Shown piece by piece: positions 1 through 64,000 of a stretch of DNA of 64,000 nucleotides. The stretch covers positions 310,001-374,000 of the forward strand of contig NZ_JACHCL010000002.1 in assembly GCF_014200725.1 (NCBI RefSeq), written 5' to 3'. Each line of letters begins with the position of its first letter. Position 1 is the stretch's first letter. The position numbers and the translations under genes were made by a program. The notes beneath the pieces were generated by a model. The model had not been told where the DNA came from. It ran no database searches and was given only the letters and a program-made list of their open reading frames with translations. The DNA comes from Janthinobacterium silvisoli. Its GTDB lineage: Bacteria > Pseudomonadota > Gammaproteobacteria > Burkholderiales > Burkholderiaceae_D.

Positions 1-1702
<1,702 letters not shown>

Positions 1703-1706
1703 GGTT

Positions 1707-2846
1707 TTACTTCACGAAATCGACACGGCCGTACTGGCCGTGCGTCGTGCCTTGCGGGCCAGCCGTGTAAAACAAGGTGTTGGTCGGCTGGCTCAACACA
1801 CCGTTACCGAACTGCAGCGCCCACAAGCCATCGATCACCAGCGGCGCGCCGGTGCTGTCGCTGACGGTGCCCAGCAGCTTGCCGGTAGTGACGTCAAAGG
1901 CGTTGATCTTGCCATCGCCGAAATTGCCCACCAAGAGATTATTGCTGAAGGTGCCGAAGTTGGCCGGCGCCACCGCCAGGCCCCATGGTGCGTTCAGCAC
2001 GCCGCCTGGCATTACCAGGTCCTTGATCAAGGTGCCGCTGGTATCGAACTGGCTGACCATGCCCAGGCCTGCACCCTTCACCTGGATCTTGCCCGTCGCG
2101 TCCTGCTGGGCATAGCTGACAAAAATGCTGCTGCCGACCGCCTGGATACCATACGGCGCGTAACCGGCAGGTACGGCAGGGTCCTTGAAGCCTGCCGCCA
2201 GGGTAACAGGCTTGAAGTTTGCGTCGAACACGTCGATATGGTTGTTCTTGAAATCGGTCGCGTAAATCAGGTTGGCGCCATTCGCGTTGGCAATCGCCAG
2301 GCCCTTGTAGACGGCGCCGCTGGCGCCATTGTCGACGACGGTCAAGGCATGCGTGCCATCGACGGTGGGCGCCCAGGCGGCGATGGTGCCAGCCTGGCCA
2401 GAAAAGATGAAACGGCTGGGGCCAGTCGCGCCGCCGGAGCTGATCTTGAAGTCGGTCGCGCTACCGGTAAAAACGATACCGGTCGGCTTGGCCGCGCCCA
2501 GCGCGCCTGGGTTGACACTGACCACCAGGCTTTGCTTGACGCCGTTGCCGTCATACAGGGTCGAGGTCGAGGTGCCGGCGTTGGCGATCCACGAAGCGCC
2601 TGTCGGATTGAAAACCAGGCCCCAGGCATTGATCAGGTTAGCGTCGGTGGTCGGCGCCACGCCGGCGATATCCGATACCAGCGCCTTGGCGGCGAAGATG
2701 GCGCCCACGGCAGGCGCTGCCGGCACGACAGGCGCCGGCGGGTTCGAAGAGTTGTAGCCGCCACCGCCGCAGGCAACCAGGGTCGATGCCAGGCCAGCCG
2801 CCGTCAACAAGCCAGCGATACGTTTTGTGTTCAGTTGTGCGTTCAT
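1707..2846 (-). CDS. TIGR03118-family secreted lipoprotein (beta-propeller-like)
   Basis: Predicted outer-surface or periplasmic lipoprotein: a hydrophobic N-terminus ends in a lipobox LVAC with Cys at residue 26, followed by a Gly/Ser/Pro-rich linker. The mature part reads like the TIGR03118 family: repeated NxWGL, GNFGDGKINAFD and YATDFKNNHIDVFD blocks of the kind seen in NHL/SMP-type beta-propellers. The length (379 aa) is usual for that family, whose function is not known. It is transcribed alone on the minus strand. Its upstream region carries a 33-nt element nearly shared with the ECF sigma gene about 3.3 kb away, suggesting it belongs to that sigma factor's regulon (inference). Confidence 0.8.
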   Translation of the reverse strand: MNAQLNTKRIAGLLTAAGLASTLVACGGGGYNSSNPPAPVVPAAPAVGAIFAAKALVSDIAGVAPTTDANLINAWGLVFNPTGASWIANAGTSTSTLYDGNGVKQSLVVSVNPGALGAAKPTGIVFTGSATDFKISSGGATGPSRFIFSGQAGTIAAWAPTVDGTHALTVVDNGASGAVYKGLAIANANGANLIYATDFKNNHIDVFDANFKPVTLAAGFKDPAVPAGYAPYGIQAVGSSIFVSYAQQDATGKIQVKGAGLGMVSQFDTSGTLIKDLVMPGGVLNAPWGLAVAPANFGTFSNNLLVGNFGDGKINAFDVTTGKLLGTVSDSTGAPLVIDGLWALQFGNGVLSQPTNTLFYTAGPQGTTHGQYGRVDFVK

Positions 2847-2885
2847 GTTTTTCTCTCTTTGCTCGGTAGGTAGGGGAACTTGCCA

Positions 2886-2918
2886 CCGTCTATGCCGATC
2901 TGGAGAAAAAAGGTTTAA
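2886..2918 (-). promoter_or_regulatory. ECF-type promoter-like element upstream of TIGR03118 gene
   Basis: Read in gene direction this has TTAAACC, a T-run, CCAG and CGGCATAGACGG. It matches the element at 6219-6251 at 25 of 33 positions without gaps. AACC would be the -35 and CGGnATA the -10 part, 14 nt apart. It lies 40-72 nt before the start codon. Confidence 0.55.
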
Positions 2919-2944
2919 GCCAAACGCAAAATTTTCAAATTATT

Positions 2945-3643
2945 TTAGAATTCATACCCGATACTACTTACCCAGGTCTGCGGACTGCCTCCATCGCGGT
3001 ACACATAGGCCGGATGCTTCTTTTGCGCCGCCAGCCAGGCCAGCTGCAGCTTCCAGGAGTCGATATCGACATTCAGACCCAGGCGCAGGTCGGCCCGGTA
3101 GGTTGGCGTGGGCAAGGCGATCCCCTGCGGCGACGGGGAATGCAGCAAGCCGAGATGGGCGACCAGGCGCACGCTGTCGTTCAACGGTACATTGCCATTC
3201 AATTCACCATACAGCGAGCCATCCTTCTTGCCAAAATAATGGGGTGCGTACGACAGGCGGCCGCTGAGGTTTTCCGTGGCCAGGCCGATAAAGCTTTCGG
3301 CATATTCATATTTTGCACCGCGCTGGAAGAAAGACTTGCTGGCGCCCGCCTCCCAGCTCAGGCCGGGGCTGAGCAAGTGCGCATAACCGGCATAGGTAAC
3401 CAGCTGGGTGCTGTCTTCCACGCCGCGCAAGTTGACCCTGCTGGCGAAGCCGCCCAGGTACCAGCCCTGCGGATGATCGTAATTGATGGTCAGTTGCGGC
3501 GCGGGCTGTCCATCGCTGAGCGAGACGCCGCGCGCGCGGTAATCGGAGACGATGGATGCAGTGGTGCTCAGCTGCGCCAAGGCGCCGCCGCAGTGTAACA
3601 ACATCAGGAGCGCCAGGCTGCGGCGTGCTACGGCAGGGGTCAT
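2945..3643 (-). CDS. TorF-family putative outer-membrane porin
   Basis: Secreted protein of 232 aa with a signal peptide (cleavage probably after GGALA) and the pattern of the TorF/TIGR02001 putative porin family: an opening segment with SDYRARGVSLSDG, aromatic beta-strand repeats of even spacing, and a C-terminal phenylalanine (YEF), as expected for a beta-barrel inserted by the BAM machinery. Its ATG directly follows the TAA of the subtilase gene, so it is probably the last gene of the sigma/anti-sigma/subtilase operon and translationally coupled. Substrate unknown. The family assignment is from remembered sequence features; the porin role is the family's inferred role. Confidence 0.75.
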   Translation of the reverse strand: MTPAVARRSLALLMLLHCGGALAQLSTTASIVSDYRARGVSLSDGQPAPQLTINYDHPQGWYLGGFASRVNLRGVEDSTQLVTYAGYAHLLSPGLSWEAGASKSFFQRGAKYEYAESFIGLATENLSGRLSYAPHYFGKKDGSLYGELNGNVPLNDSVRLVAHLGLLHSPSPQGIALPTPTYRADLRLGLNVDIDSWKLQLAWLAAQKKHPAYVYRDGGSPQTWVSSIGYEF

Positions 3644-4915
3644 TTATTCAGTGGTTTTGTTCGCCTTGGACGATAGTACGGGAGCGCAGGCGCAAGCGCA
3701 ATCTCCAGCCGCGTGCGGCATGGCGTGCAAGACCGTGGCGCAGGCATCGATACCGCCCGCCAGAGCGCTGCCCCCAAAAAAATCACTGCGTTTCACGGGC
3801 ACGTTCGGATGCAGGCCGGCCAGCAAGGCAGCCATGCCCGAGACATGGGCGGCAGAAAACGAGGTGCCGTTGACCAGTCCCCAGCGCCCGCCCGGCACGG
3901 TGGTGGGAATATCCTGGCCTGGCGCCACCACCAGTGCGGGAATCGACGACTGCGCATGGTCACTGGCGGCCGCGATCACGCCAGGATAGGCGGCCGGGAA
4001 GCCGCCGCCCGGCAGTTGCGGATCGACGGCCGCCACCACCGTCACGCCACGTGCCAGGGCCACATCGACCAGGCGCTTCATTAAAATATCGGATGGTCCG
4101 CCCAGGCTCATGTTGATGACCTGCGCCTTGTGCAGCAGCGCGAAATTCAAGGCTTTGCCCAGGGTAAAACTGTTACAGCGCGTGCCATGATCAGCTTCTT
4201 CCCAGCAGGCGCGCAAGGCCATCAAGTGCGCACCGGGCGCTACGCCTTCGATGCCGATACCGTTGCCCGCCTTGGCGGCGATAATCCCCGCCACCGCCGT
4301 GCCATGCTTTTCCGCCGCATAGCCAGAACCATCGACAAAATTCTCTTGCAGCGCCACCTGTCCCGCCAGGTCGGGATGGTCGCTCTCGACGCCGCTATCG
4401 ATCACCGCCACCTGCACCCGGCTGCCCGTGGCGTGCGCATGCAGTTCGGCGATATGCCAGAACTTCGCCGCTGGCTGGGTGGCATACAGAGGGTCACGAA
4501 CGCTGCCACTTTCAAGTGCACTGAAACTGGCCATGGGCTGCGCCCATTCCACGCGCGGATCGGCCGCCAGTTGCGCCACCACGCTCTGCCGCGCCACGCC
4601 GGGCGGTGCTTGCATCACATAACAATCGATGCCCAGCACGGGCATGGGCCAGTCCGACAGCAGGGTCAAACCGTGGTGCTGCGCCAGTTCAGCCGCGATG
4701 CGGCGCCGCGCACCATGGCCGACATTGTCCGTATAGGCGCCGGAATAGCCGGAATCAGGCCGGAAATGCGGCGCCGGCAAATGCAGCATCACCAGCACCT
4801 GGCGTTCATCCGACACTTGCGCGCCGGGTGCAGACGCAGGCGGTGACTGCGCCGATGTTGTCGCCGCGGTACAGGCCAGCAGCGCCGCCAGTAGCAAGCC
4901 ACCAAAGCGCCTCAC
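3644..4915 (-). CDS. Subtilisin-like S8 serine protease, secreted
   Basis: Exported subtilase of 423 aa: a signal peptide ending near SAQ (residue 23), a propeptide-like region (about 38-130), then the catalytic domain with Asp173 (VAVIDSGV), His204 (EKHGTAVAG) and Ser352 (NGTSFSAAHVSG). The usual oxyanion-hole Asn context (AAAGN) is absent; the equivalent stretch reads VVAAVDPQ at about 293-300, so the oxyanion geometry may differ. The C-terminus carries a Cys cluster (CACAC). Its start overlaps the end of the anti-sigma gene by 4 bases, indicating coupling. Context suggests a protease in the same stress pathway as the ECF sigma factor, either acting on the anti-sigma or being part of the response (inference). 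Confidence 0.88.
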   Translation of the reverse strand: MRRFGGLLLAALLACTAATTSAQSPPASAPGAQVSDERQVLVMLHLPAPHFRPDSGYSGAYTDNVGHGARRRIAAELAQHHGLTLLSDWPMPVLGIDCYVMQAPPGVARQSVVAQLAADPRVEWAQPMASFSALESGSVRDPLYATQPAAKFWHIAELHAHATGSRVQVAVIDSGVESDHPDLAGQVALQENFVDGSGYAAEKHGTAVAGIIAAKAGNGIGIEGVAPGAHLMALRACWEEADHGTRCNSFTLGKALNFALLHKAQVINMSLGGPSDILMKRLVDVALARGVTVVAAVDPQLPGGGFPAAYPGVIAAASDHAQSSIPALVVAPGQDIPTTVPGGRWGLVNGTSFSAAHVSGMAALLAGLHPNVPVKRSDFFGGSALAGGIDACATVLHAMPHAAGDCACACAPVLSSKANKTTE

Positions 4916-5595
4916 CGCCCTGCTCCACCATCGAGCGGTTCGGCCAGCGCCACGGCTGCTTCGCGCCGCAAGGCAGCCAGCGCCGCATCGAGCCCCGCCG
5001 GCGGCAGGTACAACACATAGGCATCGGTAACGGTCGGGCCATCGACGATATGGGCGCCATGCGCCTGCAGGATGCGGCGCAGTTCACGTTCAGGCGTTTC
5101 CGGCTTGAACAGCACCATCACATTACCGGCAGCCGCCGCGCTTTCCGCTGCCGACGGTGCGGCCGACAGCGCATGAAATTGCGCCGGCGCGTCCGGGGGT
5201 GACTTGAGCACAAGCAGTCCCAGGCCGACGATGAGCGCGCATTGCGTCGCCATCGCCCAGCTCTGCCATTGCGACTGCCGCAGGTTGTGCCAGGCACCGA
5301 GTAGCCAGGCAGCGACGCCCTGCCTGGGACGCGCGGCGCGCTTGCGCGGCTCCAGGCGTGGACTGAGCGCTGCGAAAGCGCGCTCCACATCGGGTTCCGC
5401 CTGCATCGCTGGCTGCGCGGATTGCAACTGGCGCTGCCAATCGAGGTCGGCGCGGCATTCGGCACACTGCAACAGATGTTCACGCACCATGAAGCGTTCG
5501 GCGCCACTCAGGGTGTCGTCCAGCATCCAGGGCAAGAGTTTTTGTACTTTCTGGTGGGTCGAGGCGTCGATTTCCACTATTTTTCCTGTCTTCAT
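4912..5595 (-). CDS. Anti-sigma factor with zf-HC2 motif and subtilase-propeptide-like C-terminus
   Basis: Single-pass inner-membrane protein of 227 aa. The cytoplasmic N-terminus has the zinc anti-sigma motif H-x3-C-x2-C (His40, Cys44, Cys47). A transmembrane segment lies around residues 115-135 and a periplasmic tail follows. The last 65 or so residues (about 158-222) run VMVLFKPETPERELRRIL, then YVLYLP, then LAEPL. That order resembles an S8 propeptide/I9-like inhibitor fold more than a known anti-sigma sensor domain. Because the next gene encodes a subtilase, the tail may bind or be cut by it. The sigma gene ends 3 bases upstream. The anti-sigma call is strong; the propeptide resemblance is my reading by eye. 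Confidence 0.8.
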   Translation of the reverse strand: MKTGKIVEIDASTHQKVQKLLPWMLDDTLSGAERFMVREHLLQCAECRADLDWQRQLQSAQPAMQAEPDVERAFAALSPRLEPRKRAARPRQGVAAWLLGAWHNLRQSQWQSWAMATQCALIVGLGLLVLKSPPDAPAQFHALSAAPSAAESAAAAGNVMVLFKPETPERELRRILQAHGAHIVDGPTVTDAYVLYLPPAGLDAALAALRREAAVALAEPLDGGAGR

Positions 5596-5598
5596 GAT

Positions 5599-6204
5599 TT
5601 ACTCCGCCGTATCGGCCAGCAAGGTTTTCAAGCGGCGCCGGGCATGGAACATGCGCGTCTTGACGGTGTTCACAGGGCATTCCATGATGCCTGCTATTTC
5701 TTCATATGCCATGCCATGGTAATACGTCAGGTTGAGCACCATGCGCTGTTCCAGTGGCAGCAGATCCAGCGCCTGCGCCACGCGCTGCTGCAATTGCTGC
5801 TGGCTGAAAGTCGCTTCCGGCTCGTGCATTGCGTCGCCATGCAGCAAATCCGGGTCGGCATCGACAGGTTCATCGCGATGCCGTATCGCTTTCAAGGCCG
5901 TGCGGTAGGCGATGGCAAAGATCCAGGTCGACAGCTTGCAGCTGCGGTCAAACGTGTCGGCGCGGCGCCACACCACCAGCATGACATCGTTGATGATTTC
6001 TTCGATCAGCGCCGTATTGTGCGTCATGCGGTCAAGAAACCGCGCCAGCCGCGAAAAATACGCCCGGTACAGGGTTTCAAAGGCGCGCCGGTCGCCATCG
6101 ACGATCTGGCTGATCAGCCGCAAGTCGCCCGATTCATCGCGGCCAGGGCCAGACCTGGCCGGCGGCGACTCGGTATTTTTTTTCAGTAATCCGAACATCG
6201 ACAA
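5599..6204 (-). CDS. ECF-type RNA polymerase sigma factor
   Basis: Sigma factor of 201 aa with sigma region 2 (about residues 30-105; FETLYRAYFSRLARFLDR and WIFAIAYRTALKAIR) and sigma region 4 (about 135-195; LLPLEQRMVLNLTYYHGM, then NTVKTRMFHARRRLK). The length is usual for ECF factors. It heads a tightly packed operon with its anti-sigma, a subtilase and a TorF-like porin. A 33-nt promoter-like element just upstream, repeated before the TIGR03118 gene, suggests autoregulation. An N-terminal extension of about 25 residues precedes region 2. Confidence 0.93.
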   Translation of the reverse strand: MSMFGLLKKNTESPPARSGPGRDESGDLRLISQIVDGDRRAFETLYRAYFSRLARFLDRMTHNTALIEEIINDVMLVVWRRADTFDRSCKLSTWIFAIAYRTALKAIRHRDEPVDADPDLLHGDAMHEPEATFSQQQLQQRVAQALDLLPLEQRMVLNLTYYHGMAYEEIAGIMECPVNTVKTRMFHARRRLKTLLADTAE

Positions 6205-6218
6205 TTCTCCATTTTCAA

Positions 6219-6251
6219 CCGTTTATACCGTGCTGGCATAAAAAGGTTCAA
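6219..6251 (-). promoter_or_regulatory. ECF-type promoter-like element upstream of sigma operon
   Basis: In gene direction this holds TTGAACC, a T-run, CCAG and CGGTATAAACGG. It is 25 of 33 identical to 2886-2918 with the same length and order. The -10-like part ends about 15 nt before the sigma start codon, so the transcript would have a short leader. Confidence 0.6.
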
Positions 6252-6396
6252 TCCGTCGCGTTCAAATTTCCAGGGGACGATGCCAGCTGCTATTTTACCG
6301 GCGGCACAGGGTCCGGAGCACGGCCTAAACCAAGTAAAATAGGCACTTGCGGCGCTCCCCCCCTCGCGCGCAACCCTCTTTATTGCTTGGAAATAC

Positions 6397-7071
6397 ATGA
6401 ACGCCCTGATGCACGCCAACTTTGGCATTACCGATTTCTGGACTTTTTTACTCGGCACGGTCTTTATCGTCATCCTGCCCGGCCCCAATTCCATGTATGT
6501 CTTGTCAGTAGCGGCCCAGCGCGGCGTGCGCACGGCTTACCAGGGTGCGTGCGGCATTTTTGCCGGCGACCTGATCCTGATGGTGCTGTCGGCCTGCGGT
6601 GTGGCGTCCCTGCTGAAAGCCAGCCCGGCCCTGTTCCACGTGATCAAATTCATCGGCGCCGCCTACCTGGGCTGGATCGGTCTGCAAATGCTGCTCGGCT
6701 GCTGGCGCAAGCTGCGCGCTGGCGCCGCCGGCGACAGTGCCGCTGATGCTGCGCCCGCACCAGTCAAGGAAAGCAATCCCTTCCGCAAGGCCCTGATCAT
6801 CAGCCTGATGAATCCGAAAGCCATCCTGTTCTTTATTTCCTTCTTCATCCAGTTCGTCGATCCACAATTCCACTCGCCTGCCATCTCCTTCATCGGCCTG
6901 GGCATGATTTGCCAGATTTGCAGCTTTACTTATCTGACAGCGATTATTTTCGCTGGCGCCCGCCTGGCGGACGCCTTCCGCCGCCGTCGCCGCCTGTCGG
7001 CCGGCATGGGCGGCGGCGTGGGTGTCATGTTCATCGGCTTTGGCGCCAAACTGGCCACTGCCACCCTGTAA
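6397..7071 (+). CDS. leuE: LeuE-type amino acid exporter (LysE/RhtB superfamily)
   Basis: Inner-membrane exporter of 224 aa with about six hydrophobic segments. It matches the leucine exporter subfamily: an N-terminal GTVFIVILPGPNSMYVL block, ACGIFAGDLILMVLSACGVA, and the LMNPKAILFFISFFIQFVD signature near residue 135. Family role: export of leucine and related neutral amino acids by proton exchange. It is transcribed divergently from the ECF operon. A 9-bp inverted repeat (CTATTTTAC at 6290-6298, GTAAAATAG at 6334-6342) lies in its upstream region. Substrate specificity is inferred from subfamily resemblance only. Confidence 0.8.
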   Translation: MNALMHANFGITDFWTFLLGTVFIVILPGPNSMYVLSVAAQRGVRTAYQGACGIFAGDLILMVLSACGVASLLKASPALFHVIKFIGAAYLGWIGLQMLLGCWRKLRAGAAGDSAADAAPAPVKESNPFRKALIISLMNPKAILFFISFFIQFVDPQFHSPAISFIGLGMICQICSFTYLTAIIFAGARLADAFRRRRRLSAGMGGGVGVMFIGFGAKLATATL

Positions 7072-7108
7072 TCGCTATTTAATCTAATCGCTATTCCTGG
7101 AGAAGACC

Positions 7109-8188
7109 TTGACCGAGACCGAACTGCGCCTGCAATGCCACACAGTTTTACCGGGCCACCGCCAGCCCACGCCAGCCGGCACCTTCACCGCCATGGCCGC
7201 CTGGTGCGCCGATAACAACATCGCCCACGACATCTACGGCGAAGGCGCGCTGATCGGACAGTTCGAACAAAAGATCGCCAGCCTGCTCGGCTATGAAGCG
7301 GCGGTGTTCTGCGTCACGGGTACCATCGCGCAATCGGTCGCCATGCGCCTGGCCTGCCAGGACCGCGGCTCATCACTGGTGGCGCTGCACCCGACGGCCC
7401 ACGTGCTGCGCCACGAACGCAGCAACCATGAACTGTTCGGCACCTTCCAGGGCTTGAGCATCGGCGACCCGCACCGTCCGTGGACGGTGGACGACCTGCG
7501 CGCCGTGCCCGATGTGCTGGGCGCGGTGCAGCTGGAACTGCCGATGCGTGAAATCGGCGGCCAGACGCCGTCGTGGGAAGAACTGGAAGCCATCAAGCGC
7601 CACTGCAAGGCCAACAACATCCACCTGCATATGGACGGCGCCCGCCTGTGGGAAACCCAGGCCGCCTTCGGCCAGAGCCTGTCCGCCATCTGCAGCGGCT
7701 TCGATTCCACCTACGTATCGCTGTACAAGGGACTCGGTGGCATGGGTGGCGCCGTGCTGGCAGGCAGTCGCAGTTTTATCGAGCGCGCGCGCGCCTGGTT
7801 GCACCGCCAGGGCGGCAATACGTATCACCGCACACCATACGTAGTGGCTGCCGCCATGCAGTTCGATGCGCGCCTGGCCGCCATGCCGCAGTATTTTGAG
7901 CGCACCCTGTGGCTGTACCAGACGCTGCGCGACTACCCTGCCATCGCCGTCAATCCGGCCAAACCGCAGGCGAACATGCTGCATCTGCATCTGCCCGTCT
8001 CGCGCGACAAAGCCATCGCCATCCGCAATCAGGTGGCGCGCGAACACGGCATCTGGCTATTCGGCCGCGCCAGCCACGCCGCCCTGCCCGGCCACAGCTA
8101 TGTGGAATGGTATGTGGGAGATAACCTGCTGGGGATGGAAGACCAGCAAGTACGCAAGGCGCTCGCTTTGCTGGTGCAGGGATTCTAG
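7109..8188 (+). CDS. Threonine-aldolase-like PLP enzyme (beta-eliminating lyase family)
   Basis: Fold-type I PLP enzyme of 359 aa related to low-specificity threonine aldolases, which split threonine or allo-threonine to glycine and acetaldehyde. Visible features: DIYGEG near the N-terminus, HLHMDGARLWE (the Asp that holds the PLP ring) and the lysine context SLYKGLGGMGGAVLAG. The start is TTG at 7109, chosen because GGAGAAG lies at 7099-7105 with proper spacing and no in-frame ATG fits. It follows leuE by 37 nt on the same strand and may be cotranscribed. The N-terminal region differs from classical LtaE, so the substrate may not be threonine. Confidence 0.8.
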   Translation: MTETELRLQCHTVLPGHRQPTPAGTFTAMAAWCADNNIAHDIYGEGALIGQFEQKIASLLGYEAAVFCVTGTIAQSVAMRLACQDRGSSLVALHPTAHVLRHERSNHELFGTFQGLSIGDPHRPWTVDDLRAVPDVLGAVQLELPMREIGGQTPSWEELEAIKRHCKANNIHLHMDGARLWETQAAFGQSLSAICSGFDSTYVSLYKGLGGMGGAVLAGSRSFIERARAWLHRQGGNTYHRTPYVVAAAMQFDARLAAMPQYFERTLWLYQTLRDYPAIAVNPAKPQANMLHLHLPVSRDKAIAIRNQVAREHGIWLFGRASHAALPGHSYVEWYVGDNLLGMEDQQVRKALALLVQGF

Positions 8189-8239
8189 AAAACCCGTGAA
8201 TGGCCGGGGTCGTACCCGGAGGGACCACCCCAATAAAAA

Positions 8240-8260
8240 AGCGCCCGCAGGCGCTCTTTT
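8240..8260. terminator. Bidirectional intrinsic terminator
   Basis: AGCGCC-CGCA-GGCGCT hairpin with an A-run before (8234-8240) and a T-run after (8257-8260). It sits between convergent genes and can serve both. Confidence 0.85.
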
Positions 8261-8276
8261 CACATCAGGGCATCAC

Positions 8277-9710
8277 TTAAAACTTGTAGTTGTAAGCCAC
8301 GCCCAGCAATTGCATGCGGGTCTTGAACAAGCCCTTGGTGGTTTCACCGTTGCCGGTGCAACCAGGCGTCACCGGCGAGCAGTTGTTCGTGTAATTCACG
8401 CCGGCGTCCTTGAAGTCCAGGAAGCTGTAGGCCAGGTCCAGCGAGGACTTGTCGTTGATCTTCCAGTTGGCGCCTATCGAGTACTGCATGCGGTCGCTGT
8501 CTGGCAAGGCCGGGTGGCGCAATTCATCGTTCTGTACGGGCGCCTGGTCGTGGGCGATACCGGCGCGCAGCATCAGGCTGTCGCTGTACTTGTAATTGGT
8601 CCCCAGCGAAATGCGGTAGGTATCCTTCCAGTTCTGGCGGATGCGCTCGGCGCCTTCACCGGTCGGCGGGAACTGGATGTCCAGGTTTTGCAGGCGCGAC
8701 GTGCGGCTCCAGGTGACGTCGCCCATCAGCGCCCATTTGGCGTCTAACTGATGGAAGGCGTTGACCGACAGGGTTTCCGGCGTACGCACTTCGACCAGCG
8801 CCTGCGAATTGACCTTGCCCGAAGCGCTGGAGATAAAGCCATTCACGGCGGCGTTATTCGACACTTGCGAGAAGTCCCAGATGGTGCTGCCCTTGAGCTT
8901 GTGCGAGATCGACGAGCGGTAGGAAATACCGAAGCGCGTGCCTTCATTCAACTGGTACAGATAACCGAGGTTGAAGCCGAATCCCCAGTCGTGGCCATCC
9001 ATCTCGGCATGGCCATCGCCGGCATTTTTCAGCGCCAGGCCCGCGGCTTGCGCGGCGGCCAAGCCCTGGGTCTGGGCGATATTGCCGAGGAAGGCTTGCG
9101 CTGCGGCCGGTGCGTGGCTGTTCAGGAAAGCCACCGTACCTGGCACGTCGACCGCCTGGCCCAGTTCTGCCTTCATGTATTCGGCCGTGATACCGAAACC
9201 AAACGAGTGGTGTTCATCGAGCTTGAAGGCCACCGATGGATTGAGCGCGATCGCTTCGAGCTTGATGTTGGTAATCGCGTAGCGGCCGCTCCATTGGTTG
9301 CCATAATCGAGCTTGGCGCCGTAAGGCACGAACAGGCCGGCGCCGATGGTCCATTGATCGTTGATTTTCTTGCTGGCGTAGACGGCCGGCGCGAATACTG
9401 CGTCGGGCGCGTAATCCTTGGCGGCACCCGTCGTCGGGCGCCCCGTGAAGGTGGTCGAACCCGTGTCCTGGAACGAGGAATGCGGCAGCACCAGGGTGCC
9501 GCCGCCGACGATTTGCGTGCCATCCAGGCGCGACAGGCCAGCCGGGTTGTAGAAGATGGTGGAAGCGTCGGAGGCTTCGGCGCCGTTGGCGTCGGCCGTA
9601 CCCTGGCCGGACACGCTTTGCGAGCCGAAACGGTAACCGGAAGCCTGGGCGGTGGTCGACATGCCGGCCAATGCGGCGGCAACAATCAGAGGAAGGTATT
9701 TAATTTTCAA
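8277..9710 (-). CDS. OmpP1/FadL-family outer-membrane transporter
   Basis: Beta-barrel protein of 477 aa with a signal peptide (cleavage after AQA, residue 23). The mature N-terminus has the FadL-type hatch region: SGYRFGSQSVSGQGTADAN and the DASTIFYNPAGLSRLDG block with the NPA motif. The C-terminus ends LLGVAYNYKF with the terminal Phe of barrel proteins. The family carries long-chain fatty acids or other hydrophobic compounds across the outer membrane. The length is within the usual range (about 420-480). It is alone on its strand. Confidence 0.88.
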   Translation of the reverse strand: MKIKYLPLIVAAALAGMSTTAQASGYRFGSQSVSGQGTADANGAEASDASTIFYNPAGLSRLDGTQIVGGGTLVLPHSSFQDTGSTTFTGRPTTGAAKDYAPDAVFAPAVYASKKINDQWTIGAGLFVPYGAKLDYGNQWSGRYAITNIKLEAIALNPSVAFKLDEHHSFGFGITAEYMKAELGQAVDVPGTVAFLNSHAPAAAQAFLGNIAQTQGLAAAQAAGLALKNAGDGHAEMDGHDWGFGFNLGYLYQLNEGTRFGISYRSSISHKLKGSTIWDFSQVSNNAAVNGFISSASGKVNSQALVEVRTPETLSVNAFHQLDAKWALMGDVTWSRTSRLQNLDIQFPPTGEGAERIRQNWKDTYRISLGTNYKYSDSLMLRAGIAHDQAPVQNDELRHPALPDSDRMQYSIGANWKINDKSSLDLAYSFLDFKDAGVNYTNNCSPVTPGCTGNGETTKGLFKTRMQLLGVAYNYKF

Positions 9711-9834
9711 TTGAGTCTCTCTTTATTATATGGCTTGCTTATTTAGCATCGGGCATCGACCGCACCCGCCTGGCTTTGCATGCAGTCGTGAACTCCAATC
9801 CAGGACCGCATGCATGCAGCATATAATATTTTTG

Positions 9835-9855
9835 AAAAAAAAGCGAACGGTCGCT
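9835..9855 (-). terminator. Intrinsic terminator of the GGDEF/EAL gene
   Basis: On the minus strand AGCGA-CCGT-TCGCT is followed by a T-run (A-run 9835-9841 on plus). It lies directly after the stop codon. Confidence 0.75.
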
Positions 9856-9859
9856 CTTT

Positions 9860-12655
9860 TTATTTTAAGGGACTTTCAAGGCTGATAATAGCCGCAGTAT
9901 CCAGCCCGGCAACGGTACTATACGGCGGCAGGACACGGGCTTTTTTGGGGATCAAAAAACGCTTGAGCATCAATTCCAGCATCTGCTCGGCAGGCACCGG
10001 GCGCGATACATAATAGCCCTGCACCTCGTTGCATTGCAGGGCCCGCAAGATCTCCAGCTGCTCGGCCGTTTCCACGCCTTCGGCCACCACGCTCATGCCC
10101 AGCGCATGGGCCATCGACAAAATCGCGCGCACGAACACTTCGCCCTGCTCCGAACGCCCCAGCTCCATGGTGAAGGCGCGGTCGATCTTCAAACCGTCCA
10201 TGGCAAACTTCTGCAATTGCGACAGCGAGGAATAGCCGGTACCGAAATCGTCGACCAGCAGGCGCACGCCCAGCGCGCGTATCGCCGCCAGCTGTTCCAC
10301 GGCGCGGTTCTGTTCATCCATCATGGCCGATTCCGTGATCTCGACTTCGATCAGGTGCGCCTCGATGCGGTGCCGGGCCAGCGCCGACGCCAGCACTTCG
10401 TGTACATCGCCGCGGCCGAACTGGCGCGCCGAAACGTTGATCGAGACCGGCACCAGCTCCATGCCATAGCCCTTCCAGCGCGCCATCTGCTGGCAGACTT
10501 TTTCAATCACCACCTCGCCCAGCTGCGATATCAGGCCGCTGCTTTCGGCCACGGCGATGAATTCCAGCGGCGGCACCATGCCGTGCAGCGGATGCATCCA
10601 GCGCACCAGCGCCTCCATGCTGCACAACTGGCCGCTCATGGCGTCCACGCGCGGCTGGTAGACCACCAGGAACTGGTCCTGCTCCAGCGCCGACACCAGG
10701 CTTTGCTCCAGTTCGCGCCGGTTGCGGATGGTTTCAAACAGTTCGGGCTGGAAGAAACGGTGATGGCCCTTGCCTGCCGCCTTCACGGCGTACATGGCGA
10801 TGTCGGCATTCTTCAACAGCACATCGGTTTCGCCGCCATCGCGCGGATACAGGCTGATGCCGATCGAGGCGCCCATCTTGTGGCGCTCGAGACCCAGGTA
10901 AAACGGTTCATCGAAAGCGAGGGCAATGCGCTGCGCCACCTGCTCGGCGCGCTCCTCATCTTCCATCGGGTCGAGGATGACGATAAACTCGTCGCCGCCC
11001 AGGCGCGCCACATGGTCGCCAGGGCGCAGCACGGCTTTCAGGCGCAAGGAGGCGGCGCGCAGCACCTTGTCGCCCTGCGCATGGCCTTGCGTGTCATTGA
11101 TATCCTTGAAGCCATCGAGATCGATGAACAGCAGCGCCATCATATGGCCATCGATGGCCGCGCGCGCCAGCGCATTGGGCAGGAACTGCTGCAGCCAGTG
11201 GCGGTTAGGCAGCCCCGTCAAGCCATCTTCGCTGGCCAAGCGGCGCAAGTCCTGCTCATGTTCTTTTGCTGCGCTGATATCCTGCAAGGTCACGGCCAGG
11301 CGCTCGCCGCTGCGCACCAGGCGCCGGCGTATCCAGCGCAGCTTGAATGGGTTCCCCTCCTGCAGTTCGATCTCTTCTTCCGAAAAACCGGACTCCATGG
11401 CGGCCCGGTAGCTTTGCATCAAGTCGCGGAAATACTGTTCGTGGGCGCGCTCCTGCATGCGCATGCCCAGCAACTGATCGCGCCGCACGCCAAAGAAACG
11501 GGCGCCCGGCTCATTGCAGTCGACGATTTCAAAATCGATGATCGCGCCCGCTTCATCGCGCAGTGCGGCGATGATGTAAAAGCCGTCGCTGGTGCCTTCG
11601 GTTGCCATGCGATAGGCATTACGCACGCCTGTCGACAAATGATGGCGCCAGGCCAGGCGCAGCGACAGCATGGTGGCGATCACGGTAAAACCCATCAGCA
11701 GCAGGCTGACGGCCGTCGCGATCCACATATAGATGGTGCGCGTTTCCTCGTAAGGATGCAGCACTTCCACATCAGACAGGCCCACCACCGCCGTGAAGGG
11801 ATAGGCTTTCAAGGCTTGCCAGCCCACGTAGCGGTTTTGCTTGTCCGAAAACGCCACCCTGCCGCCCGACTGCATGGCGCCATTGTCCGTTTCCAGGAAA
11901 TTTGTGTCGAAGAAAGGCGTGCCCTGCACCGGCAAGACGCGTGTACCGAGGCGCGTGCTGAACAGTTCGCCCTCTTCACCGACCACGGCCGACATGCCCA
12001 GCTTGCCGAAATTGACGCTGTCGTAGAATTCTGCAAAATAGGCCGAGTGTATGGAAATGAGCAGCACGCCGTCGAAATTGCCGTCAGCATCTTCCAGCCG
12101 GCGCGTGAAATGCACGAGGGTATTGTCATCGCCTTTGGCCACGCCTTCGTTGGCACGGCCCAGGGCGATGCGCAAGGCGCTGGAATTGCTGCGCCAGTGA
12201 CGCAGCAGGAAATCGCTGCGCTCGCTGGTACGCAAACGCTGCAAGGGCGCAGTGGCGGTGACGGCGTGTCCCTTGCGGTCAAGGATGGCGACGATGGCAA
12301 ATTGCGGCAAGGCATACATACCCTGCGTCTTCAATTCATCGAGCCGCAGCTTCCCTTGCGATTTTTCCCACTCGTATTTCAGTTGCAGTGTCAGTTGATC
12401 CATCTGTTCCAGGGTGCGCAGCAAATACTGGCTGTACGCTTTCGACAGCGAGGCGACGCTGTCGAGCGCCTGCTGCTGGGCCACCTTCTTTTCCGCTTCC
12501 AGCTGCAGCAAGGTAGCCGTCCACAGCACGGCGCACAAGGCCAGGCAGAGCAAGGGCCATGCAAGAATCAGGCGCAGATTGGCCTTGAGGAAATCAGTGC
12601 GGCTCATTTCCACCACGGCGGCGTTATTATTATTCACGAATTGTCGCAAGAACAT
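9860..12655 (-). CDS. Membrane-bound GGDEF/EAL cyclic-di-GMP protein with periplasmic sensor and PAS
   Basis: Inner-membrane protein of 931 aa. A first membrane segment (about 30-50), a large periplasmic cache-like sensor domain (about 55-300), a second membrane segment (about 308-332) and a PAS-like domain (about 345-470) precede the output domains. The GGDEF domain keeps LGGDEF (about residue 552). The EAL domain keeps MEALVRW (about 680), then EITES, DDFGTGYSSL, KIDRAF and AEGVET. Both catalytic signatures look intact, so it could make and break cyclic-di-GMP; which activity dominates cannot be told. The start may be the first ATG or ATG at 12607 (MSRTDF). It is a single gene with its own terminator. 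Confidence 0.92.
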   Translation of the reverse strand: MFLRQFVNNNNAAVVEMSRTDFLKANLRLILAWPLLCLALCAVLWTATLLQLEAEKKVAQQQALDSVASLSKAYSQYLLRTLEQMDQLTLQLKYEWEKSQGKLRLDELKTQGMYALPQFAIVAILDRKGHAVTATAPLQRLRTSERSDFLLRHWRSNSSALRIALGRANEGVAKGDDNTLVHFTRRLEDADGNFDGVLLISIHSAYFAEFYDSVNFGKLGMSAVVGEEGELFSTRLGTRVLPVQGTPFFDTNFLETDNGAMQSGGRVAFSDKQNRYVGWQALKAYPFTAVVGLSDVEVLHPYEETRTIYMWIATAVSLLLMGFTVIATMLSLRLAWRHHLSTGVRNAYRMATEGTSDGFYIIAALRDEAGAIIDFEIVDCNEPGARFFGVRRDQLLGMRMQERAHEQYFRDLMQSYRAAMESGFSEEEIELQEGNPFKLRWIRRRLVRSGERLAVTLQDISAAKEHEQDLRRLASEDGLTGLPNRHWLQQFLPNALARAAIDGHMMALLFIDLDGFKDINDTQGHAQGDKVLRAASLRLKAVLRPGDHVARLGGDEFIVILDPMEDEERAEQVAQRIALAFDEPFYLGLERHKMGASIGISLYPRDGGETDVLLKNADIAMYAVKAAGKGHHRFFQPELFETIRNRRELEQSLVSALEQDQFLVVYQPRVDAMSGQLCSMEALVRWMHPLHGMVPPLEFIAVAESSGLISQLGEVVIEKVCQQMARWKGYGMELVPVSINVSARQFGRGDVHEVLASALARHRIEAHLIEVEITESAMMDEQNRAVEQLAAIRALGVRLLVDDFGTGYSSLSQLQKFAMDGLKIDRAFTMELGRSEQGEVFVRAILSMAHALGMSVVAEGVETAEQLEILRALQCNEVQGYYVSRPVPAEQMLELMLKRFLIPKKARVLPPYSTVAGLDTAAIISLESPLK

Positions 12656-12845
12656 GGTGCAGAATCTGCCGTTTCTATATTGTTACCCTGGGGATACACA
12701 AGTTACCACAGAGTCAAATAATTTGGGGTGACGCTTGCAACATTATGCAAACGTTCACCTATCCTTACAGCCTCGGCCGGCCCGCCGTGCTGCCTTGGGC
12801 TGCGTTACAATCACCATCCTTACCGTAGTAAAGCCGGAGCACAAT

Positions 12846-13817
12846 ATGCAGCAATACCAAGATTTGATCAAAACCGTCCTCGAAACAGGCAGCTGGCAAG
12901 ATAACCGCACCGGCATCCGCACCCTGAGCGTGCCGGGCGCCATGATGCGTTTCGACCTGGCCAATGGCTTTCCAGCCGTCACTACCAAGAAGCTGGCGTT
13001 CAAATCGGTGATCGGCGAATTGTGCGCCTTCCTGCGCGCCTCGCGCAATGCGGCCGAGTTCCGCGCCTTGGGCTGCAAGGTATGGGACCAGAACGCCAAT
13101 GAAAACGCCCAATGGCTGGCCAACCCCTATCGCGAAGGCGAAGATGATCTGGGCCCAGTGTATGGCGTGCAATGGCGCCAGTGGCCAGCCTACAAGCTGC
13201 TGGGTGCTGATCAGCCGGCACAAATTGCCGATGCGCAGAAAAACGGCTTTACCGTGGTTGCTCCCATCGTCGAGGATGGCGTGCAAAAAGTGCTGCTGTA
13301 CAAGGCTGTCGACCAGTTGCGCGAGTGTCTGGACACCATCATCAACAATCCTGGCAGCCGCCGCATCTTGTTCCACGGCTGGAATCCTGCCGTGCTCGAC
13401 GCCGTCGCCCTGCCCGCCTGCCATTTGCTGTACCAGTTCATCCCGAACGCCAATACGCGCGAAATTTCGCTGTGTTTATATGTACGCAGCAACGACATCG
13501 GCCTGGGCACACCGTTCAATATCGCCGAAGGCGCGGCCTTGCTGCATCTGGTAGCCCGTTTGACCGGCTACACACCACGCTGGTTCACGTATTTTATCGG
13601 CGACGCCCATATCTATGAAAACCATCTGGACATGGTCAAGGAACAATTGAACCGCGCGCCCTTCCCGGCGCCCCAGTTCCTTATTTCCGACCGCGTACCG
13701 GAGTTTGCCAAGACAGGCAAATACGAACCGGAATGGCTGGAAAAGATAGCACCGTCCGATTTCTCGTTGGAGGGCTATCAGCACCACGCCCCGATCACGG
13801 CGCCGATGGCAGTCTGA
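12846..13817 (+). CDS. thyA: Thymidylate synthase
   Basis: Converts dUMP to dTMP using methylene-tetrahydrofolate. The 323-aa protein starts at ATG 12846 (CGGAGC upstream), keeping the family N-terminus with [21 protein letters not shown]. The catalytic Cys is in [11 protein letters not shown] (about residue 192). [21 protein letters not shown] and the C-terminal [14 protein letters not shown] follow. It is longer than the 264-aa enterobacterial type because of an insertion around residues 100-160, as in other betaproteobacterial ThyA. The next gene's ATG overlaps its TGA. folA lies 5.5 kb downstream on the same strand. Confidence 0.97.
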
Positions 13818-14860
13818 TGGCGGCGGCACCGCTGGACACGCTGCGCAGCAAGCTGTTTGAGGAAAGCGACGGCAACAAATTCTCGCGCCTGCTAGGCCGG
13901 CTGCTGAAAAAGCATGGGCAAACAGAGCGCCTGGCCGTGCTGGCCATCCTGGCTGACTATGCGCGTGACGGCCAGTTGCTGCACTGGCGCACTTTGCTGC
14001 TGACCGATATGGTCAAGCTGACGCAGCCTGGCGAATACGCTGACTTTTACCTCTGGAGCCTGGGCCAGCCCAGGCTGGCCTACTGGGGCGTGGATGGTTT
14101 GCTGAAAAGCACAGGCAAGGCGGCCTACGGCGCACTGCTGGAACTTGCCGGCAATCAAGACATGACGCTGGAGACCCGCGCCAAGGCCGTCAAAAGGCTG
14201 GCCGTCTTCAGCCGCCAGCCCTTCGATGCCGGCCGCCCGGAAGACCCTGGCCAATGGAAGGCGCCCGACATCGACCTGCCCGCCTTGCTGGCATGGAAAA
14301 CGATGGGCTACCCAAACGGTGCGGGCCACGCCGAACCGCTGCGCCATCGTTTGCTGGACACGCCGGAGACCCCGCTGGAACACGCGCTGGCGGCCCTCGA
14401 CCACAAGCTGGCCGCCTTACGCGCGCGCGAACAAGACCTGGCCCAGCCATCGAACTGGCTGACCATCGCCAGTCCCGAGCATGTGCTGGCCATCGACCAG
14501 CGCTGGACCTTGCCCGAACACTACCGGCGCTTCCTGGCCTGCGCCTCGCCGCTCAGGGTGCAAATCACAACAGAAGACTTCCCACAAGGTTTGCATTTGG
14601 TTGGCGCCAGCGAACTGATCAAGGCGCAGCACGGCTATGCCTGGAATCCAGTCACGCAGCTAAGCATCGCTGACTGGCCTGCCCAGTATCTGGTGATAGC
14701 CAACGCAGGCGGCGATCCGCTATGCCTGGATCTGGGCCAAATGCACAGCCACGATGCGCCCGTGCTGTGTGCCATGCATGGCACAGGGCGCTGGGACTTT
14801 GAACCGTATTGCGCCAGCTTCGTCGCGTTTATTGCTGGGCTGTCGGAAAAAACAGACTAA
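13817..14860 (+). CDS. SMI1/KNR4 (SUKH) domain protein coupled to thyA
   Basis: Predicted cytoplasmic protein of 347 aa. The ATG at 13817 overlaps the thyA stop (TGATG), which sets the start. The N-terminal two thirds are helical, with repeated leucine-rich pairs suggestive of HEAT-like helices. The C-terminal part (about 230-345) fits a SUKH/SMI1-KNR4 domain: WTLPEHYRRFLACASPLRV, then GASELI, WPAQYLVIANAGGDPLCLDL and a closing [19 protein letters not shown] proteins are often immunity proteins for secreted toxins, but no toxin gene is adjacent and this position looks like a housekeeping operon. The 3' end overlaps the convergent histidine kinase gene by 32 bp. Function unknown. Confidence 0.75.
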   Translation: MAAAPLDTLRSKLFEESDGNKFSRLLGRLLKKHGQTERLAVLAILADYARDGQLLHWRTLLLTDMVKLTQPGEYADFYLWSLGQPRLAYWGVDGLLKSTGKAAYGALLELAGNQDMTLETRAKAVKRLAVFSRQPFDAGRPEDPGQWKAPDIDLPALLAWKTMGYPNGAGHAEPLRHRLLDTPETPLEHALAALDHKLAALRAREQDLAQPSNWLTIASPEHVLAIDQRWTLPEHYRRFLACASPLRVQITTEDFPQGLHLVGASELIKAQHGYAWNPVTQLSIADWPAQYLVIANAGGDPLCLDLGQMHSHDAPVLCAMHGTGRWDFEPYCASFVAFIAGLSEKTD

Positions 14861-16235
14861 AGCAAGTCACGCCATCCCGGCTTTCGGCGCTCCACTTGCC
14901 CTGATGCAGGGTCATGATGCTGCGCACGATGGCCAGGCCCAGGCCGCTGGAAGATGACGATGCGTGGCGCGACGGGTCGGCGCGGTAAAAGCGGTCGAAC
15001 AGCCGGGCCAGGTGGTGTTCGGCGATAGTGGGGCCCGTGTTTTCTACCGTGATGGTTGTGCCTTCCGCCTCCTGGCTTGCCGCCAGAATTATCTCGCTGC
15101 CCGGTTCGGCATAGCGCACGGCGTTGGCCAGCAGATTGGCCAGGGCGCGGCGCAGCAACACGGCGTCGGCCCACACGCCTCCTTCGCCACGCAGCACCAG
15201 GCGCACGTCGCGCTCTTCGGCCGGGCCTTCGAAATAATCGGCCAGGCGCTGGAATTCGGCGCTCACATCGACCGCCTTGCGCTCGATCACATGATCGGCG
15301 TGCTCGGCGCGCGCCAGGAACAGCATGCTGTCGGTCATTTTCGACAGGCGCTGCAATTCTTCGAAGTTCGATCCCAGTAGTCGTTGGTAATACTCCACGT
15401 CGCGGCGCTGGCCCAGGGCCACTTCGGTCTGGCCCAGCATATTGCCGATCGGCGTGCGCAAGTCGTGGGCCATGTCGGCCGAGACCTGGCTCAGCTGCGT
15501 AAAACTGCTTTCCAGCCGGTCCAGCATGCCGTTGAATCCTGTAATCAGCGGCAACAATTCTTGCGGCGCGTCCGCACTATCAATGCGCACGGACAAGTTG
15601 CGGATGCCGATGGCGCCCGTCTGCTCGGCCAGCTTGCGCAGTGGCGACAAACCACGCCGCGCGATCCAGTAGGCCAGCAGTGCGCTCAGCACCGACATGA
15701 TGGCCGCCAGCAAGACGATCTGGTCACGGTAATTGCCCAGCATGCGCGTGCGTTCAGTCAGCAAACGCCCCGAGGTAATCAACAACGGTTCTTGCGCGTG
15801 GCTGGTGATGGCGGCGGCGGAGACGGCGATAAAGGGTGTGCCATCAGGCTCGATCCGATGATGCACGGCGTCCAGCGACAGCGGTGCATCGGCCACCACC
15901 GGCTTGACGTCGGGCACGCGGCTGTTGCCGGGATTGACTTCGATCAGCGGCGCCTGGCCAGGATACTGCAAAACCAGCAAGGCTTCGCGGTTGCCCAGCA
16001 TATTGGCGAACAGATGCGGTTTCTGGCGTATCAAGTCCACTACGTCCACGTCGCGCAGCAAGGTGCGCAACTGGTCGACCCGGTTGACCAGCGCCGCGTC
16101 GTCGCGCACGGTCAATTGCTGTTCCAGCGCCCGGTACAAGGCATAACCAAGCGTGGCCGTGGCGGCAAAGGTCAGCAAGGCAAACAACAGCGCCAGCCGG
16201 TTGATCAGCGAATGCGATTGCCCGGCCAGCTTCAT
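14829..16235 (-). CDS. CusS-like heavy-metal sensor histidine kinase
   Basis: Inner-membrane kinase of 468 aa: TM1 (about 10-32), a periplasmic sensor, TM2 (about 170-192), HAMP, then DHp with [15 protein letters not shown] (phospho-His near 258) and an ATPase domain with N-box [28 protein letters not shown] and SGLGLAIV. The overall architecture and the AHDLRTP signature match the CusS/CopS/IrlS group that senses copper or silver. It overlaps the response regulator gene by 4 bases. No metal efflux genes are next to it here, so the ligand is unproven. Confidence 0.9.
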
Positions 16236-16900
16236 GCTTCCTCTTCAAAACGATAACCCACGCCATGCACGGTGTGGATCAGTTTGATGGCGAACGGTTC
16301 ATCGATCTTTTGGCGCAAGCGCCGCACGGAGACATCGACCACATTCGTGTCGCTGTCGAAATTCATGTCCCATACGCGCGAAGCGATCAGCGAGCGGGAC
16401 AATACTTGCCCCTGGTTCGAGGCAAAAAAATGCAGCAGATTGAATTCCTTGTTGGTCAAGCTGAGCCGCGTGCCAGCCCGCACGACCTTGCGCTTGGGCA
16501 CGTCGATCTGCAGGTCAGCGATGGCCATCACGTCTTCCTGGCGTACTTGCTGGCCGCGCCGCAAGGCTACCCTGATGCGTGCCAGCAATTCCGCAAACGA
16601 GAATGGCTTGACCAGGTAATCGTCGGCGCCCAGCTCCAAGCCCTTCAAGCGGTCATCGAGGGTGCCGCGCGCCGTCAGGAACAGCACGGGCGTGCCCGTA
16701 CCCAGCTTGCGCATGACTTCCCAGCCATCCATTTCCGGCATCATGACGTCCAGCAAGATCAAGTCATAACGCAATTCTTGCGCCATGAACAGGCCATCGC
16801 GCCCGTTTTGCGCCACATCGACCACATAACCGGCTTCCGTCAAGCCATTGCGCATGTACTCGCCTGCCTTGGGTTCGTCTTCGATGACCAGGATTCTCAT
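16232..16900 (-). CDS. CusR-like OmpR-family response regulator
   Basis: Response regulator of 222 aa with a receiver domain (acidic pair E7-D8, phospho-Asp51 in [15 protein letters not shown] near 101) and a winged-helix DNA-binding domain (about 125-220, ending [12 protein letters not shown]). It matches the heavy-metal response regulator subgroup. It is the first gene of the pair, followed by the kinase. Upstream are three ATGACA repeats at exact 11-bp steps (16971-16998), a likely autoregulatory binding site. Confidence 0.93.
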
Positions 16901-16970
16901 GCCGCCGGTCCCTTTCTATTGTTCATGATCCATGATGCTCGCAGTATGGCGCAAGCACGGCAACAGCGGC

Positions 16971-16998
16971 ATGACACAAAAATGACAAAAAAATGACA
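16971..16998 (-). promoter_or_regulatory. Triple TGTCAT repeat, likely response-regulator site
   Basis: ATGACA occurs at 16971, 16982 and 16993 on the plus strand, an exact 11-bp period (TGTCAT in gene direction). Direct repeats at one helical turn are typical of OmpR/PhoB-family binding sites. It lies 71-98 nt before the regulator start. Confidence 0.6.
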
Positions 16999-17028
16999 GT
17001 GCGCTACTGCAGCACCTACTCCACCATA

Positions 17029-18345
17029 TTACGCCAGCAAACCGTGCTGCCGCGCCAGCTTCAGCCAGTCCGGATACTCCGTCATCAGCAAGTCGTACAG
17101 TTCCGCATCGCTATGCTCGTCGGGCGAGCCGACGGAAAAGTAATTGGCATTGTCGATCAATCGTCCGCCCAGCTCATCGAGCTTTTCCAGGAAAGGGAAA
17201 TCGGAGTCGGCAAACGCAGCCAAAAACTTGCTTTTCGACTTGCGCCCCTTGCCGATGCCCATGAATTGCCAAAAGATCGCTTCATTGCTGGCCCAGCGCA
17301 ATTGCTTTTCAGTCGTGGCCTGGTCGCTGGTGCCGCCATCGGTGACAAACATGACATACACGGGCATGTCCGCCTTCAATGGCCGAGTGCGCTCTTGGCC
17401 CTTGGCGTCGGGAAAATAAAACGCGCGGATGGCTTGCATGGCCTTGCCATACCGGGTATCGCCTTCCAGCGGATGCAGCTGGATCACGCGCTTGACGTAG
17501 GTGGTGCAATTGCTCAAGTCCATCGGGTCTGGCTGGTGCACATCCTTACCGAACAGAAACACGTCGATCTCGCCATCGTCATCAAACTTGCAGCCCAGCG
17601 CCAGGATGCGCTCGGCAAACTGCTGCACCAGGCCTTCTTTATACAAGCGCCCCATGGAACCGGAAATATCGAGGCACAAACACACCTTGGCGCGGTGCTG
17701 CGACAAGCCTACTTTTTCCAACGATACAGCGGCCTGCTTGACCAGGCTGACCAGTTGCGGCGCTTCGCGTGCCACCCGCTTTTCCAGATCGATCTTCGCT
17801 GGCGCGCTAACGTGGGCCATAGCGGGAGCCACTTCGCCACCGAAATGGCGCACCAGCGCATCGAGGCCGCCATTGAAACCCTGGCCGACAGCCATGAAAC
17901 GCCAGGCGCCATCCTTGCGGTACAGTTCGCCCAGCATGACGGCTTTTTCTTGCGCAAAATCGGCGGCGGCAAAGGCAAAGCGCGCTACTTCATGCCCGCC
18001 GGCAAGCAAGCGCAGGTAACCGGACGCCATCTGTGACATGACAGCAGCTCCATCGATACTGGCCGCCACCACGATGCGTTCTATACCGGCCGGCAAGCGC
18101 GGCAACTGGAAAGCGAAGGCTGCATGGTCGCCACCGCTGGCGGTGCGCACTTCCACGCTGCCGCATGGCGTGCGCGGCTGGTTGAAGAAGGTCATATAGC
18201 GTTCGTCCGACAGCTTGCCGGCGCCATCGAGGCCAAAACAGGCAAAGTCGAGCGCCAGCCCCTGTACGGCCACGCCGATGTCCAATACGCCAGCTGGCAC
18301 GAGATTGGCTAGCGGCAATCGCTGGCCTTTTGACAGTACATCCAT
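17029..18345 (-). CDS. TerD-domain plus VWA protein (TerF/YceC-like)
   Basis: Cytoplasmic protein of 438 aa. The N-terminal half is a TerD-type domain (IGVAVQGLALDFACFGLDGAGKLSDERYMTFF is split over about residues 22-55, with the D/E-rich Ca-binding style). The C-terminal half is a VWA domain with the MIDAS DISGSMGRLYKEG and VMFVTDGGTSD. The start at 18345 is chosen for its AAGGAAGA ribosome site; upstream in-frame sequence lacks a plausible start. Such proteins belong to the tellurite-resistance/stress (ter) group, but here the gene stands alone without terZABC. Role unknown; possibly metal or phage stress. Confidence 0.82.
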   Translation of the reverse strand: MDVLSKGQRLPLANLVPAGVLDIGVAVQGLALDFACFGLDGAGKLSDERYMTFFNQPRTPCGSVEVRTASGGDHAAFAFQLPRLPAGIERIVVAASIDGAAVMSQMASGYLRLLAGGHEVARFAFAAADFAQEKAVMLGELYRKDGAWRFMAVGQGFNGGLDALVRHFGGEVAPAMAHVSAPAKIDLEKRVAREAPQLVSLVKQAAVSLEKVGLSQHRAKVCLCLDISGSMGRLYKEGLVQQFAERILALGCKFDDDGEIDVFLFGKDVHQPDPMDLSNCTTYVKRVIQLHPLEGDTRYGKAMQAIRAFYFPDAKGQERTRPLKADMPVYVMFVTDGGTSDQATTEKQLRWASNEAIFWQFMGIGKGRKSKSKFLAAFADSDFPFLEKLDELGGRLIDNANYFSVGSPDEHSDAELYDLLMTEYPDWLKLARQHGLLA

Positions 18346-18482
18346 ATTCTTCCTTAGCGAAAATAAGAGCGCGGCCAGCCTAACATAATGCCATGTGGAA
18401 CGCCTGCACCGGACTGTGCACTCCACCGTGATCGTCAAAATGACCGATAATGCCGCGACAACAAACAAGACATGCTTAAGCT

Positions 18483-19229
18483 ATGACGAACAACTTGCCG
18501 CAAGACCAGATGCGGCTGGACCTGATACCCGGCACCTTGTGCGACGAACGGCTATGGTCGCCCCTGGCGTCAAAGCTGGGCGATGCCTACGATTGCAACT
18601 GCATCCCCTTGCAGCAGGCCGGCACGCGCCAGCAAATGCAGGAATTGATCGCCAGCCACAGCGCACCGCAATCGCACCTGGTGGGGTTTTCGCTGGGCGC
18701 CTATCTGGCCATCGAACATGCGGTGGCCCATCCGGAGCGGATAAAATCGCTGACCCTGATCGCCAATTCCGCCAAGGGGTTATTGCCGGCAGAGATAGAA
18801 GCGCGCGAACGCATCGTCAACATGCTCAAGCGCAACGCCTATGCGGGCATCACACGCCAGCGCTTGCGCGAATTGCTGCATCCATCGCATTTGCAAGATA
18901 AGTCCATCACGGGCCTGATCGAGCAAATGGGCCTGGACCTGGGCAAGGACGTGTTGCTGACGCAATTTGCCACCACCATCAAGCGGCCCGACCTGATGGA
19001 CCGCTTGCCGGAACTGCACTTTCCCGTGCTGATCGTCGGTGCGGAAGAGGATCAACTGGTGCCGGCCGCCGACTTGCGGGCCATGGCGGAATGCTTGCCA
19101 AACGCCACCTTGCATATGGTGCGCGGCGCCAGCGGCCACATGATTCCGCTGGAACAGCCCGATGAACTGGCCGCCGCCATGCGCGCACATTTGCAGACAT
19201 TTGGAGCGCATCCGCAATTTCAACGATAA
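18483..19229 (+). CDS. Alpha/beta hydrolase
   Basis: Hydrolase of 248 aa with the nucleophile elbow GFSLG (HLVGFSLGAYLAIEHA), an acid near VGAEEDQLVPA and the catalytic His in GASGHMIPLEQP. There is no signal peptide; the N-terminal PGTLCDERLW block is typical of BioH/MenH-like esterases in this group. Substrate unknown. It lies 41 nt before folA on the same strand, and the two may share a transcript. Confidence 0.85.
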   Translation: MTNNLPQDQMRLDLIPGTLCDERLWSPLASKLGDAYDCNCIPLQQAGTRQQMQELIASHSAPQSHLVGFSLGAYLAIEHAVAHPERIKSLTLIANSAKGLLPAEIEARERIVNMLKRNAYAGITRQRLRELLHPSHLQDKSITGLIEQMGLDLGKDVLLTQFATTIKRPDLMDRLPELHFPVLIVGAEEDQLVPAADLRAMAECLPNATLHMVRGASGHMIPLEQPDELAAAMRAHLQTFGAHPQFQR

Positions 19230-19270
19230 TGACGGGCATAGCGCTTTGCGCCCACCACATTACTGAATAA

Positions 19271-19756
19271 ATGAGCTTACTGACCATCATCGTCGCCACC
19301 GACCAGCAAGGCGGCATTGGCATCAACAACACCTTGCCGTGGAAGTTGCCGGAAGACCTGGCCCACTTCAAGCGCCTGACCACCGGCCACCCGATTATCA
19401 TGGGCCGCAAGACGTTTGATTCGATCGGCCGGCCATTGCCGAACCGCCGCAACATCGTCATCACGCGCAATGCCGAATGGCGCCATGAGGGCGTGGAAGC
19501 GGTCGCTTCGGTGGCAGACGCCATCGCCCTGCTGGACGGCGTGGAAGGCTATGTGATCGGCGGCGCCGAAATCTACAAACAGTCGCTGGTCTTGACGCAG
19601 CGCTTGATCGTGACGGAAATCGGCCAGACTTATGATTGCGACGCGTTTTTTCCGGCCATCGATCATGCCGAATGGCAAGAAACGGCGCGTGAAGAACACG
19701 TGGCCGCCAATTCCGGCTTGCCGTATGCCTTTGTTACCCTGCAAAGAAAAGCCTGA
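19271..19756 (+). CDS. folA: Dihydrofolate reductase
   Basis: NADPH-dependent reduction of dihydrofolate; 161 aa, the normal length. Motifs: IGINNTLPWKLPEDLAHFK (active site with Trp and the acidic residue D/E), IIMGRKTFDSIGRPLPNRRNIVI and the NADPH-binding GGAEIYKQ. The acid residue E29/D region is intact. It works with ThyA to regenerate tetrahydrofolate. Target of trimethoprim. Confidence 0.97.
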   Translation: MSLLTIIVATDQQGGIGINNTLPWKLPEDLAHFKRLTTGHPIIMGRKTFDSIGRPLPNRRNIVITRNAEWRHEGVEAVASVADAIALLDGVEGYVIGGAEIYKQSLVLTQRLIVTEIGQTYDCDAFFPAIDHAEWQETAREEHVAANSGLPYAFVTLQRKA

Positions 19757-19934
19757 AACTGTGCGTTCGAAGCAAGAATCTTGCTATCGAAGTAGCGTCT
19801 TGGCGCTGTCATTGCGCTGTCATGGCGTTGTCACACCGTTGAGGCAAGCTAAGACATGGTTTTTGTAGTTTCTATATGATATTTTTTTCCCGCAGACGCT
19901 GCATTTCTGCGAGAATCCCGTTCTTAATTTTTTT

Positions 19935-19979
19935 ATGCGACTGCCAGGCACTACTCACCGCTTAGCCGTCGCGCCCTAG
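19935..19979 (+). other. Possible 14-codon leader ORF before the decarboxylase
   Basis: ATG at 19935 opens a 14-codon frame (MRLPGTTHRLAVAP) that stops at 19977-19979, one base before a terminator-like hairpin. It has two Arg codons. No good ribosome site is visible (an AT-rich stretch precedes it), so translation is uncertain. Confidence 0.3.
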
Positions 19980-19980
19980 T

Positions 19981-20018
19981 CCGCCCCTCCATATAAGTCA
20001 GGGGCGGCTTGCTTTTTT
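19981..20018 (+). terminator. Terminator-like hairpin in decarboxylase leader (possible attenuator)
   Basis: CCGCCCCT (19981-19988) pairs with AGGGGCGG (20000-20007), followed by CTTGC and six T (20013-20018). It ends at the ribosome-binding site (TGGAGA, 20018-20023) of the decarboxylase. No other gene lies between it and folA, so it could end folA transcripts or attenuate the decarboxylase. Confidence 0.6.
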
Positions 20019-20028
20019 GGAGACATGC

Positions 20029-22293
20029 ATGAAATTCCGTTTCCCCATCGTCATCATTGACGAGGATTTCCGTTCTGAAAATACGTCCGGCCTGGGCATT
20101 CGCGCCCTTGCCGCCGCAATGGAAAAAGAAGGCATGGAAGTGCTGGGCGTGACCAGCTACGGTGATTTGTCGCAATTTGCCCAGCAACAATCGCGCGCGT
20201 CGGCCTTCGTGCTGTCGATCGACGATGAAGAATTCGGCTCCGGTTCCGTCGAAGACACCGATATCGCGCTGAAGTCCCTGCGCGCCTTCGTCGAAGAAAT
20301 CCGCTACAAGAACGCCGACATTCCTATCTATATGTACGGCGAAACGCGCACTTCGCGCCATATCCCGAACGATATCCTGCGCGAACTGCACGGTTTCATC
20401 CACATGTTCGAAGATACGCCGGAATTCGTTGCGCGCCACATCATCCGCGAAGCGAAATCGTATCTGGATGGCCTGTCGCCACCATTCTTCCGCGCACTGG
20501 TGCACTACGCCAACGACGGCTCCTATTCCTGGCACTGCCCTGGCCACTCGGGCGGCGTAGCCTTCCTGAAGTCGCCGATCGGCCAGATGTTCCACCAGTT
20601 CTTCGGTGAAAACATGCTGCGCGCCGACGTCTGCAACGCCGTGGAAGAACTGGGCCAGTTGCTCGACCATACCGGCCCGGTGGCCGCGTCCGAACGCAAT
20701 GCGGCGCGCATCTTCAATGCCGACCATTGCTATTTCGTTACCAACGGTACTTCGACCTCGAACAAGATGGTGTGGCACTCGACGGTGGCGCCAGGCGACA
20801 TCGTGGTTGTCGACCGCAATTGCCATAAGTCGATCTTGCACTCGATCATCATGTGCGGCGCGATTCCCGTGTTCCTGATGCCGACCCGCAACCACCTGGG
20901 CATCATCGGCCCGATTCCACTGGCAGAATTCACGCCGGAAAGCATTGCTCGCAAGATCGAAGCGAACCCGTTCGCCCGTGAAGCCAAGAACAAGAAACCA
21001 CGCATCCTGACCATCACGCAATCGACGTACGACGGCGTGATCTACAACGTGGAAACCCTGCGCGAAATGCTGGACGGCAAGATCGATACCCTGCACTTCG
21101 ATGAAGCATGGCTGCCGCACGCCACCTTCCACGATTTCTATAAAAACATGCACGCCATCGGCAAGGACCGTCCGCGCGCCAAGGAATCGATGATCTTCTC
21201 GACCCAGTCCACGCACAAATTGCTGGCCGGCCTGTCGCAAGCCTCGCAAATCCTGGTGCGTGAATCGGACCAGGTCAAGCTTGACCAGGACGCTTTCAAC
21301 GAAGCCTACCTGATGCATACCTCGACTTCGCCGCAATACTCGATCATCGCTTCCTGCGACGTGGCTGCGGCCATGATGGAAGCGCCGGGCGGCACGGCCC
21401 TGGTGGAAGAGTCGATCATGGAAGCGCTCGATTTCCGCCGCGCCATGAAAAAGATCGACCAGGAATGGGGCAAGGACTGGTGGTTCCAGGTCTGGGGTCC
21501 GGACAACTTCAACGACGAAGGCATGGGCCAGCAATCGGACTGGATGATACGCGCCGAGGACGACTGGCACGGTTTCGGCGACCTGGCTCCCGGATTCAAT
21601 ATGCTCGACCCGATCAAGGCCACCATCGTCAACCCGGGCTTGTCGCTCGATGGCCAGTTTGGCGAGACGGGCATCCCTGCGTCCATCGTCACCAAATACC
21701 TGGCGGAACACGGCGTCATCATTGAAAAATGCGGCCTGTACTCGTTCTTCATCATGTTTACCATCGGCATTACCAAAGGCCGCTGGAATACCTTGCTGAC
21801 GGCGCTGCAACAGTTCAAGGACGATTACGACAAGAATCAGCCGATGTGGCGCATCCTGCCAGAATTCGCGGCAGCCAACCCGCGCTACGAAAAAATGGGC
21901 TTGCGCGACCTGTGCCAGCAAATCCACGATTTCTACAAGGCTTACGATGTGGCGCGTTTGACCACGGAAATGTATCTGTCGGACATGATTCCAGCCATGA
22001 AACCGTCGGAAGCGTTTGCCAAGATGGCCCACCGCGAAATCGAGCGCGTGGCCATCGACGACCTGGAAGGCCGTATCACGTCCATCCTGCTGACGCCGTA
22101 TCCACCAGGCATTCCGCTGCTGATCCCTGGCGAACGTTTCAACAAGACCATCGTCGACTACCTGCGCTTCGCACGCGACTTCAACGAGCGCTTCCCCGGC
22201 TTCGAGACGGATGTGCACGGCCTGGTCAAACGTGAAGTCGATGGCAAGCGTGGCTACTTCGTGGACTGCGTCAAACTGGATGAGAATACCTAA
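20029..22293 (+). CDS. Arginine/lysine/ornithine decarboxylase (PLP, fold III-like Orn/Lys/Arg group)
   Basis: Large decarboxylase of 754 aa, size like E. coli AdiA. It has an N-terminal wing/receiver-like domain (about 1-130), a PLP domain with CPGHSGGVAFLKSP, DRNCHKS, LHFDEAW and the PLP lysine in STHKLLAGLSQAS, and a C-terminal domain ending PYPPGIPLLIPGE. The family removes the carboxyl group of basic amino acids to make agmatine, cadaverine or putrescine, for acid stress or polyamines. ATG 20029 is chosen over TTG 20017 because TGGAGA lies at the right distance. Exact substrate not certain. A terminator follows at 22324. Confidence 0.92.
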   Translation: MKFRFPIVIIDEDFRSENTSGLGIRALAAAMEKEGMEVLGVTSYGDLSQFAQQQSRASAFVLSIDDEEFGSGSVEDTDIALKSLRAFVEEIRYKNADIPIYMYGETRTSRHIPNDILRELHGFIHMFEDTPEFVARHIIREAKSYLDGLSPPFFRALVHYANDGSYSWHCPGHSGGVAFLKSPIGQMFHQFFGENMLRADVCNAVEELGQLLDHTGPVAASERNAARIFNADHCYFVTNGTSTSNKMVWHSTVAPGDIVVVDRNCHKSILHSIIMCGAIPVFLMPTRNHLGIIGPIPLAEFTPESIARKIEANPFAREAKNKKPRILTITQSTYDGVIYNVETLREMLDGKIDTLHFDEAWLPHATFHDFYKNMHAIGKDRPRAKESMIFSTQSTHKLLAGLSQASQILVRESDQVKLDQDAFNEAYLMHTSTSPQYSIIASCDVAAAMMEAPGGTALVEESIMEALDFRRAMKKIDQEWGKDWWFQVWGPDNFNDEGMGQQSDWMIRAEDDWHGFGDLAPGFNMLDPIKATIVNPGLSLDGQFGETGIPASIVTKYLAEHGVIIEKCGLYSFFIMFTIGITKGRWNTLLTALQQFKDDYDKNQPMWRILPEFAAANPRYEKMGLRDLCQQIHDFYKAYDVARLTTEMYLSDMIPAMKPSEAFAKMAHREIERVAIDDLEGRITSILLTPYPPGIPLLIPGERFNKTIVDYLRFARDFNERFPGFETDVHGLVKREVDGKRGYFVDCVKLDENT

Positions 22294-22323
22294 GATCGCC
22301 CTTCGTTAAGAAGCACATATTAA

Positions 22324-22356
22324 ACGCCGCCTGGTGCACATCAGGCGGCGTTTTTT
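22324..22356 (+). terminator. Intrinsic terminator after decarboxylase
   Basis: ACGCCGCCTG and CAGGCGGCGT form a perfect 10-bp stem with an 8-nt loop, followed by a T-run. Confidence 0.9.
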
Positions 22357-22418
22357 CTTGCGCACTGCTCGTTGCGCCACGATAAGACCTGCCGCCAGCA
22401 GATAGCTATAGTCGGCCC

Positions 22419-23543
22419 ATGTCCAGCCGGCTATCCACCTGCTTTGAACTTGACCGCGCCGGTGCGGCGGCCCAGCTGCGTCCGATGGAAGGCTTGCGCG
22501 GTTTTGCCGTGCTGCTGGTGTTTCTGGTGCACTATGTCAGCCTGAGCGCACCCTGGCGTGGCAATGCGCCCATGCTGGCGACGCTGGCGGCCGCACTGCA
22601 TACGGTAGGCAATGCGGGCGTGGACCTGTTTTTTGTCTTGAGCGGCTACCTGATCTATGGTTCGCTGATCCGCCGCCCGCAAGCGCTGGCGTCCTATCTA
22701 CAGCGCCGGGTGCGCCGCATCTACCCAGTCTATGCTTGCGTATTTGCCCTGTATCTGCTGCTATCCTGGCTATTGCCATCTGAAAGCAGGATTCCAGCGA
22801 CATGGCCCGATGCCTTGACCTACCTGGCCAGCAACTTCCTGTTGCTAGCCGGTTTCAGTGCGGCGCCGCCATTCATCAGCGTGGCCTGGTCGCTCAGCTA
22901 TGAAATGCTGTATTACCTGCTGATACCGCTGATGATTGCCGGATTCAGCCTGCGCCGCCGCAGCCTCATCTGGCGCTGCCTGTTCTTCGGCATCCTGGCG
23001 GTAATGGCCAGCTGCGGCTTTGCTGTGTTTGGCGGCCCTGCCCGTTTACTGCTGTTTATCGCCGGTATCTTTCTCCACGAAGCGCTGACGCTGCCCGACT
23101 GGTGTATACCACCTGCCTTGGCCGCCGGCGCGCTGTTGGCCGCCATGGCGAGCCTGTTACTACCTTTGCCGCTACTGCTCAAGCTGGCGGCACTGGCGGC
23201 AGGCTTTTTCCTGCTGTGCCTATGCTGCTTCCAGGCACGCGGCAACTGGCTATCGCGCGCATTCTGCTGGACACCGCTGCGCTGGCTGGGCAATATCAGC
23301 TATTCCTATTACCTGATCCATGGCCTGGCCTTGAAAGGCGCTTTCCTGTTCCTGGCCCTGATCCATCCGCCGCAGGCACAGGGCTGGCCATTTTTCCTGT
23401 TGCTGATGCCGCCCATGCTAGCCTGGACACTGATGCCTGCCGCCATGCTGTTCCTGCTGGTCGAGCGGCCATTCTCGCTAGCCTCCAGACCAGCTGCCAC
23501 CCGAACAACGGCGCTATCGGGTGCGGATCAACCGCTGCCGTAA
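22419..23543 (+). CDS. Acyltransferase-3 family membrane protein (OafA/YrhL type)
   Basis: Polytopic inner-membrane protein of 374 aa with about ten hydrophobic segments. It carries the family N-terminal signature RPMEGLRGFAVLLVFLVHY with its catalytic-type His, then DLFFVLSGYLIYG, RRVRRIYPVY and the C-terminal ISYSYYLIHG. These enzymes move acyl groups onto surface sugars or other exported molecules. No glycan cluster is adjacent, so the acceptor is unknown. It ends just before a convergent gene. Confidence 0.87.
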   Translation: MSSRLSTCFELDRAGAAAQLRPMEGLRGFAVLLVFLVHYVSLSAPWRGNAPMLATLAAALHTVGNAGVDLFFVLSGYLIYGSLIRRPQALASYLQRRVRRIYPVYACVFALYLLLSWLLPSESRIPATWPDALTYLASNFLLLAGFSAAPPFISVAWSLSYEMLYYLLIPLMIAGFSLRRRSLIWRCLFFGILAVMASCGFAVFGGPARLLLFIAGIFLHEALTLPDWCIPPALAAGALLAAMASLLLPLPLLLKLAALAAGFFLLCLCCFQARGNWLSRAFCWTPLRWLGNISYSYYLIHGLALKGAFLFLALIHPPQAQGWPFFLLLMPPMLAWTLMPAAMLFLLVERPFSLASRPAATRTTALSGADQPLP

Positions 23544-23561
23544 ACAGGGTCCAGGCCGTAC

Positions 23562-24233
23562 TCACGTCCAGTCACCCATCACCACGATGCGGTTGCCACG
23601 GCGGCGCCAGCGGGCACTTTCCTCATCTTTTGGCGGCGGTCCCGAACGGAAGTGCGGCAAGTGCTGGTACAAGGCGCGCATTACGGCGCTCTCTACTGCA
23701 CGGGGACCGGGATCGCCCTCGGCCACCAGCCGCGCCGCCTGCCCTGCGATACGCACGAAACGCCGCGCCATGTCCAATTCTTCCTTTTCCTCATGCTGCG
23801 AGGTTCTTCCCGCAAACTCGATTGCCAGTGCGCCGCTGGCCGCCTTGCCCAAGGCTGCTCCCAGCGCCGTGCCCGCGCCGGGAACGGAAATCATGCAGCC
23901 CAATGCCCTGCCAATGAAGGGCAAGGCTGTCCTGGCGACTGCTTTCAAGACGCCAGCCAGTGGCGCCGCCACCTTGCCGGTCACCGTCTCCGCCTTCCTG
24001 AGCTCCTTCCAGGCATGCTTCAAAACATTGCCGAGGAATTGCTCCAGCTCCACTTCGCTGCCCACCGCCAGCAACACCATGGCCAGTTGCCACTCCTCTT
24101 CCTCGCTGAACACAGCGGCAGCGCCTTCCTTGCCCGGCCAGCTAGCGCCAAATTCCAGCAGTGCAAAGGCCACGCCAGCGCGGCGGCGGCATTGTACGCA
24201 CGTGCATTCCCATCCATGCATGATGGCTCCCAT
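23562..24233 (-). CDS. Uncharacterised protein with EEEEW...ELEQFLG and Gly/Ala-rich core
   Basis: Unknown function, 223 aa. Visible: an N-terminal Cys-rich stretch (WECTCVQCRR), an acidic block FSEEEEWQLAMVLLAV, then SEVELEQFLG, a Lys-rich amphipathic helix, a hydrophobic Gly/Ala/Pro-rich segment (about 85-140, GVLKAVARTALPFIGRALG and PGAGTALGAALGKAASGAL), an EFAG block and ARRFVRIAGQAARLV. I recall proteobacterial proteins with this block order but no assigned role. The amphipathic helix plus glycine-rich hydrophobic core could insert into membranes (speculation). The start is uncertain: the Cys-rich N-terminus may not belong to the protein. Confidence 0.6.
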   Translation of the reverse strand: MGAIMHGWECTCVQCRRRAGVAFALLEFGASWPGKEGAAAVFSEEEEWQLAMVLLAVGSEVELEQFLGNVLKHAWKELRKAETVTGKVAAPLAGVLKAVARTALPFIGRALGCMISVPGAGTALGAALGKAASGALAIEFAGRTSQHEEKEELDMARRFVRIAGQAARLVAEGDPGPRAVESAVMRALYQHLPHFRSGPPPKDEESARWRRRGNRIVVMGDWT

Positions 24234-24351
24234 CGCTCAGCGTCAAGCCCTGCAGAAGGCTTGCAGTAAACCTTCGACACTAACGCCATGCACGCGATCC
24301 ACCGTAACACTCGATCCATGATCTGGCTCATCACAATATGCTCGCGCCCAT

Positions 24352-24379
24352 AAAAAACGGCAGCCATTAATGGCTGCCG
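24352..24379 (-). terminator. Intrinsic terminator for the secreted-protein gene
   Basis: A 22-bp perfect palindrome (24358-24379, core GGCAGCCATTAATGGCTGCC) with six A on its plus-strand left side, which is a T-run for the minus-strand gene ending at 24417. Confidence 0.8.
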
Positions 24380-24416
24380 CGAATGATTATCCGTGACGTA
24401 TTTAACTTCAGTAACA

Positions 24417-25415
24417 TCAAGGAATACTGCACGTCTTGTTAGGATTGACCAGGCTGCATTTCCAGCGCCAGTCCACTTCCGTTTCATCGCGCAACTGGAT
24501 TGAAAACGACAGGGCTGGCGAAGTAACGGAAATCGTTACCAGATTGCTGACATAATTGTTTTTGTTTGGCTCCGCAGTCCCATACACGCCCTTGATGGTC
24601 GCCGCCTTGCCAAACTGGATATCCATCTGGCTATTGGCGATCAGATAAGACAGGTTGTCGTTGATATATTGGCCAATCGGGAAGACACTGCCGTTGGGTA
24701 AGGTCACTGTTTTACCTGGTGGTACCAAGCGGTTCAAGCCAACGAGCCAGTTTTGATCCCTATTAAAAAATAATTTATCCTTGACACCATTCATCGCCCC
24801 TTTGATACCGTCGCCGATGCGTGTATCAGCGATATTTTCCCCTTTGTTGATAAGCCATGAACCAACCACCGGTAAAATCCACGAAAGATTCGAGTCGCAA
24901 TCGGTAGAGGAGTTGACGTTCGCACTCATGCCGACCTGATTCGATGCCAGGACACCATCGGCGGCGCCATATTGGCCGGTAATGGAAATATTGTTCAGCG
25001 TAGCAGTATTGGTACACGAGAAATGAATGACGCCCAACTTCTTTCCAGAGTAATTATTGCGGGCCTGGTAGTTAATGCCATTGAGCGTCATGAGTACTAC
25101 ACCAGATGCGCTCGGTTGTAGCGTCGCGTGTAAATCGCCACTCAGTGTGCCATCCAGAAACTGTACGCCATTCTTGGACGCTTCCTGAGACATGACGTTA
25201 TTCAGACTTTGTTCCAAATTCGGCTGCACAAGGCGTAACTCACCCGCAATCGCATACAACTGGCCACTCTGGTCTTTTTGAGATTCCCGGTAAGTCGCTG
25301 AAGCGCCGCCAACACTGACGGTCACTACATTTTCCTGCTTGATGAATTGTGGCGACCAATCCGCGTACACGTTGCCACCGGCCAGTGCCGTCACCAGAAA
25401 AATTAATTTACGCAT
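24417..25415 (-). CDS. Secreted protein of unknown function
   Basis: Predicted exported protein of 332 aa; a short signal peptide (MRKLIFLVTALAGGNVYA) precedes a mature part rich in Ser, Asn, Thr and Val, with alternating hydrophobic residues suggesting beta structure and four or five Cys (CTN, TDCDS, WRWKCSL, NKTCSIP). No known domain recognised. ATG 25415 is chosen for the AGGAAA site before it and the signal peptide; the open frame continues upstream but that part has other composition. The gene is less GC-rich than its neighbours, as if acquired. It has its own terminator. Confidence 0.65.
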   Translation of the reverse strand: MRKLIFLVTALAGGNVYADWSPQFIKQENVVTVSVGGASATYRESQKDQSGQLYAIAGELRLVQPNLEQSLNNVMSQEASKNGVQFLDGTLSGDLHATLQPSASGVVLMTLNGINYQARNNYSGKKLGVIHFSCTNTATLNNISITGQYGAADGVLASNQVGMSANVNSSTDCDSNLSWILPVVGSWLINKGENIADTRIGDGIKGAMNGVKDKLFFNRDQNWLVGLNRLVPPGKTVTLPNGSVFPIGQYINDNLSYLIANSQMDIQFGKAATIKGVYGTAEPNKNNYVSNLVTISVTSPALSFSIQLRDETEVDWRWKCSLVNPNKTCSIP

Positions 25416-25904
25416 GAGGTTTCCTGAAGAATGTGTAAGAAATGATGAACAATTACTTTGCAGTAATAGTCGAACACAATATTGCCACAATGGAATTACT
25501 ACATCAATAATATTCTTACTGTTGTTTTTCATCATCATCCGGCGCTGGATCTTGTCCGCCAGGCGCTGGTTCAGGATAGGGATATACGGCTTGACGCGAG
25601 CATTACGCACACATCGAGGTGATGAAACAAGGCGCAAGCCAGGGAGAAATGCGGGAGTCGCGCAGTGGCGCAGCGAAACGGGTTTCGCCGCCAGGAGCTA
25701 GCCATCTGCAGGCTGCTGCCTTGCCCGGTACCAGCGCTGGCGCCCGTTTGCGCCAGGTTCGCCAGGCTGGTCTCATAGCCGCTGGCCGGGTAGGCCTTGC
25801 CCGTGGCCACCATGGAGAAGGTCAATAGCGAGGTCTTGATGCGGTTGCTGCTACTGGCAGCCTGGACCAAGCGCCTAGTGCCTGTGTATCACAGGCAGGC
25901 GAGG
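25416..25904. other. Gene-poor stretch with dioxygenase fragment and small hairpins
   Basis: About 490 bases without an intact gene. It has an AT-rich part (25430-25540) upstream of the secreted-protein gene, a GC-rich part of unclear origin, a GCGAAAC/GTTTCGC hairpin near 25674-25689, the duplicated dioxygenase fragment (25697-25872) and a CCTGTG/CACAGG hairpin near 25880-25895. Confidence 0.5.
25697..25872 (-). pseudogene. Duplicated fragment of the dioxygenase-like gene
   Basis: About 175 bp nearly identical to 26509-26684 inside the dioxygenase-like gene downstream, in the same orientation; roughly ten substitutions, no gap seen. It covers the C-terminal Ser/Gly/Ala-rich part (QAASSSNRIKTSLLTF onward) but not the last 20 codons. 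It has no start and cannot make a working protein. Together with the intact gene it brackets the AT-rich gene 25905-26228. Confidence 0.85.
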
Positions 25905-26228
25905 TTACAATAGTCCGAAACTGACCAGCAGGCATATGCCAGGGACTTCATCATAATAAATAAACATGGTCACATTGCTAGTCTTTGCAGCAATCATGGT
26001 GGCATAGAAACGGTTCTTATCTGCTGAACTCATGTTGTCAGGAAAGCCAATAGCACCGTAGCTACACGATGATGACGTGTTCCATATTGCAACATTATTT
26101 CCCATATAGTTTTCCAGCTTCCAGCTAGGCTGACCAGACGCCGTCGAATAAAATATCTGCCGGCGTTCGGCATGCACCGGCCCACTGAAAAATATCAGGA
26201 AAATAACTGCTATTTTTATCAATTTCAT
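25905..26228 (-). CDS. Small secreted protein, AT-rich, unknown
   Basis: Predicted periplasmic or secreted protein of 107 aa: signal peptide MKLIKIAVIFLIFFSGPVHA, then a short mature chain with two Cys (SSSCSYGAIGF and PGICLLVSF) that may pair. The block RFYATMIAAKTSNVTMFIYYDE resembles small OB-fold-like secreted proteins, including distant subtilase-cytotoxin B-like ones, but this is a weak by-eye likeness. The start at 26228 is set by the signal peptide; an ATG 12 bases earlier is possible. The AT-rich composition differs sharply from the surrounding GC-rich DNA, and it sits between two copies of a dioxygenase fragment, so it was probably acquired. Confidence 0.6.
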   Translation of the reverse strand: MKLIKIAVIFLIFFSGPVHAERRQIFYSTASGQPSWKLENYMGNNVAIWNTSSSCSYGAIGFPDNMSSADKNRFYATMIAAKTSNVTMFIYYDEVPGICLLVSFGLL

Positions 26229-26448
26229 AAAACCTTGCATATTGCATCCTTATTTAATATGCCAGCAAACTGGAATATATTGATTTATGGAAATTATCAT
26301 ATTATAAGTATCTCAAATAATTGTCAATATATCCATACTTTAGCAAGCTATTTTTTGAATACTCCATGCAATGTAAACACTGTTTTCCTTCCTGCATAAA
26401 CGCCAGCATGCGATTGGCCGATATTGAAGAAAGCAGGGACAATATACC

Positions 26449-27285
26449 TTAGCCATTCACGGCAACAGCCAGCCTGGCCACATAACCATCGATGGCATTG
26501 CCCGTCAGGCTAGCCATCTGCAGGCTGCTGCCTTGCCCGGTACCAGCGCTCGCGCCCGTTTGCGCCAGGTTCGCCAGGCTGGTCTCATAGCCGCTGGCCG
26601 AGTAGGCCTTGCGCGCGGCCGCCATGGGGAAGGTCAATAGCGAGGTCTTGATGCGGTTGCTGCTACTGGCAGCCTGCACCAGGCTGGGGTAAATTTCCAA
26701 GTGCACATGCGGCAGGGTTCCTGGCTGGCAGCCAGGAAAGATGGTGGTGAAAGCCAGCATGCCGTTGCCGTCCGTTTCCTGCAGCCCCCGCAAATAATTC
26801 TGTCCTGCCAGGCCGCTGGAATATAGCGAATAGCGGCCATAGCGGTCGCAGTGCCATAGATAAATAGCGTAGCCGGCCAGGCTGGCACAGCCAGCCCCGG
26901 CATTGAGCAGCTGCAGCCGTATGCTCAACGGTACGCCCGCTGCAACCGCCGTGCCGCCATTGAAGCTGCTGCGGATATCGCTGCGCACGATGCCGGGCTG
27001 GTTCAGTACGTTGATGATGCTGCTGCCATAGGTATTGGTGCCATCGGCAGGATACGGCCCGGCCATTTCTTCCGGAATCACGGCGCAGGCGCCCGCCACG
27101 GGTTCGCTAGCGCCCATGGCTTCCAGCTCAGTAGCCGGCGCGGTGGCGTCACTCGCTCCGCCGCAACTGATCAGGGGCAAGGTCGCCGTGCCTACCAGCA
27201 GCCAGCGCAGCAGCCGGCGCCGTTCGGCCTGCCCCTGGTCCATCATTTCGAACTTGGATGCCAGGTCGACAGCAGGTGTATCCAT
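26449..27285 (-). CDS. Intradiol-dioxygenase-like lipoprotein, iron-ligand Tyr apparently lost
   Basis: Protein of 278 aa with an N-terminal lipobox-like LISC (after RRRLLRWLLVGTATLP) and an intradiol ring-cleavage dioxygenase core: AIYLWHCDRYGRYSLYSS, YLRGLQETDGNGMLAFTTIFPG and PHVHLEIY. In family members the segment reads PGxYPGRxxHIH, giving the Fe-ligand Tyr and a conserved Arg. Here it reads PGCQPGTLPHVH, so both seem replaced while the two His remain. It may be inactive or changed in activity. Start ATG 27285 is chosen because the lipoprotein signal follows. Its 3' part is duplicated at 25697-25872. Confidence 0.75.
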   Translation of the reverse strand: MDTPAVDLASKFEMMDQGQAERRRLLRWLLVGTATLPLISCGGASDATAPATELEAMGASEPVAGACAVIPEEMAGPYPADGTNTYGSSIINVLNQPGIVRSDIRSSFNGGTAVAAGVPLSIRLQLLNAGAGCASLAGYAIYLWHCDRYGRYSLYSSGLAGQNYLRGLQETDGNGMLAFTTIFPGCQPGTLPHVHLEIYPSLVQAASSSNRIKTSLLTFPMAAARKAYSASGYETSLANLAQTGASAGTGQGSSLQMASLTGNAIDGYVARLAVAVNG

Positions 27286-27401
27286 ACATATTCCATCAAA
27301 TGGGGCAAGCCTGCCAGCGCCGGACTGAGGCTGGCGCACAGGAACAGCAAGCGCCTGGTGGCCTCGCTGAAAGTGACGCTGACGGGCTTGCGCTCCATGG
27401 T

Positions 27402-28055
27402 TCAAGCCGTGGTGTTGACCAGGTTGCCGGCCGCTGGCAGGCTGGTGGCGCCGCTGGCGCCGCCCAGGCTACCCGACAAGGATTGCAGGAAACTGCCCAG
27501 CTTGGCATTACTGCCGTCGCTGCCGCCCCCCAGCGAAGTGAGCAGATTGGCGAAACTCGATTGCAAGTCGCTGACGCTGCTGTCGCTACCGTCGTTGCTG
27601 CTGGTGCTATCTGTGCTGGACGACAATTTCTGCATCAGGCTTTGCAAGTCCGACTCGATATGGCCGGGTCCGCCCCTGCCGCCGCCGTGGTGGCCGCCTT
27701 CGCCGGCGACTTTGCCCTGGCCTTCAGCCTGGCCGCCGCCACCCTGCGCGTGCAGGCTGCCCATCAGCTGGTGCAAAAAGGCGCCCAGCGCCTGGCCCGC
27801 GTCGCTGCCGCTGGCGGTACTGGTAGCGCTGGTGCCGCCGTCGGTGCTGCTGGCCGTATCGCTACTGGTATCGGGCACGCTCACGCCGATCGATGACAGG
27901 GCACTGGAAATGGCGTCCAGGAAGCCGTTGTCATCGGGCCTTTGCGGCGGCGTGCCGGCCGTGGCGCTGGTCGAAGCGGTGGCCGCGCTGCCGTCGAGGC
28001 GGCTGAAGGCGTTCAATTGGAGATTGCTGCTGGACGATAAAGCGTTGATGCTCAT
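27402..28055 (-). CDS. Ser/Gly-rich low-complexity protein
   Basis: Unrecognised 217-aa protein made mostly of Ser, Gly, Thr, Ala and Asp, with a central Gly/His block (GGHHGGGRGGPG) and Leu-spaced helices (LDAISSALSSIG, FLHQLMGSLHAQ, LQSLMQKLSS, FANLLTSLGG, GSFLQSLSGSL) repeated at intervals. There is no signal peptide. It lies 67 nt after the Spy-like gene on the same strand and may share its Cpx-type promoter. The repeated amphipathic helices hint at self-assembly. Similar low-complexity proteins occur in the family Oxalobacteraceae; no function known to me. Confidence 0.65.
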   Translation of the reverse strand: MSINALSSSSNLQLNAFSRLDGSAATASTSATAGTPPQRPDDNGFLDAISSALSSIGVSVPDTSSDTASSTDGGTSATSTASGSDAGQALGAFLHQLMGSLHAQGGGGQAEGQGKVAGEGGHHGGGRGGPGHIESDLQSLMQKLSSSTDSTSSNDGSDSSVSDLQSSFANLLTSLGGGSDGSNAKLGSFLQSLSGSLGGASGATSLPAAGNLVNTTA

Positions 28056-28087
28056 GTTTTACTCCCCTTTTTATAGTGTGTGATGGT

Positions 28088-28120
28088 TTATTGCACCTGC
28101 GATTTATTACACCTACGATT
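28088..28120. repeat. Short tandem direct repeat (16-bp period)
   Basis: A 17-base unit (TTATTGCACCTGCGATT, then TTATTACACCTACGATT) occurs twice with 2 mismatches between the Spy-like gene and the Ser/Gly-rich gene. It could be a binding site or chance slippage product. Confidence 0.5.
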
Positions 28121-28122
28121 TG

Positions 28123-28623
28123 CTACACTGGCGCTGGCGGACGCTGCCCTGAACGGCCGGGGCCGCCTTCGTGGCGCGTGTGCCGGGCGGCCAGTTGCGC
28201 GCGCTGTTCCGGCGTCAGCAAGGCCAGCAGTTGCTGTTCCAGCCTTGCATGCTCCAGGCTGATCCTCGCGGTCGCTTGCGCTGCGGTATTGGCCAGGGCG
28301 CTGGCCTGGGCGTCGTCGTATTGGGCGGAAGCGGCCAAGGCGCGCAACTGCGCATGCGCCTTGAAGGCGATTTTCTCTTGTTCGTGCAGCAGCGGTTCCT
28401 GGGCGTAGGTCGCGGCAAACACCTTGTCTTGCTGCGCTTCCGTCAATTCGATGCCGCGCAGGAAAGGCGGCACGGCCTCGCCAGCACCACGGCCGGGGCC
28501 GTGATGGCCCATCCCGGGACCGGGACCAAAGCCTGGACCGGGAGCCTGCTGTGCCCTGACCGTCAGCGGCGCTGCCAAGCCAGCCGACAACAGCAGGAAC
28601 AGCATCGTTTGTCTGTGTTTCAT
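28123..28623 (-). CDS. Spy/CpxP-family periplasmic protein
   Basis: Periplasmic protein of 166 aa with a signal peptide (ending VRAQ) and two LTxxQ-type motifs, LTEAQQDKV (about residue 60) and LTPEQRAQL (about 137), set in long helices. Spy and CpxP are periplasmic chaperones/repressors of the Cpx envelope-stress response. A Pro/Gly/His-rich stretch at 27-50 may bind metal. It is divergent from the CpxR-like gene, with two exact CpxR boxes between them. Confidence 0.85.
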   Translation of the reverse strand: MKHRQTMLFLLLSAGLAAPLTVRAQQAPGPGFGPGPGMGHHGPGRGAGEAVPPFLRGIELTEAQQDKVFAATYAQEPLLHEQEKIAFKAHAQLRALAASAQYDDAQASALANTAAQATARISLEHARLEQQLLALLTPEQRAQLAARHTRHEGGPGRSGQRPPAPV

Positions 28624-28693
28624 GGGACTCTCCTCTTGTAGTTGATGAGCGTTGATTGTCCGGTGCTGGCGTGTAAAGCAACGTTAGTACTAA

Positions 28694-28708
28694 GTAAAAG
28701 CATGTAAA
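28694..28708. promoter_or_regulatory. CpxR box 1 (GTAAA-N5-GTAAA)
   Basis: Exact match to the CpxR consensus GTAAA-N5-GTAAA (spacer AGCAT), between the divergent Spy-like and CpxR-like genes. Confidence 0.8.
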
Positions 28709-28727
28709 GGAATGTGAGCGCTTGTGT

Positions 28728-28742
28728 GTAAAACCGCGTAAA
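28728..28742. promoter_or_regulatory. CpxR box 2 (GTAAA-N5-GTAAA)
   Basis: Second exact match (spacer ACCGC), 34 bp from the first. Two sites in one divergent promoter suggest control of both genes. Confidence 0.8.
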
Positions 28743-28818
28743 ACGCTGTAGAACGGCGCCGTTTGACTGCTATCATCGAGGCAAGATAATCTGTGACCAT
28801 GGGAAAGACACGCAAAGG

Positions 28819-29508
<690 letters not shown>

Positions 29509-29510
29509 GC

Positions 29511-31007
29511 GTGGGGCGCCTGTTCTGGAAGTTTTTCCTGTGCATCTTGCTGGCCCAATTTGCCGCGACTATCGGCATCGGTGGCACCTTCTGGCTAAAA
29601 AATCGTGCGGCACAGCAAGAACGCCTGCTCGACATCGACACCAGTCCGCCCGCGCAGATGGCCATCGATGCAGCCGCTGCTACCCTGGAGTTTGGCGGTA
29701 GCAACGCCCTGCGCCAATTGCTGGTGCAAACAGAACGCTTGCGCGTGTACGCGGTCGATGGACAAGGCCGCGAATTGCTGGGCCGCCATGTGCAGCCAGC
29801 CACCCTGGCCAAGGCCCGCGCCATGCGGGCGCAAACCGTGGGCCGGCACGTCGTGCGCGAACTGGAAGGCGCAGATGGCGTGCGCTTGCTGCTGTTCCTG
29901 CCGTATTCCGAACATTTCCGCGGTTTCGAGACTGGCGCCACGCGCGATACGCTGCAAGCCATCGTGATGGGCGATACGCACGCCATGCCATCCGGGCGTC
30001 CACCTGCAGACGCCAGCGCGCCGCCATTCACCGCCAAGCCAGGCCCCTACCCTGACATGGGTGGCATGCCGCCCAGCCCCCGCATGATGACGCCTTACCG
30101 CAGCTTCATCCCCGTCGTTGCAGCCACCGTGGCCAGCCTGTTATTCGCATTTTTACTGGCCTGGTATTTCGCCCGTCCCATCCGCGACCTGCGCCAGGCA
30201 TTCGAAGGCGCGTCCAGCGGCGACCTGGCGCCGCGCTTCCGCAACAAGCCCGGTGGCGACGAATTGAAGGACCTGGGCCACGATTTCGACCGCATGACGG
30301 GCCGCTTGCAAAGCCTGATGGATAGCCAGACACGGCTGTTGCATGACGTGTCGCATGAATTGCGCTCGCCGCTGGCGCGCCTGCAGGCCGCCATCGGACT
30401 GGCGCACCAGCAACCGGAAAAAATGGCCGCATCGATGGAGCGCATCGAACGCGAAAGCGTGCGCATGGATAAGCTGATCGGGGAATTGCTGACCCTGTCG
30501 CGGCTGGAAGCGGCCGCCGTCCACCCGCTCAGCGAAGACTTCAGCATCGCCGACCTGCTGCACGACATCGTGGAAGACGCCTGCTATGAAGCGGGTGGCC
30601 GCCAGATCAGCATCAGCATCAAAGGCGACGCCGATATCAGCGAGGCCATCGTGACGGGCCAGGCCGACCTGCTGGGGCGCGCGGTAGAAAACGTGGTGCG
30701 CAACGCCATCAAGCACAGTCCAGATGGCGGCACCGTCGAGATCGCCGCATCCCTGCTCGATAGCGGCCAGCAAGTGCGCATTGCCGTGCTGGACCAGGGA
30801 CCAGGCGTGGAGGCGGCCGACCTGGGCGCCATTTTTGAACCGTTCTTCCGCGCCAGCAACACACAAAAATCCACCGATGGGCACGGCTTAGGCCTGGCTA
30901 TCGCCCAGCACGTGATCGGCGCCCACGGCGGCACCATCACGGCCAGCAACCGTGGCAGCGGCGGCTTGTGCGTGGAAATGATCTTGCCCGCCAGAATGCC
31001 CGCCTGA
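29511..31007 (+). CDS. cpxA: CpxA-like sensor histidine kinase
   Basis: Inner-membrane kinase of 498 aa starting at GTG 29511 (AAGGAATAAGC before it). TM1 (about 5-25), a periplasmic domain of about 170 residues with a Pro/Met-rich end (GPYPDMGGMPPSP), TM2 (about 200-222), HAMP, DHp with LLHDVSHELRSPLARL (phospho-His near 282) and ATPase boxes VVRNAIKHSPDGG, DQGPGV and GLGLAIAQHV. With CpxR and a CpxP/Spy-type protein it should sense misfolded envelope proteins or metal stress. Confidence 0.88.
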   Translation: MGRLFWKFFLCILLAQFAATIGIGGTFWLKNRAAQQERLLDIDTSPPAQMAIDAAAATLEFGGSNALRQLLVQTERLRVYAVDGQGRELLGRHVQPATLAKARAMRAQTVGRHVVRELEGADGVRLLLFLPYSEHFRGFETGATRDTLQAIVMGDTHAMPSGRPPADASAPPFTAKPGPYPDMGGMPPSPRMMTPYRSFIPVVAATVASLLFAFLLAWYFARPIRDLRQAFEGASSGDLAPRFRNKPGGDELKDLGHDFDRMTGRLQSLMDSQTRLLHDVSHELRSPLARLQAAIGLAHQQPEKMAASMERIERESVRMDKLIGELLTLSRLEAAAVHPLSEDFSIADLLHDIVEDACYEAGGRQISISIKGDADISEAIVTGQADLLGRAVENVVRNAIKHSPDGGTVEIAASLLDSGQQVRIAVLDQGPGVEAADLGAIFEPFFRASNTQKSTDGHGLGLAIAQHVIGAHGGTITASNRGSGGLCVEMILPARMPA

Positions 31008-31029
31008 AGCAGGCATGCTGGCCACGCCA

Positions 31030-31377
31030 TCAGGCGTAGGTATCGATCACGCTGCCCAGGGTCGACGATACCGAACGGACCTGACTTGTGCTGGTATCCG
31101 CACTGTCCGGCGACTGCACAGGCTGTTGCGCCGCCTGTTGTGCGGCCGCAGCCTGCAACTGGGCGATCTGCGCCTGCAATGCCGCGATCTGATCGGCCAG
31201 CTGCTGTTGCAGCTTTTGCGTGGCGTCCGTCTGCTCGCCCTTTTGCGCATCGGTCAATTGCTTTTGTGCCGAGGTGATCTGTCTTTGTAGCGTTGCAATT
31301 TGTGAACTATTACTGCTGCTGCCAGTACCGCTGTTGACGGCGCTGCTGGCGCCACCTGATGAGATTGCTGAAACCAT
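31030..31377 (-). CDS. FlxA-like coiled-coil protein
   Basis: Small protein of 115 aa with a Ser/Gly-rich N-terminus and a coiled coil (about 27-80, repeated IATLQRQITSAQKQL and LADQIAALQAQIAQLQ heptads) as in the FlxA-like family (PF14282). No signal peptide. Function of the family is not known. A third exact CpxR box at 31451-31465 lies 74 bp before its start, so it probably belongs to the same regulon. Confidence 0.75.
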   Translation of the reverse strand: MVSAISSGGASSAVNSGTGSSSNSSQIATLQRQITSAQKQLTDAQKGEQTDATQKLQQQLADQIAALQAQIAQLQAAAAQQAAQQPVQSPDSADTSTSQVRSVSSTLGSVIDTYA

Positions 31378-31450
31378 ATACCCTCCTGATACTACTCACT
31401 GACACCTCTTGTTTATCGGCCAGGACGGCGGCAAATGAATAGACAGACAT

Positions 31451-31465
31451 GTAAAGCCAGGTAAA
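31451..31465. promoter_or_regulatory. CpxR box 3 (GTAAA-N5-GTAAA)
   Basis: Exact GTAAA-GCCAG-GTAAA, 74 bp upstream of the FlxA-like gene and 71 bp upstream of the divergent PrpF-like gene. Confidence 0.7.
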
Positions 31466-31535
31466 GACAGCATCAACTGGTGGCAGAGCAGGAAAACTGG
31501 CACACTGGGGGCTTGTTCCTGCCAACGATACGACC

Positions 31536-32746
31536 ATGCGCTCCCTGCCAGACTTCCATCCCCGCCACCGTTCAGGCGTCATTGAGTTTCCCGTACACCA
31601 TATGCGCGGCGGCACATCCACTGGATTGGTGCTGTGGGAACCGTATCTGCCGCCGCAACAGGACTTGCGCGAAGAATTGCTGCGTCATCTGATGGGCGTG
31701 CCGCAAACGGGGGCGCAGCCCGGCAACCGGCAAATTACGGGCCTGGGGCGGGGTCCTGCCACCAGCAACAAGGTTTTTATTGCCGACGTGGAACTGCATG
31801 CGGGGCAGCTGCGCCTGGTCAGTACCCTGGCGCAACTGGCCAGCGAACATGGCAATATCGATTGGAGCGTGAATTGCGGCAATATGTCGTCGGCGCTGCA
31901 ATTGTGGGGTATCGATATGGGTTTGCTGGCGACTGAGGGCTGCGGCCAGCAGGAAGTGTCCATCCGCAACACGAATACGGGCGTCATCACCACTTCGCGC
32001 ATGACTTTATCCGACGATGGACGCTATGCCACCACAGCCATTCCCGGCGTGCGCGGTGAGTTTCCCGCCGTCGACCTGTTCCTGCATGATCCCGTGGGTG
32101 CGAAGACGGGCAAGCTGCTGCCGACCGGTTCCGTGCAGGATGTGGTGGCAGGCTATACGGTCTCTTGCGTGGATGTGGCCGTACCGATGGTGATCGCGGA
32201 TGCAGCCCAGTTCGGCAAGACGGCGCAGGAGCCGATACGAGAACTGGAAGCGGACACGGCTTTCATGCAGGCGATACGCACCGTGTGGGTGGCGGCGGGC
32301 CTGCGCATGGGCTTGCTGCGCCGCGATGGTGGCTTGATGACGCAAGACGAACTGGCCCGCAGCGAAACGATTCCCAAGTTCTGCATCATCGGTGCGCCGC
32401 AAGCGGGCGGCAACCTGGCCGCGCGCTACTTTACGCCACAAACGGGCCACGCCTCGCTGGCCGTTTCGGGCGGCTGCTGCCTGGCGGCGGCGACCTTGAT
32501 ACCGGGCACGGTGGCGCAGACCATCGCCCGGCATGTGGCGCCAGTGGCTGAAAAATATGGGGATGTGCAGGTAGGGATAGAAAATCCGGCCGGCATCCTG
32601 GACACGACGATTGTCGCGCGCAAGGTGGACGGTCAGATCGGGATAGCGAGCGCGGCTTACCGGCGCAGCACGCAAATCTTACTGCGCGGCCATGTGCCGC
32701 TATACCAGGCCTCGCAGCAATTGCAGGCCTGGTTCAGGGAATCAAC

Positions 32747-32750
<4 letters not shown>
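31536..32750 (+). CDS. PrpF-family isomerase (4-oxalomesaconate tautomerase-like)
   Basis: Protein of 404 aa of the PrpF superfamily (two diaminopimelate-epimerase-like halves). Features: [15 protein letters not shown] near the N-terminus, [24 protein letters not shown], and GGNLAARYF with [12 protein letters not shown] in the second half. Family members isomerise unsaturated tricarboxylates (PrpF acts on 2-methylaconitate; GalD on oxalomesaconate). Neither a methylcitrate nor a gallate cluster is near, so the substrate is open. It overlaps the convergent dcd gene by 4 bases. Confidence 0.82.
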
Positions 32751-33316
<566 letters not shown>

Positions 33317-33454
33317 CGCAGGGGTTTCTTTCTAGAATATCGGTGGCTGGGCGGCGCAGCCTGTACAGGCGCGGCCCGAATGGCAGGATTTTACGCGAAA
33401 ATTCGGCGCTTTTGGCCCCCTGCCCCTGAAATTCCTTGGCTGCAGCGCAAGTCG

Positions 33455-34255
33455 CTAGCGCACGGCCAGCATTGACGCTATCATCTCATGCACCGCCTGC
33501 GCCGTCAGCTCGGGCGACTCCATGGGAAACAGATGGCCGCCAGGCAGCTGGCGGAAAAATGGCCCGACCAGCTTGCGCGTGGCGTCCAGGCCCGCCTGCC
33601 GGCATTCCACCGATTCCGTGCCGCCGATAAAACCGATCGGCACGGGAAAACCATCCTTGACCAGTGCACCGATATGGTGGGGCAAGCCGCGATAGACCTG
33701 GGTTTCCACCTCGCGCGTAAAACGCAGCTGCACGCCGTCCGGATGCGGCGCCAGGCCGCTGGCGATATAGTCGTCCAGCACCTGCGGCGCCCAGGCGGCA
33801 AACATGTCTTTGGCGGCAAAGTGGGCATAAGCAGCTTGTGCATCGGGCCACAGATACCGCCGCTTGGCGGAAAAACGCGCCGGCGAATAGCGTTCGCCCA
33901 GCGCCGTATGGCGCACCAGGCGCAGCAGCAAGGCGCGCCAGCCCGCCACCACCGGGGAATCGAGCAAGACCACACAACGGGCCAGATCGGGGCGCGCCTT
34001 GGCTACCATCAGGCTCAGCATACCGCCCAGCGAATGGCCGACCAGGATCACGGGGCCGCTGTAGCGACGTTCAAGGTCGGCGATCATTTCCCGTACCAGC
34101 TCGGGCCAGCCTGTCGTGACCGGATAACGGGGATCGTGGCCGTGCATATCGAGCGCCTGCACAGCGTAATGCTCGCCAAGCAAGCCGAACAGCTTGCGGT
34201 AAGTGCCTGCAGGATAACTATTGGCATGGGCAAAATGCAGTTTGGGCAAGGTCAT
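33455..34255 (-). CDS. Alpha/beta hydrolase
   Basis: Hydrolase of 266 aa from ATG 34255 (an upstream ATG at 34288 is possible; neither has a clear ribosome site). N-terminal FAHANSYPAGTYRKLF is typical of a serine-hydrolase subgroup. The elbow is GHSLGG (VILVGHSLGGMLSLMVAKA), then a catalytic acid region near GFIGGTESVE and His in PGGHLFPME. Substrate unknown. It shares strand and spacing with the HAD gene. Confidence 0.82.
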   Translation of the reverse strand: MTLPKLHFAHANSYPAGTYRKLFGLLGEHYAVQALDMHGHDPRYPVTTGWPELVREMIADLERRYSGPVILVGHSLGGMLSLMVAKARPDLARCVVLLDSPVVAGWRALLLRLVRHTALGERYSPARFSAKRRYLWPDAQAAYAHFAAKDMFAAWAPQVLDDYIASGLAPHPDGVQLRFTREVETQVYRGLPHHIGALVKDGFPVPIGFIGGTESVECRQAGLDATRKLVGPFFRQLPGGHLFPMESPELTAQAVHEMIASMLAVR

Positions 34256-34327
34256 CTTTGGGGCTGGCCAGTCAATGGGATAAACCATTGTAATGGCATG
34301 CTGGCAAGACAAGTCTGAGGGAGCACT

Positions 34328-34999
34328 CTAATCAGGCAGCGGGTCGCCTATAAAGGAAGCCAGCACTTCGCCCAGCTCGTCCATCGACTCGACCACACAA
34401 AACGCCTCGTCGAACGCGTAGTCACGGTTCATCACATTGCGCAGCACGATGCATTCCAGGCCGGCGGCGTTGGCGGCACGCAAGCCGCGCGGCGAGTCTT
34501 CCACCGCCACGCAATGGGCGGCGTCCAGCCCCAGCTTTTGCAAACCCAGCAGATAGCCATCGGGCGCCGGCTTGCTGTCCGCATAACTTTCACGCGTCAA
34601 GACGAAATCAAAATAGGGCAGCAAGCCGGTGGCAGCATGGGTGATCTGGAAATGCTGCTCATGGGCGCTGGTCACCACCCCCATGGCAACTTGCGGGCGC
34701 AAGGTCTGCAGCAGGCGTTCGACACCCGGTATGGCCAGCCCGCGTGCCTGGCGCAGCCGTTCGCCGAACAGGCGCTTGCGCTCGATCCGCAGGTGATTGA
34801 CCAAGGCAATATCGTGGCCCTGCCCCAGCAACACATGCCAGGCGCCATAGTTATTGTCCAGGAACCAGTCAAAGAATTGCTTGGGCGTCAAGTCCACGCC
34901 GTAGGGCAAGAGCAGTTCGCGGTTGCTTTCATAAAACAGCTGTTCGGTGTTGACCAGCACGCCATCGTTGTCCCACAGCACACCCTGGATGGTTTTCAT
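34328..34999 (-). CDS. HAD-family hydrolase (beta-phosphoglucomutase-like)
   Basis: Phosphatase or mutase of 223 aa with HAD motif I VLWDNDGVLVN (nucleophile Asp10, acid Asp12), motif II VVTSAHEQHF, motif III KPAPDGYLLGLQKLG and motif IV VEDSPRGLRAANAAGL. The cap domain lies between motifs I and II as in the PGMB group. Substrate not predictable. Lies 16 nt after the TSUP gene stop on the same strand. Confidence 0.88.
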   Translation of the reverse strand: MKTIQGVLWDNDGVLVNTEQLFYESNRELLLPYGVDLTPKQFFDWFLDNNYGAWHVLLGQGHDIALVNHLRIERKRLFGERLRQARGLAIPGVERLLQTLRPQVAMGVVTSAHEQHFQITHAATGLLPYFDFVLTRESYADSKPAPDGYLLGLQKLGLDAAHCVAVEDSPRGLRAANAAGLECIVLRNVMNRDYAFDEAFCVVESMDELGEVLASFIGDPLPD

Positions 35000-35015
35000 G
35001 GCGAGATTCCAGCAC

Positions 35016-35777
35016 TTACCTGAAGAATATGTCGTAAGACAATTTAACGATCAGCATCACCAGCAGCACCAGGAACAGGATGCGCACGAAGGCGGCGCCG
35101 CGGCGCACGGCGATCCAGGTGCCTGTCAGCGCCCCCAGGATATTGCACACGGCCATGGGGGCAGCCACCGCATAAACCACGTGGCCGGCAGGAATGAAGA
35201 AGGCCAGCGCCGCCACATTGGTGGCGATATTGACCAGTTTCGAGCAGGCCGAAGCGAGGATGAAATCAAAGCCAAACACGCGGATGAACAGGAAAATCAA
35301 AAAACTGCCCGTGCCCGGACCGAACAGGCCATCATAAAAACCGATGGCGCCGCCGATCACCATGGCCAGGATGCGTTCGCGCGGGCCTATCGGGCGCGGC
35401 TCGCGGGTGGCGCCGAAATCCTTCTTGATGAAGGTGTAGATCGCCATGATGATGATCAGCGCCAGCACCATTGGCCGCACGACTTGCTGCGGCACGTAGG
35501 ACACGGCCGCCGCGCCGATGAAGGACATGACGAAGGCGCAGGCCACGGCGGGCAGCACCAGCAGCCACGGAATATGCACTTTGCCGATGAAGGAGCGGGC
35601 GGCAAACGCCGTGCCGCAAGCGGAAGCGAGCTTGTTGGTTCCCAGCAAGGAGGTCGAGGCCATGTTCGGCATCAGGTTGAACAGGGCCGGCAGTTGTATC
35701 AGCCCGCCACCACCGACGGCGGCATCGATCAGGCCGGCAAAGAAGGCAAACAGGCACAGCAGGGAAATGGTCAACAT
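35016..35777 (-). CDS. TSUP-family anion exporter (TauE/SafE)
   Basis: Inner-membrane protein of 253 aa with about eight hydrophobic segments and the family marks LIDAAVGGGGLIQLPAL and FYDGLFGPGTGSFLIF (the two inverted halves). TSUP proteins move sulfite, sulfoacetate or related anions. ATG 35777 is taken; a TTG at 35801 would add eight residues. It is divergent from a LysR regulator, which may control it. Confidence 0.87.
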   Translation of the reverse strand: MLTISLLCLFAFFAGLIDAAVGGGGLIQLPALFNLMPNMASTSLLGTNKLASACGTAFAARSFIGKVHIPWLLVLPAVACAFVMSFIGAAAVSYVPQQVVRPMVLALIIIMAIYTFIKKDFGATREPRPIGPRERILAMVIGGAIGFYDGLFGPGTGSFLIFLFIRVFGFDFILASACSKLVNIATNVAALAFFIPAGHVVYAVAAPMAVCNILGALTGTWIAVRRGAAFVRILFLVLLVMLIVKLSYDIFFR

Positions 35778-35944
35778 GCGGCAATCCAAAAACAGTGGCA
35801 AGGACGCAAGTATAGGCGCACGATTATGTGATGGCTGCAGCTATGCTTGCAACTCCGTATTGCGGAAAGCGCAATCAGGCGTGGCGCTTGACGAAACAGG
35901 CATGGTGCGCTCTACTGGCGACTTTCCTTCTGAGGCGCCCTGCC

Positions 35945-36868
35945 ATGTCCATGAAACTGATGTGGGAAATCCGCGCCTTTTGCAGCGTTGTCGAAAAGCG
36001 CAGCTTCGTCCATGCGGCCCGCATGCTGGGGCGCTCGCCGTCGGCCGTCACGCGTGCCATCCAGTTTTTGGAAGACGCCATCGGCGCCGAGTTGATCCTG
36101 CGCACGCAAAAACAATTCACCCTGACCACGGCCGGTGAAACGTATTACGCGTCGGCCAAGCATTTGCTGGAAACCCAGGCCGAAGCGGAAGACCAGCTGG
36201 CGGAACTGAGCAATTCCCCCCAGGGCTGGGTGCGCATTTCGGCGCCGGAAATCCTGTCGCTGGGCTTTTTGCCGAAAGTGCTGGCGCAGTTTTCACGCGA
36301 TTATCCGAATGTCTCGGTCGATATCCACTTTTCGGACAAGTCGATCGACCCGATCCAGGAAAAGCTCGATTTTGCCATCCGCGGCGCCTTTCCCCGCTCC
36401 AGCGAGCTGATCGGATATCCGCTGTGGAACTACCGCCGCTATATGTATGCCTCGCCCGACTACATCGCCCGCATGGGCGCGCCGCAAGAGCCGGAAGAGC
36501 TGGCCAGTCACGACGTCATCGTGCACTCGGCGCCCCGCATCCTGCGCGACTGGCATTTCGTTTCCGGCGAGCGCAATGTGCGCTTCCAGGTCCAGCCGCG
36601 CTTCCGCTTTACCTCTGGCATCGCCACTTTCCAGGCAGCACAGGAAGGCGCCGGCATCGCGCGCCTGGCTAGCTGGCTGGCGGAACCGGCCGTGGCCAGC
36701 GGCGCCCTGCAAAGGGTTTGCCCCGCGTATCGCTTGACGTCTTCGAAGGAACTGGACCCCAGCATCCACGCCGTCTACGGCAGCGCCCGCCTACCCAAGG
36801 GCGCCAGGCTGTTCCTGGAGTATGTGCGCAAGAAAGGCATGGAGATACCGGATGAACGTCCAGGCTGA
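35945..36868 (+). CDS. LysR-family transcriptional regulator
   Basis: Regulator of 307 aa with an N-terminal winged helix-turn-helix (about 5-65: FCSVVEKRSFVHAARMLGRSP, then VTRAIQFLEDAIG and LTTAGETYY) and a periplasmic-binding-like effector domain. ATG 35945 keeps the normal LysR N-terminus; upstream in-frame sequence is not LysR-like. Divergent arrangement with the TSUP exporter suggests that gene is its target. Confidence 0.9.
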   Translation: MSMKLMWEIRAFCSVVEKRSFVHAARMLGRSPSAVTRAIQFLEDAIGAELILRTQKQFTLTTAGETYYASAKHLLETQAEAEDQLAELSNSPQGWVRISAPEILSLGFLPKVLAQFSRDYPNVSVDIHFSDKSIDPIQEKLDFAIRGAFPRSSELIGYPLWNYRRYMYASPDYIARMGAPQEPEELASHDVIVHSAPRILRDWHFVSGERNVRFQVQPRFRFTSGIATFQAAQEGAGIARLASWLAEPAVASGALQRVCPAYRLTSSKELDPSIHAVYGSARLPKGARLFLEYVRKKGMEIPDERPG

Positions 36869-36871
36869 CGC

Positions 36872-37390
36872 TTAACTTTCGGCTGCGTCGCTGTACACGG
36901 CGTACTGCTCGCCATCCAGAACATAGCCTGCCACCTCAGCCATGCCCAGGCGCTGATGCGCGCGCAGCGATCCGATATTGTCGCGGCGTATGAATAGCAC
37001 CGCCTCGCCGCCAGGATGCCGGGCCCGCATGGCTTCGTGTAACAGCGCCAGCAGCCCTTGCCCCCGCTCGCTGTCCGCAATGCAGACGGGGCCATACACA
37101 TACGCCCCCGGCCCACCGGCATAGGCCTCCAGCATGGCCAGCACGGCCGGCGCCTGGGCTGTATCTTTGGCCGCACTGAACAGCACGCCGACTACCGGGC
37201 CGCCCGCCACCCGCCGCGCCACGATAACCGGCGCCCCTCCCTCGGCCATCTGGACCACCTTTTCATGCGGGAATTCCCCCGTCAGGCTACCGCCTTGAAA
37301 AGGGGAATTGGCTTGTAGCAAGGTTGTGATGGGATCGATATCGGCTGCCTGGGCCAGGGTGATCAGGTCAGCGGTACTGGAATTGCTCAT
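36872..37390 (-). CDS. GNAT-family N-acetyltransferase
   Basis: Acetyltransferase of 172 aa with the acetyl-CoA binding region CIADSERGQGLLALLHEA (Q/R-x-x-G-x-G/A type, here RGQGL), IRRDNIGSLRAHQRLGM and a C-terminal strand. It ends 4 bases after the LysR gene stop on the opposite strand. Acceptor unknown. Confidence 0.82.
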   Translation of the reverse strand: MSNSSTADLITLAQAADIDPITTLLQANSPFQGGSLTGEFPHEKVVQMAEGGAPVIVARRVAGGPVVGVLFSAAKDTAQAPAVLAMLEAYAGGPGAYVYGPVCIADSERGQGLLALLHEAMRARHPGGEAVLFIRRDNIGSLRAHQRLGMAEVAGYVLDGEQYAVYSDAAES

Positions 37391-37485
37391 CTAGTTTCCT
37401 TTGATGATGAGTTCTTGAGACTAGCATGAAAGGGCAGGATCATACTCAGTCGTGCCAGCCACCGGGAAGGCATGCAAGGCGGCGA

Positions 37486-39909
37486 CTATCGCCCATACCA
37501 GTAGCGCGGATGGCTGGCGCGGTAGCCGGTGACCGTGACCGTCTCGCCAAATTCGAGGGTCAACGCCCCCGCCTCGTCCGTCCGCAGCCGCGTAATCCCC
37601 AGCTCGCCATAACGCGCATAGATTTGCGCCTTCGGATGCTTGTAGCGGTTGCGGTGACCCACCTGGAATATCGCCAGGCTCGGGTGAACGGCATTCAAAA
37701 AGGCCGGCGTGGACGAGGTGCCGCTACCGTGATGGGGCGCCAGCAACACATCGGCCGCCAAGTCGCTCCCCAGGCGCGCGCGCAATTGCGCTTCCTGCGC
37801 CGCTTCGATATCGCCGGCCAGCAAGATCGCATGCTTGCCTGCCGTGATTTTCACCGTGCAGCTGCGGGCATTCGGTTTCAACGACATATCGTCGTGGCTG
37901 GCCGCCAGCGGGTGCAGCATCTCGAAGCGCACGCCTTCCCACTGCCAGCTTTGACCGGCCGCGCAATGCAGATAGGGCTTGCCCAGCTTGTGCTGCGCCA
38001 CGACGGCCGGATGGCCGCCAGCCAGGGACGAAGCCAGCCAGCCCACGGGAATATTTTCCAGCAGCGAGACGGCGCCACCCGCATGGTCGGCATCGCTATG
38101 CGAAATGATCAAGCCATCGAGCTTGGCTATGCCCCGCGCCCGCAGATACGGCACGATGACCCGGCTGGCGCCATCGGAATCCACGCCATACGCGGGCCCC
38201 GTGTCATACAGCAGGCGGTGGCCATGGGTTTCGACCAGCAAGGCCATGCCCTGCCCCACATCGAAGGCCGTGACCCATAACTGGCCCGGCGCCGGGCTGG
38301 CCGGCAAGGCCGTCATCAGGGGCAGCCAACTGAGCATCCCCAGCCAGCGATGCGGCCAGCCGCGCGGCGCCAGCAGCCACAAGGTGCCGAACAAGGCCCA
38401 GGCAAAACTCCACCACGGCGGCGCAGGGGCAGTCCAGACGGCAAACGGACCGATACTCAGCCACTCCAGCAGCTGCACCAGCAATTGCACGATAAAGTGC
38501 GCCAACAACAGCAGCCAGTCGGATAACGGCGCCGGCAGCAGGCTGGCAGACAGCGACAGGGGCGCCACCACCAGGCTGACGACGGGAATTGCCAGCGCAT
38601 TGGCGATCGGCGACACTAGCGACACTTGCGAGAACAGCAGCATGGTCAAGGGCACCAGCCCCACCGTCACCACATATTGCGTATGCGCGCCTAGCGCCAG
38701 CTCCGCCCGCAGCCGTTGCCAACGGCTGGCGTCCGGGGCCACCGGCGCCGATATGCGCCCCACGCTGGCATACAGTATCGTAGCGACCGCCCCGAACGAC
38801 AGCCAGAAGCCAGGCCACAGCACGGCCCAGGGATCCAGCAGCACCACCACGCCCAGCGCCAGGCACAGCACATGAAACACGCTGGTGATACGCCCCGTCC
38901 ACAAGGCGATGGCGACCACCATCAGCATATATAAAGTGCGCTGCGCCGGCACGCCAAAGCCGGCCAGCAGCACATACAGCAAGGCAGCGACGGCGCCCGC
39001 CAGCGCCGCCACTTTTTGCGCCGGCAACAGCAAGGGCAATTGCCATCCCGTAAAAAACGAGCGCCGCCACAAGGCGCCCGCCGCCAGCGCAACCAGCCCC
39101 GCAATCATGGTGATATGCAGCCCCGAAATGGAAATCAGATGGCTCACGCCCGTGCGGTTAAACACTTGCCAGTCCGACTGCGGTATCGCCCGCTGATCGC
39201 CCACTACCAGCGCCACGATCACACCTGCATAGGGCTTGCTCACCAGACTACGCTCTATGCGTGCGCGCAAGGCCGCACGGCAAGCCTCAACCACATTGCC
39301 GAAGCTGACCACAAAACCGTCCAGACGCACATTCGGCGTATCCGCCCTGGGCTGCGGCCGCACATAGCCAGTAGCTCGCACGCCCTGCTCCAGCAACCAC
39401 ACCTCATAATCAAAGCCCATCGGGTTCGCATTGCCATGCGGCCGCTGCAGCCGCACCGTCAATTGCCAGCGCTCCCCCGGCTGCACATCGCCCACCTCAT
39501 TCGTCACCTCATCGCGAAACCCCTTGTACCAGGACAAGGCAATCAACGGCGACACCTGCGCCCCCACCGCCTTCTCCACCGCAAAATTAAACCGCACACC
39601 CTGCTCGAAGTGATATGGCAGGCTGGCAATCGTGCCGGTGACCGTGATATCGCGGCCCTCGTCGGCCAAGGCCAACTGGGGAGCTAGCGCGAGTTGGGCT
39701 AGCCAGGCGGCCCAGAAAAAGCCAAGGATAACGCCGCCAGCGCATCCTGAAAGCAGACGCAGCAATGCATGCTGATGGCGCAGTACGTATCCGGCTAACA
39801 GGCAGACCAGGCAGGCGACTGCCAGCGTGGTTCCAGCATGGGCCGGCAGCGCCGCCTGCGTCTGCAGCCAGTAAGCACCAGCGGCGAAGCCGAGGATAAA
39901 GGTGGGCAT
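37486..39909 (-). CDS. comEC: ComEC/Rec2 DNA-uptake channel
   Basis: Inner-membrane channel for single-stranded DNA in natural transformation; 807 aa, normal length. Order: N-terminal membrane segments and DUF4131 domain (about 1-190), Competence domain with HLISISGLHITMIAGL and many membrane helices (about 215-510), then a metallo-beta-lactamase-like domain with FDVGQGMALLVETHGHRLLYDTG, HSDADHAGG, ILLAGDIE and LLAPHHGSGTSS (about 540-790). All parts are present, so the gene looks functional. Its first 240 codons and upstream region exist as a diverged second copy at 40752-41824. Confidence 0.95.
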   Translation of the reverse strand: MPTFILGFAAGAYWLQTQAALPAHAGTTLAVACLVCLLAGYVLRHQHALLRLLSGCAGGVILGFFWAAWLAQLALAPQLALADEGRDITVTGTIASLPYHFEQGVRFNFAVEKAVGAQVSPLIALSWYKGFRDEVTNEVGDVQPGERWQLTVRLQRPHGNANPMGFDYEVWLLEQGVRATGYVRPQPRADTPNVRLDGFVVSFGNVVEACRAALRARIERSLVSKPYAGVIVALVVGDQRAIPQSDWQVFNRTGVSHLISISGLHITMIAGLVALAAGALWRRSFFTGWQLPLLLPAQKVAALAGAVAALLYVLLAGFGVPAQRTLYMLMVVAIALWTGRITSVFHVLCLALGVVVLLDPWAVLWPGFWLSFGAVATILYASVGRISAPVAPDASRWQRLRAELALGAHTQYVVTVGLVPLTMLLFSQVSLVSPIANALAIPVVSLVVAPLSLSASLLPAPLSDWLLLLAHFIVQLLVQLLEWLSIGPFAVWTAPAPPWWSFAWALFGTLWLLAPRGWPHRWLGMLSWLPLMTALPASPAPGQLWVTAFDVGQGMALLVETHGHRLLYDTGPAYGVDSDGASRVIVPYLRARGIAKLDGLIISHSDADHAGGAVSLLENIPVGWLASSLAGGHPAVVAQHKLGKPYLHCAAGQSWQWEGVRFEMLHPLAASHDDMSLKPNARSCTVKITAGKHAILLAGDIEAAQEAQLRARLGSDLAADVLLAPHHGSGTSSTPAFLNAVHPSLAIFQVGHRNRYKHPKAQIYARYGELGITRLRTDEAGALTLEFGETVTVTGYRASHPRYWYGR

Positions 39910-40139
39910 GGCGGGTGAGATTCACGCGCTGAAATGCACCAGTATGGGTGGTGCATTTCAGGTATGCGCAGCTTGACAGGCAGCGTGTTTGATCGGGCGC
40001 AGCACGATGGCGGATATCGCACTTGAGCGATCAACGACGTGCCTGTCGCCTGCAAATTAACTTGCAGTCACGTTGAAGTGAAAAATCAAGAATTACGGCA
40101 GAGGTCGTGTCTGAATTGCAGAACTGACCCTGCCTTCGC
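39185..40139 (-). repeat. Direct-duplication unit A (comEC 5' part and upstream region)
   Basis: This stretch corresponds to 40752-41824 in the same order and orientation: the first 242 codons of comEC, the upstream GCGCTGAAAT block, a TTGATCGGGCGCAG block and the GAAGTGAAAAATCA block. The protein parts are about 93 percent identical by eye. Unit B has about 110 extra bases before the last block. Confidence 0.85.
39929..39961. promoter_or_regulatory. 13-bp perfect palindrome upstream of comEC
   Basis: CTGAAATGCACCA and TGGTGCATTTCAG flank a 7-nt loop, 20 bases before the comEC start codon. In the duplicate the left arm is kept but the right arm is lost. It could be an operator or an RNA hairpin in the comEC leader. 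Confidence 0.55.
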
Positions 40140-40163
40140 GCTAGACGGGACCTTAACCGCGCC

Positions 40164-40382
40164 TCATTGTGCCCGGAAGCGTCCGTGCCGATCCGTTGGC
40201 TTCCGATTGCGCTCGCGGTGAATGTTGATGGAATAGCCCTGATTTGTAGCCCACGCTATCGCCTGGGCCTGAGTATCGCACTCGTGCAATAACCGCTCTG
40301 TCCCCTCTTGCTCAACCGCGTGATGAATGCCTGGTTCCCAGTTGCTGGGATTTTTAACCTTAACAATATCAACCTTTGCCAT
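40164..40382 (-). CDS. Small DUF2188-like protein
   Basis: Protein of 72 aa with a DUF2188-like order: HAVEQEG strand, a helix with TQAQAIAWATNQG, then INIHRERN and a DRHGRFR end. No function is known for such proteins. It lies in the unique DNA between the two comEC copies and may be acquired. A good upstream ribosome site is not obvious; moderate confidence that it is expressed. Confidence 0.5.
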   Translation of the reverse strand: MAKVDIVKVKNPSNWEPGIHHAVEQEGTERLLHECDTQAQAIAWATNQGYSINIHRERNRKPTDRHGRFRAQ

Positions 40383-40751
40383 AGAGCCTCGCTGTTTTGG
40401 AATATGAAGTTAGAGCGCGTTAGGTACATCACCTGCAATGCATCCTGTCGCGCATTATTTTACCGGTGGCGTAAAATTTCGTACCCCCGGCTGACGCCCA
40501 GCTTATCAGGTTGTGTTAGCGAAAAAATCACGAATTCTCACCCGCGAGGACCACGAACATTCTTCGGGTACCCAGACTTTGGTACAGCCGTTGTGCGCTC
40601 GTGCTGTGGGACGCCTGCAAAGCTTACGGTGCCGAAGCGCGGGTCGTAGGCCTAGCTGCGCAATAATGAGCGCCAGGGAAAAACTAATTGTCGTAGATCG
40701 AAAGATCGCCGGCTGAGCCAGGGAAGAACTTAATTGTCTTTCACCAGAGCA
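40383..40751. other. Spacer between small gene and comEC duplicate
   Basis: About 370 bases with no convincing gene on either strand. Composition is mixed. It carries the junction to the truncated comEC copy at about 40751. I saw no inverted terminal repeats or transposase remains. Confidence 0.5.
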
Positions 40752-41476
40752 ATCGCCCGCTGGTCCCCCACCACCAGCGCCACGATCACGCCCGCATAGG
40801 GCTGGCCCTGCAAACTGCGCTCGATGCGCGTGCGCACAGCAGCCCGGCACGCTTCCACAATGTTAGCGAAACCCGGCACGAAACCGGTCAAGCGTACATT
40901 TGGCGTATCGGCCCGAGGCTGCGGCCGCACATAGCCCGTCGCGCGCACGCCCTGCTCCAGCAACCACACCTCATAATCAAAGCCCATGGGATTCGCATTG
41001 CCGTGAGAACGCTGCAGCCGCACCGTCAACTGCCAACGCTCCCCCGGCTGCACATCGCCCACCTCATTCGTCACCTCATCGCGAAACCCCTTGTACCAGG
41101 ACAGCGCAATCAGAGGCGGCACCTGCGCCCCCACCGCCTTTTCCACCGCAAAATTAAAGCGCACGCCCTGCTCGAAGTGATATGGCAGGCTGGCAATGGT
41201 GCCGGTGACAGTGATATCACGACCTTCGTCGACCAAGGCCAGCTGGGGAGCTAGCGCGAGTTGGGCTAGCCAGGCGGCCCAGAAGAAGCCAAGGATGACG
41301 CCACCGATGCATCCTGAAAGCAGGCGCAGCAATGCACGCTGGTGGCGCAGTGCGTATCCGGCTAACAGGCAGGCCAGGCAGGCGACCGCCAGCGTGGTTC
41401 CAGCATGGGCAGGCAGCGCCGCCTGCGTCTGCAGCCAGAAAGCGCCAACGGCAAAGCCGAGGATAAAGGTGGGCAT
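40730..41476 (-). pseudogene. Truncated comEC copy (N-terminal 243 codons)
   Basis: Opens with the same MPTFILGFA start as comEC and follows it for about 242 residues with roughly 17 substitutions, then leaves homology after VALVVGDQRAI and stops seven codons later. It has the first membrane segments and DUF4131 domain only, no channel and no nuclease-like domain. Differences cluster towards the break (residues 196-224), so it looks like another allele rather than a fresh duplication. The frame is open, so a short membrane protein could still be made. Confidence 0.9.
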
Positions 41477-41824
41477 GGCGGGTGGGAGTCACGCGCTGAA
41501 ATACACCAGTATGGGCGACGGAGGCCAGGCATGCGCATCTTTATAAATAGCGCTTTTGATCGGGCGCAGTACGGTGGCGGATATCGTACTTGCGCGGTCC
41601 GAGGAAGGTAGAACAGTTTTGCCACTCAGACACGATCTGCCATGCATATCAATTCTTGGCTTCACTGTGTTCTGGAAGCCGTTTACTGGCTTGCTACTCT
41701 TACGCACTAGCAGTGTCCCTGCATGCAGGTCACCAGCAAAATAGGGTGTCGGCCTGTTTGAAGTGAAAAATCAGGAATTACGGCGGATGTCGTGTCTGAA
41801 TGGCAGAACTGGCCCTGCCTTCGC
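40752..41824 (-). repeat. Direct-duplication unit B (truncated comEC and upstream region)
   Basis: Partner of 39185-40139; see that entry. It directly precedes the AT-rich HamA/HamB operon. Confidence 0.85.
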
Positions 41825-42013
41825 AAGAACAACTTCAGCTGCGTGATTATTGGATAGATTATGATCAAGTGTATCTGCCATGATAGCAATGATGTCACAT
41901 TGATTTCCGAACATCAAGAAATCCGTTACCATTCGTGTGAATTGGCTCCTTAACTGGTAGTTTACTTACAGAAGACTACTTATGGGTTTGATCGTTTCAG
42001 CGTAGAGAATAAT
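41477..42013. other. Spacer between comEC duplicate and hamA
   Basis: About 537 bases without a convincing gene. The first 350 match the comEC upstream region (unit B); from about 41825 the sequence turns AT-rich and leads to hamA, so the border of the acquired DNA is near 41824. A weak GAGA site precedes hamA. Confidence 0.55.
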
Positions 42014-42832
42014 ATGGCCGTAAAAGATATCCGACACGAATCTAGTGATGATTCGAGCGTTTCACTTTGTATTATTGATGATTTGTCCGATGAGCTTAAG
42101 GGAATAATAAAATTAGAGCTTTCTAAAGTTTGTCATGGGCCCGCCAAGGCAGAAGAAGGTAGGAAGTCGTATGCTTACGAACCTACAATACGTGAATTTG
42201 TTAAGCGATACAAAGATAAGTCACCAACAACTAAGTTGGGAATGATCGGCGAACTTCTTTGCCATATTCTTTTATTTAGTTTCAACAATGAATTAAAGGC
42301 AGCAAGTCCATTTTTTAATATGGAAGAAGGAAGTATTAAAAAAGGCTTCGACTTGATGATTATAAACTCTACCGATAATTCATTCTGGATAACAGAAGTT
42401 AAATCTGGTGAGCTTGGAGAAAAAGATAAACAACAAAAAATACGCGGCCTTATCGATCTAGCAAAGTCTGATTTAATCGAGAGATTAACATCAAAGAACG
42501 CAACAATTTGGTACTCCGCCATAAATAATATTGATATATCTTTATCTGGAAACATGCCAGAAAAGAAAATACTCAAAGATCTTTTAGAAGAATTTATTGA
42601 GGGAAAAGACGAAATTGTCACGAAAGATTCAAAATCTATGAATGTTTTCCTTGTGCCGATTCTTTTTGAAAATACTCTCAACTCCATCGACTTACAAACA
42701 ATAAAAGACAAGCATTCAAAATTGATTTCCGCTGGAGATTTTTCACGATGCCTTATTTTTGCAATTCAAAAGTCGACAATAATTAAAGTAGAAAAATTCT
42801 TAATTGAAGAAGCGGAAGGAGCTAGCAAATGA
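42014..42832 (+). CDS. hamA: HamA-like nuclease of a Hachiman defence system (DUF1837)
   Basis: Effector of a Hachiman-type anti-phage system: in the family HamA is a PD-(D/E)XK-type DNase restrained by the HamB helicase. This 272-aa protein shows the expected core: GMIGELLCHILLF (Glu80), KKGFDLMII (Asp113) and FWITEVKSGE (Glu128, Lys130), i.e. E...D...ExK. The C-terminal helices end LIEEAEGASK. Its stop overlaps the hamB start (ATGA), so the two are translated together. The DNA is clearly AT-rich compared with both flanks, as expected for a transferred defence module. The related AbpA of AbpAB is a possible alternative name. Confidence 0.85.
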   Translation: MAVKDIRHESSDDSSVSLCIIDDLSDELKGIIKLELSKVCHGPAKAEEGRKSYAYEPTIREFVKRYKDKSPTTKLGMIGELLCHILLFSFNNELKAASPFFNMEEGSIKKGFDLMIINSTDNSFWITEVKSGELGEKDKQQKIRGLIDLAKSDLIERLTSKNATIWYSAINNIDISLSGNMPEKKILKDLLEEFIEGKDEIVTKDSKSMNVFLVPILFENTLNSIDLQTIKDKHSKLISAGDFSRCLIFAIQKSTIIKVEKFLIEEAEGASK

Positions 42833-45288
42833 GTGAAACATTAACATTGAGAATTATTCGCTCATCAAAAATATCTGAACTTTTAAAAAAGCTATACTTC
42901 TCAGAAAATTCGGACAAACAGTCATCCTCTGTCCTCAAAATTGCTCTTTTATTTTTAAATAGCGAAAAAGATGTTGTAAAAGAATTCGGTTATAGACTTC
43001 TATTGAAATATGCGAACAAGACAGGAAATTTTGTTCCACTTTATGATGTGGCCGCATTGTTAGGTTTCACACCGATTATGTCACTTTTGAAACAACAGTC
43101 ATTATTGCCTGAAAATAATGGCTTTCTTGACACTCTCATGTCAGCTTATAGAGAAAATTTTAAAGTAGGCGATATCTATCAAACAGAAAACCAGAGTGCT
43201 TTATTTAAGCAGTTTTCAGATTCTGTGGGTGAAAGCATAGCCGTTGTGGCACCTACTTCCTATGGAAAGTCGCAGCTAATCGAGCAATCTATCGCGACCA
43301 ATCAGAAATTAAATATTGCAATCCTAGTTCCTTCGAAAGCACTAATTTCGCAAACGAGGCGTAGAGTTTTAGCGCAGATTGACTCTCAGCAAGTACGTCA
43401 AGTTATCGTGCATCACGATATGGCATTTGACATACAGCAGCCCTTGATTGCTGTGGTAACGCAAGAGCGACTGCTTCGACTGCTTCAGAAAAATCCCACC
43501 CTTAGCTTTGACCTTCTCTTTGTGGATGAGGCTCATAACTTACTAAGCGATGACAAACGTGCCAGATTACTAGCAAGCGTGATAATTATTGCAAGAATAA
43601 GAAACAATAATTTAGCGGTAAAATACCTTACTCCATTTCTTATTTCTTCCGACAGCTTAAAATTATCTGCGAAAACGCATGATATCCGCGAAATTAAAAT
43701 TTTAGAAAAATTAAAAACAGAAGATTACTATACCTGCGATATTCATTCTGAAAAAAAGCTCAAATTATATGACCAATTTATGAATGATTTTTATGACACT
43801 GGAGACAGACAATATCTGAGTGAAATAGAACTTCTTCTAGAGAAGAAAAAAAATAAAAATATTGTTTACCTGAACAAACCCAAAAGTATAGAAATTTTTG
43901 CTGAACAGATTTCGAACTCATTTGAAAAAAACATTACCTCAGAACTTAATCGTGTCTGCGATGAAATATCGGAATATGTTCATCCCGATTATCGTATTTT
44001 GGGCTGCCTACGGCGTGGGGTTGCATACCATCATGGTGCAGTCCCTGACGTTGTTCGAGCATATATTGAAACTTCGTTTAGGAAAGATCCTTCGGTTAAA
44101 TGGATTATCACAAACTCTACACTTTTAGAAGGAGTAAACATTCCTGCAGAGACATTATTTGTCTTGGATGCACGTAAAGGCAGAGGTAGCCTAACCACTC
44201 CACAGTTTAGAAATCTAGTCGGCAGGGTAAATCGTTTCAGTGAGATATTTGATTTGGAAAATGGAGATCCTAAACTTCTTCTTCCATCAATATATTTAAT
44301 TAATTGCAATTATTCCCGCGCTAATTCCAATTATGAAAAATATTTGACCAAAGTGGCAAAAATTGATGGAAAAATAGATGACGTGATTTCCAATCCGCTG
44401 TTGAGTGGAGCAGCCGACAGCGCTGAAAATGCCAAGAAAAAGGCAGAAGACTTTGCCTTTATTGAAAATATTGAACCAAATGGCAATCTACGGCCAGATC
44501 CAACATTCGCAACTACAGAGGTTGGTAGGCTTTGCCATATTCATAGCGTTTTTGAATTCGATATTTTTAAGCACGAAAAAGAGATGGAAGCTCAAGTCAA
44601 GATTTTCACAGATAAAAAAATTCAGATTGGCGACGCGACAATTTTAATGCAATTAATTTCCGAGTTATTTGTCTCAAAGATTGACGATGAAGACGCACAA
44701 AAAAATAAAGCCGTTAATTTACTTAGGTTGCGAAATACAGCGGCACAAGCTTTTTATGCTATGTTCTTTGACTGGAGAATTAATCAAGTCAATTATAGCC
44801 GAATGATTGGCAATTTCATTAAGTATTGGAAAAAAATAGTCGAGAATGAGAAAGATACTATCGTATTTGTTGGCCGCTGGGGAACAATTCCTAGGGAAGG
44901 GTTCATCGAAAACTATGTAGACTTAAAAACTTTATCTGATTATGAAATGATTAATCTAGCTATAGTGAGAATCAAAGAAGAACAAGATTTCTTGGATAAT
45001 ACACTTGTGAAATTCTTAGAAATTTTGAATGATCTACAGTTAATTGAAGAACAATTGTATAACAAAGTTAAATATGGCACTAACGATGCCGATCAAATAG
45101 CGCTAATTAAAAATGGTTTCTCTCATATTGCTGCAAACGTGCTTTTAGCAAAATATCGTCAGTTTTTTCAAATTGACGAGGAAGGGAAAGTCAGCATACT
45201 TGCTGGAATTAGAAATTCTTTTCAAGCCAGACAGGAGAAAGAATTAATTACATTTGAAGTCGAGTGGTCGGGGCTGATAGGAAAGTAA
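42829..45288 (+). CDS. hamB: HamB-like SF2 helicase of a Hachiman defence system
   Basis: Superfamily-2 (Ski2-like) DNA helicase/translocase of 819 aa. Motifs: Walker A APTSYGKS (141-148), motif Ia VPSKALISQ, DEAH box FVDEAHNL (233-236), YHHGAVP (400-406), TLLEGVNIPA (431-440) and the arginine-finger motif FRNLVGRVNR (460-469). The C-terminal 350 residues are helical without a known domain. In Hachiman the helicase senses damaged or phage DNA and frees HamA. Same AT-rich composition as hamA. A 9-bp inverted repeat lies 20 bases after the stop. Confidence 0.88.
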   Translation: MSETLTLRIIRSSKISELLKKLYFSENSDKQSSSVLKIALLFLNSEKDVVKEFGYRLLLKYANKTGNFVPLYDVAALLGFTPIMSLLKQQSLLPENNGFLDTLMSAYRENFKVGDIYQTENQSALFKQFSDSVGESIAVVAPTSYGKSQLIEQSIATNQKLNIAILVPSKALISQTRRRVLAQIDSQQVRQVIVHHDMAFDIQQPLIAVVTQERLLRLLQKNPTLSFDLLFVDEAHNLLSDDKRARLLASVIIIARIRNNNLAVKYLTPFLISSDSLKLSAKTHDIREIKILEKLKTEDYYTCDIHSEKKLKLYDQFMNDFYDTGDRQYLSEIELLLEKKKNKNIVYLNKPKSIEIFAEQISNSFEKNITSELNRVCDEISEYVHPDYRILGCLRRGVAYHHGAVPDVVRAYIETSFRKDPSVKWIITNSTLLEGVNIPAETLFVLDARKGRGSLTTPQFRNLVGRVNRFSEIFDLENGDPKLLLPSIYLINCNYSRANSNYEKYLTKVAKIDGKIDDVISNPLLSGAADSAENAKKKAEDFAFIENIEPNGNLRPDPTFATTEVGRLCHIHSVFEFDIFKHEKEMEAQVKIFTDKKIQIGDATILMQLISELFVSKIDDEDAQKNKAVNLLRLRNTAAQAFYAMFFDWRINQVNYSRMIGNFIKYWKKIVENEKDTIVFVGRWGTIPREGFIENYVDLKTLSDYEMINLAIVRIKEEQDFLDNTLVKFLEILNDLQLIEEQLYNKVKYGTNDADQIALIKNGFSHIAANVLLAKYRQFFQIDEEGKVSILAGIRNSFQARQEKELITFEVEWSGLIGK

Positions 45289-45310
45289 ATTTTCAAGCAA
45301 ACCATATTTC

Positions 45311-45346
45311 CACAATGTTCACAAAATGCAATTAGAAAACATTGTG
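45311..45346. terminator. Possible hairpin after hamB
   Basis: CACAATGTT and AACATTGTG form a 9-bp stem with an 18-nt loop. No T-run follows, so it may be Rho-dependent, protective or chance. Confidence 0.4.
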
Positions 45347-45446
45347 ACGTCTAAACAAGATGGATCAAGAGACTAAACGGGGACTAGACAACTAGCATGT
45401 GAAATACGCCTCCCACGCTCACCCCCACAATTTTTTACTTTCAACC

Positions 45447-45472
45447 GCAACTTTTCTCCCCCCTCCGTCGAA
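45447..45472 (+). promoter_or_regulatory. SigF/NrsF-type ECF promoter-like site
   Basis: GCAACT, 16 nt, CGAA. The Caulobacter SigF (NrsF-controlled) promoter is GTAACC-N16-CGAA; this has two mismatches and the exact spacing. It is 55 nt upstream of the peroxiredoxin start in an otherwise empty region. Confidence 0.45.
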
Positions 45473-45527
45473 CCGAACGAAATGACGATCAACAGATAGT
45501 CAAACAACCTCACACACGGAGTTCACA

Positions 45528-46088
45528 ATGGCACGTCTAGCGACAAATCTGGCAAAAGCGGCAACCTCTTTCATTCTGGCGCTGGCAGCATCATCTGTCT
45601 TCGCGGCCTTGCCTGAAGGCGCAAAAGCGCCGGATTTTCAACTCGATGCGGCGCTGGCTGGCAAGCCGATGAACTTCTCGCTGGCAAAAGCACTGAAAAA
45701 AGGCCCGGTCGTGCTGTATTTCTTCCCGGCTGCCTTCACGCAAGGTTGCACGGTGGAGGCGCATGAATTTGCGGAAGCGACCGATGATTTCAGCAAGATG
45801 AATGCGACCGTGATTGGCGTGACGGCGGGCAATGCCGACCGCGTAGCCGAGTTTTCCAAGCTAGAATGCCGTGACAAGTTTGCCGTGGCGGCCGATCCGG
45901 GCGCCAAGGTTGCTGCCACGTATCAGACCCAGTTCCGCACCAAGGATGGCAAGGCTCTCTCCGAGCGCACCTCGTTCGTGATTGCACCCGATGGCAAGAT
46001 TTTGCTCAGCTACACGGATCCTAATCCGGAATTGCATATCCAGAAAGCAATGAGCGCGGTTACGGCCTGGTACAAGGCAGCCAAATGA
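45528..46088 (+). CDS. Exported peroxiredoxin (AhpC/TSA family)
   Basis: Thiol peroxidase of 186 aa with a signal peptide (cleavage after VFA, residue 26). The peroxidatic Cys74 is in AFTQGCTVEAHEF; a second Cys114 (KLECRDKF) may resolve it. It would remove peroxide in the periplasm and be re-reduced by the DsbD-like protein encoded next. ATG 45528 has an ACGGAG site. It is the first gene of a probable peroxiredoxin/DsbD/ECF/NrsF operon. Confidence 0.88.
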   Translation: MARLATNLAKAATSFILALAASSVFAALPEGAKAPDFQLDAALAGKPMNFSLAKALKKGPVVLYFFPAAFTQGCTVEAHEFAEATDDFSKMNATVIGVTAGNADRVAEFSKLECRDKFAVAADPGAKVAATYQTQFRTKDGKALSERTSFVIAPDGKILLSYTDPNPELHIQKAMSAVTAWYKAAK

Positions 46089-46122
46089 ACATCAGCACGA
46101 TGAGCGAGGGTGGGAGCACACG

Positions 46123-47379
46123 ATGCTGACGATACTCGCCGCCGCATTCCTGGGGGGATTGATCCTCAACTTCATGCCTTGCGTCTTCCCGGTGATTTCA
46201 CTGAAGGCGTTTGGCCTGATCCGCCATGTGCACGACCGGCGCACGGTGCGCATCGAGGGCCTGGCCTTTATGACTGGCGTGGTCGTCACCATGCTGCTGC
46301 TGGGCGCTGCGCTGCTGACGGCGCGCGCCGGTGGTTCGGCGGTCGGCTGGGGCTTTCAGCTGCAGTCGCCTGTGCTGATTGCCGCGCTGTCCTTGATCAT
46401 GCTCGGCTCTGCCCTCAATCTGATGGGCGTGTTCGAGTTCGGCCTGGCGGCGCAACGCATCGGTGGCGTGGCGGGCCCGAAATCAGGGCCGCTCGGGGCT
46501 GCGCTGACCGGTGCGCTGGCCATCGTCGTGGCCACGCCTTGCACGGCGCCTTTCATGGCAGGGGCCATCGGCGCCGCGCTGGTGCGCCCGCCGCTGGAAG
46601 CCATGTCTATCTTCCTGGCGCTGGCATTGGGTTTTGCCGCGCCATTTACCGCTGTTTCGCTGGTACCAGCCTGTGCACGGCTATTGCCCAAGCCAGGCGC
46701 ATGGATGGCTACCCTCAAGCAGGTGCTGGCTTTCCCTATGCTGGCTGCGGCAGCGTGGCTGGCCTGGGTATTGGCGCAACAGGCTGGTTCGGCTGCACTG
46801 GGCGTGTTGCTGGCGTCGTCTGTCGTACTGGGTTTTGCTGCCTGGTTGTATGGCGTGGCGCAACGGCGGCAGTTTTCCGGCTTGCGTCATCGGCCGCAGC
46901 TGTTTGTGTCGATCGTGCTGCTGATTGGCCTGGCCCTTCCGCTGGCTGGCTTGCCCACGACCAGTGATGGCGACAGCACGGCCACTACGGTCGCCGCTGC
47001 ACCGGCCACATCGGCCCCGCAGGACAAGCCCGCCAAATGGACACCGCAAGAGATTATTGCGCAGCGCGGCCATGGCAAGCCCATCTTCGTCAACTTCACG
47101 GCTTCCTGGTGCATAACCTGCCAGGTGAATGACAAGGCGGCTTTGTCGACCAAGGCGGTGAAAGATGCGATGATGCAAACCGGAACGGTTTACATGATTG
47201 CGGACTCCACCAAATATAATGCCGATATCGACCAGGCTATCAGCCAGTTCGGCCGTGGCGGCTTGCCCGTGTATGTGGTGTATCCGGCCGATGGTGGCGA
47301 GCCTGTACTGCTGCCTCAGCTGCTTAGCCCCGATATCGTGACGTCGGCCCTGGAAAAAGCCGCAAAGAGCCACTCGTAA
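46123..47379 (+). CDS. DsbD-like thiol reductant conduit (no N-terminal domain)
   Basis: Inner-membrane protein of 418 aa. It begins directly with the transmembrane domain (LNFMPCVFPV with Cys20, and VVATPCTAPFM, the two redox Cys), has about eight membrane helices, then a C-terminal thioredoxin-like domain with ASWCITCQVN (Cys pair near 330). Classic DsbD has an extra N-terminal periplasmic domain that is missing here, as in CcdA/ScsB-like short forms. It should pass electrons from cytoplasmic thioredoxin to periplasmic partners, probably the peroxiredoxin. 34 nt after the peroxiredoxin gene. Confidence 0.87.
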   Translation: MLTILAAAFLGGLILNFMPCVFPVISLKAFGLIRHVHDRRTVRIEGLAFMTGVVVTMLLLGAALLTARAGGSAVGWGFQLQSPVLIAALSLIMLGSALNLMGVFEFGLAAQRIGGVAGPKSGPLGAALTGALAIVVATPCTAPFMAGAIGAALVRPPLEAMSIFLALALGFAAPFTAVSLVPACARLLPKPGAWMATLKQVLAFPMLAAAAWLAWVLAQQAGSAALGVLLASSVVLGFAAWLYGVAQRRQFSGLRHRPQLFVSIVLLIGLALPLAGLPTTSDGDSTATTVAAAPATSAPQDKPAKWTPQEIIAQRGHGKPIFVNFTASWCITCQVNDKAALSTKAVKDAMMQTGTVYMIADSTKYNADIDQAISQFGRGGLPVYVVYPADGGEPVLLPQLLSPDIVTSALEKAAKSHS

Positions 47380-47392
47380 ACACCACCCGGTA

Positions 47393-47438
47393 CAAATCTC
47401 TGTCACCGGGTTTCAATCTTCACCGGGACAGAGATTTG
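47393..47438 (+). promoter_or_regulatory. Hairpin burying the TTG start of the ECF sigma gene
   Basis: CAAATCTCTGTC (47393-47404) pairs perfectly with GACAGAGATTTG (47427-47438). The stem extends inward by CCGG/CCGG and outward by CGGT/ACCG with single bulged A residues. The right arm holds the purine-rich ribosome-site region and the TTG start itself. No T-run follows, so it is not an intrinsic terminator. Confidence 0.55.
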
Positions 47439-48050
47439 ACCGAGATATCGCTGACTGAACCATCGCCGACTGAACCATCGCCGACTGAAAACGATGCTTC
47501 AAAAGCAGCGTGGCCGAAGCTGATGGCACGCGCGCAGGATGGCGATCAGCTGGCTTATTCGCGTTTGCTCAAGGCCATCGTGCCCGTGATTCGCGCGCTG
47601 GTCAGGCGCAAGATTTATCAGGATGACGCCTTCGTGGAAGATGTGGTGCAAGAAGTCTTGCTGGCCGTGCACCGGGTGCGGCACACCTATGACCCGCAGC
47701 GGCCATTCTTGCCCTGGCTATCGGCGATCATCTCCGCGCGCGCCATCGATGCCTTGCGCGCGCGCGGCCGCCGGGAATGCTGGGAGGTGGCCGATGAAGA
47801 GGCCATGCTCGAGCATCCAGATGCCTCTATCGCGGATGGACATGACAGGCTCGCGCCAGCGCAGGAAGTGAATAACTTGCTGAGCCGCCTGCCCGACCGC
47901 CAGCGGCAGATGGTGGAGCTGGTCCATTTATCCGAAATGAGTCTTGCTGAAGCAGCGGCGAATAGCAGCATGACCTTATCGGCGGTGAAGTCCGTGCTAC
48001 ACCGCGCTTTCATCACGCTACGCCGCCATAAAGATACGCACCATGAGTAA
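47436..48050 (+). CDS. ECF sigma factor (NrsF-linked, SigF-like)
   Basis: Sigma factor of 204 aa with region 2 (about 35-105: YSRLLKAIVPVIRALVRRKI, DVVQEVLLAVHRVRHTYD and FLPWLSAIISARAIDALR) and region 4 (about 140-195: LLSRLPDRQRQMVELVHLSEMSL split by NSSMTLSAVKSVLHRAF). The start is TTG 47436; no in-frame ATG exists before region 2. The first codons repeat a TEPSP unit from a short DNA repeat. It overlaps the NrsF-like gene by 8 bases. Likely controls the peroxiredoxin/DsbD operon in response to oxidative or metal stress. Confidence 0.88.
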   Translation: MTEISLTEPSPTEPSPTENDASKAAWPKLMARAQDGDQLAYSRLLKAIVPVIRALVRRKIYQDDAFVEDVVQEVLLAVHRVRHTYDPQRPFLPWLSAIISARAIDALRARGRRECWEVADEEAMLEHPDASIADGHDRLAPAQEVNNLLSRLPDRQRQMVELVHLSEMSLAEAAANSSMTLSAVKSVLHRAFITLRRHKDTHHE

Positions 48051-48678
48051 TCACGACACCTTGATAGCCCAGCTTTGCGCCGAAGTGCAACCTGTGAAAA
48101 GAACTGCCCCACCTTGGCTCAGAGCCATGCTGTGGATGCTGGCCGCCCTGCCCTGCGGTTTTAGCGCGTCGCTGGCCATCCATCGACATGGGTCGGACTG
48201 GTCCAATCCCGGTGCGCTGTGGGCGGGACTGGCGATTTTTATTTCGCTCTGCCTGGGGCTACTCGCCATCACCACCGCGTTTACCCTCAGCATTGCCGGC
48301 CGCCGCATCACGCAATGGCACTGGTGGTCCCTCACTGCATTGTCTGTTGCCTGGCTGGTGGTGAATCTGATCGATGTCACAGCCTCAAACGAGCCATGGG
48401 GCGAGTTCGGCGATGGCATCTACTGCTACAGCTTCATGATGCTGGCGGGACTGCCGATGATGGTGGTCATCGTGAGCGCGCTGCGGCGCACCCGCGCGCT
48501 CCACCCTGCAAGCTGCCTTGCCATCGCTGGCCTGGGCGTTGCAGCACTGACGCAAATCCTGTTGGGCTTCTGCCACCCTGTGGCTGGTGACTTGATGGAC
48601 CTGCTCATGCATCTGGCGGCCGCCGCTACGCTGGTGGCGATCGGCGTGCTCGCAGGGCGGCGCTGGATTGCCATCTGA
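48043..48678 (+). CDS. NrsF-family membrane anti-sigma factor (DUF1109)
   Basis: Inner-membrane protein of 211 aa with six hydrophobic segments. It fits the NrsF/DUF1109 family of anti-sigma factors. Two Cys important in Caulobacter NrsF appear to be kept, at 128 (GIYCYSFMML, preceding PMMVV) and 177 (LLGFCHPVAGD), so sensing by thiol change is likely conserved. It sits directly after its cognate sigma gene. Loss of thiol reduction or metal binding would free the sigma factor (family knowledge). Confidence 0.85.
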   Translation: MSNHDTLIAQLCAEVQPVKRTAPPWLRAMLWMLAALPCGFSASLAIHRHGSDWSNPGALWAGLAIFISLCLGLLAITTAFTLSIAGRRITQWHWWSLTALSVAWLVVNLIDVTASNEPWGEFGDGIYCYSFMMLAGLPMMVVIVSALRRTRALHPASCLAIAGLGVAALTQILLGFCHPVAGDLMDLLMHLAAAATLVAIGVLAGRRWIAI

Positions 48679-48745
48679 GAGGGTGCCGGCCAGCCGCCAT
48701 GGCACGGTATAATCGGCCTCGCTTACTTCAACACCCAGGCACGAC

Positions 48746-50734
48746 ATGACCACCTCCGCAACACCTCCGAACGCCCCCACCGACATCACCGACATCACTG
48801 AAGATAATCACGACGCCACCCTGGTCGCGGAACTGGGGGAGCTGGCCGAGCATGTGCGGCTGGTGAAGATGGAGGGGCGCGTCTTCGTGCGCTTTTCGGG
48901 CGTCATCAAAGCCGGTGGCTTGCGCGTGCCGTATGCGCTGGTGCCGAGCCAGGGCGTGCTGGCGCGGCCGGCCAAGTGGCGCAAGATGGACCGCGAAACC
49001 AAGGTAGCCCTGATACGCGAACGGGCCAGCGCAGCGGTGTTCGATGAACTGCGCCAGCATGTGATGGACTTCGTGGCCGATATTGCGGGCCAGTGCGAGG
49101 ATGTCGATACCGACCCGATGGTGTTCTTGCATACCTTGGGCGACATGCAGACGTCCGAGCCGGCCGGCATGGTGTTCAACCGTATCCGCCAGCGTTTTAC
49201 GCACGCCATCGAGCGCCAGCAGGAAGAACAGCATGCGGCGCGCACGCGCCAGAGCATCAACCTGGCCGAATACCCGGCGTCGTTCGAGATGGCGCGCCGC
49301 CTGCCGCGCCGCTTTATCGCCTTGCTCGGGCCAACCAATTCCGGCAAGACGCACCGCGCGATGGAAGCGCTGGTGAAAGCCAAGAGCGGCGTGTATCTGG
49401 CGCCGCTGCGCCTGCTGGCCCTGGAAAACTATGAGCGCATGCAGGAAGCGGCACCGCATGGCAAGCCGCTGGCCGTCAACCTGATCACGGGCGAAGAACG
49501 GCGTTTGGAAGACGGCGCCATGCACGTCGCCAGCACGGTGGAAATGCTCGACACGAAAACCGTGGTCGAGGTGGCCGTCATCGATGAAATCCAGATGCTG
49601 GCCGACCCGGACCGGGGCGCCGCATGGACGGCCGCCGTCTGCGGCGCGCCTGCCCATACCGTCTACCTGGTCGGCGCACCGGAAGCGCGGCGCGCCATCG
49701 AGGCGCTGGCCGAGCGCCTGGACTGCCCGCTGGAAGTACATGTATTAAAGCGCATGGCGCCCCTGTCGATGGAGCCGGCCGCCGTGCGCAAGGTGCGCAA
49801 CCTGCGCCGCGGCGACGCCGTCATCGCCTTCTCGCGCCGCGAAGTGCTGATGTGGCGCGACATGATCACCGAAACAGGGCTGTCGGTGGCCACCGTGTAT
49901 GGCAACCTGTCGCCGGAAGTGCGGCGCGCCCAGGCCCAGCGCTTCCGCGACGGCACGGCCGATATCGTGGTCGGCACCGATGCGCTGGCTATGGGCCTGA
50001 ATATGCCGATTGCGCGCATCGTGATGACCACCAGCGTCAAATACAATGGCCGCGAAGAGGAAGAAATTTCAGCCGCGCTGGCGCGCCAGATCGCCGGGCG
50101 CGCTGGCCGCTATGGCGTGCATGAAGAGGGCCTGGTGGCGGGCTACGACAATGAAACGCATGAAGTGATGCGCGCGCTGCTGAAGGAAAAGCTGCACCCG
50201 CTGAACACCAGCGGCTTTGCGGTGGCGCCTTCGCTCGAACATCTGCATCGCATTTCCTCGGTGACGGGCGAACTGTCGCTGGCCAAACTGCTGCGCCGCT
50301 TCATCCACAATATCGACGTGCCGGACGGCTTCTTCTTCCCGCGCATCACGGAAGACCAGAAAGAGCGCGCCATCTGGCTAGACACCCTGCCCCTGTCCGT
50401 GGCCGACAAGTTCACCCTGTCGCTGGTGCCGATATCGAGCAAGGTGCCCTCATTGCAAACGGCCTGGGAACACTGGGCCAGGAATCTGTCGCTCGGTAAA
50501 ACCTCTACCCTGCGCCAGCACGCGTATGGTGGCGGCACGCAAAACCTGCAGCAGGTGGAAGACACTTGCCGCTACTACTCGGCGTATGCGTGGCTCAGTT
50601 ATCGCCTGCCTGAATTCTTCCCCGATATCGAGGTGGCGCAAAACCTGTCGCGCGACGCCTCCGAAAGAGTCGATTCCATCCTGCGCGCGCACAATGCGGC
50701 TTCGCGCGGAAAATCGGCGAAGAAATTCCGCTAA
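48746..50734 (+). CDS. Suv3-like RNA/DNA helicase
   Basis: Superfamily-2 helicase of 662 aa resembling Suv3/SUPV3L1 (mitochondrial degradosome helicase): Walker A LLGPTNSGKTHRAMEAL (about 195), GVYLAPLRLLALENYERM, the unusual DEIQ box VIDEIQML (about 280), VGTDALAMGLNMPI and QIAGRAGRYG. The C-terminal Suv3-type domain follows. The N-terminal 190 residues are not recognised. In bacteria such helicases occur sporadically in proteobacteria; a role in RNA turnover is likely by homology. It stands alone. Confidence 0.87.
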   Translation: MTTSATPPNAPTDITDITEDNHDATLVAELGELAEHVRLVKMEGRVFVRFSGVIKAGGLRVPYALVPSQGVLARPAKWRKMDRETKVALIRERASAAVFDELRQHVMDFVADIAGQCEDVDTDPMVFLHTLGDMQTSEPAGMVFNRIRQRFTHAIERQQEEQHAARTRQSINLAEYPASFEMARRLPRRFIALLGPTNSGKTHRAMEALVKAKSGVYLAPLRLLALENYERMQEAAPHGKPLAVNLITGEERRLEDGAMHVASTVEMLDTKTVVEVAVIDEIQMLADPDRGAAWTAAVCGAPAHTVYLVGAPEARRAIEALAERLDCPLEVHVLKRMAPLSMEPAAVRKVRNLRRGDAVIAFSRREVLMWRDMITETGLSVATVYGNLSPEVRRAQAQRFRDGTADIVVGTDALAMGLNMPIARIVMTTSVKYNGREEEEISAALARQIAGRAGRYGVHEEGLVAGYDNETHEVMRALLKEKLHPLNTSGFAVAPSLEHLHRISSVTGELSLAKLLRRFIHNIDVPDGFFFPRITEDQKERAIWLDTLPLSVADKFTLSLVPISSKVPSLQTAWEHWARNLSLGKTSTLRQHAYGGGTQNLQQVEDTCRYYSAYAWLSYRLPEFFPDIEVAQNLSRDASERVDSILRAHNAASRGKSAKKFR

Positions 50735-50757
50735 ACGCAGATAGCATCCATTAAGCC

Positions 50758-50832
50758 GGATGGGGGAAGCAGCCACGTACGGCGCCCAGGCACTGGGCGA
50801 GGTCACGCGAAAGGCTGCCTGAGTGCCCATCC
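50758..50832 (+). other. Candidate structured RNA, unknown family
   Basis: A 75-nt nested hairpin: GGATGGG/CCCATCC outer stem (7 bp), GCAGCC/GGCTGC middle stem (6 bp) and CGCCCAG/CTGGGCG inner stem (7 bp), with purine-rich internal loops (GGAA on the left, GGTCACGCGAAA on the right). It is not a tRNA or SRP RNA, and I know no riboswitch with this pattern. It lies between the helicase gene and the chorismate-lyase-like gene, about 100 nt upstream of the latter. Confidence 0.45.
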
Positions 50833-50928
50833 TGCATCCCATGCATATCGATACTGCATAAGCACCGCTTCCCATTTCGGTCGCCAGCGGCGAGTATGGC
50901 GGCTGACGTTTATTTCACGAGAAACCAG

Positions 50929-51516
50929 ATGCCCGCAAGTACAGCAATACCGCACCGCCCGTCTTTTTTGAACCCTCATCTGCCACTGCGCGACAACCAG
51001 CAAATCTGGCCCCAACTTGCCCCCATCACCCGGGCGCTGCTCAGCACCGATGGCAGTTTTACCCTGATGCTGCAATCGCTGTCGAGCGAAGATATCAAGC
51101 CATCCGTGCTGCGCCACCAGCAGCTGCGAGCTGCTGGTAACGGGCTCGATGGCTGTTTCGAGGAAGGGGAATTGCTGCTGCAGCGCGCCGTGCTGCTCAA
51201 GACGGCGCAATCGGGACGCAATCTGGTGTACGCCGATTCCAGCATTGCCGTGGAACGCCTGCCAGCCGGCATGCAGCAAGCCTTGCTGGATGGCTCGCAG
51301 CCGATCGGCCTGCTGCTGCGCACCAGCCGGCTGGAAACCTATCGGGAATTGATCGATTGGGGCGTGTGCGCAGACGGCCAAGCCGATGACGTAAAGCGCC
51401 ACCTGGCGCCGCAGGAATTGCTGTACCGGCGCTACCGCATCGATGCCGGCGGCCAGGCGCTGATGCATGTCTGCGAATATTTTTGCGCCAGCCTGTTTGC
51501 GCCAGACGAATCTTAA
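50929..51516 (+). CDS. Chorismate-pyruvate-lyase-like protein (UbiC/DUF98 fold)
   Basis: Protein of 195 aa from ATG 50929 (GAGAAACC site; ATG 50896 would add 11 residues). Order fits the UTRA/UbiC-like DUF98 family: EGELLLQRAVLL, NLVYADSSIAVERLP, QPIGLLLRTSRLETYREL and a closing LYRRYRI...EYFCASLF. The family removes pyruvate from chorismate to give 4-hydroxybenzoate, or is related to it. Whether this protein is the ubiquinone-pathway UbiC is uncertain, because no ubiA lies near. Convergent with a LysR gene, overlapping 4 bases. Confidence 0.7.
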   Translation: MPASTAIPHRPSFLNPHLPLRDNQQIWPQLAPITRALLSTDGSFTLMLQSLSSEDIKPSVLRHQQLRAAGNGLDGCFEEGELLLQRAVLLKTAQSGRNLVYADSSIAVERLPAGMQQALLDGSQPIGLLLRTSRLETYRELIDWGVCADGQADDVKRHLAPQELLYRRYRIDAGGQALMHVCEYFCASLFAPDES

Positions 51517-52499
51517 GCTGCTTGCCGCATCTGCTGCACCGCTTCAAACCATTGCGCCCGCAACCAGCAGTGGGCCGGGTCCAGGTCATTTTCACCGTGC
51601 CACAGGATTTCCATCTGGCGCGGCGCCACCGGGTAAGGCAGTTCCTTGATCAGCAAGGCGTGGGTGCGGGCAAAAAGCTGTGCCAGCGGACGCGGCACGA
51701 TGGCCAGCATATCGCCATGCTCGATCAGGGCGGGAATCGCCAGGAAATGCGGCAGCAGTATCTGCAGGCGCACCGGCAAACCTGCTTTGCCTAGCGCCAG
51801 CTCCAGCGCGCCACGGTCATACATATCGGATTGCCGCGACAGGCCACGCTCGCGGATGAAGCCGCCGACTGCGCCATCCTCCTCGCCGCCGGCCGATACC
51901 GCCGCCAGCGGATAGGTAGCCAGGTCATCGAGCGTGATATCGCGCCCCGCCGCCGGATGGCCGCGCCAAGCCACCAGCACTTCATCCTGTTCCATCAGCG
52001 CCTGCGAGCGCAAACGTTCAGGCAAACCGCCAAACATGCCGATGGCCAGGTCGATACGGCGCAAGTCGATCTGTTCGGCCAGGTTGGCGCGGGTCGACGG
52101 CTTAATCACCAGGTCTACCAGCGGCGCCTCTTGCCTTAACTGGCGCTGGAAATACGGCAGCAGGATGGCACACACATAATCGCTGGCGGCGATGACGAAA
52201 GTGCGCCGCGCACTAGCTGGCTGGAATGGCGAACTGGCGCTGGCCAGCGCACCGCGCATGCCTTGCAGCGCGGCGCGCAAGGGTCCGCTGATGGCCATCG
52301 CATAGTCGGTCGGCGCCAGCCCCTTGCCGGTACGCACAAACAGCTCTTCGCCGATACTGTCGCGCAGCCGCGCCAGTGCATGACTGAGCGCGGACTGGCT
52401 CAAGTGCAGACGCTGGCTGGCCCGCACCACACTGCGTTCTTCCATGACGGCGTCAAACACCCGCAAGAGATTGAGGTCCAGCCGGTCGAAAGAAATCAT
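51513..52499 (-). CDS. LysR-family transcriptional regulator
   Basis: Regulator of 328 aa: helix-turn-helix (about 5-65: LNLLRVFDAVMEERSVVRAS, LSQSALSHALARLRD and GLAPTDYA) and a ligand-binding domain. ATG 52499 keeps the normal NodD/PcpR-like beginning FDRLDLNLLRVF; ATG 52517 is an alternative. The neighbour on the same strand upstream is a sugar dehydrogenase; no divergent target is evident. Confidence 0.9.
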   Translation of the reverse strand: MISFDRLDLNLLRVFDAVMEERSVVRASQRLHLSQSALSHALARLRDSIGEELFVRTGKGLAPTDYAMAISGPLRAALQGMRGALASASSPFQPASARRTFVIAASDYVCAILLPYFQRQLRQEAPLVDLVIKPSTRANLAEQIDLRRIDLAIGMFGGLPERLRSQALMEQDEVLVAWRGHPAAGRDITLDDLATYPLAAVSAGGEEDGAVGGFIRERGLSRQSDMYDRGALELALGKAGLPVRLQILLPHFLAIPALIEHGDMLAIVPRPLAQLFARTHALLIKELPYPVAPRQMEILWHGENDLDPAHCWLRAQWFEAVQQMRQAA

Positions 52500-52548
52500 C
52501 TGTAAAACACCCTGCATCAACAACGATGGCGCGGATTCTACCCCAGAG

Positions 52549-53778
52549 TCACGGCTTGGCCGCCTCATAATGCAGCTTGAGCACCAGGCCATTATGGTCA
52601 TCGGCCATATAAATATCGCCATCCTGGCCCTGCTTCACGTCCACCGGGGCGCCGCGTCCTTGCTTGCCCTTGCGTTCCCAATTGCTGATCAATTCAACGG
52701 ATTTGCCCAGCGGCGCACCGGCCTTGTCAGGCAACAGCGCTACCAGGCGGTGGCCATGGGCGCGGTAGCCGTGGTAGCCGATGATCAGGCTATTTTTATA
52801 CTGATCCGGGAAGCGTGTAGCCGTGTAAAAAAGCATGCCCAGCGGCGCAGCGTGAGCGGGCAGCAGGCGCAATGGCGCCGTATATTTGGCAGCGCAATTG
52901 GTCTTGGGGTATTCGGGGCTGGCCTGGTTATCGTCGTAACAGTACGGCCAGCCGTAATGCTGGCCGGCCTTGACGATATTGAGTTCCTCGTGCGGCAGGT
53001 TTTCATCGTTTTTCAGCTGCGGCATGGCGGCCTGGATGGCGTCGCGGCCATTTTCGGCCTGCCACAATTGGCCGGTGGCGGGATGAAAGGCCAGCGCCAT
53101 GGAATTGCGCAAGCCACGCGCATAGGTGCGCCAGCCCGTCACCGTGCCGGCCGGCCAGGCCATCTTGTATTCGCGGATGGCGCCCAGCGCTTCCGGCCCT
53201 TCGGCCGCCGCGCAAGGTTTGGACGCATCGGGCGCCTTGCCGTCCTCGCCTTCGCAATGGTCGGTGCTGGCGCCCACGTTCACATACAAATCGCCCTGCG
53301 GACTGAAACGCATGGTCGTCAAAGGATGCAAACCCAGGCCAGGCAAGCCGGGCACCTTGGCGCTGCCGCCGATTACGTCGGTCACGGTGACTTGCGGGTC
53401 GCGCGGATCGAAACGGAAAATCCGCTTGACCACGCCCACATAGATCATGCCATCCGGGCCTTGCACGATGCCGTTCGGCCTATCGAGTTTATCGAGCAGC
53501 AGCTTGCGTTCATAAGCGGGGCCACCCTGCTTGCGCTTGAGCAGCCAGAGCTTGCCCTGGCCTTCAGACCAGCCGACCATGTCGGTGACCAGCAAGTCGC
53601 CATTCGTCAGCGGCAGCACACCACGTGGGAACTTCAAGCCATCGGCCAGCACGGCCACGCAAAACCCAGGCTGGGTGGTGACGTCCAGGCGCGGCAAGCC
53701 ATCGCACAATGGCGCCGGGGCGGCCATGGCAGGTATCGCGGTAAAAACCAGTGCGGAGGTGAGTAGAGATTTCAGCAT
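52549..53778 (-). CDS. PQQ-dependent sugar/sorbosone dehydrogenase-like protein, periplasmic
   Basis: Periplasmic protein of 409 aa with a signal peptide (ending AMAA). It is a beta-propeller of the soluble aldose/L-sorbosone dehydrogenase class: FPRGVLPLTNGDLLVTD, RPNGIVQGPDGMIYVG, LRNSMALAFHPATGQLWQAENGRD, HYGWPYCYDD and GAPVDVKQGQDGDIYMADDHNG. The family binds PQQ and oxidises sugars. No PQQ biosynthesis genes lie in the window. Lies 8 nt after the tatD gene stop on the same strand. Confidence 0.83.
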   Translation of the reverse strand: MLKSLLTSALVFTAIPAMAAPAPLCDGLPRLDVTTQPGFCVAVLADGLKFPRGVLPLTNGDLLVTDMVGWSEGQGKLWLLKRKQGGPAYERKLLLDKLDRPNGIVQGPDGMIYVGVVKRIFRFDPRDPQVTVTDVIGGSAKVPGLPGLGLHPLTTMRFSPQGDLYVNVGASTDHCEGEDGKAPDASKPCAAAEGPEALGAIREYKMAWPAGTVTGWRTYARGLRNSMALAFHPATGQLWQAENGRDAIQAAMPQLKNDENLPHEELNIVKAGQHYGWPYCYDDNQASPEYPKTNCAAKYTAPLRLLPAHAAPLGMLFYTATRFPDQYKNSLIIGYHGYRAHGHRLVALLPDKAGAPLGKSVELISNWERKGKQGRGAPVDVKQGQDGDIYMADDHNGLVLKLHYEAAKP

Positions 53779-53785
53779 ATTGCTA

Positions 53786-54583
53786 CTATATCAAAGGAAG
53801 GCGCGGCATGACCGCACGGGCGTTGGCCGTAGTTTGCTCCGCTACCTGGGCGAGCTCCAAACCGCGCAACTCGGCCAGCACGGCGCCGATGCGGGGCAGT
53901 TCTTCCGGGCTGTTGCGGCCAGGATGCAGCCAGCTGGGCGAAATATCGGGCGCATCGGTTTCCAGCACAATGGCTTCCAAAGGCAGCTCGGTGGCCAGAC
54001 GGCGTATCTGCAGGGCGCGGGTAAACGTCATGGCGCCGCCGAAACCCAGCTTGAAGCCCAGGTCAATATAGCCCTGCGCCTGCTGGAAACTGCCATTGAA
54101 GGCATGCGCGATGCCGCCGTTCGGGCGGATCTGGCGCGCGTGTTTCAGCACGATGTCTTGCGAACGGCGCACATGGGTCAGCAGGGGCAGGTTGAAGTCG
54201 CGGGCGATTTTCAGCTGTTCGCGCAGGAAGTGCTCTTGCTTGATGCGCATGGCCGGTTCACACAGCATGGGAATAAAGAAGTCCAGGCCGATCTCGCCGA
54301 TGGCGACGAAGCGCGGGTCCTGCATCGCCGCCTCGACCGCCGTGCGCAGTGCCAGCAAATCATCATCGGTGGCGTGCGGCACGTAGATCGGGTGAATGCC
54401 CAGCGCATAACAGCCGTTGGGCGCAGCGTGAGCCAGGTCGCGCACGATGGAAAAATTCGCCCGTTCGACGGCAGGGATCACGATCATGCCCACGCCCTGC
54501 ACGCCCGCGCGCTGCGCTACCGGCAGCGATTGCTCGCCGAATTCGTGGGCGTCCAGGTGGCAGTGCGTATCGATCCACAGCAT
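53786..54583 (-). CDS. TatD-family metal-dependent hydrolase/DNase
   Basis: TIM-barrel hydrolase of 265 aa. Metal ligands: WIDTHCHLD (His-x-His) near the N-terminus, Glu in AIGEIGLDFF, His in PLLTHVRRS and HAFNGSF, and Asp in IVLETDAPDISPSW. TatD proteins are 3'-5' exonucleases or deoxyribonucleases. ATG 54583 chosen (two upstream Met are possible). Same strand and close to lolD, perhaps one operon. Confidence 0.9.
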   Translation of the reverse strand: MLWIDTHCHLDAHEFGEQSLPVAQRAGVQGVGMIVIPAVERANFSIVRDLAHAAPNGCYALGIHPIYVPHATDDDLLALRTAVEAAMQDPRFVAIGEIGLDFFIPMLCEPAMRIKQEHFLREQLKIARDFNLPLLTHVRRSQDIVLKHARQIRPNGGIAHAFNGSFQQAQGYIDLGFKLGFGGAMTFTRALQIRRLATELPLEAIVLETDAPDISPSWLHPGRNSPEELPRIGAVLAELRGLELAQVAEQTTANARAVMPRLPLI

Positions 54584-54602
54584 GATCAAACCTCAATATT
54601 GC

Positions 54603-55340
54603 TCAGTATTGGTAAGGCTGCAGCCCTTCATCGGTCAGGCGCAGCACGCGGTCGCAGCGCCTGGCCAGCTCGATATCGTGCGTGACAATCACAAAGGCCG
54701 TGCCCAGGTTGCGCGACAGTTCCAGCATCAAATCGAAAATCTGTTCAGCTGTGGCGTGATCGAGGTTGCCGGTCGGTTCATCGGCCAGCACGCAGGCTGG
54801 CTGCGTCACCAGGGCGCGGGCCAAGGCCACGCGCTGGCGTTCGCCGCCCGACAATTCGCCAGGCGTATGGGTTACGCGCTTGGCCAGGTTAACACGGGCC
54901 AGAATCTGCTGCGCCAGTTCGGTGGCCGGCGCGCGCTTCATGCGCCGTATCATCAAAGGCATGGCGACGTTGTCCAGCGCCGAGAACTCGGGCAGCAGAT
55001 GGTGGAACTGGTAGACGAACCCCAGGGAGGCGTTGCGCAAGTCGCCGCGCGCCTTTTCACTGAGGCTGGCGAAGTCTTTACCCAGCAAGCTTACCTTGCC
55101 GGTGGTGGGCGTATCGAGCCCGCCCAGCAAATGCAGCAGAGTCGATTTACCGGAGCCGGAGGCGCCGACGATAGCCACGCGCTCGCCGCGGTGTACATCG
55201 ATGTCGATACCGGCCAGCACTTGCACCTTGTAGCTGCCTTGCGTAAAAGTCTTGCCCAGGCCACGGCAGGACAGGACGGGAGCGCCGTTATCGGCAGGTT
55301 TATTCAGATCGGTCATGGTAGAAGTCAATGGATTATTCAT
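54603..55340 (-). CDS. lolD: Lipoprotein-release ABC ATPase LolD
   Basis: ATPase of the Lol transporter that frees lipoproteins from the inner membrane to LolA. 245 aa; Walker [10 protein letters not shown] (about 57-65), Q-loop [12 protein letters not shown] (the LolD-typical sequence), signature LSGGERQR, Walker [12 protein letters not shown], then the H-loop ...VTHD. It overlaps the permease gene 55333-56598 by 8 bases, showing coupled expression. Confidence 0.95.
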
Positions 55341-56598
55341 AGCGCAGGGCTTCCGCAGGTTTGACGCGCGCCGCCCACCAGCTTGGATACAGGGTCGCCA
55401 AGAAGGCGAGGATCACGGCCAGCACGCCGATCTTGCTCACATCGGGCCAGCGCAGGTCGGATGGCACGGTGCTGATGAAATAAATATCCTTGGACAGGAA
55501 CTGTATGCCCAGTACATGTTCGATAAACGGCACGATCACGTCGATATTGAGCGCGATCAGCACGCCGCCGGCCACGCCAAGAATGGTGCCCAGGATGCCC
55601 ACCAGCGCGCCCTGGATCACGAAGATCTTCATGATGGAACCGGGCGATGCGCCCAGGGTGCGCAAGATGGCGATATCGGCCTGCTTGTCGGTCACCGTCA
55701 TGACCAGGGTCGACACCAGGTTGAACGCGGCCACTGCGATGATCAGGGTCAGGATGATGAACATCATGCGCTTTTCCGTCTGCACGGCGGCAAACCAGTT
55801 GGCGTTCAGCTTGGACCAGTCGCGCAGCCACAGGTCGCCCGGCATGCTCTTTTTCAGCTCGGCCGCCACTTGCGGCGCGCGGTTCATGTCCGCCAGGCGC
55901 AGACGCAGGCCCGATGGCGCATCGATGCGCAGCAGCCGTTCGCCATCCTTGATATTGATGAAAGCCAGGCCCGCATCGAATTCATTGTGGCCGGCCTGGA
56001 AAATGCCGCTGACGGTAAAGGTGCGCATGCGCGGCAGTACGCCGGCCGGCGTGACCTGGCCCTGGGCCAGCATCAAGGTGACTTTTTCACCGAGGTTCAC
56101 GCGCAGCGCGCGCGCCAGCTCGATGCCCAGCACGATATTGTAGGTGCCCGGCTGCAGCGCCTTGAAACTGCCGATGCGCGTCTGGCCTGCCACGTCCGAT
56201 ACATTCGGCTCTTCTTCCGGCAAGATGCCGCGCACGATGGCCGGGCGCAGCGCATCGTCGCGCAGTAGCATGCCCTGTGTTTCCACGAATGGCGCCGCGC
56301 CCTTCACTTCCGGGTTCTTGAACGCCTGCGCCGCTTCGGCGCGCCAGTCCGGCATGCTGCCGCTGTTATCGAACACTTCCACGTGAGCCAGCACGGACAG
56401 CATGCGGTCCGTGACTTCCTTCTGGAAGCCGTTCATGACAGACAAGACGACGATCAGCGCCGCCACACCCAGGCCGATGCCGGCCATGGAAATGAGCGAG
56501 ATGAAGGAGATAAAACTGTTGCGGCCACTGCGCTTGCCCGCCCGCGTGTAGCGCAGGCCAACCAGCCATTCAAAAGGCAGATTCTTTAAAATACTCAT
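55333..56598 (-). CDS. lolC: LolC/LolE-type lipoprotein-release permease (copy 1)
   Basis: Inner-membrane permease of 421 aa. It opens with [20 protein letters not shown], then a first membrane helix, an extended periplasmic domain (about 50-270), and three C-terminal helices including [24 protein letters not shown], ending [14 protein letters not shown]. It partners LolD and overlaps it. A second, very similar permease lies just upstream; such tandem pairs could act as LolC and LolE or be redundant. Which is which cannot be told. Confidence 0.9.
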
Positions 56599-56628
56599 TG
56601 TTCCGGCGATTATTGTTAGTTCTCAAAT

Positions 56629-56655
56629 GGGGTCAGACCCGCCGGGTCTGACCCC
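56629..56655. repeat. REP-like palindrome GGGGTCAGACCC
   Basis: A 12-bp perfect hairpin (GGGGTCAGACCC, 3-nt loop, GGGTCTGACCCC) between the two permease genes. The same core returns at 60943-61001. It looks like a bacterial REP element. Confidence 0.7.
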
Positions 56656-56690
56656 GGCAGTAAATAAGCAAACGAAGCAAACCAAGCCAA

Positions 56691-57968
56691 CTATTCGTAA
56701 CGCAGCGCTTCAGCCGGTTTCACCCTGGCCGCACGCCAGCTCGGGTAGATCGTCGCCACCAGTGCCAGGGCAAAGGCGATCAGGCCGATCTGCGTCACAT
56801 CCATCCAGTGCAGGTCCGAGGGCACGGTGCTGATCTGGTAGATCTCTTTCGAGATGAAGTGCAGGCCAAACAGGCTTTCGATAAAGGGCACGATCACGCC
56901 CACGTTCAGCGCCAGCAGCACGCCGCCGAACACGCCCAGCGCACTGCCCAGCAAGCCCACCAGGGCTCCCTGTATCATGAAGATCTTCATGATGGAAAAT
57001 GGCGAAGCGCCCAGGGTACGCAGGATGGCGATATCGGCCTGCTTGTCGGTAACCGACATCACCAAGGTGGACACCAGGTTGAACGCGGCCACGGCAATGA
57101 TCATGCTGAGGATAATGAACATCATGTTCTTCTGGCTTTGCACCAGCGCATACCAGCTGGCAGCGGCGCGCGACCAGTCGCGCATCCACAGTTCACCGGG
57201 CATCGACGCCTTCAATTCACGCGCTACCCTTGGCGCCTGGTTCATATCGTGCAGACGCAGACGCAGGCCAGACGGGCCATTCAACTGCAGCAGCTGCTCG
57301 GCGTCCTGCATGTTCACAAAGGCCAGGCTGCCATCGAGTTCATTGTGGCCCGCCTCGAAGATGCCCGAGACTTTCAAGGGACGCATGCGCGGCATCACCA
57401 GGCTATTCGGTGCATCGCCCGCCTTCGGCTCGCGTTCCAGCATCAGGGTGACGTTCTGGCCCACTTGCACGCCCAGCGCCTTGGCCAGGTCGATGCCCAG
57501 CACCACATTGTAGGAACCCGGTGTCAAGTCCTTGAAATCGCCCTGCTTCATCTGGCTGGCCACGCTCGATACGGTCGCTTCCTGCTGCGGCAGCACGCCG
57601 CGCACCACGGACGGGCGCATGGTTTCGTCATTGAGCAGCATGCCCTGCGTTTCCACGAACGGCGCGGCAGCCTTGACTTGCGGGTTGGCGTAGGCGGCAC
57701 GTTCCTGCGCCTGCCAGTTCGGCATGGACCCGCTGGTGTCGAACACTTCGACGTGGGCCAGTACCGACATCAAACGGTCGGTGACTTCCTTCTGGAAGCC
57801 GTTCATGACGGACAACACGACGATCAGGGCGGCCACACCCAGGCCGATACCGGCCACGGAGATGAGGGAGATGAAGGAAATGAAGCTATTGCGGCCGCTG
57901 CGTTTCCCGGCGCGCGTATAGCGCACGCCGATCTGCCACTCGTAAGGAAATTTTCTGATGATGCTCAT
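56691..57968 (-). CDS. LolC/LolE-type lipoprotein-release permease (copy 2)
   Basis: Permease of 425 aa, co-linear with copy 1 and nearly identical in the first 75 and last 120 residues, less so in the periplasmic domain. Same [20 protein letters not shown] start, [17 protein letters not shown] and [15 protein letters not shown] end. ATG 57968 keeps the family N-terminus; the upstream in-frame stretch is not family-like. The tandem arrangement upstream of lolC-lolD suggests duplication and divergence. It is separated from copy 1 by a REP-like palindrome. Confidence 0.9.
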   Translation of the reverse strand: MSIIRKFPYEWQIGVRYTRAGKRSGRNSFISFISLISVAGIGLGVAALIVVLSVMNGFQKEVTDRLMSVLAHVEVFDTSGSMPNWQAQERAAYANPQVKAAAPFVETQGMLLNDETMRPSVVRGVLPQQEATVSSVASQMKQGDFKDLTPGSYNVVLGIDLAKALGVQVGQNVTLMLEREPKAGDAPNSLVMPRMRPLKVSGIFEAGHNELDGSLAFVNMQDAEQLLQLNGPSGLRLRLHDMNQAPRVARELKASMPGELWMRDWSRAAASWYALVQSQKNMMFIILSMIIAVAAFNLVSTLVMSVTDKQADIAILRTLGASPFSIMKIFMIQGALVGLLGSALGVFGGVLLALNVGVIVPFIESLFGLHFISKEIYQISTVPSDLHWMDVTQIGLIAFALALVATIYPSWRAARVKPAEALRYE

Positions 57969-58149
57969 GCGCTCCCGCGACAACGATGATATGCGAGCGC
58001 GCAGTTTGCCACACAATGGCCGACTCATGCGGCCGATTTACACGGCTGGGCACGCAAAAAATAGTCAAACACACAATAATCCGCCTACAAGCCACCTGAA
58101 AATGCGCCGCCGCTACGCCATGCCCGCCACAATCGCCTACAATCTCGGG

Positions 58150-59181
58150 ATGAATCAATTGACACTCGTTTTACCCTACGGCCTGCCCCACCCTGAGCTG
58201 GCCAGCGACCTGATCAAGGCGCTGCAAGCGCCTGCGCTGGCGGCCCTGCTCTCGCGCACGTCCATCAGCACCTTCCATGAAGTCGATTATGCAGCGAGGG
58301 TGCTGCCGCATGAAGCCTGGCTGGCGCAAGCCCTGCAACTCGGGCTAGAGCCGGCCTACGCAGCCGACGCCATGCGCGGCTACGGCCTGCAGCCAGAATC
58401 GGGGGCCCGTTACTTTATCGTGCACCCCGTGCATATCCAGGTTGACCGCAACCACGTCAGCCTGGGCGATATGCGCCAGCTTGCTCTCAGCGAGGCCGAC
58501 AGCCGCGCCCTGTTCGAGGCGGCCCGCCCGTATTGCGAGGAAATCGGCCAACCTTTGTATTATGGCGACGGACAAACCTGGTTCATGCGCGCCGATGACT
58601 GGAGCGATTTGCAAGCGGCCTCGCCCGATGCAGCCGCCACGCAAGATCTATCCACCTGGATGCCCGAAGGCGAGCACGCGCGCGCCTTGCGCCGATTGCA
58701 AAACGAAATACAAATGCTATGGCATGAAAACAGCGTCAACACAGCGCGTGAAGAGCGTGGCTTGAAAGCCATCAATTCCTTCTGGGTCTGGGGCGCCAGC
58801 CAGGCAGACAGCCAGCCAACCGATTGCATTGCCAGGCTGCATACGGCCGAGGCTCCGGGCTGGCTGGCGGCGCTGGCGGAACCTGCACAGCGCAATGCCA
58901 GTCTACACAGTGTATTGACCGGCAAACAAGATGCATTGCTGGTGCATGGCGGGCTGATCGGCCCTAGCCTGGCGCAGGACTGGGGCAGCTGGCTGCAACA
59001 GATGCAGGCGCTGGAACAGCACTGGTTCGCGCCGCTGCTGGCCGCCCTGCAAGATGGCCGCCTGGGCAAGCTGCGCCTGGTGATGAGCCACCGCGACGGC
59101 TGGCTGGACTGTACCACCAGCAAGAATGCCCAGCGTAAATTCTGGCGCAAGCACACCCTGAACAAGTTGAAAGCATCATGA
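58150..59181 (+). CDS. RpfE-type/phosphoglycerate-mutase-like protein upstream of recJ
   Basis: Protein of 343 aa, ATG 58150 after CTCGGG. Features: LVLPYGLPHPELASDLI, GARYFIVHPVHIQVDRNHV, FYWGA-type FWVWGASQ, and SHRDGWLDCTTSKN. It resembles the 'regulatory protein RpfE / phosphoglycerate-mutase-like' proteins that lie next to recJ in Burkholderiales and Xanthomonas. Its function is not settled; the alkaline-phosphatase-like core suggests a metal-dependent phosphohydrolase. It overlaps recJ by 4 bases, so the pair is translated together. Confidence 0.75.
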   Translation: MNQLTLVLPYGLPHPELASDLIKALQAPALAALLSRTSISTFHEVDYAARVLPHEAWLAQALQLGLEPAYAADAMRGYGLQPESGARYFIVHPVHIQVDRNHVSLGDMRQLALSEADSRALFEAARPYCEEIGQPLYYGDGQTWFMRADDWSDLQAASPDAAATQDLSTWMPEGEHARALRRLQNEIQMLWHENSVNTAREERGLKAINSFWVWGASQADSQPTDCIARLHTAEAPGWLAALAEPAQRNASLHSVLTGKQDALLVHGGLIGPSLAQDWGSWLQQMQALEQHWFAPLLAALQDGRLGKLRLVMSHRDGWLDCTTSKNAQRKFWRKHTLNKLKAS

Positions 59182-60878
59182 CCCGCACCCGCATCGCCAC
59201 CCGTCCCTGCCCTTACCGCGAATCCGAAATGCTGCGCCAGGGTGGTATCCACCCCGTGCTGGCCCGCTTGTACGCCGCGCGCGGCTTGTCTGACACGGCA
59301 GAGTTATCGAGTGAACTGACGGCTTTGATACCGCCGTCCGGCTTGCTTCATATCAATGCGGCTGGCGTCTTCCTGGCCGACGCCATTGCGGCAAAAAAAC
59401 GCATGGTGATCGTGGCCGACTACGATTGCGACGGCGCCACCGCCTGCGCCGTGGCCCTGCGCGGCTTGCGCGCCATGGGCGCCGATGTCGATTTCATCGT
59501 GCCCAACCGTTTTGAATATGGCTATGGCTTGACGCCGGAAATCGTTGAACTGACCGCGCGCGAAAAATCGCCCGACATCATCATCACCGTCGACAATGGC
59601 ATCGCCAGCATCGATGGCGTGGCCGAAGCGAACCGGCGCGGCATCCAGGTAGTCGTCACCGACCACCATTTGCCAGCCGACACCTTGCCCGACGCGGCCG
59701 TCATCGTCAACCCTAACCAGCCCGCCTGCGGTTTCCCATCGAAACATCTGGCTGGTGTAGGCGTGGTGTTTTACGTCTTGCTGGCCCTGCGCGCGGAAAT
59801 GCGCCAGCGCGGCATTTTTGACCAGAAAACCCAGCCGCCCCTGCAAAACCTGCTCGACCTGGTGGCGCTGGGCACGGTGGCCGACGTGGTGCGCCTCGAT
59901 ACGAATAACCGCATCCTGGTCGCGCAAGGCTTGAAACGCATGCGCAAGGGCAATATGCATGCGGGGGTGGCCGCCCTCTTCCGCGTGGCGGGCCGCGAAG
60001 CACGCAGCGCCACGCCATTCGACCTGGGCTTTGCCCTGGGTCCGCGCCTGAATGCGGCGGGACGCCTGCAAGACATGTCGCTCGGCATCGAATGCCTGAT
60101 CACGGACGACGAAGGCCGCGCCTGGGCACTGGCCCAGCAATTGAACGATATCAACCTGAAACGCCGCGAAATCGAAGCGGAAATGCAGGATACGGCCTTG
60201 CTGCATCTGGATAGTTTCGAACCGGCCAACAGCAGCACCATCAGCGTTTTTGATGAATCCTGGCACCAGGGCGTGATCGGCATCGTTGCTTCGCGCCTGA
60301 AAGAAAAGTTTTACCGTCCAACGATTACCTTTGCGCCGGGCGCCGATGGCTGGATCAAGGGCTCGGGCCGCTCGATTCCCGGTTTTCATATGCGCGACGC
60401 GCTCGACCTCGTCTCCAAGCGGGCGCCCAGCCTGATCGACAAGTTTGGCGGCCACGCCATGGCGGCCGGCCTGACCATCCGTGCCGAAGCCTTCGACGCG
60501 TTTTCGCAAGCCTTCGAAGCGGTCGGCCAGGCCTGGCTCAGCCAGCAACAGCTTGAAAGAGTGGTGGAAACGGATGGCCCCCTGGAAGACGCTTACTACA
60601 CGACGGCATTCATCGAGCTGATGGATGGCCAGGTGTGGGGCCAAGGCTTCGCCCCACCCGTGTTTTGCGATGAATTTCGCGTGGTCAGCCAGCGCATATT
60701 AAAAGAGCGCCATCTGAAGCTGCTGCTGGAAAAGAACGGCGTGCGCTTCGACGCCATCTGGTTCGGCCACACCGACGCCCTGGGCGAACGCACGCGCGTG
60801 GCGTTCCGGCTTGATGCGAATGAATACAATGGCACGACCAAGGTTCAGTTGATGGTGGAGCACGCCGAGCCTGTGTAG
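59178..60878 (+). CDS. recJ: Single-stranded-DNA-specific exonuclease RecJ
   Basis: 5'-3' exonuclease for single-stranded DNA in recombination and repair; 566 aa, normal length. DHH-family motifs: VADYDCDGA (DxD, about 80-88), VTDHHLPAD (DHH, about 160-168), GLGPRLNAAGRL-type (PRLNAAGRLQDMS) and the C-terminal GGHAMAAGLT (DHHA1), then an OB fold. Start overlaps the upstream gene. Confidence 0.96.
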   Translation: MTRTRIATRPCPYRESEMLRQGGIHPVLARLYAARGLSDTAELSSELTALIPPSGLLHINAAGVFLADAIAAKKRMVIVADYDCDGATACAVALRGLRAMGADVDFIVPNRFEYGYGLTPEIVELTAREKSPDIIITVDNGIASIDGVAEANRRGIQVVVTDHHLPADTLPDAAVIVNPNQPACGFPSKHLAGVGVVFYVLLALRAEMRQRGIFDQKTQPPLQNLLDLVALGTVADVVRLDTNNRILVAQGLKRMRKGNMHAGVAALFRVAGREARSATPFDLGFALGPRLNAAGRLQDMSLGIECLITDDEGRAWALAQQLNDINLKRREIEAEMQDTALLHLDSFEPANSSTISVFDESWHQGVIGIVASRLKEKFYRPTITFAPGADGWIKGSGRSIPGFHMRDALDLVSKRAPSLIDKFGGHAMAAGLTIRAEAFDAFSQAFEAVGQAWLSQQQLERVVETDGPLEDAYYTTAFIELMDGQVWGQGFAPPVFCDEFRVVSQRILKERHLKLLLEKNGVRFDAIWFGHTDALGERTRVAFRLDANEYNGTTKVQLMVEHAEPV

Positions 60879-60942
60879 TGAAAGACTAAATCTGCGGCAA
60901 TAACGTTGCATTGATGCTATTTCCACCCTAAAAGCCAGTACT

Positions 60943-61001
60943 GGGGTCAGTCTGATCGAAATGTTCCCCACCGGGGAACATTTCCCCACCGGGTCTGACC
61001 C
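60943..61001. repeat. REP-like cluster before fosA
   Basis: GGGGTCAG and CTGACCC flank two nested hairpins: ATGTTCCCC/GGGGAACAT (9 bp, ACC loop) and a TTCCCCACCGGG block occurring twice. Shares the GGGGTCAG core with 56629-56655. Confidence 0.65.
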
Positions 61002-61051
61002 GGCCTTACTGTAACGTTCCAGGTCATGCAAATTCATAAAATTTAATGTCC

Positions 61052-61471
61052 ATGCTCACTGGCTTGAACCACCTCACCCTGGCTGTGCGCGACCTGGACC
61101 GTAGCCTCACCTTTTACCGCCAGACACTAGGCCTGCGCCTGCATGCGCGCTGGGACCGCGGTGCGTATCTGTCGGCTGGCGATTTATGGCTGTGCCTGAC
61201 GCTCGATAAACAGGCAGACGGCGCGCCACTCGCCAGCACTGGCTATAGCCACACGGCGTTTTCCATCGCCGCCGCTGATTTCGCTGCATTTGCTGCCAAA
61301 CTACGCAAGGCTGGCGTACCCGAATGGAACCTTAACCGCAGCGAAGGCGATTCCCTGTATTTTCTTGATCCGGACGGCCACCAGCTGGAAGCACATGTGG
61401 GTGGCCTGGCAACGCGGCTGGCGGCTTGCCGGGTGACACCCTACGATGGCATGGTGTTTTTTGACGAGTGA
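61052..61471 (+). CDS. fosA: Fosfomycin glutathione transferase FosA
   Basis: Manganese-dependent enzyme that adds glutathione to fosfomycin and so gives resistance. 139 aa from ATG 61052 (ATG 61046 adds two). The sequence follows Pseudomonas/enterobacterial FosA closely: [56 protein letters not shown] and [12 protein letters not shown]. Metal ligands His7, His67 and Glu113 are all present, as are Thr9 and the K/S-binding NRSEGDS loop. A degraded copy of the 3' end lies at 62341-62403. Confidence 0.95.
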
Positions 61472-61530
61472 CAATATCGTAACCGCAGATGAATTCTCAT
61501 CAAAAACTCCAGAAGGAGTATTGCAATCAA

Positions 61531-61854
61531 TTATGGTATTTTTGAAAATCTCTGCGCCATGATCTTGCCATCATTCCCGATCATGATGTTTAGATAATAA
61601 ACAATATCCATTTCTACTTTCCCATAACGTACGAATCTTACATTAAACTCGTGACGACTTAAGATCGAGGCAATATTTGCCAATGATAGCTCTCCCCTGA
61701 TGAAATATGCGTTGAATTCCTTGAAGTTCTCAGCGCTAAATTCATAATCCCTCTTATTGCCAACCAAATCAATAAATTTCTTCTTTCTTTCATATTCCTT
61801 AAAGAATTCAAGAATATTTTTAAATTCATCGTAAGAAATACCCCTCACCGGCAC
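61531..61854 (-). CDS. Small AT-rich protein, unknown
   Basis: Unrecognised 107-aa protein, starting at GTG 61854 with a 10-base overlap of the upstream gene. Sequence is rich in Lys, Phe, Tyr, Asn: FKEYERKKKFIDLVGNK, FKEFNAYFIRGELSLANI and SRHEFNVRFVRYGKVE. No signal peptide. Its AT-rich composition matches its partner and differs sharply from fosA and the Xre/RES pair on either side. The two may be a toxin/immunity or accessory pair, but nothing proves it. Confidence 0.5.
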   Translation of the reverse strand: MPVRGISYDEFKNILEFFKEYERKKKFIDLVGNKRDYEFSAENFKEFNAYFIRGELSLANIASILSRHEFNVRFVRYGKVEMDIVYYLNIMIGNDGKIMAQRFSKIP

Positions 61855-62240
61855 ATAGCTGCTGTAATTTTTTCACAATAGTCACTTTTTGACAGCGAGA
61901 ACAACTGATGAATTTCATCCTCATTGTTTTTAGAATCATCTTTAAAAAATGACTGATAAGAATCTCCCTTGATGACACCAGCATCAATATTTCTGACAAA
62001 ACAAATGTCTTTTGATGTCATGTATGGTGCGGAATAAACATAATACCTCGACTCTTCGTCATTGCGGCACAACTGCACACTGCTGGATTTATATTTTTCA
62101 AGCAGAGTATTGACTGATTCATTATTGGAATTTTCATCAAAAAATATAGTGCAACGTCCACCAACAAGCTGGCTTGCCTCGATAGAACAGAAAAAACAAT
62201 AAAACATAAAAAATAATGCAATCTTTAACTTGATAATCAT
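61845..62240 (-). CDS. Small secreted AT-rich protein, unknown
   Basis: Predicted exported protein of 131 aa: Lys-rich start and hydrophobic core (IIKLKIALFFMFYCFFC), probably cleaved near SIEA. The mature part has Cys residues in GGRCTIFF, VQLCRND, KDICFVR, SDYCEKI and AAMCR, suggesting disulfides. ATG 62240 has an AGGCGG ribosome site, which settles the start. It precedes the 107-aa gene with overlap. Origin foreign by base composition; function unknown. Confidence 0.55.
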   Translation of the reverse strand: MIIKLKIALFFMFYCFFCSIEASQLVGGRCTIFFDENSNNESVNTLLEKYKSSSVQLCRNDEESRYYVYSAPYMTSKDICFVRNIDAGVIKGDSYQSFFKDDSKNNEDEIHQLFSLSKSDYCEKITAAMCR

Positions 62241-62340
62241 TAATCCGCCTTTTATTAATTTTATTTTAAAATTATCAATTGAATATATCAGATCAGCATC
62301 ACCATCACCTATGGGGGGCCTATCTTTTAGCTGTAGGCCC

Positions 62341-62403
62341 ATGACGCGGCTCACCGCTTGCCGGACCGCGCCCTAAGCTGACATGGGTTTCTTTGATGAG
62401 TGA
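62341..62403 (+). pseudogene. Remnant of a fosA 3' end
   Basis: Reading ACG CGG CTC ACC GCT TGC CGG gives TRLTACR, then TAP, a TAA stop, ADMGFFDE and TGA. It aligns with the FosA end [21 protein letters not shown] (split here), sharing most codons; the Tyr codon is a stop. After it the flanking sequence GAGTGACAA is also shared. It was once the end of a second fosA copy, or the original end separated from its gene by an insertion. Confidence 0.8.
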
Positions 62404-62443
62404 CAAGGTTTAGCGCACATGCTTGCACAGCCCCTGCAGAAAT

Positions 62444-62479
62444 TCCATAAAAGGAGTAATATAAATCCATAAAAGGAGT
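62444..62479 (+). repeat. Duplicated ribosome-site block before xre
   Basis: TCCATAAAAGGAGT occurs at 62444 and 62466 (22-base period); the second copy provides the ribosome site of the antitoxin gene. A similar TCCAGAAGGAGT lies at 61508, after fosA. Confidence 0.6.
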
Positions 62480-62483
62480 CATC

Positions 62484-62921
62484 ATGCAACTAGCCTACGC
62501 CTACCCCAAGAGCCGTTTTGAACCAGCTGTCCTCATCGACCTGAACGCCAAGGCCGAGCGCGAGCGCTTGTCGCTGGCGGCGCTGAAGGGCTTTTTCAAG
62601 CTGGTAGCTGCCTGGAAGCTGCGCGACGACGATGCGCGCGAATTGCTGGGCGGCTTGTCGAGCAGCGCTTATTACGAGTGGAAAAAGAATCCGGACCGCT
62701 TGCTGGAAGTGGACCGCATCACGCGCATTTCCTATCTGCTGGGCATTTATAAAGCGCTGCACATCTTGTATGGCGACAAGCTGGCCGATGAATGGGTCAG
62801 CTTGCCCAATAAAAACCCCATCTTTGGCGGGCGCACGCCCCTGTCGCAGATGCTGGCGGGCGGCTTGCTGGCAATGCAAACCGTGCGCAAGCTGCTCGAT
62901 GCGCGGCGCGGAGGGCTGTAA
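62484..62921 (+). CDS. Xre/MbcA/ParS-family antitoxin (DUF2384)
   Basis: Antitoxin of 145 aa with a helix-turn-helix-like N-terminal part (KGFFKLVAAWKLRDDDARELLGG is split at 38-60, then SAYYEWKKNPDRLLEVDRITRISYLLGIYKALHIL over about 63-95) and the C-terminal toxin-binding segment GDKLADEWVSLPNKNPIFGGRTPLSQML. It represses its own operon and blocks the RES toxin encoded 3 bases downstream. Confidence 0.88.
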   Translation: MQLAYAYPKSRFEPAVLIDLNAKAERERLSLAALKGFFKLVAAWKLRDDDARELLGGLSSSAYYEWKKNPDRLLEVDRITRISYLLGIYKALHILYGDKLADEWVSLPNKNPIFGGRTPLSQMLAGGLLAMQTVRKLLDARRGGL

Positions 62922-62923
62922 TC

Positions 62924-63622
62924 TTGCCGCCCTCTTTCAAGGAACACCTGCCGCCCTTGGCCGCCCTGCGCCAGATCGATACCTGCCGTTTGATCCCGTC
63001 CCGCTTTGCCGATATGGAAGATTCCGTGCTGGCGCCGCTGGCGGAAGACGACGACCATCTGCGCGAACTGTTTGAACTGGACAACGCCACCAATGCGCGG
63101 CTGGTGGCGGAATACGGTGGCGCGCCAGGAATTGGCGTGGACGAGCTGGTTTTTGGCGTGCCCCACTTCCGCATCATCAACGCCGCCTACACCTACGCCC
63201 GGCCGGAAGGCGCGCGTTTCAACGATGGCGAGCGTGGCGCCTGGTATTGCGCGTTCGAGATGGAAACGGCGCTGGCCGAGATCATTTTCCACAAAACCGT
63301 GGAATACCAGGAAATCGACTATTTTGACGACAGCGTCACTTACCAGTCGCTGCTGGCCGATTTTTCCGCCAGTTTCCACGATTTACGGGGCCAGGAGCGC
63401 TACAAGGCTTGCCTGGACCCGGCCAGCTATATCGCCTCGCAAGACCTGGCGGCCATGCTGCTCGACGCCGGTTCCTTGGGCGTGATCTTCCCCAGCACCC
63501 GGCGCGCAGGTGGGACCAACCTGGCCTGCTTCCGCCCTGCCCTGGTCGGCAATGTTCGCAAAGGCGCCGCCTATCGGTTAACATGGCAGGGTACGCCGAG
63601 ACCGCGCGTTGAAATGATGTAA
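62924..63622 (+). CDS. RES-domain toxin (NAD+ phosphorylase family)
   Basis: Toxin of 232 aa that in its family breaks down NAD+. Start is TTG 62924 with GGAGGG at the right distance. Motifs: RLIPSRFADMEDSVLAPL, ARFNDGERGAWYCAFEMETALAE (Arg, Tyr and Glu of the active site), YIASQDLAAMLLDAGSLGVIFPSTRRAGG (catalytic Ser) over about 160-190. The Xre antitoxin lies directly upstream. Together they form a complete RES-Xre toxin-antitoxin operon. Confidence 0.9.
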   Translation: MPPSFKEHLPPLAALRQIDTCRLIPSRFADMEDSVLAPLAEDDDHLRELFELDNATNARLVAEYGGAPGIGVDELVFGVPHFRIINAAYTYARPEGARFNDGERGAWYCAFEMETALAEIIFHKTVEYQEIDYFDDSVTYQSLLADFSASFHDLRGQERYKACLDPASYIASQDLAAMLLDAGSLGVIFPSTRRAGGTNLACFRPALVGNVRKGAAYRLTWQGTPRPRVEMM

Positions 63623-63664
63623 ATAAGCGGCACGGCATCCGACTCATAGAATCTGAATACTCGC

Positions 63665-63985
63665 ATGCAAACCAACCCTGAAAAAGATACCGAACTCCGC
63701 CTCAAAGTCAACAGCGAAACGGCCCGCCTGCCGTGGCGCGAACTGGAAAAACACTATGCCCAGGGCAATGTAGTCTGGGTCGCCAATGAACTGGACCTGG
63801 TCGAAGTAGCCGTGCGCATCTCGCACGACGACAAGGCCAGTATCGCGCAATGGATGGGCGATGGCAAAGTCGCCAAAGTGTCAGACCAGCAGGCGCTGGA
63901 ATGGCATACAAACGATGCATCGCTATGGGCGGTAGTGGTCAGCCCATTTATCCTGGTTCAACAGGACAAACCCACCAAGCATTAA
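63665..63985 (+). CDS. DUF2288-family protein
   Basis: Small cytoplasmic protein of 106 aa with the DUF2288 order: KVNSETARLPWRELEKHYAQG, NVVWVANELDLVEVAVRI, an EWHTNDASLW block and VVVSPFILVQQ. No function is known for the family. 43 nt after the RES gene, on the same strand, with its own likely start; not part of the toxin-antitoxin pair. Confidence 0.8.
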   Translation: MQTNPEKDTELRLKVNSETARLPWRELEKHYAQGNVVWVANELDLVEVAVRISHDDKASIAQWMGDGKVAKVSDQQALEWHTNDASLWAVVVSPFILVQQDKPTKH

Positions 63986-64000
63986 GAACATCATAGACTG

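Follow-up and report, generated by a model that had tools for sequence, protein, structure and literature searches.

How did AT-rich genes come to stand beside a partial copy of a neighbouring gene at three separate places within one chromosomal region of Janthinobacterium silvisoli (GCF_014200725.1)? To address this question we took the 64,000 nt from position 310,001 to 374,000 of the forward strand of contig NZ_JACHCL010000002.1, hereafter called the window. Related genomes are denoted G001, G013, G018, G027, G033, G036 and G039, and the window's own genome G000.

Three loci with a full gene and a partial copy

Alignment of the window with itself (self-BLAST) recovered three pairs of a full gene and a partial copy, and a preliminary description of the sequence, which had reported such a copy at each of three AT-rich loci, proved right about all three places. 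The full gene, or anchor, is dioxygenase-like at site (a), comEC at site (b) and a member of the glyoxalase superfamily at site (c). The features are as follows.

Site (a)
24417..25637, minus strand: gene of 406 aa beyond the partial copy, 47% GC (sub-threshold Pfam match, E 0.096)
25697..25872, minus strand: partial dioxygenase-like copy, nt 722-897 of 957, both ends broken (self-BLAST)
25905..26240, minus strand: AT-rich gene between the copies, 111 aa, predicted to be secreted (42.6% GC; N-terminus judged by eye)
26449..27405, minus strand: full anchor, intradiol dioxygenase-like protein, 318 aa (Pfam Dioxygenase_C below cut-off, E 1.1e-4)

Site (b)
37486..39909, minus strand: full comEC, 807 aa (Pfam Competence, DUF4131, Lactamase_B)
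39910..40139, minus strand: comEC upstream region, ending in a dispersed motif at 40105-40126 (self-BLAST, motif search)
40140..40751, no strand: segment X between comEC and its copy (comparison of relatives)
40164-40382, minus strand: 72-aa DUF2188-like ORF in segment X (DUF2188 below the Pfam cut-off)
40752..41476, minus strand: truncated second comEC 5' end (ORF 40730-41476, 248 aa; self-BLAST)
41477..41824, minus strand: upstream region of the comEC copy, holding a hairpin element at about 41610-41818 with inverted motif ends (inverted-repeat search, fold)
42014..42832, plus strand: HamA-like gene of a Hachiman-type operon, 34% GC (PADLOC HamA1, E 2e-5, a weak match)
42829..45288, plus strand: HamB-like helicase gene, 36% GC (PADLOC HamB1, E 3.5e-73; Pfam DEAD)

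Site (c)
61046..61471, plus strand: full anchor, glyoxalase-superfamily protein, labelled fosA in the preliminary description (Pfam Glyoxalase, E 1.4e-18)
61531..61854, minus strand: AT-rich cargo gene, 107 aa (ORF)
61845..62354, minus strand: AT-rich orphan cargo gene, likely start near 62240, predicted by eye to encode a secreted protein (ORF)
62344..62406, plus strand: decayed second 3' end of the anchor, running into the next locus (self-BLAST; in-frame stop)

All copies are direct repeats whose broken end is turned toward the full gene, and in (b), (c) and a further case in G013 (see below) the copy extends past the end of the gene and takes in native flanking sequence.

At site (a) the repeat comprises 176 bp (25697-25872 versus 26509-26684; 95.5% identity, E 3e-76). 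The copy had been described as the 3' part of the gene; it is real, but represents an internal piece in which the last 60 bp are missing. The anchor has an orthologue in G027 (84% identical), to which, over the shared part, the full gene is 75.4% and the copy 74.3% identical. Five of the eight differences between copy and gene change the amino acid, near the neutral mean of 5.8, and therefore nothing marks this copy as an imported working allele. The AT-rich gene is found in 3 of 294 family genomes (own included); its 111-aa product has no Pfam match and gave 15 matches in a large protein set (own included), the named ones being from Janthinobacterium lividum and Duganella. Nor did a 373-aa form of the gene at 24417..25637 match Pfam at E 0.01. 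The only two pairs of terminal inverted repeats seen at this site both lie within the repeats themselves.

The repeat at site (c) is shorter and more diverged (61412-61474 versus 62344-62406; 63 bp, 76.2% identity, E 4.5e-5), a match that is weak on its own. The right-hand copy is collinear into the next locus, exactly at the single 3' end of the anchor in G027, G013 and G001, where 77-86 bp separate the two genes; a distance below 300 bp was seen in 5 of 28 relatives. The insert thus lies between direct repeats of a target that is single-copy in these three empty sites, an arrangement like that of insertion with long target duplication. Such an insertion is expected to leave near-identical repeats, as fresh duplicates, whereas identities at the three sites are 95.5%, 87.3% and 76.2%. 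Relative to G027 no loss of recipient DNA is visible at (c), and no terminal inverted repeats were seen there. For the 107-aa cargo protein neither a homologue nor a Pfam match was found, and the gene at 61845..62354 is present in 1 of 294 family genomes, the window's own. The (c) copy is too decayed for a test of substitution pattern. The G027 (c) gene itself is without about 200 bp internally.

With regard to how unusual this pattern is, 850 kb of the home contig contained 109 near direct pairs, seven of which passed a filter requiring a gap of at least 300 bp and a middle with less than 54% GC. These were the three window pairs, three pairs of one repeat family (647-648 kb) and one tRNA-Arg repeat. 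With the three window pairs among 7 of 109, their occurrence is more than chance. A fourth case may be the pair 272966/275958, which has a middle of 54.5% GC and falls just above the cut. Among the accessory loci that could be tested in the window, a copy accompanied 3 of 3 AT-rich and 0 of 2 GC-normal ones (Fisher p 0.10). In a post hoc test, three random sites in 850 kb fell within 36.7 kb with P 0.0055 (0.021 with the possible fourth case). The (a) and (c) junctions gave nothing convincing as dispersed repeats in the 850 kb of home contig or in the relatives' regions, the one 25-bp match in G033 being at chance level.

Three trivial or general explanations were rejected. That every accessory gene of the genus has such a scar does not agree with the corresponding regions of 29 relatives (1.36 Mb in all), in which pairs were kept only in G027 and G013; the other pairs were judged to be intragenic repeats or tandem paralogues from GC and matching positions, without annotating each. 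An assembly artefact does not account for copies that differ in sequence, one of which (G027) stands in a separate assembly and another (G013) in a genome that is a single contig. An integrase-type island is not in line with the lack of integrase in the scanned cargo proteins and of an att-like exact core; the two (c) repeats have no long stretch of exact identity in common.

The comEC locus and its relatives

A DNA match to comEC is present in 38 of 40 genus genomes, three of which have a near second comEC 5' end (own included in both counts). Second comEC matches also occur in some of the 294 family genomes, among the matches listed. The window copy had been put at about 93% identity to the gene; its main block of 848 bp (40752-41599 versus 39185-40032) is 87.3% identical, and only a 67-bp block (41758-41824 versus 40073-40139) reaches 92.5%. 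The two window sequences differ with dN 0.045, dS 0.419 and dN/dS 0.11, compared to an orthologue value of 0.10, and 23 of their 84 single-site differences alter the amino acid, whereas the minimum of 500 neutral simulations was 45. The gene and copy in the second genome gave a dN/dS of 0.17, and neither genome's copy has a stop or indel across 723 nt. These mainly silent differences fit alleles that diverged while working, although gene conversion from the intact comEC could also hold the dN/dS of the copy low.

Comparison with related strains, which the preliminary description had proposed as a check, revealed the empty (c) sites mentioned above, but at (b) it revealed the same comEC copy next to a different cargo. 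In the window, a HamA (DUF1837) gene is followed by a HamB helicase gene with a 4-bp ORF overlap, as in Hachiman operons, and as judged from the sequence this operon is a Hachiman-type, predicted antiphage system; HamA was found in 1 of 294 family genomes, the window's own. G027 instead has a HerA/DUF4297 pair at the same border. Because G027 pairs the same copy with another defence system, the comEC copy is older than at least one of these cargos and is not necessarily a trace of the Hachiman insertion; an exchange of the defence genes, between the flank of the copy and the next gene, probably took place later. No insert-free relative retaining the (b) flanks was found.

Segment X was found in 2 of 40 genus genomes, the window's own among them. 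Its identity between G000 and G027 is 99.0%, whereas the 725-bp comEC ends that flank it are 86.9% and 87.6% identical; no single-block import therefore accounts for it. The segment between the comEC copies has 53% GC, and the AT-rich Hachiman genes (35.5%) lie beyond the copy. When gene and copy were compared between G000 and G027 over the 725 bp of comEC, 18 sites were crossed, 14 concerted and one orthologous. A further 71 concerted sites beyond the comEC gene were read as alignment slip.

At the cargo edge of (b) lies a 22-bp motif that is part of the hairpin element (inverted repeat 41614-41635/41790-41811, 91%; fold z -3.9 for about 41600-41830). Allowing up to 2 mismatches, the motif occurs 9 times in G000 and 21 times in G027, and is present in 13 of 40 genus genomes, compared to 0 for the reversed control. 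In G027, copies flank a Y1_Tnp (PF01797) gene, and this link between a palindromic repeat and a Y1 transposase gene is that of RAYT/REP-type elements, the Y1 transposase being IS200-like and of the RAYT type. Two motif copies flank a KwaB-type gene in G000. Moreover, 6 of 9 proteins picked by eye match PADLOC models (KwaB, HerA, DUF4297, DzbA, DzbB and NDT_II-A), seven of the nine having been taken from the vicinity of motif copies at other places and two from the cargo beside comEC in G027; the scan covered a minority of the motif neighbourhoods. Our literature search returned no paper joining a REP-associated tyrosine transposase with a defence system, and none on a defence island, flanking genes and partial duplication.

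The preliminary description had seen no transposase, integrase or terminal repeats at any of the three loci, and had named an IS or integrase boundary at a cargo edge as evidence that would tell against it. The scanned cargo proteins gave no Pfam match to a transposase or integrase, but the dispersed, transposase-linked repeat does stand at the (b) edge. Since it does so only at (b), the three loci do not have identical junctions, and the single mechanism proposed for all three is not demonstrated.

G013 provides an independent case. Here comEC has a second 5' end with its upstream region (405 bp, 91.6% identical), beyond which come a small AT-rich gene and genes with Rhs/SpvB domains. Among seven relatives compared, G018, G039 and G036 lack the G013 insert, their barstar-like gene standing immediately ahead of the methyltransferase region; it should be underlined that the methyltransferase gene of G036 aligns only in parts, and that G039 and G036 have an extra gene between comEC and the barstar-like gene. 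Ten of the 25 gene-copy changes in G013 alter the protein (neutral mean 17.7, P 0.001). When 20 changes were polarised by G018, 17 were assigned to the copy (10 silent and 7 non-silent) and 3 to the native gene (of which 2 are silent), and the silent changes are thus unequal (10 versus 2, p 0.039). About 72 bp of the G018 arrangement is without match in G013, and at the G013 junction a 4-bp CCCT is common to G013 comEC and the G018 sequence that lies upstream of the barstar-like gene, which is too short to count.

Possible origins of the partial copies

The reading that we favour, at a probability of roughly 0.45, is that the truncated repeats are scars of imported congener DNA, joined homologously on one side and non-homologously on the other. 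The imported piece would have come from a related strain and comprised the terminal part of the anchor gene together with its native flank and the adjacent cargo. At the far side this piece would have paired with the recipient chromosome, and at the near side, inside the donor anchor copy, it would have been joined illegitimately beside whatever adjoined the recipient's intact gene; the recipient would retain the full gene and gain the donor gene end and the DNA beyond. The preliminary description had likewise proposed one homologous and one illegitimate crossover. This agrees with the geometry, with the run-on into the flank in (b), (c) and G013, with the working-allele pattern in (b) and G013, with the insert-free G018 and the empty (c) sites, and with the copies at AT-rich rather than GC-normal accessory loci, but not with a comEC copy that need not mark the Hachiman insertion or with an (a) copy broken at both ends. 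The rarity of the cargo genes also speaks for one-sided import. Against it stand the G027 comEC copy without the same cargo, the identity of segment X, the transposase-linked repeat at (b), the rarity of the copies (3 of 38), the near-neutral changes in the (a) copy and the crossed and concerted comEC sites. Moreover, such paired crossovers generally yield deletions (PMC3240628). The genome has comEC and a dprA-family gene, an argument for uptake that is weak because the dprA family is present in 11 of 14 control genomes, including E. coli; for Janthinobacterium HH01, the authors of its genome report infer from genes that DNA uptake is probably possible (PMC3566124). As to the uptake route, the order of events and a same origin of (a) and (c), these are what we infer.

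The closest rival, which we consider possible but rather unlikely, is single crossover of a circularised donor fragment, after which the cargo has a full gene copy on one side and a truncated one on the other. In an experiment with E. coli, PCR showed a partial anchor duplication in 56 of 60 clones, with lengths of 109-950 bp in the 14 sequenced, and the authors ascribed these to single crossover of a circular molecule (PMC3240628). The repeats of 176 and 405 bp fall inside this range, and those of 63 and about 1070 bp outside it. A circle would also leave a truncated copy that runs on into native flanking DNA, which is what (c) shows, and the crossed alleles of the comEC copies fit such exchange. 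However, in G018, G039 and G036 the barstar-like gene, the would-be cargo of the circle, precedes the methyltransferase region although no comEC copy is there, and it is the copy with the Rhs block that looks like the added piece in G013. A recent import of X on a circle should, in addition, have carried the 99% identity into the repeats, which it does not.

Tandem duplication within each lineage, followed by loss of parts and later insertion or replacement of cargo, would make the copies older landmarks that have nothing to do with the arrival of the cargo. The comEC copy common to G000 and G027 with different cargo points this way, as does the (a) copy, which is far closer to the resident gene than either is to G027 (about 75%). 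Truncated copies should decay, yet the comEC copies have low dN/dS and intact frames, and the silent changes in G013 are unequal; gene conversion could weaken both points, and we regard this origin as improbable.

More speculative, and in our opinion quite improbable, is that the gene copies are reusable docking arms rather than passive scars, the truncated comEC end beside a defence cassette letting congener DNA pair so that defence systems are swapped and handed on from species to species by host recombination. It seems equally far-fetched that comEC, a host DNA-uptake gene, serves as the address and that X, 99% identical inside arms of about 87%, is a module caught moving. Least probable is that a mobile element moves the cargo, with the comEC palindromic repeat as the end of transposed defence cargo: the dispersed motif, its copies around the Y1_Tnp and KwaB-type genes and the PADLOC matches favour this, but the motif is absent (within 6 mismatches) at (a), (c), the Hachiman right end and the fetched G013 region, and 3 of the 9 proteins, picked by eye, are without defence match.

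Likeness to known systems and meaning

One-sided import would resemble homology-facilitated illegitimate recombination (HFIR) as reported for Streptococcus pneumoniae, Acinetobacter baylyi and Pseudomonas stutzeri, with one homologous and one non-homologous junction and no mobility genes (PMC3240628). In the experiments described there the foreign DNA acquired averaged about 1 kb and recipient DNA was generally deleted, whereas the window sites retain a truncated anchor copy. A microhomology of 3-10 bp at the illegitimate junction would be a further expected mark of HFIR. HFIR has also been invoked for effector-immunity modules in Vibrio cholerae and Pseudomonas aeruginosa (PMC5361080, PMC11751169). 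In the V. cholerae T6SS orphan immunity arrays, as here, a new module stands beside a conserved anchor while the older gene is kept and pushed outward; one case keeps the effector 3' end, and the authors propose an HFIR-like process (PMC5361080). The anchors here are different (comEC, dioxygenase-like and glyoxalase-like), and the cargo includes a predicted antiphage system. The P. aeruginosa vgrG islands likewise exchange cargo at a conserved anchor, which is attributed to HFIR and homologous recombination, but their dominant breakpoint is at the vgrG 3' end, and a truncated second copy is not among the features that we draw on from that report (PMC11751169). A restriction-modification insertion in Helicobacter pylori (Nobusato et al. 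2000, as cited in PMC1643837) also combines defence-type genes with a long target duplication, its mechanism being unexplained there; here, in contrast, the repeats have diverged by 4.5-24% and the comEC repeat is common to two species with different cargo.

As this region shows, housekeeping genes can be bordered by defence genes and small AT-rich genes with no mobility genes in sight, and the truncated anchor allele beside the cargo is a readable trace of arrival. If the pattern holds at strain level, it would provide a simple search rule for recombination-borne cargo and its donors, and would distinguish one-sided recombination from transposition as a means of carrying defence systems. If the one-sided route is true, antiviral genes could spread without mobility machinery of their own.

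Partial gene copies in the window and along its contig

Self-BLAST of the window, which sits on contig C2 of the 5.9-Mb genome (G000), confirmed the presence of three partial gene copies. The copy of comEC (site b) is 87.3% identical to the gene over 848 bp, not 93% as given in the preliminary description. The copy of the dioxygenase-like gene (site a) is real, but it is an internal piece without the gene's last 60 bp rather than a 3' part. The copy of the glyoxalase-like gene (site c, earlier called fosA) was detected as well, but is weak on its own (63 bp, 76.2%, E 4.5e-5). Each copy lies in direct orientation to the full gene and turns its broken end towards it, and at (b), (c) and an independent case in the congener G013 the copy's other end runs on into the anchor gene's own flank. 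The pattern is real and well delimited.

The 850 kb of the home contig hold 109 near direct pairs. In seven of them the copies are 300 bp or more apart and the sequence between them is below 54% GC, a cut-off chosen after the list had been seen. Three of the seven are the window's own pairs, three others belong to a single repeat family at 647-648 kb, and the last is a tRNA-Arg repeat. A 102-bp direct repeat of 86% identity elsewhere on C2 (272966-273067 and 275958-276058) flanks two genes of 56% GC, its middle having 54.5% GC, and is a weaker candidate for a possible fourth case. In the testable part of the window (16.6-64.0 kb), eight raw accessory stretches were grouped by our own judgement into five loci, and a partial copy lies at 3/3 AT-rich and 0/2 GC-normal loci (Fisher p 0.10). 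Two tandem copies of ~1.26 kb with 75% identity also occur at 55334-57947; since 11 of 29 relatives' regions contain a pair similar in both length and identity, this is an old paralogue pair.

Sites (a) and (c) in related genomes

The corresponding region was retrieved from 29 of 39 congeners. At site (c), the glyoxalase-like gene lies less than 300 bp ahead of the next gene in 5 of the 28 relatives examined (77-86 bp in G027, G013 and G001). In the window, the AT-rich pair directly follows the intact glyoxalase-like gene, and the right-hand remnant extends into the upstream region of the next gene. These relatives show the site empty and the window shows it filled. A GC-rich gene of 858-934 aa occupies the site instead in 19/28 relatives. 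The G027 glyoxalase-like gene (C16:49390-49620) is without ~200 bp internally and appears broken.

Site (a) of the window comprises an acyltransferase gene, two more genes, the partial copy and the small AT-rich gene. Two different genes (~580-660 and 480 aa) precede the dioxygenase-like gene in 23 of 28 relatives, and in G027 ~600 bp containing another small ORF are found there. Placed by G027, four of the eight differences between copy and gene fall on the copy and two on the gene, two being ambiguous. Five of the eight alter the protein (neutral mean 5.8), and the copy carries no signal of a functionally diverged allele. Named homologues of one cargo protein, the 111-aa product of site (a), come from J. 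lividum, among others. Its homologues in the congener G007 (L217:1489-2992 and L219:1505-3043) neighbour genes for similar-sized proteins (106-122 aa), the latter near a fragment labelled SpvB-like by sequence likeness; homologues and neighbours may be immunity-type proteins.

The comEC region in the window, G027 and G013

Of the 38 genomes with a comEC match in a search of the genus, 3 (G000, G027 and G013) proved to have another comEC 5' end close to the first, and one more ambiguous fragment lies at a contig end of the draft G028. G027 is collinear with the window across comEC, the intervening segment X and the comEC copy. Beyond the copy it carries a HerA/DUF4297 pair where the window has the Hachiman operon, and similarity resumes at window 45314. 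Because the copy is common to both genomes but accompanied by different cargo, it is older than one or both of these cargos. Segment X (40101-40760), found only in these two of 40 genomes, is 99.0% identical between them, while the comEC ends on either side are 86.9% and 87.6% identical, with sharp steps at its edges. Later exchanges are superimposed at comEC. A 22-bp dispersed motif also occurs here; the positions recorded for it and for its link to a Y1 transposase gene are as follows.

40105-40126, motif
41614-41635, motif, inverted
41790-41811, motif
L272:1509-2544, further locus

The copies at 41614 and 41790 form a hairpin element. With a tolerance of 2 mismatches, G000 has 9 occurrences of the motif and G027 has 21, and it is present in 13/40 genus genomes; a reversed control gave none. 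In G027, motif copies flank a Y1 (IS200-like) transposase gene and one copy adjoins DzbA/B-like genes. A KwaB-type (Kiwa) gene (L034:1904-2824) lies between two inverted copies ~3.3 kb apart (L034:1501, L033:1512; G000 C2:1247696-1250979); proteins for this defence scan were chosen by eye, and 3/9 had no match. The motif is absent from sites (a) and (c) and from the fetched G013 region. Three findings speak against the preliminary account of (b), a partial allele left beside its cargo with no transposase or terminal repeats: the dispersed repeat on the cargo edge, linked to the Y1 gene in G027; the copy shared with differently loaded G027; and segment X, far more alike than the comEC ends of ~87% around it.

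In G013, comEC is followed by a gene we take to be barstar-like and then by a second comEC 5' end, which together with its upstream region spans 405 bp at 91.6% identity. Next come a small AT-rich gene, two large genes with Rhs/SpvB domains and a gene labelled methyltransferase-like by eye. In three of seven relatives compared (G018, G039 and G036), the methyltransferase region follows the barstar-like gene within ~70-80 bp, with no comEC copy or Rhs genes between them; the methyltransferase gene of G036 aligns in parts only, and in G039 and G036 an extra gene separates comEC from the barstar-like one. Since the two genes adjoin in these relatives, the G013 insert looks like a single block of comEC end, upstream region and cargo set between them. 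The reading frame of the truncated comEC extends 7 bases into the start of the barstar-like gene (L111:59-897), an arrangement in which the comEC promoter could drive the latter.

Origin of the partial copies

The window's comEC and its copy differ with dN 0.045 and dS 0.419, a ratio of 0.11, compared with 0.10 between the two species' full comEC genes and 0.17 for G027's own pair. Only 23 of 84 single-site differences change an amino acid, where 500 neutral simulations averaged 60.2 and never fell below 45; in the G013 pair 10/25 do so, where neutrality predicts 17.7 on average (P 0.001). When G018 served as outgroup, 20 of these 25 could be assigned: the copy received 17 (10 silent) and the native gene three (2 silent), the silent changes differing as 10 vs 2 (p 0.039). 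This is the pattern expected of an allele that kept working as it diverged in a different lineage. Gene conversion from the intact comEC is an alternative source of the pattern: within 725 bp of comEC, window and G027 share 18 crossed sites (window gene matching G027 copy, window copy matching G027 gene), 14 sites concerted per genome and one orthologous. Such crossed alleles suggest recombination between the copies. Sixteen of the 18 fall in 39243-39324 vs 40810-40891.

One-sided recombination of congener DNA, homologous at one end and illegitimate at the other, accounts for direct repeats whose broken end faces the full gene and whose other end runs into the anchor's flank. The loci resemble known gene arrays of Vibrio cholerae and Pseudomonas aeruginosa, attributed there to one-sided recombination. 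A single crossover of a circularised fragment would explain site (c) as well as one-sided joining does. An E. coli study describes partial duplications of the anchor gene from such crossovers in 56/60 clones by PCR, 14 of them sequenced, and puts the other four down to one-sided joining, which as a rule removes recipient DNA. At G013, however, one-sided joining is the better fit. That a single mechanism made all three loci, as first proposed, is without proof.

Both comEC and a member of the dprA family are present in the genome, the latter being little informative since the family also occurs in 11/14 control genomes. For Janthinobacterium HH01, the authors conclude from its genes that DNA uptake is probably possible (PMC3566124). 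The partial copies are most readily interpreted as scars of imported DNA, left by what is rather a variant of a known process than a new one.
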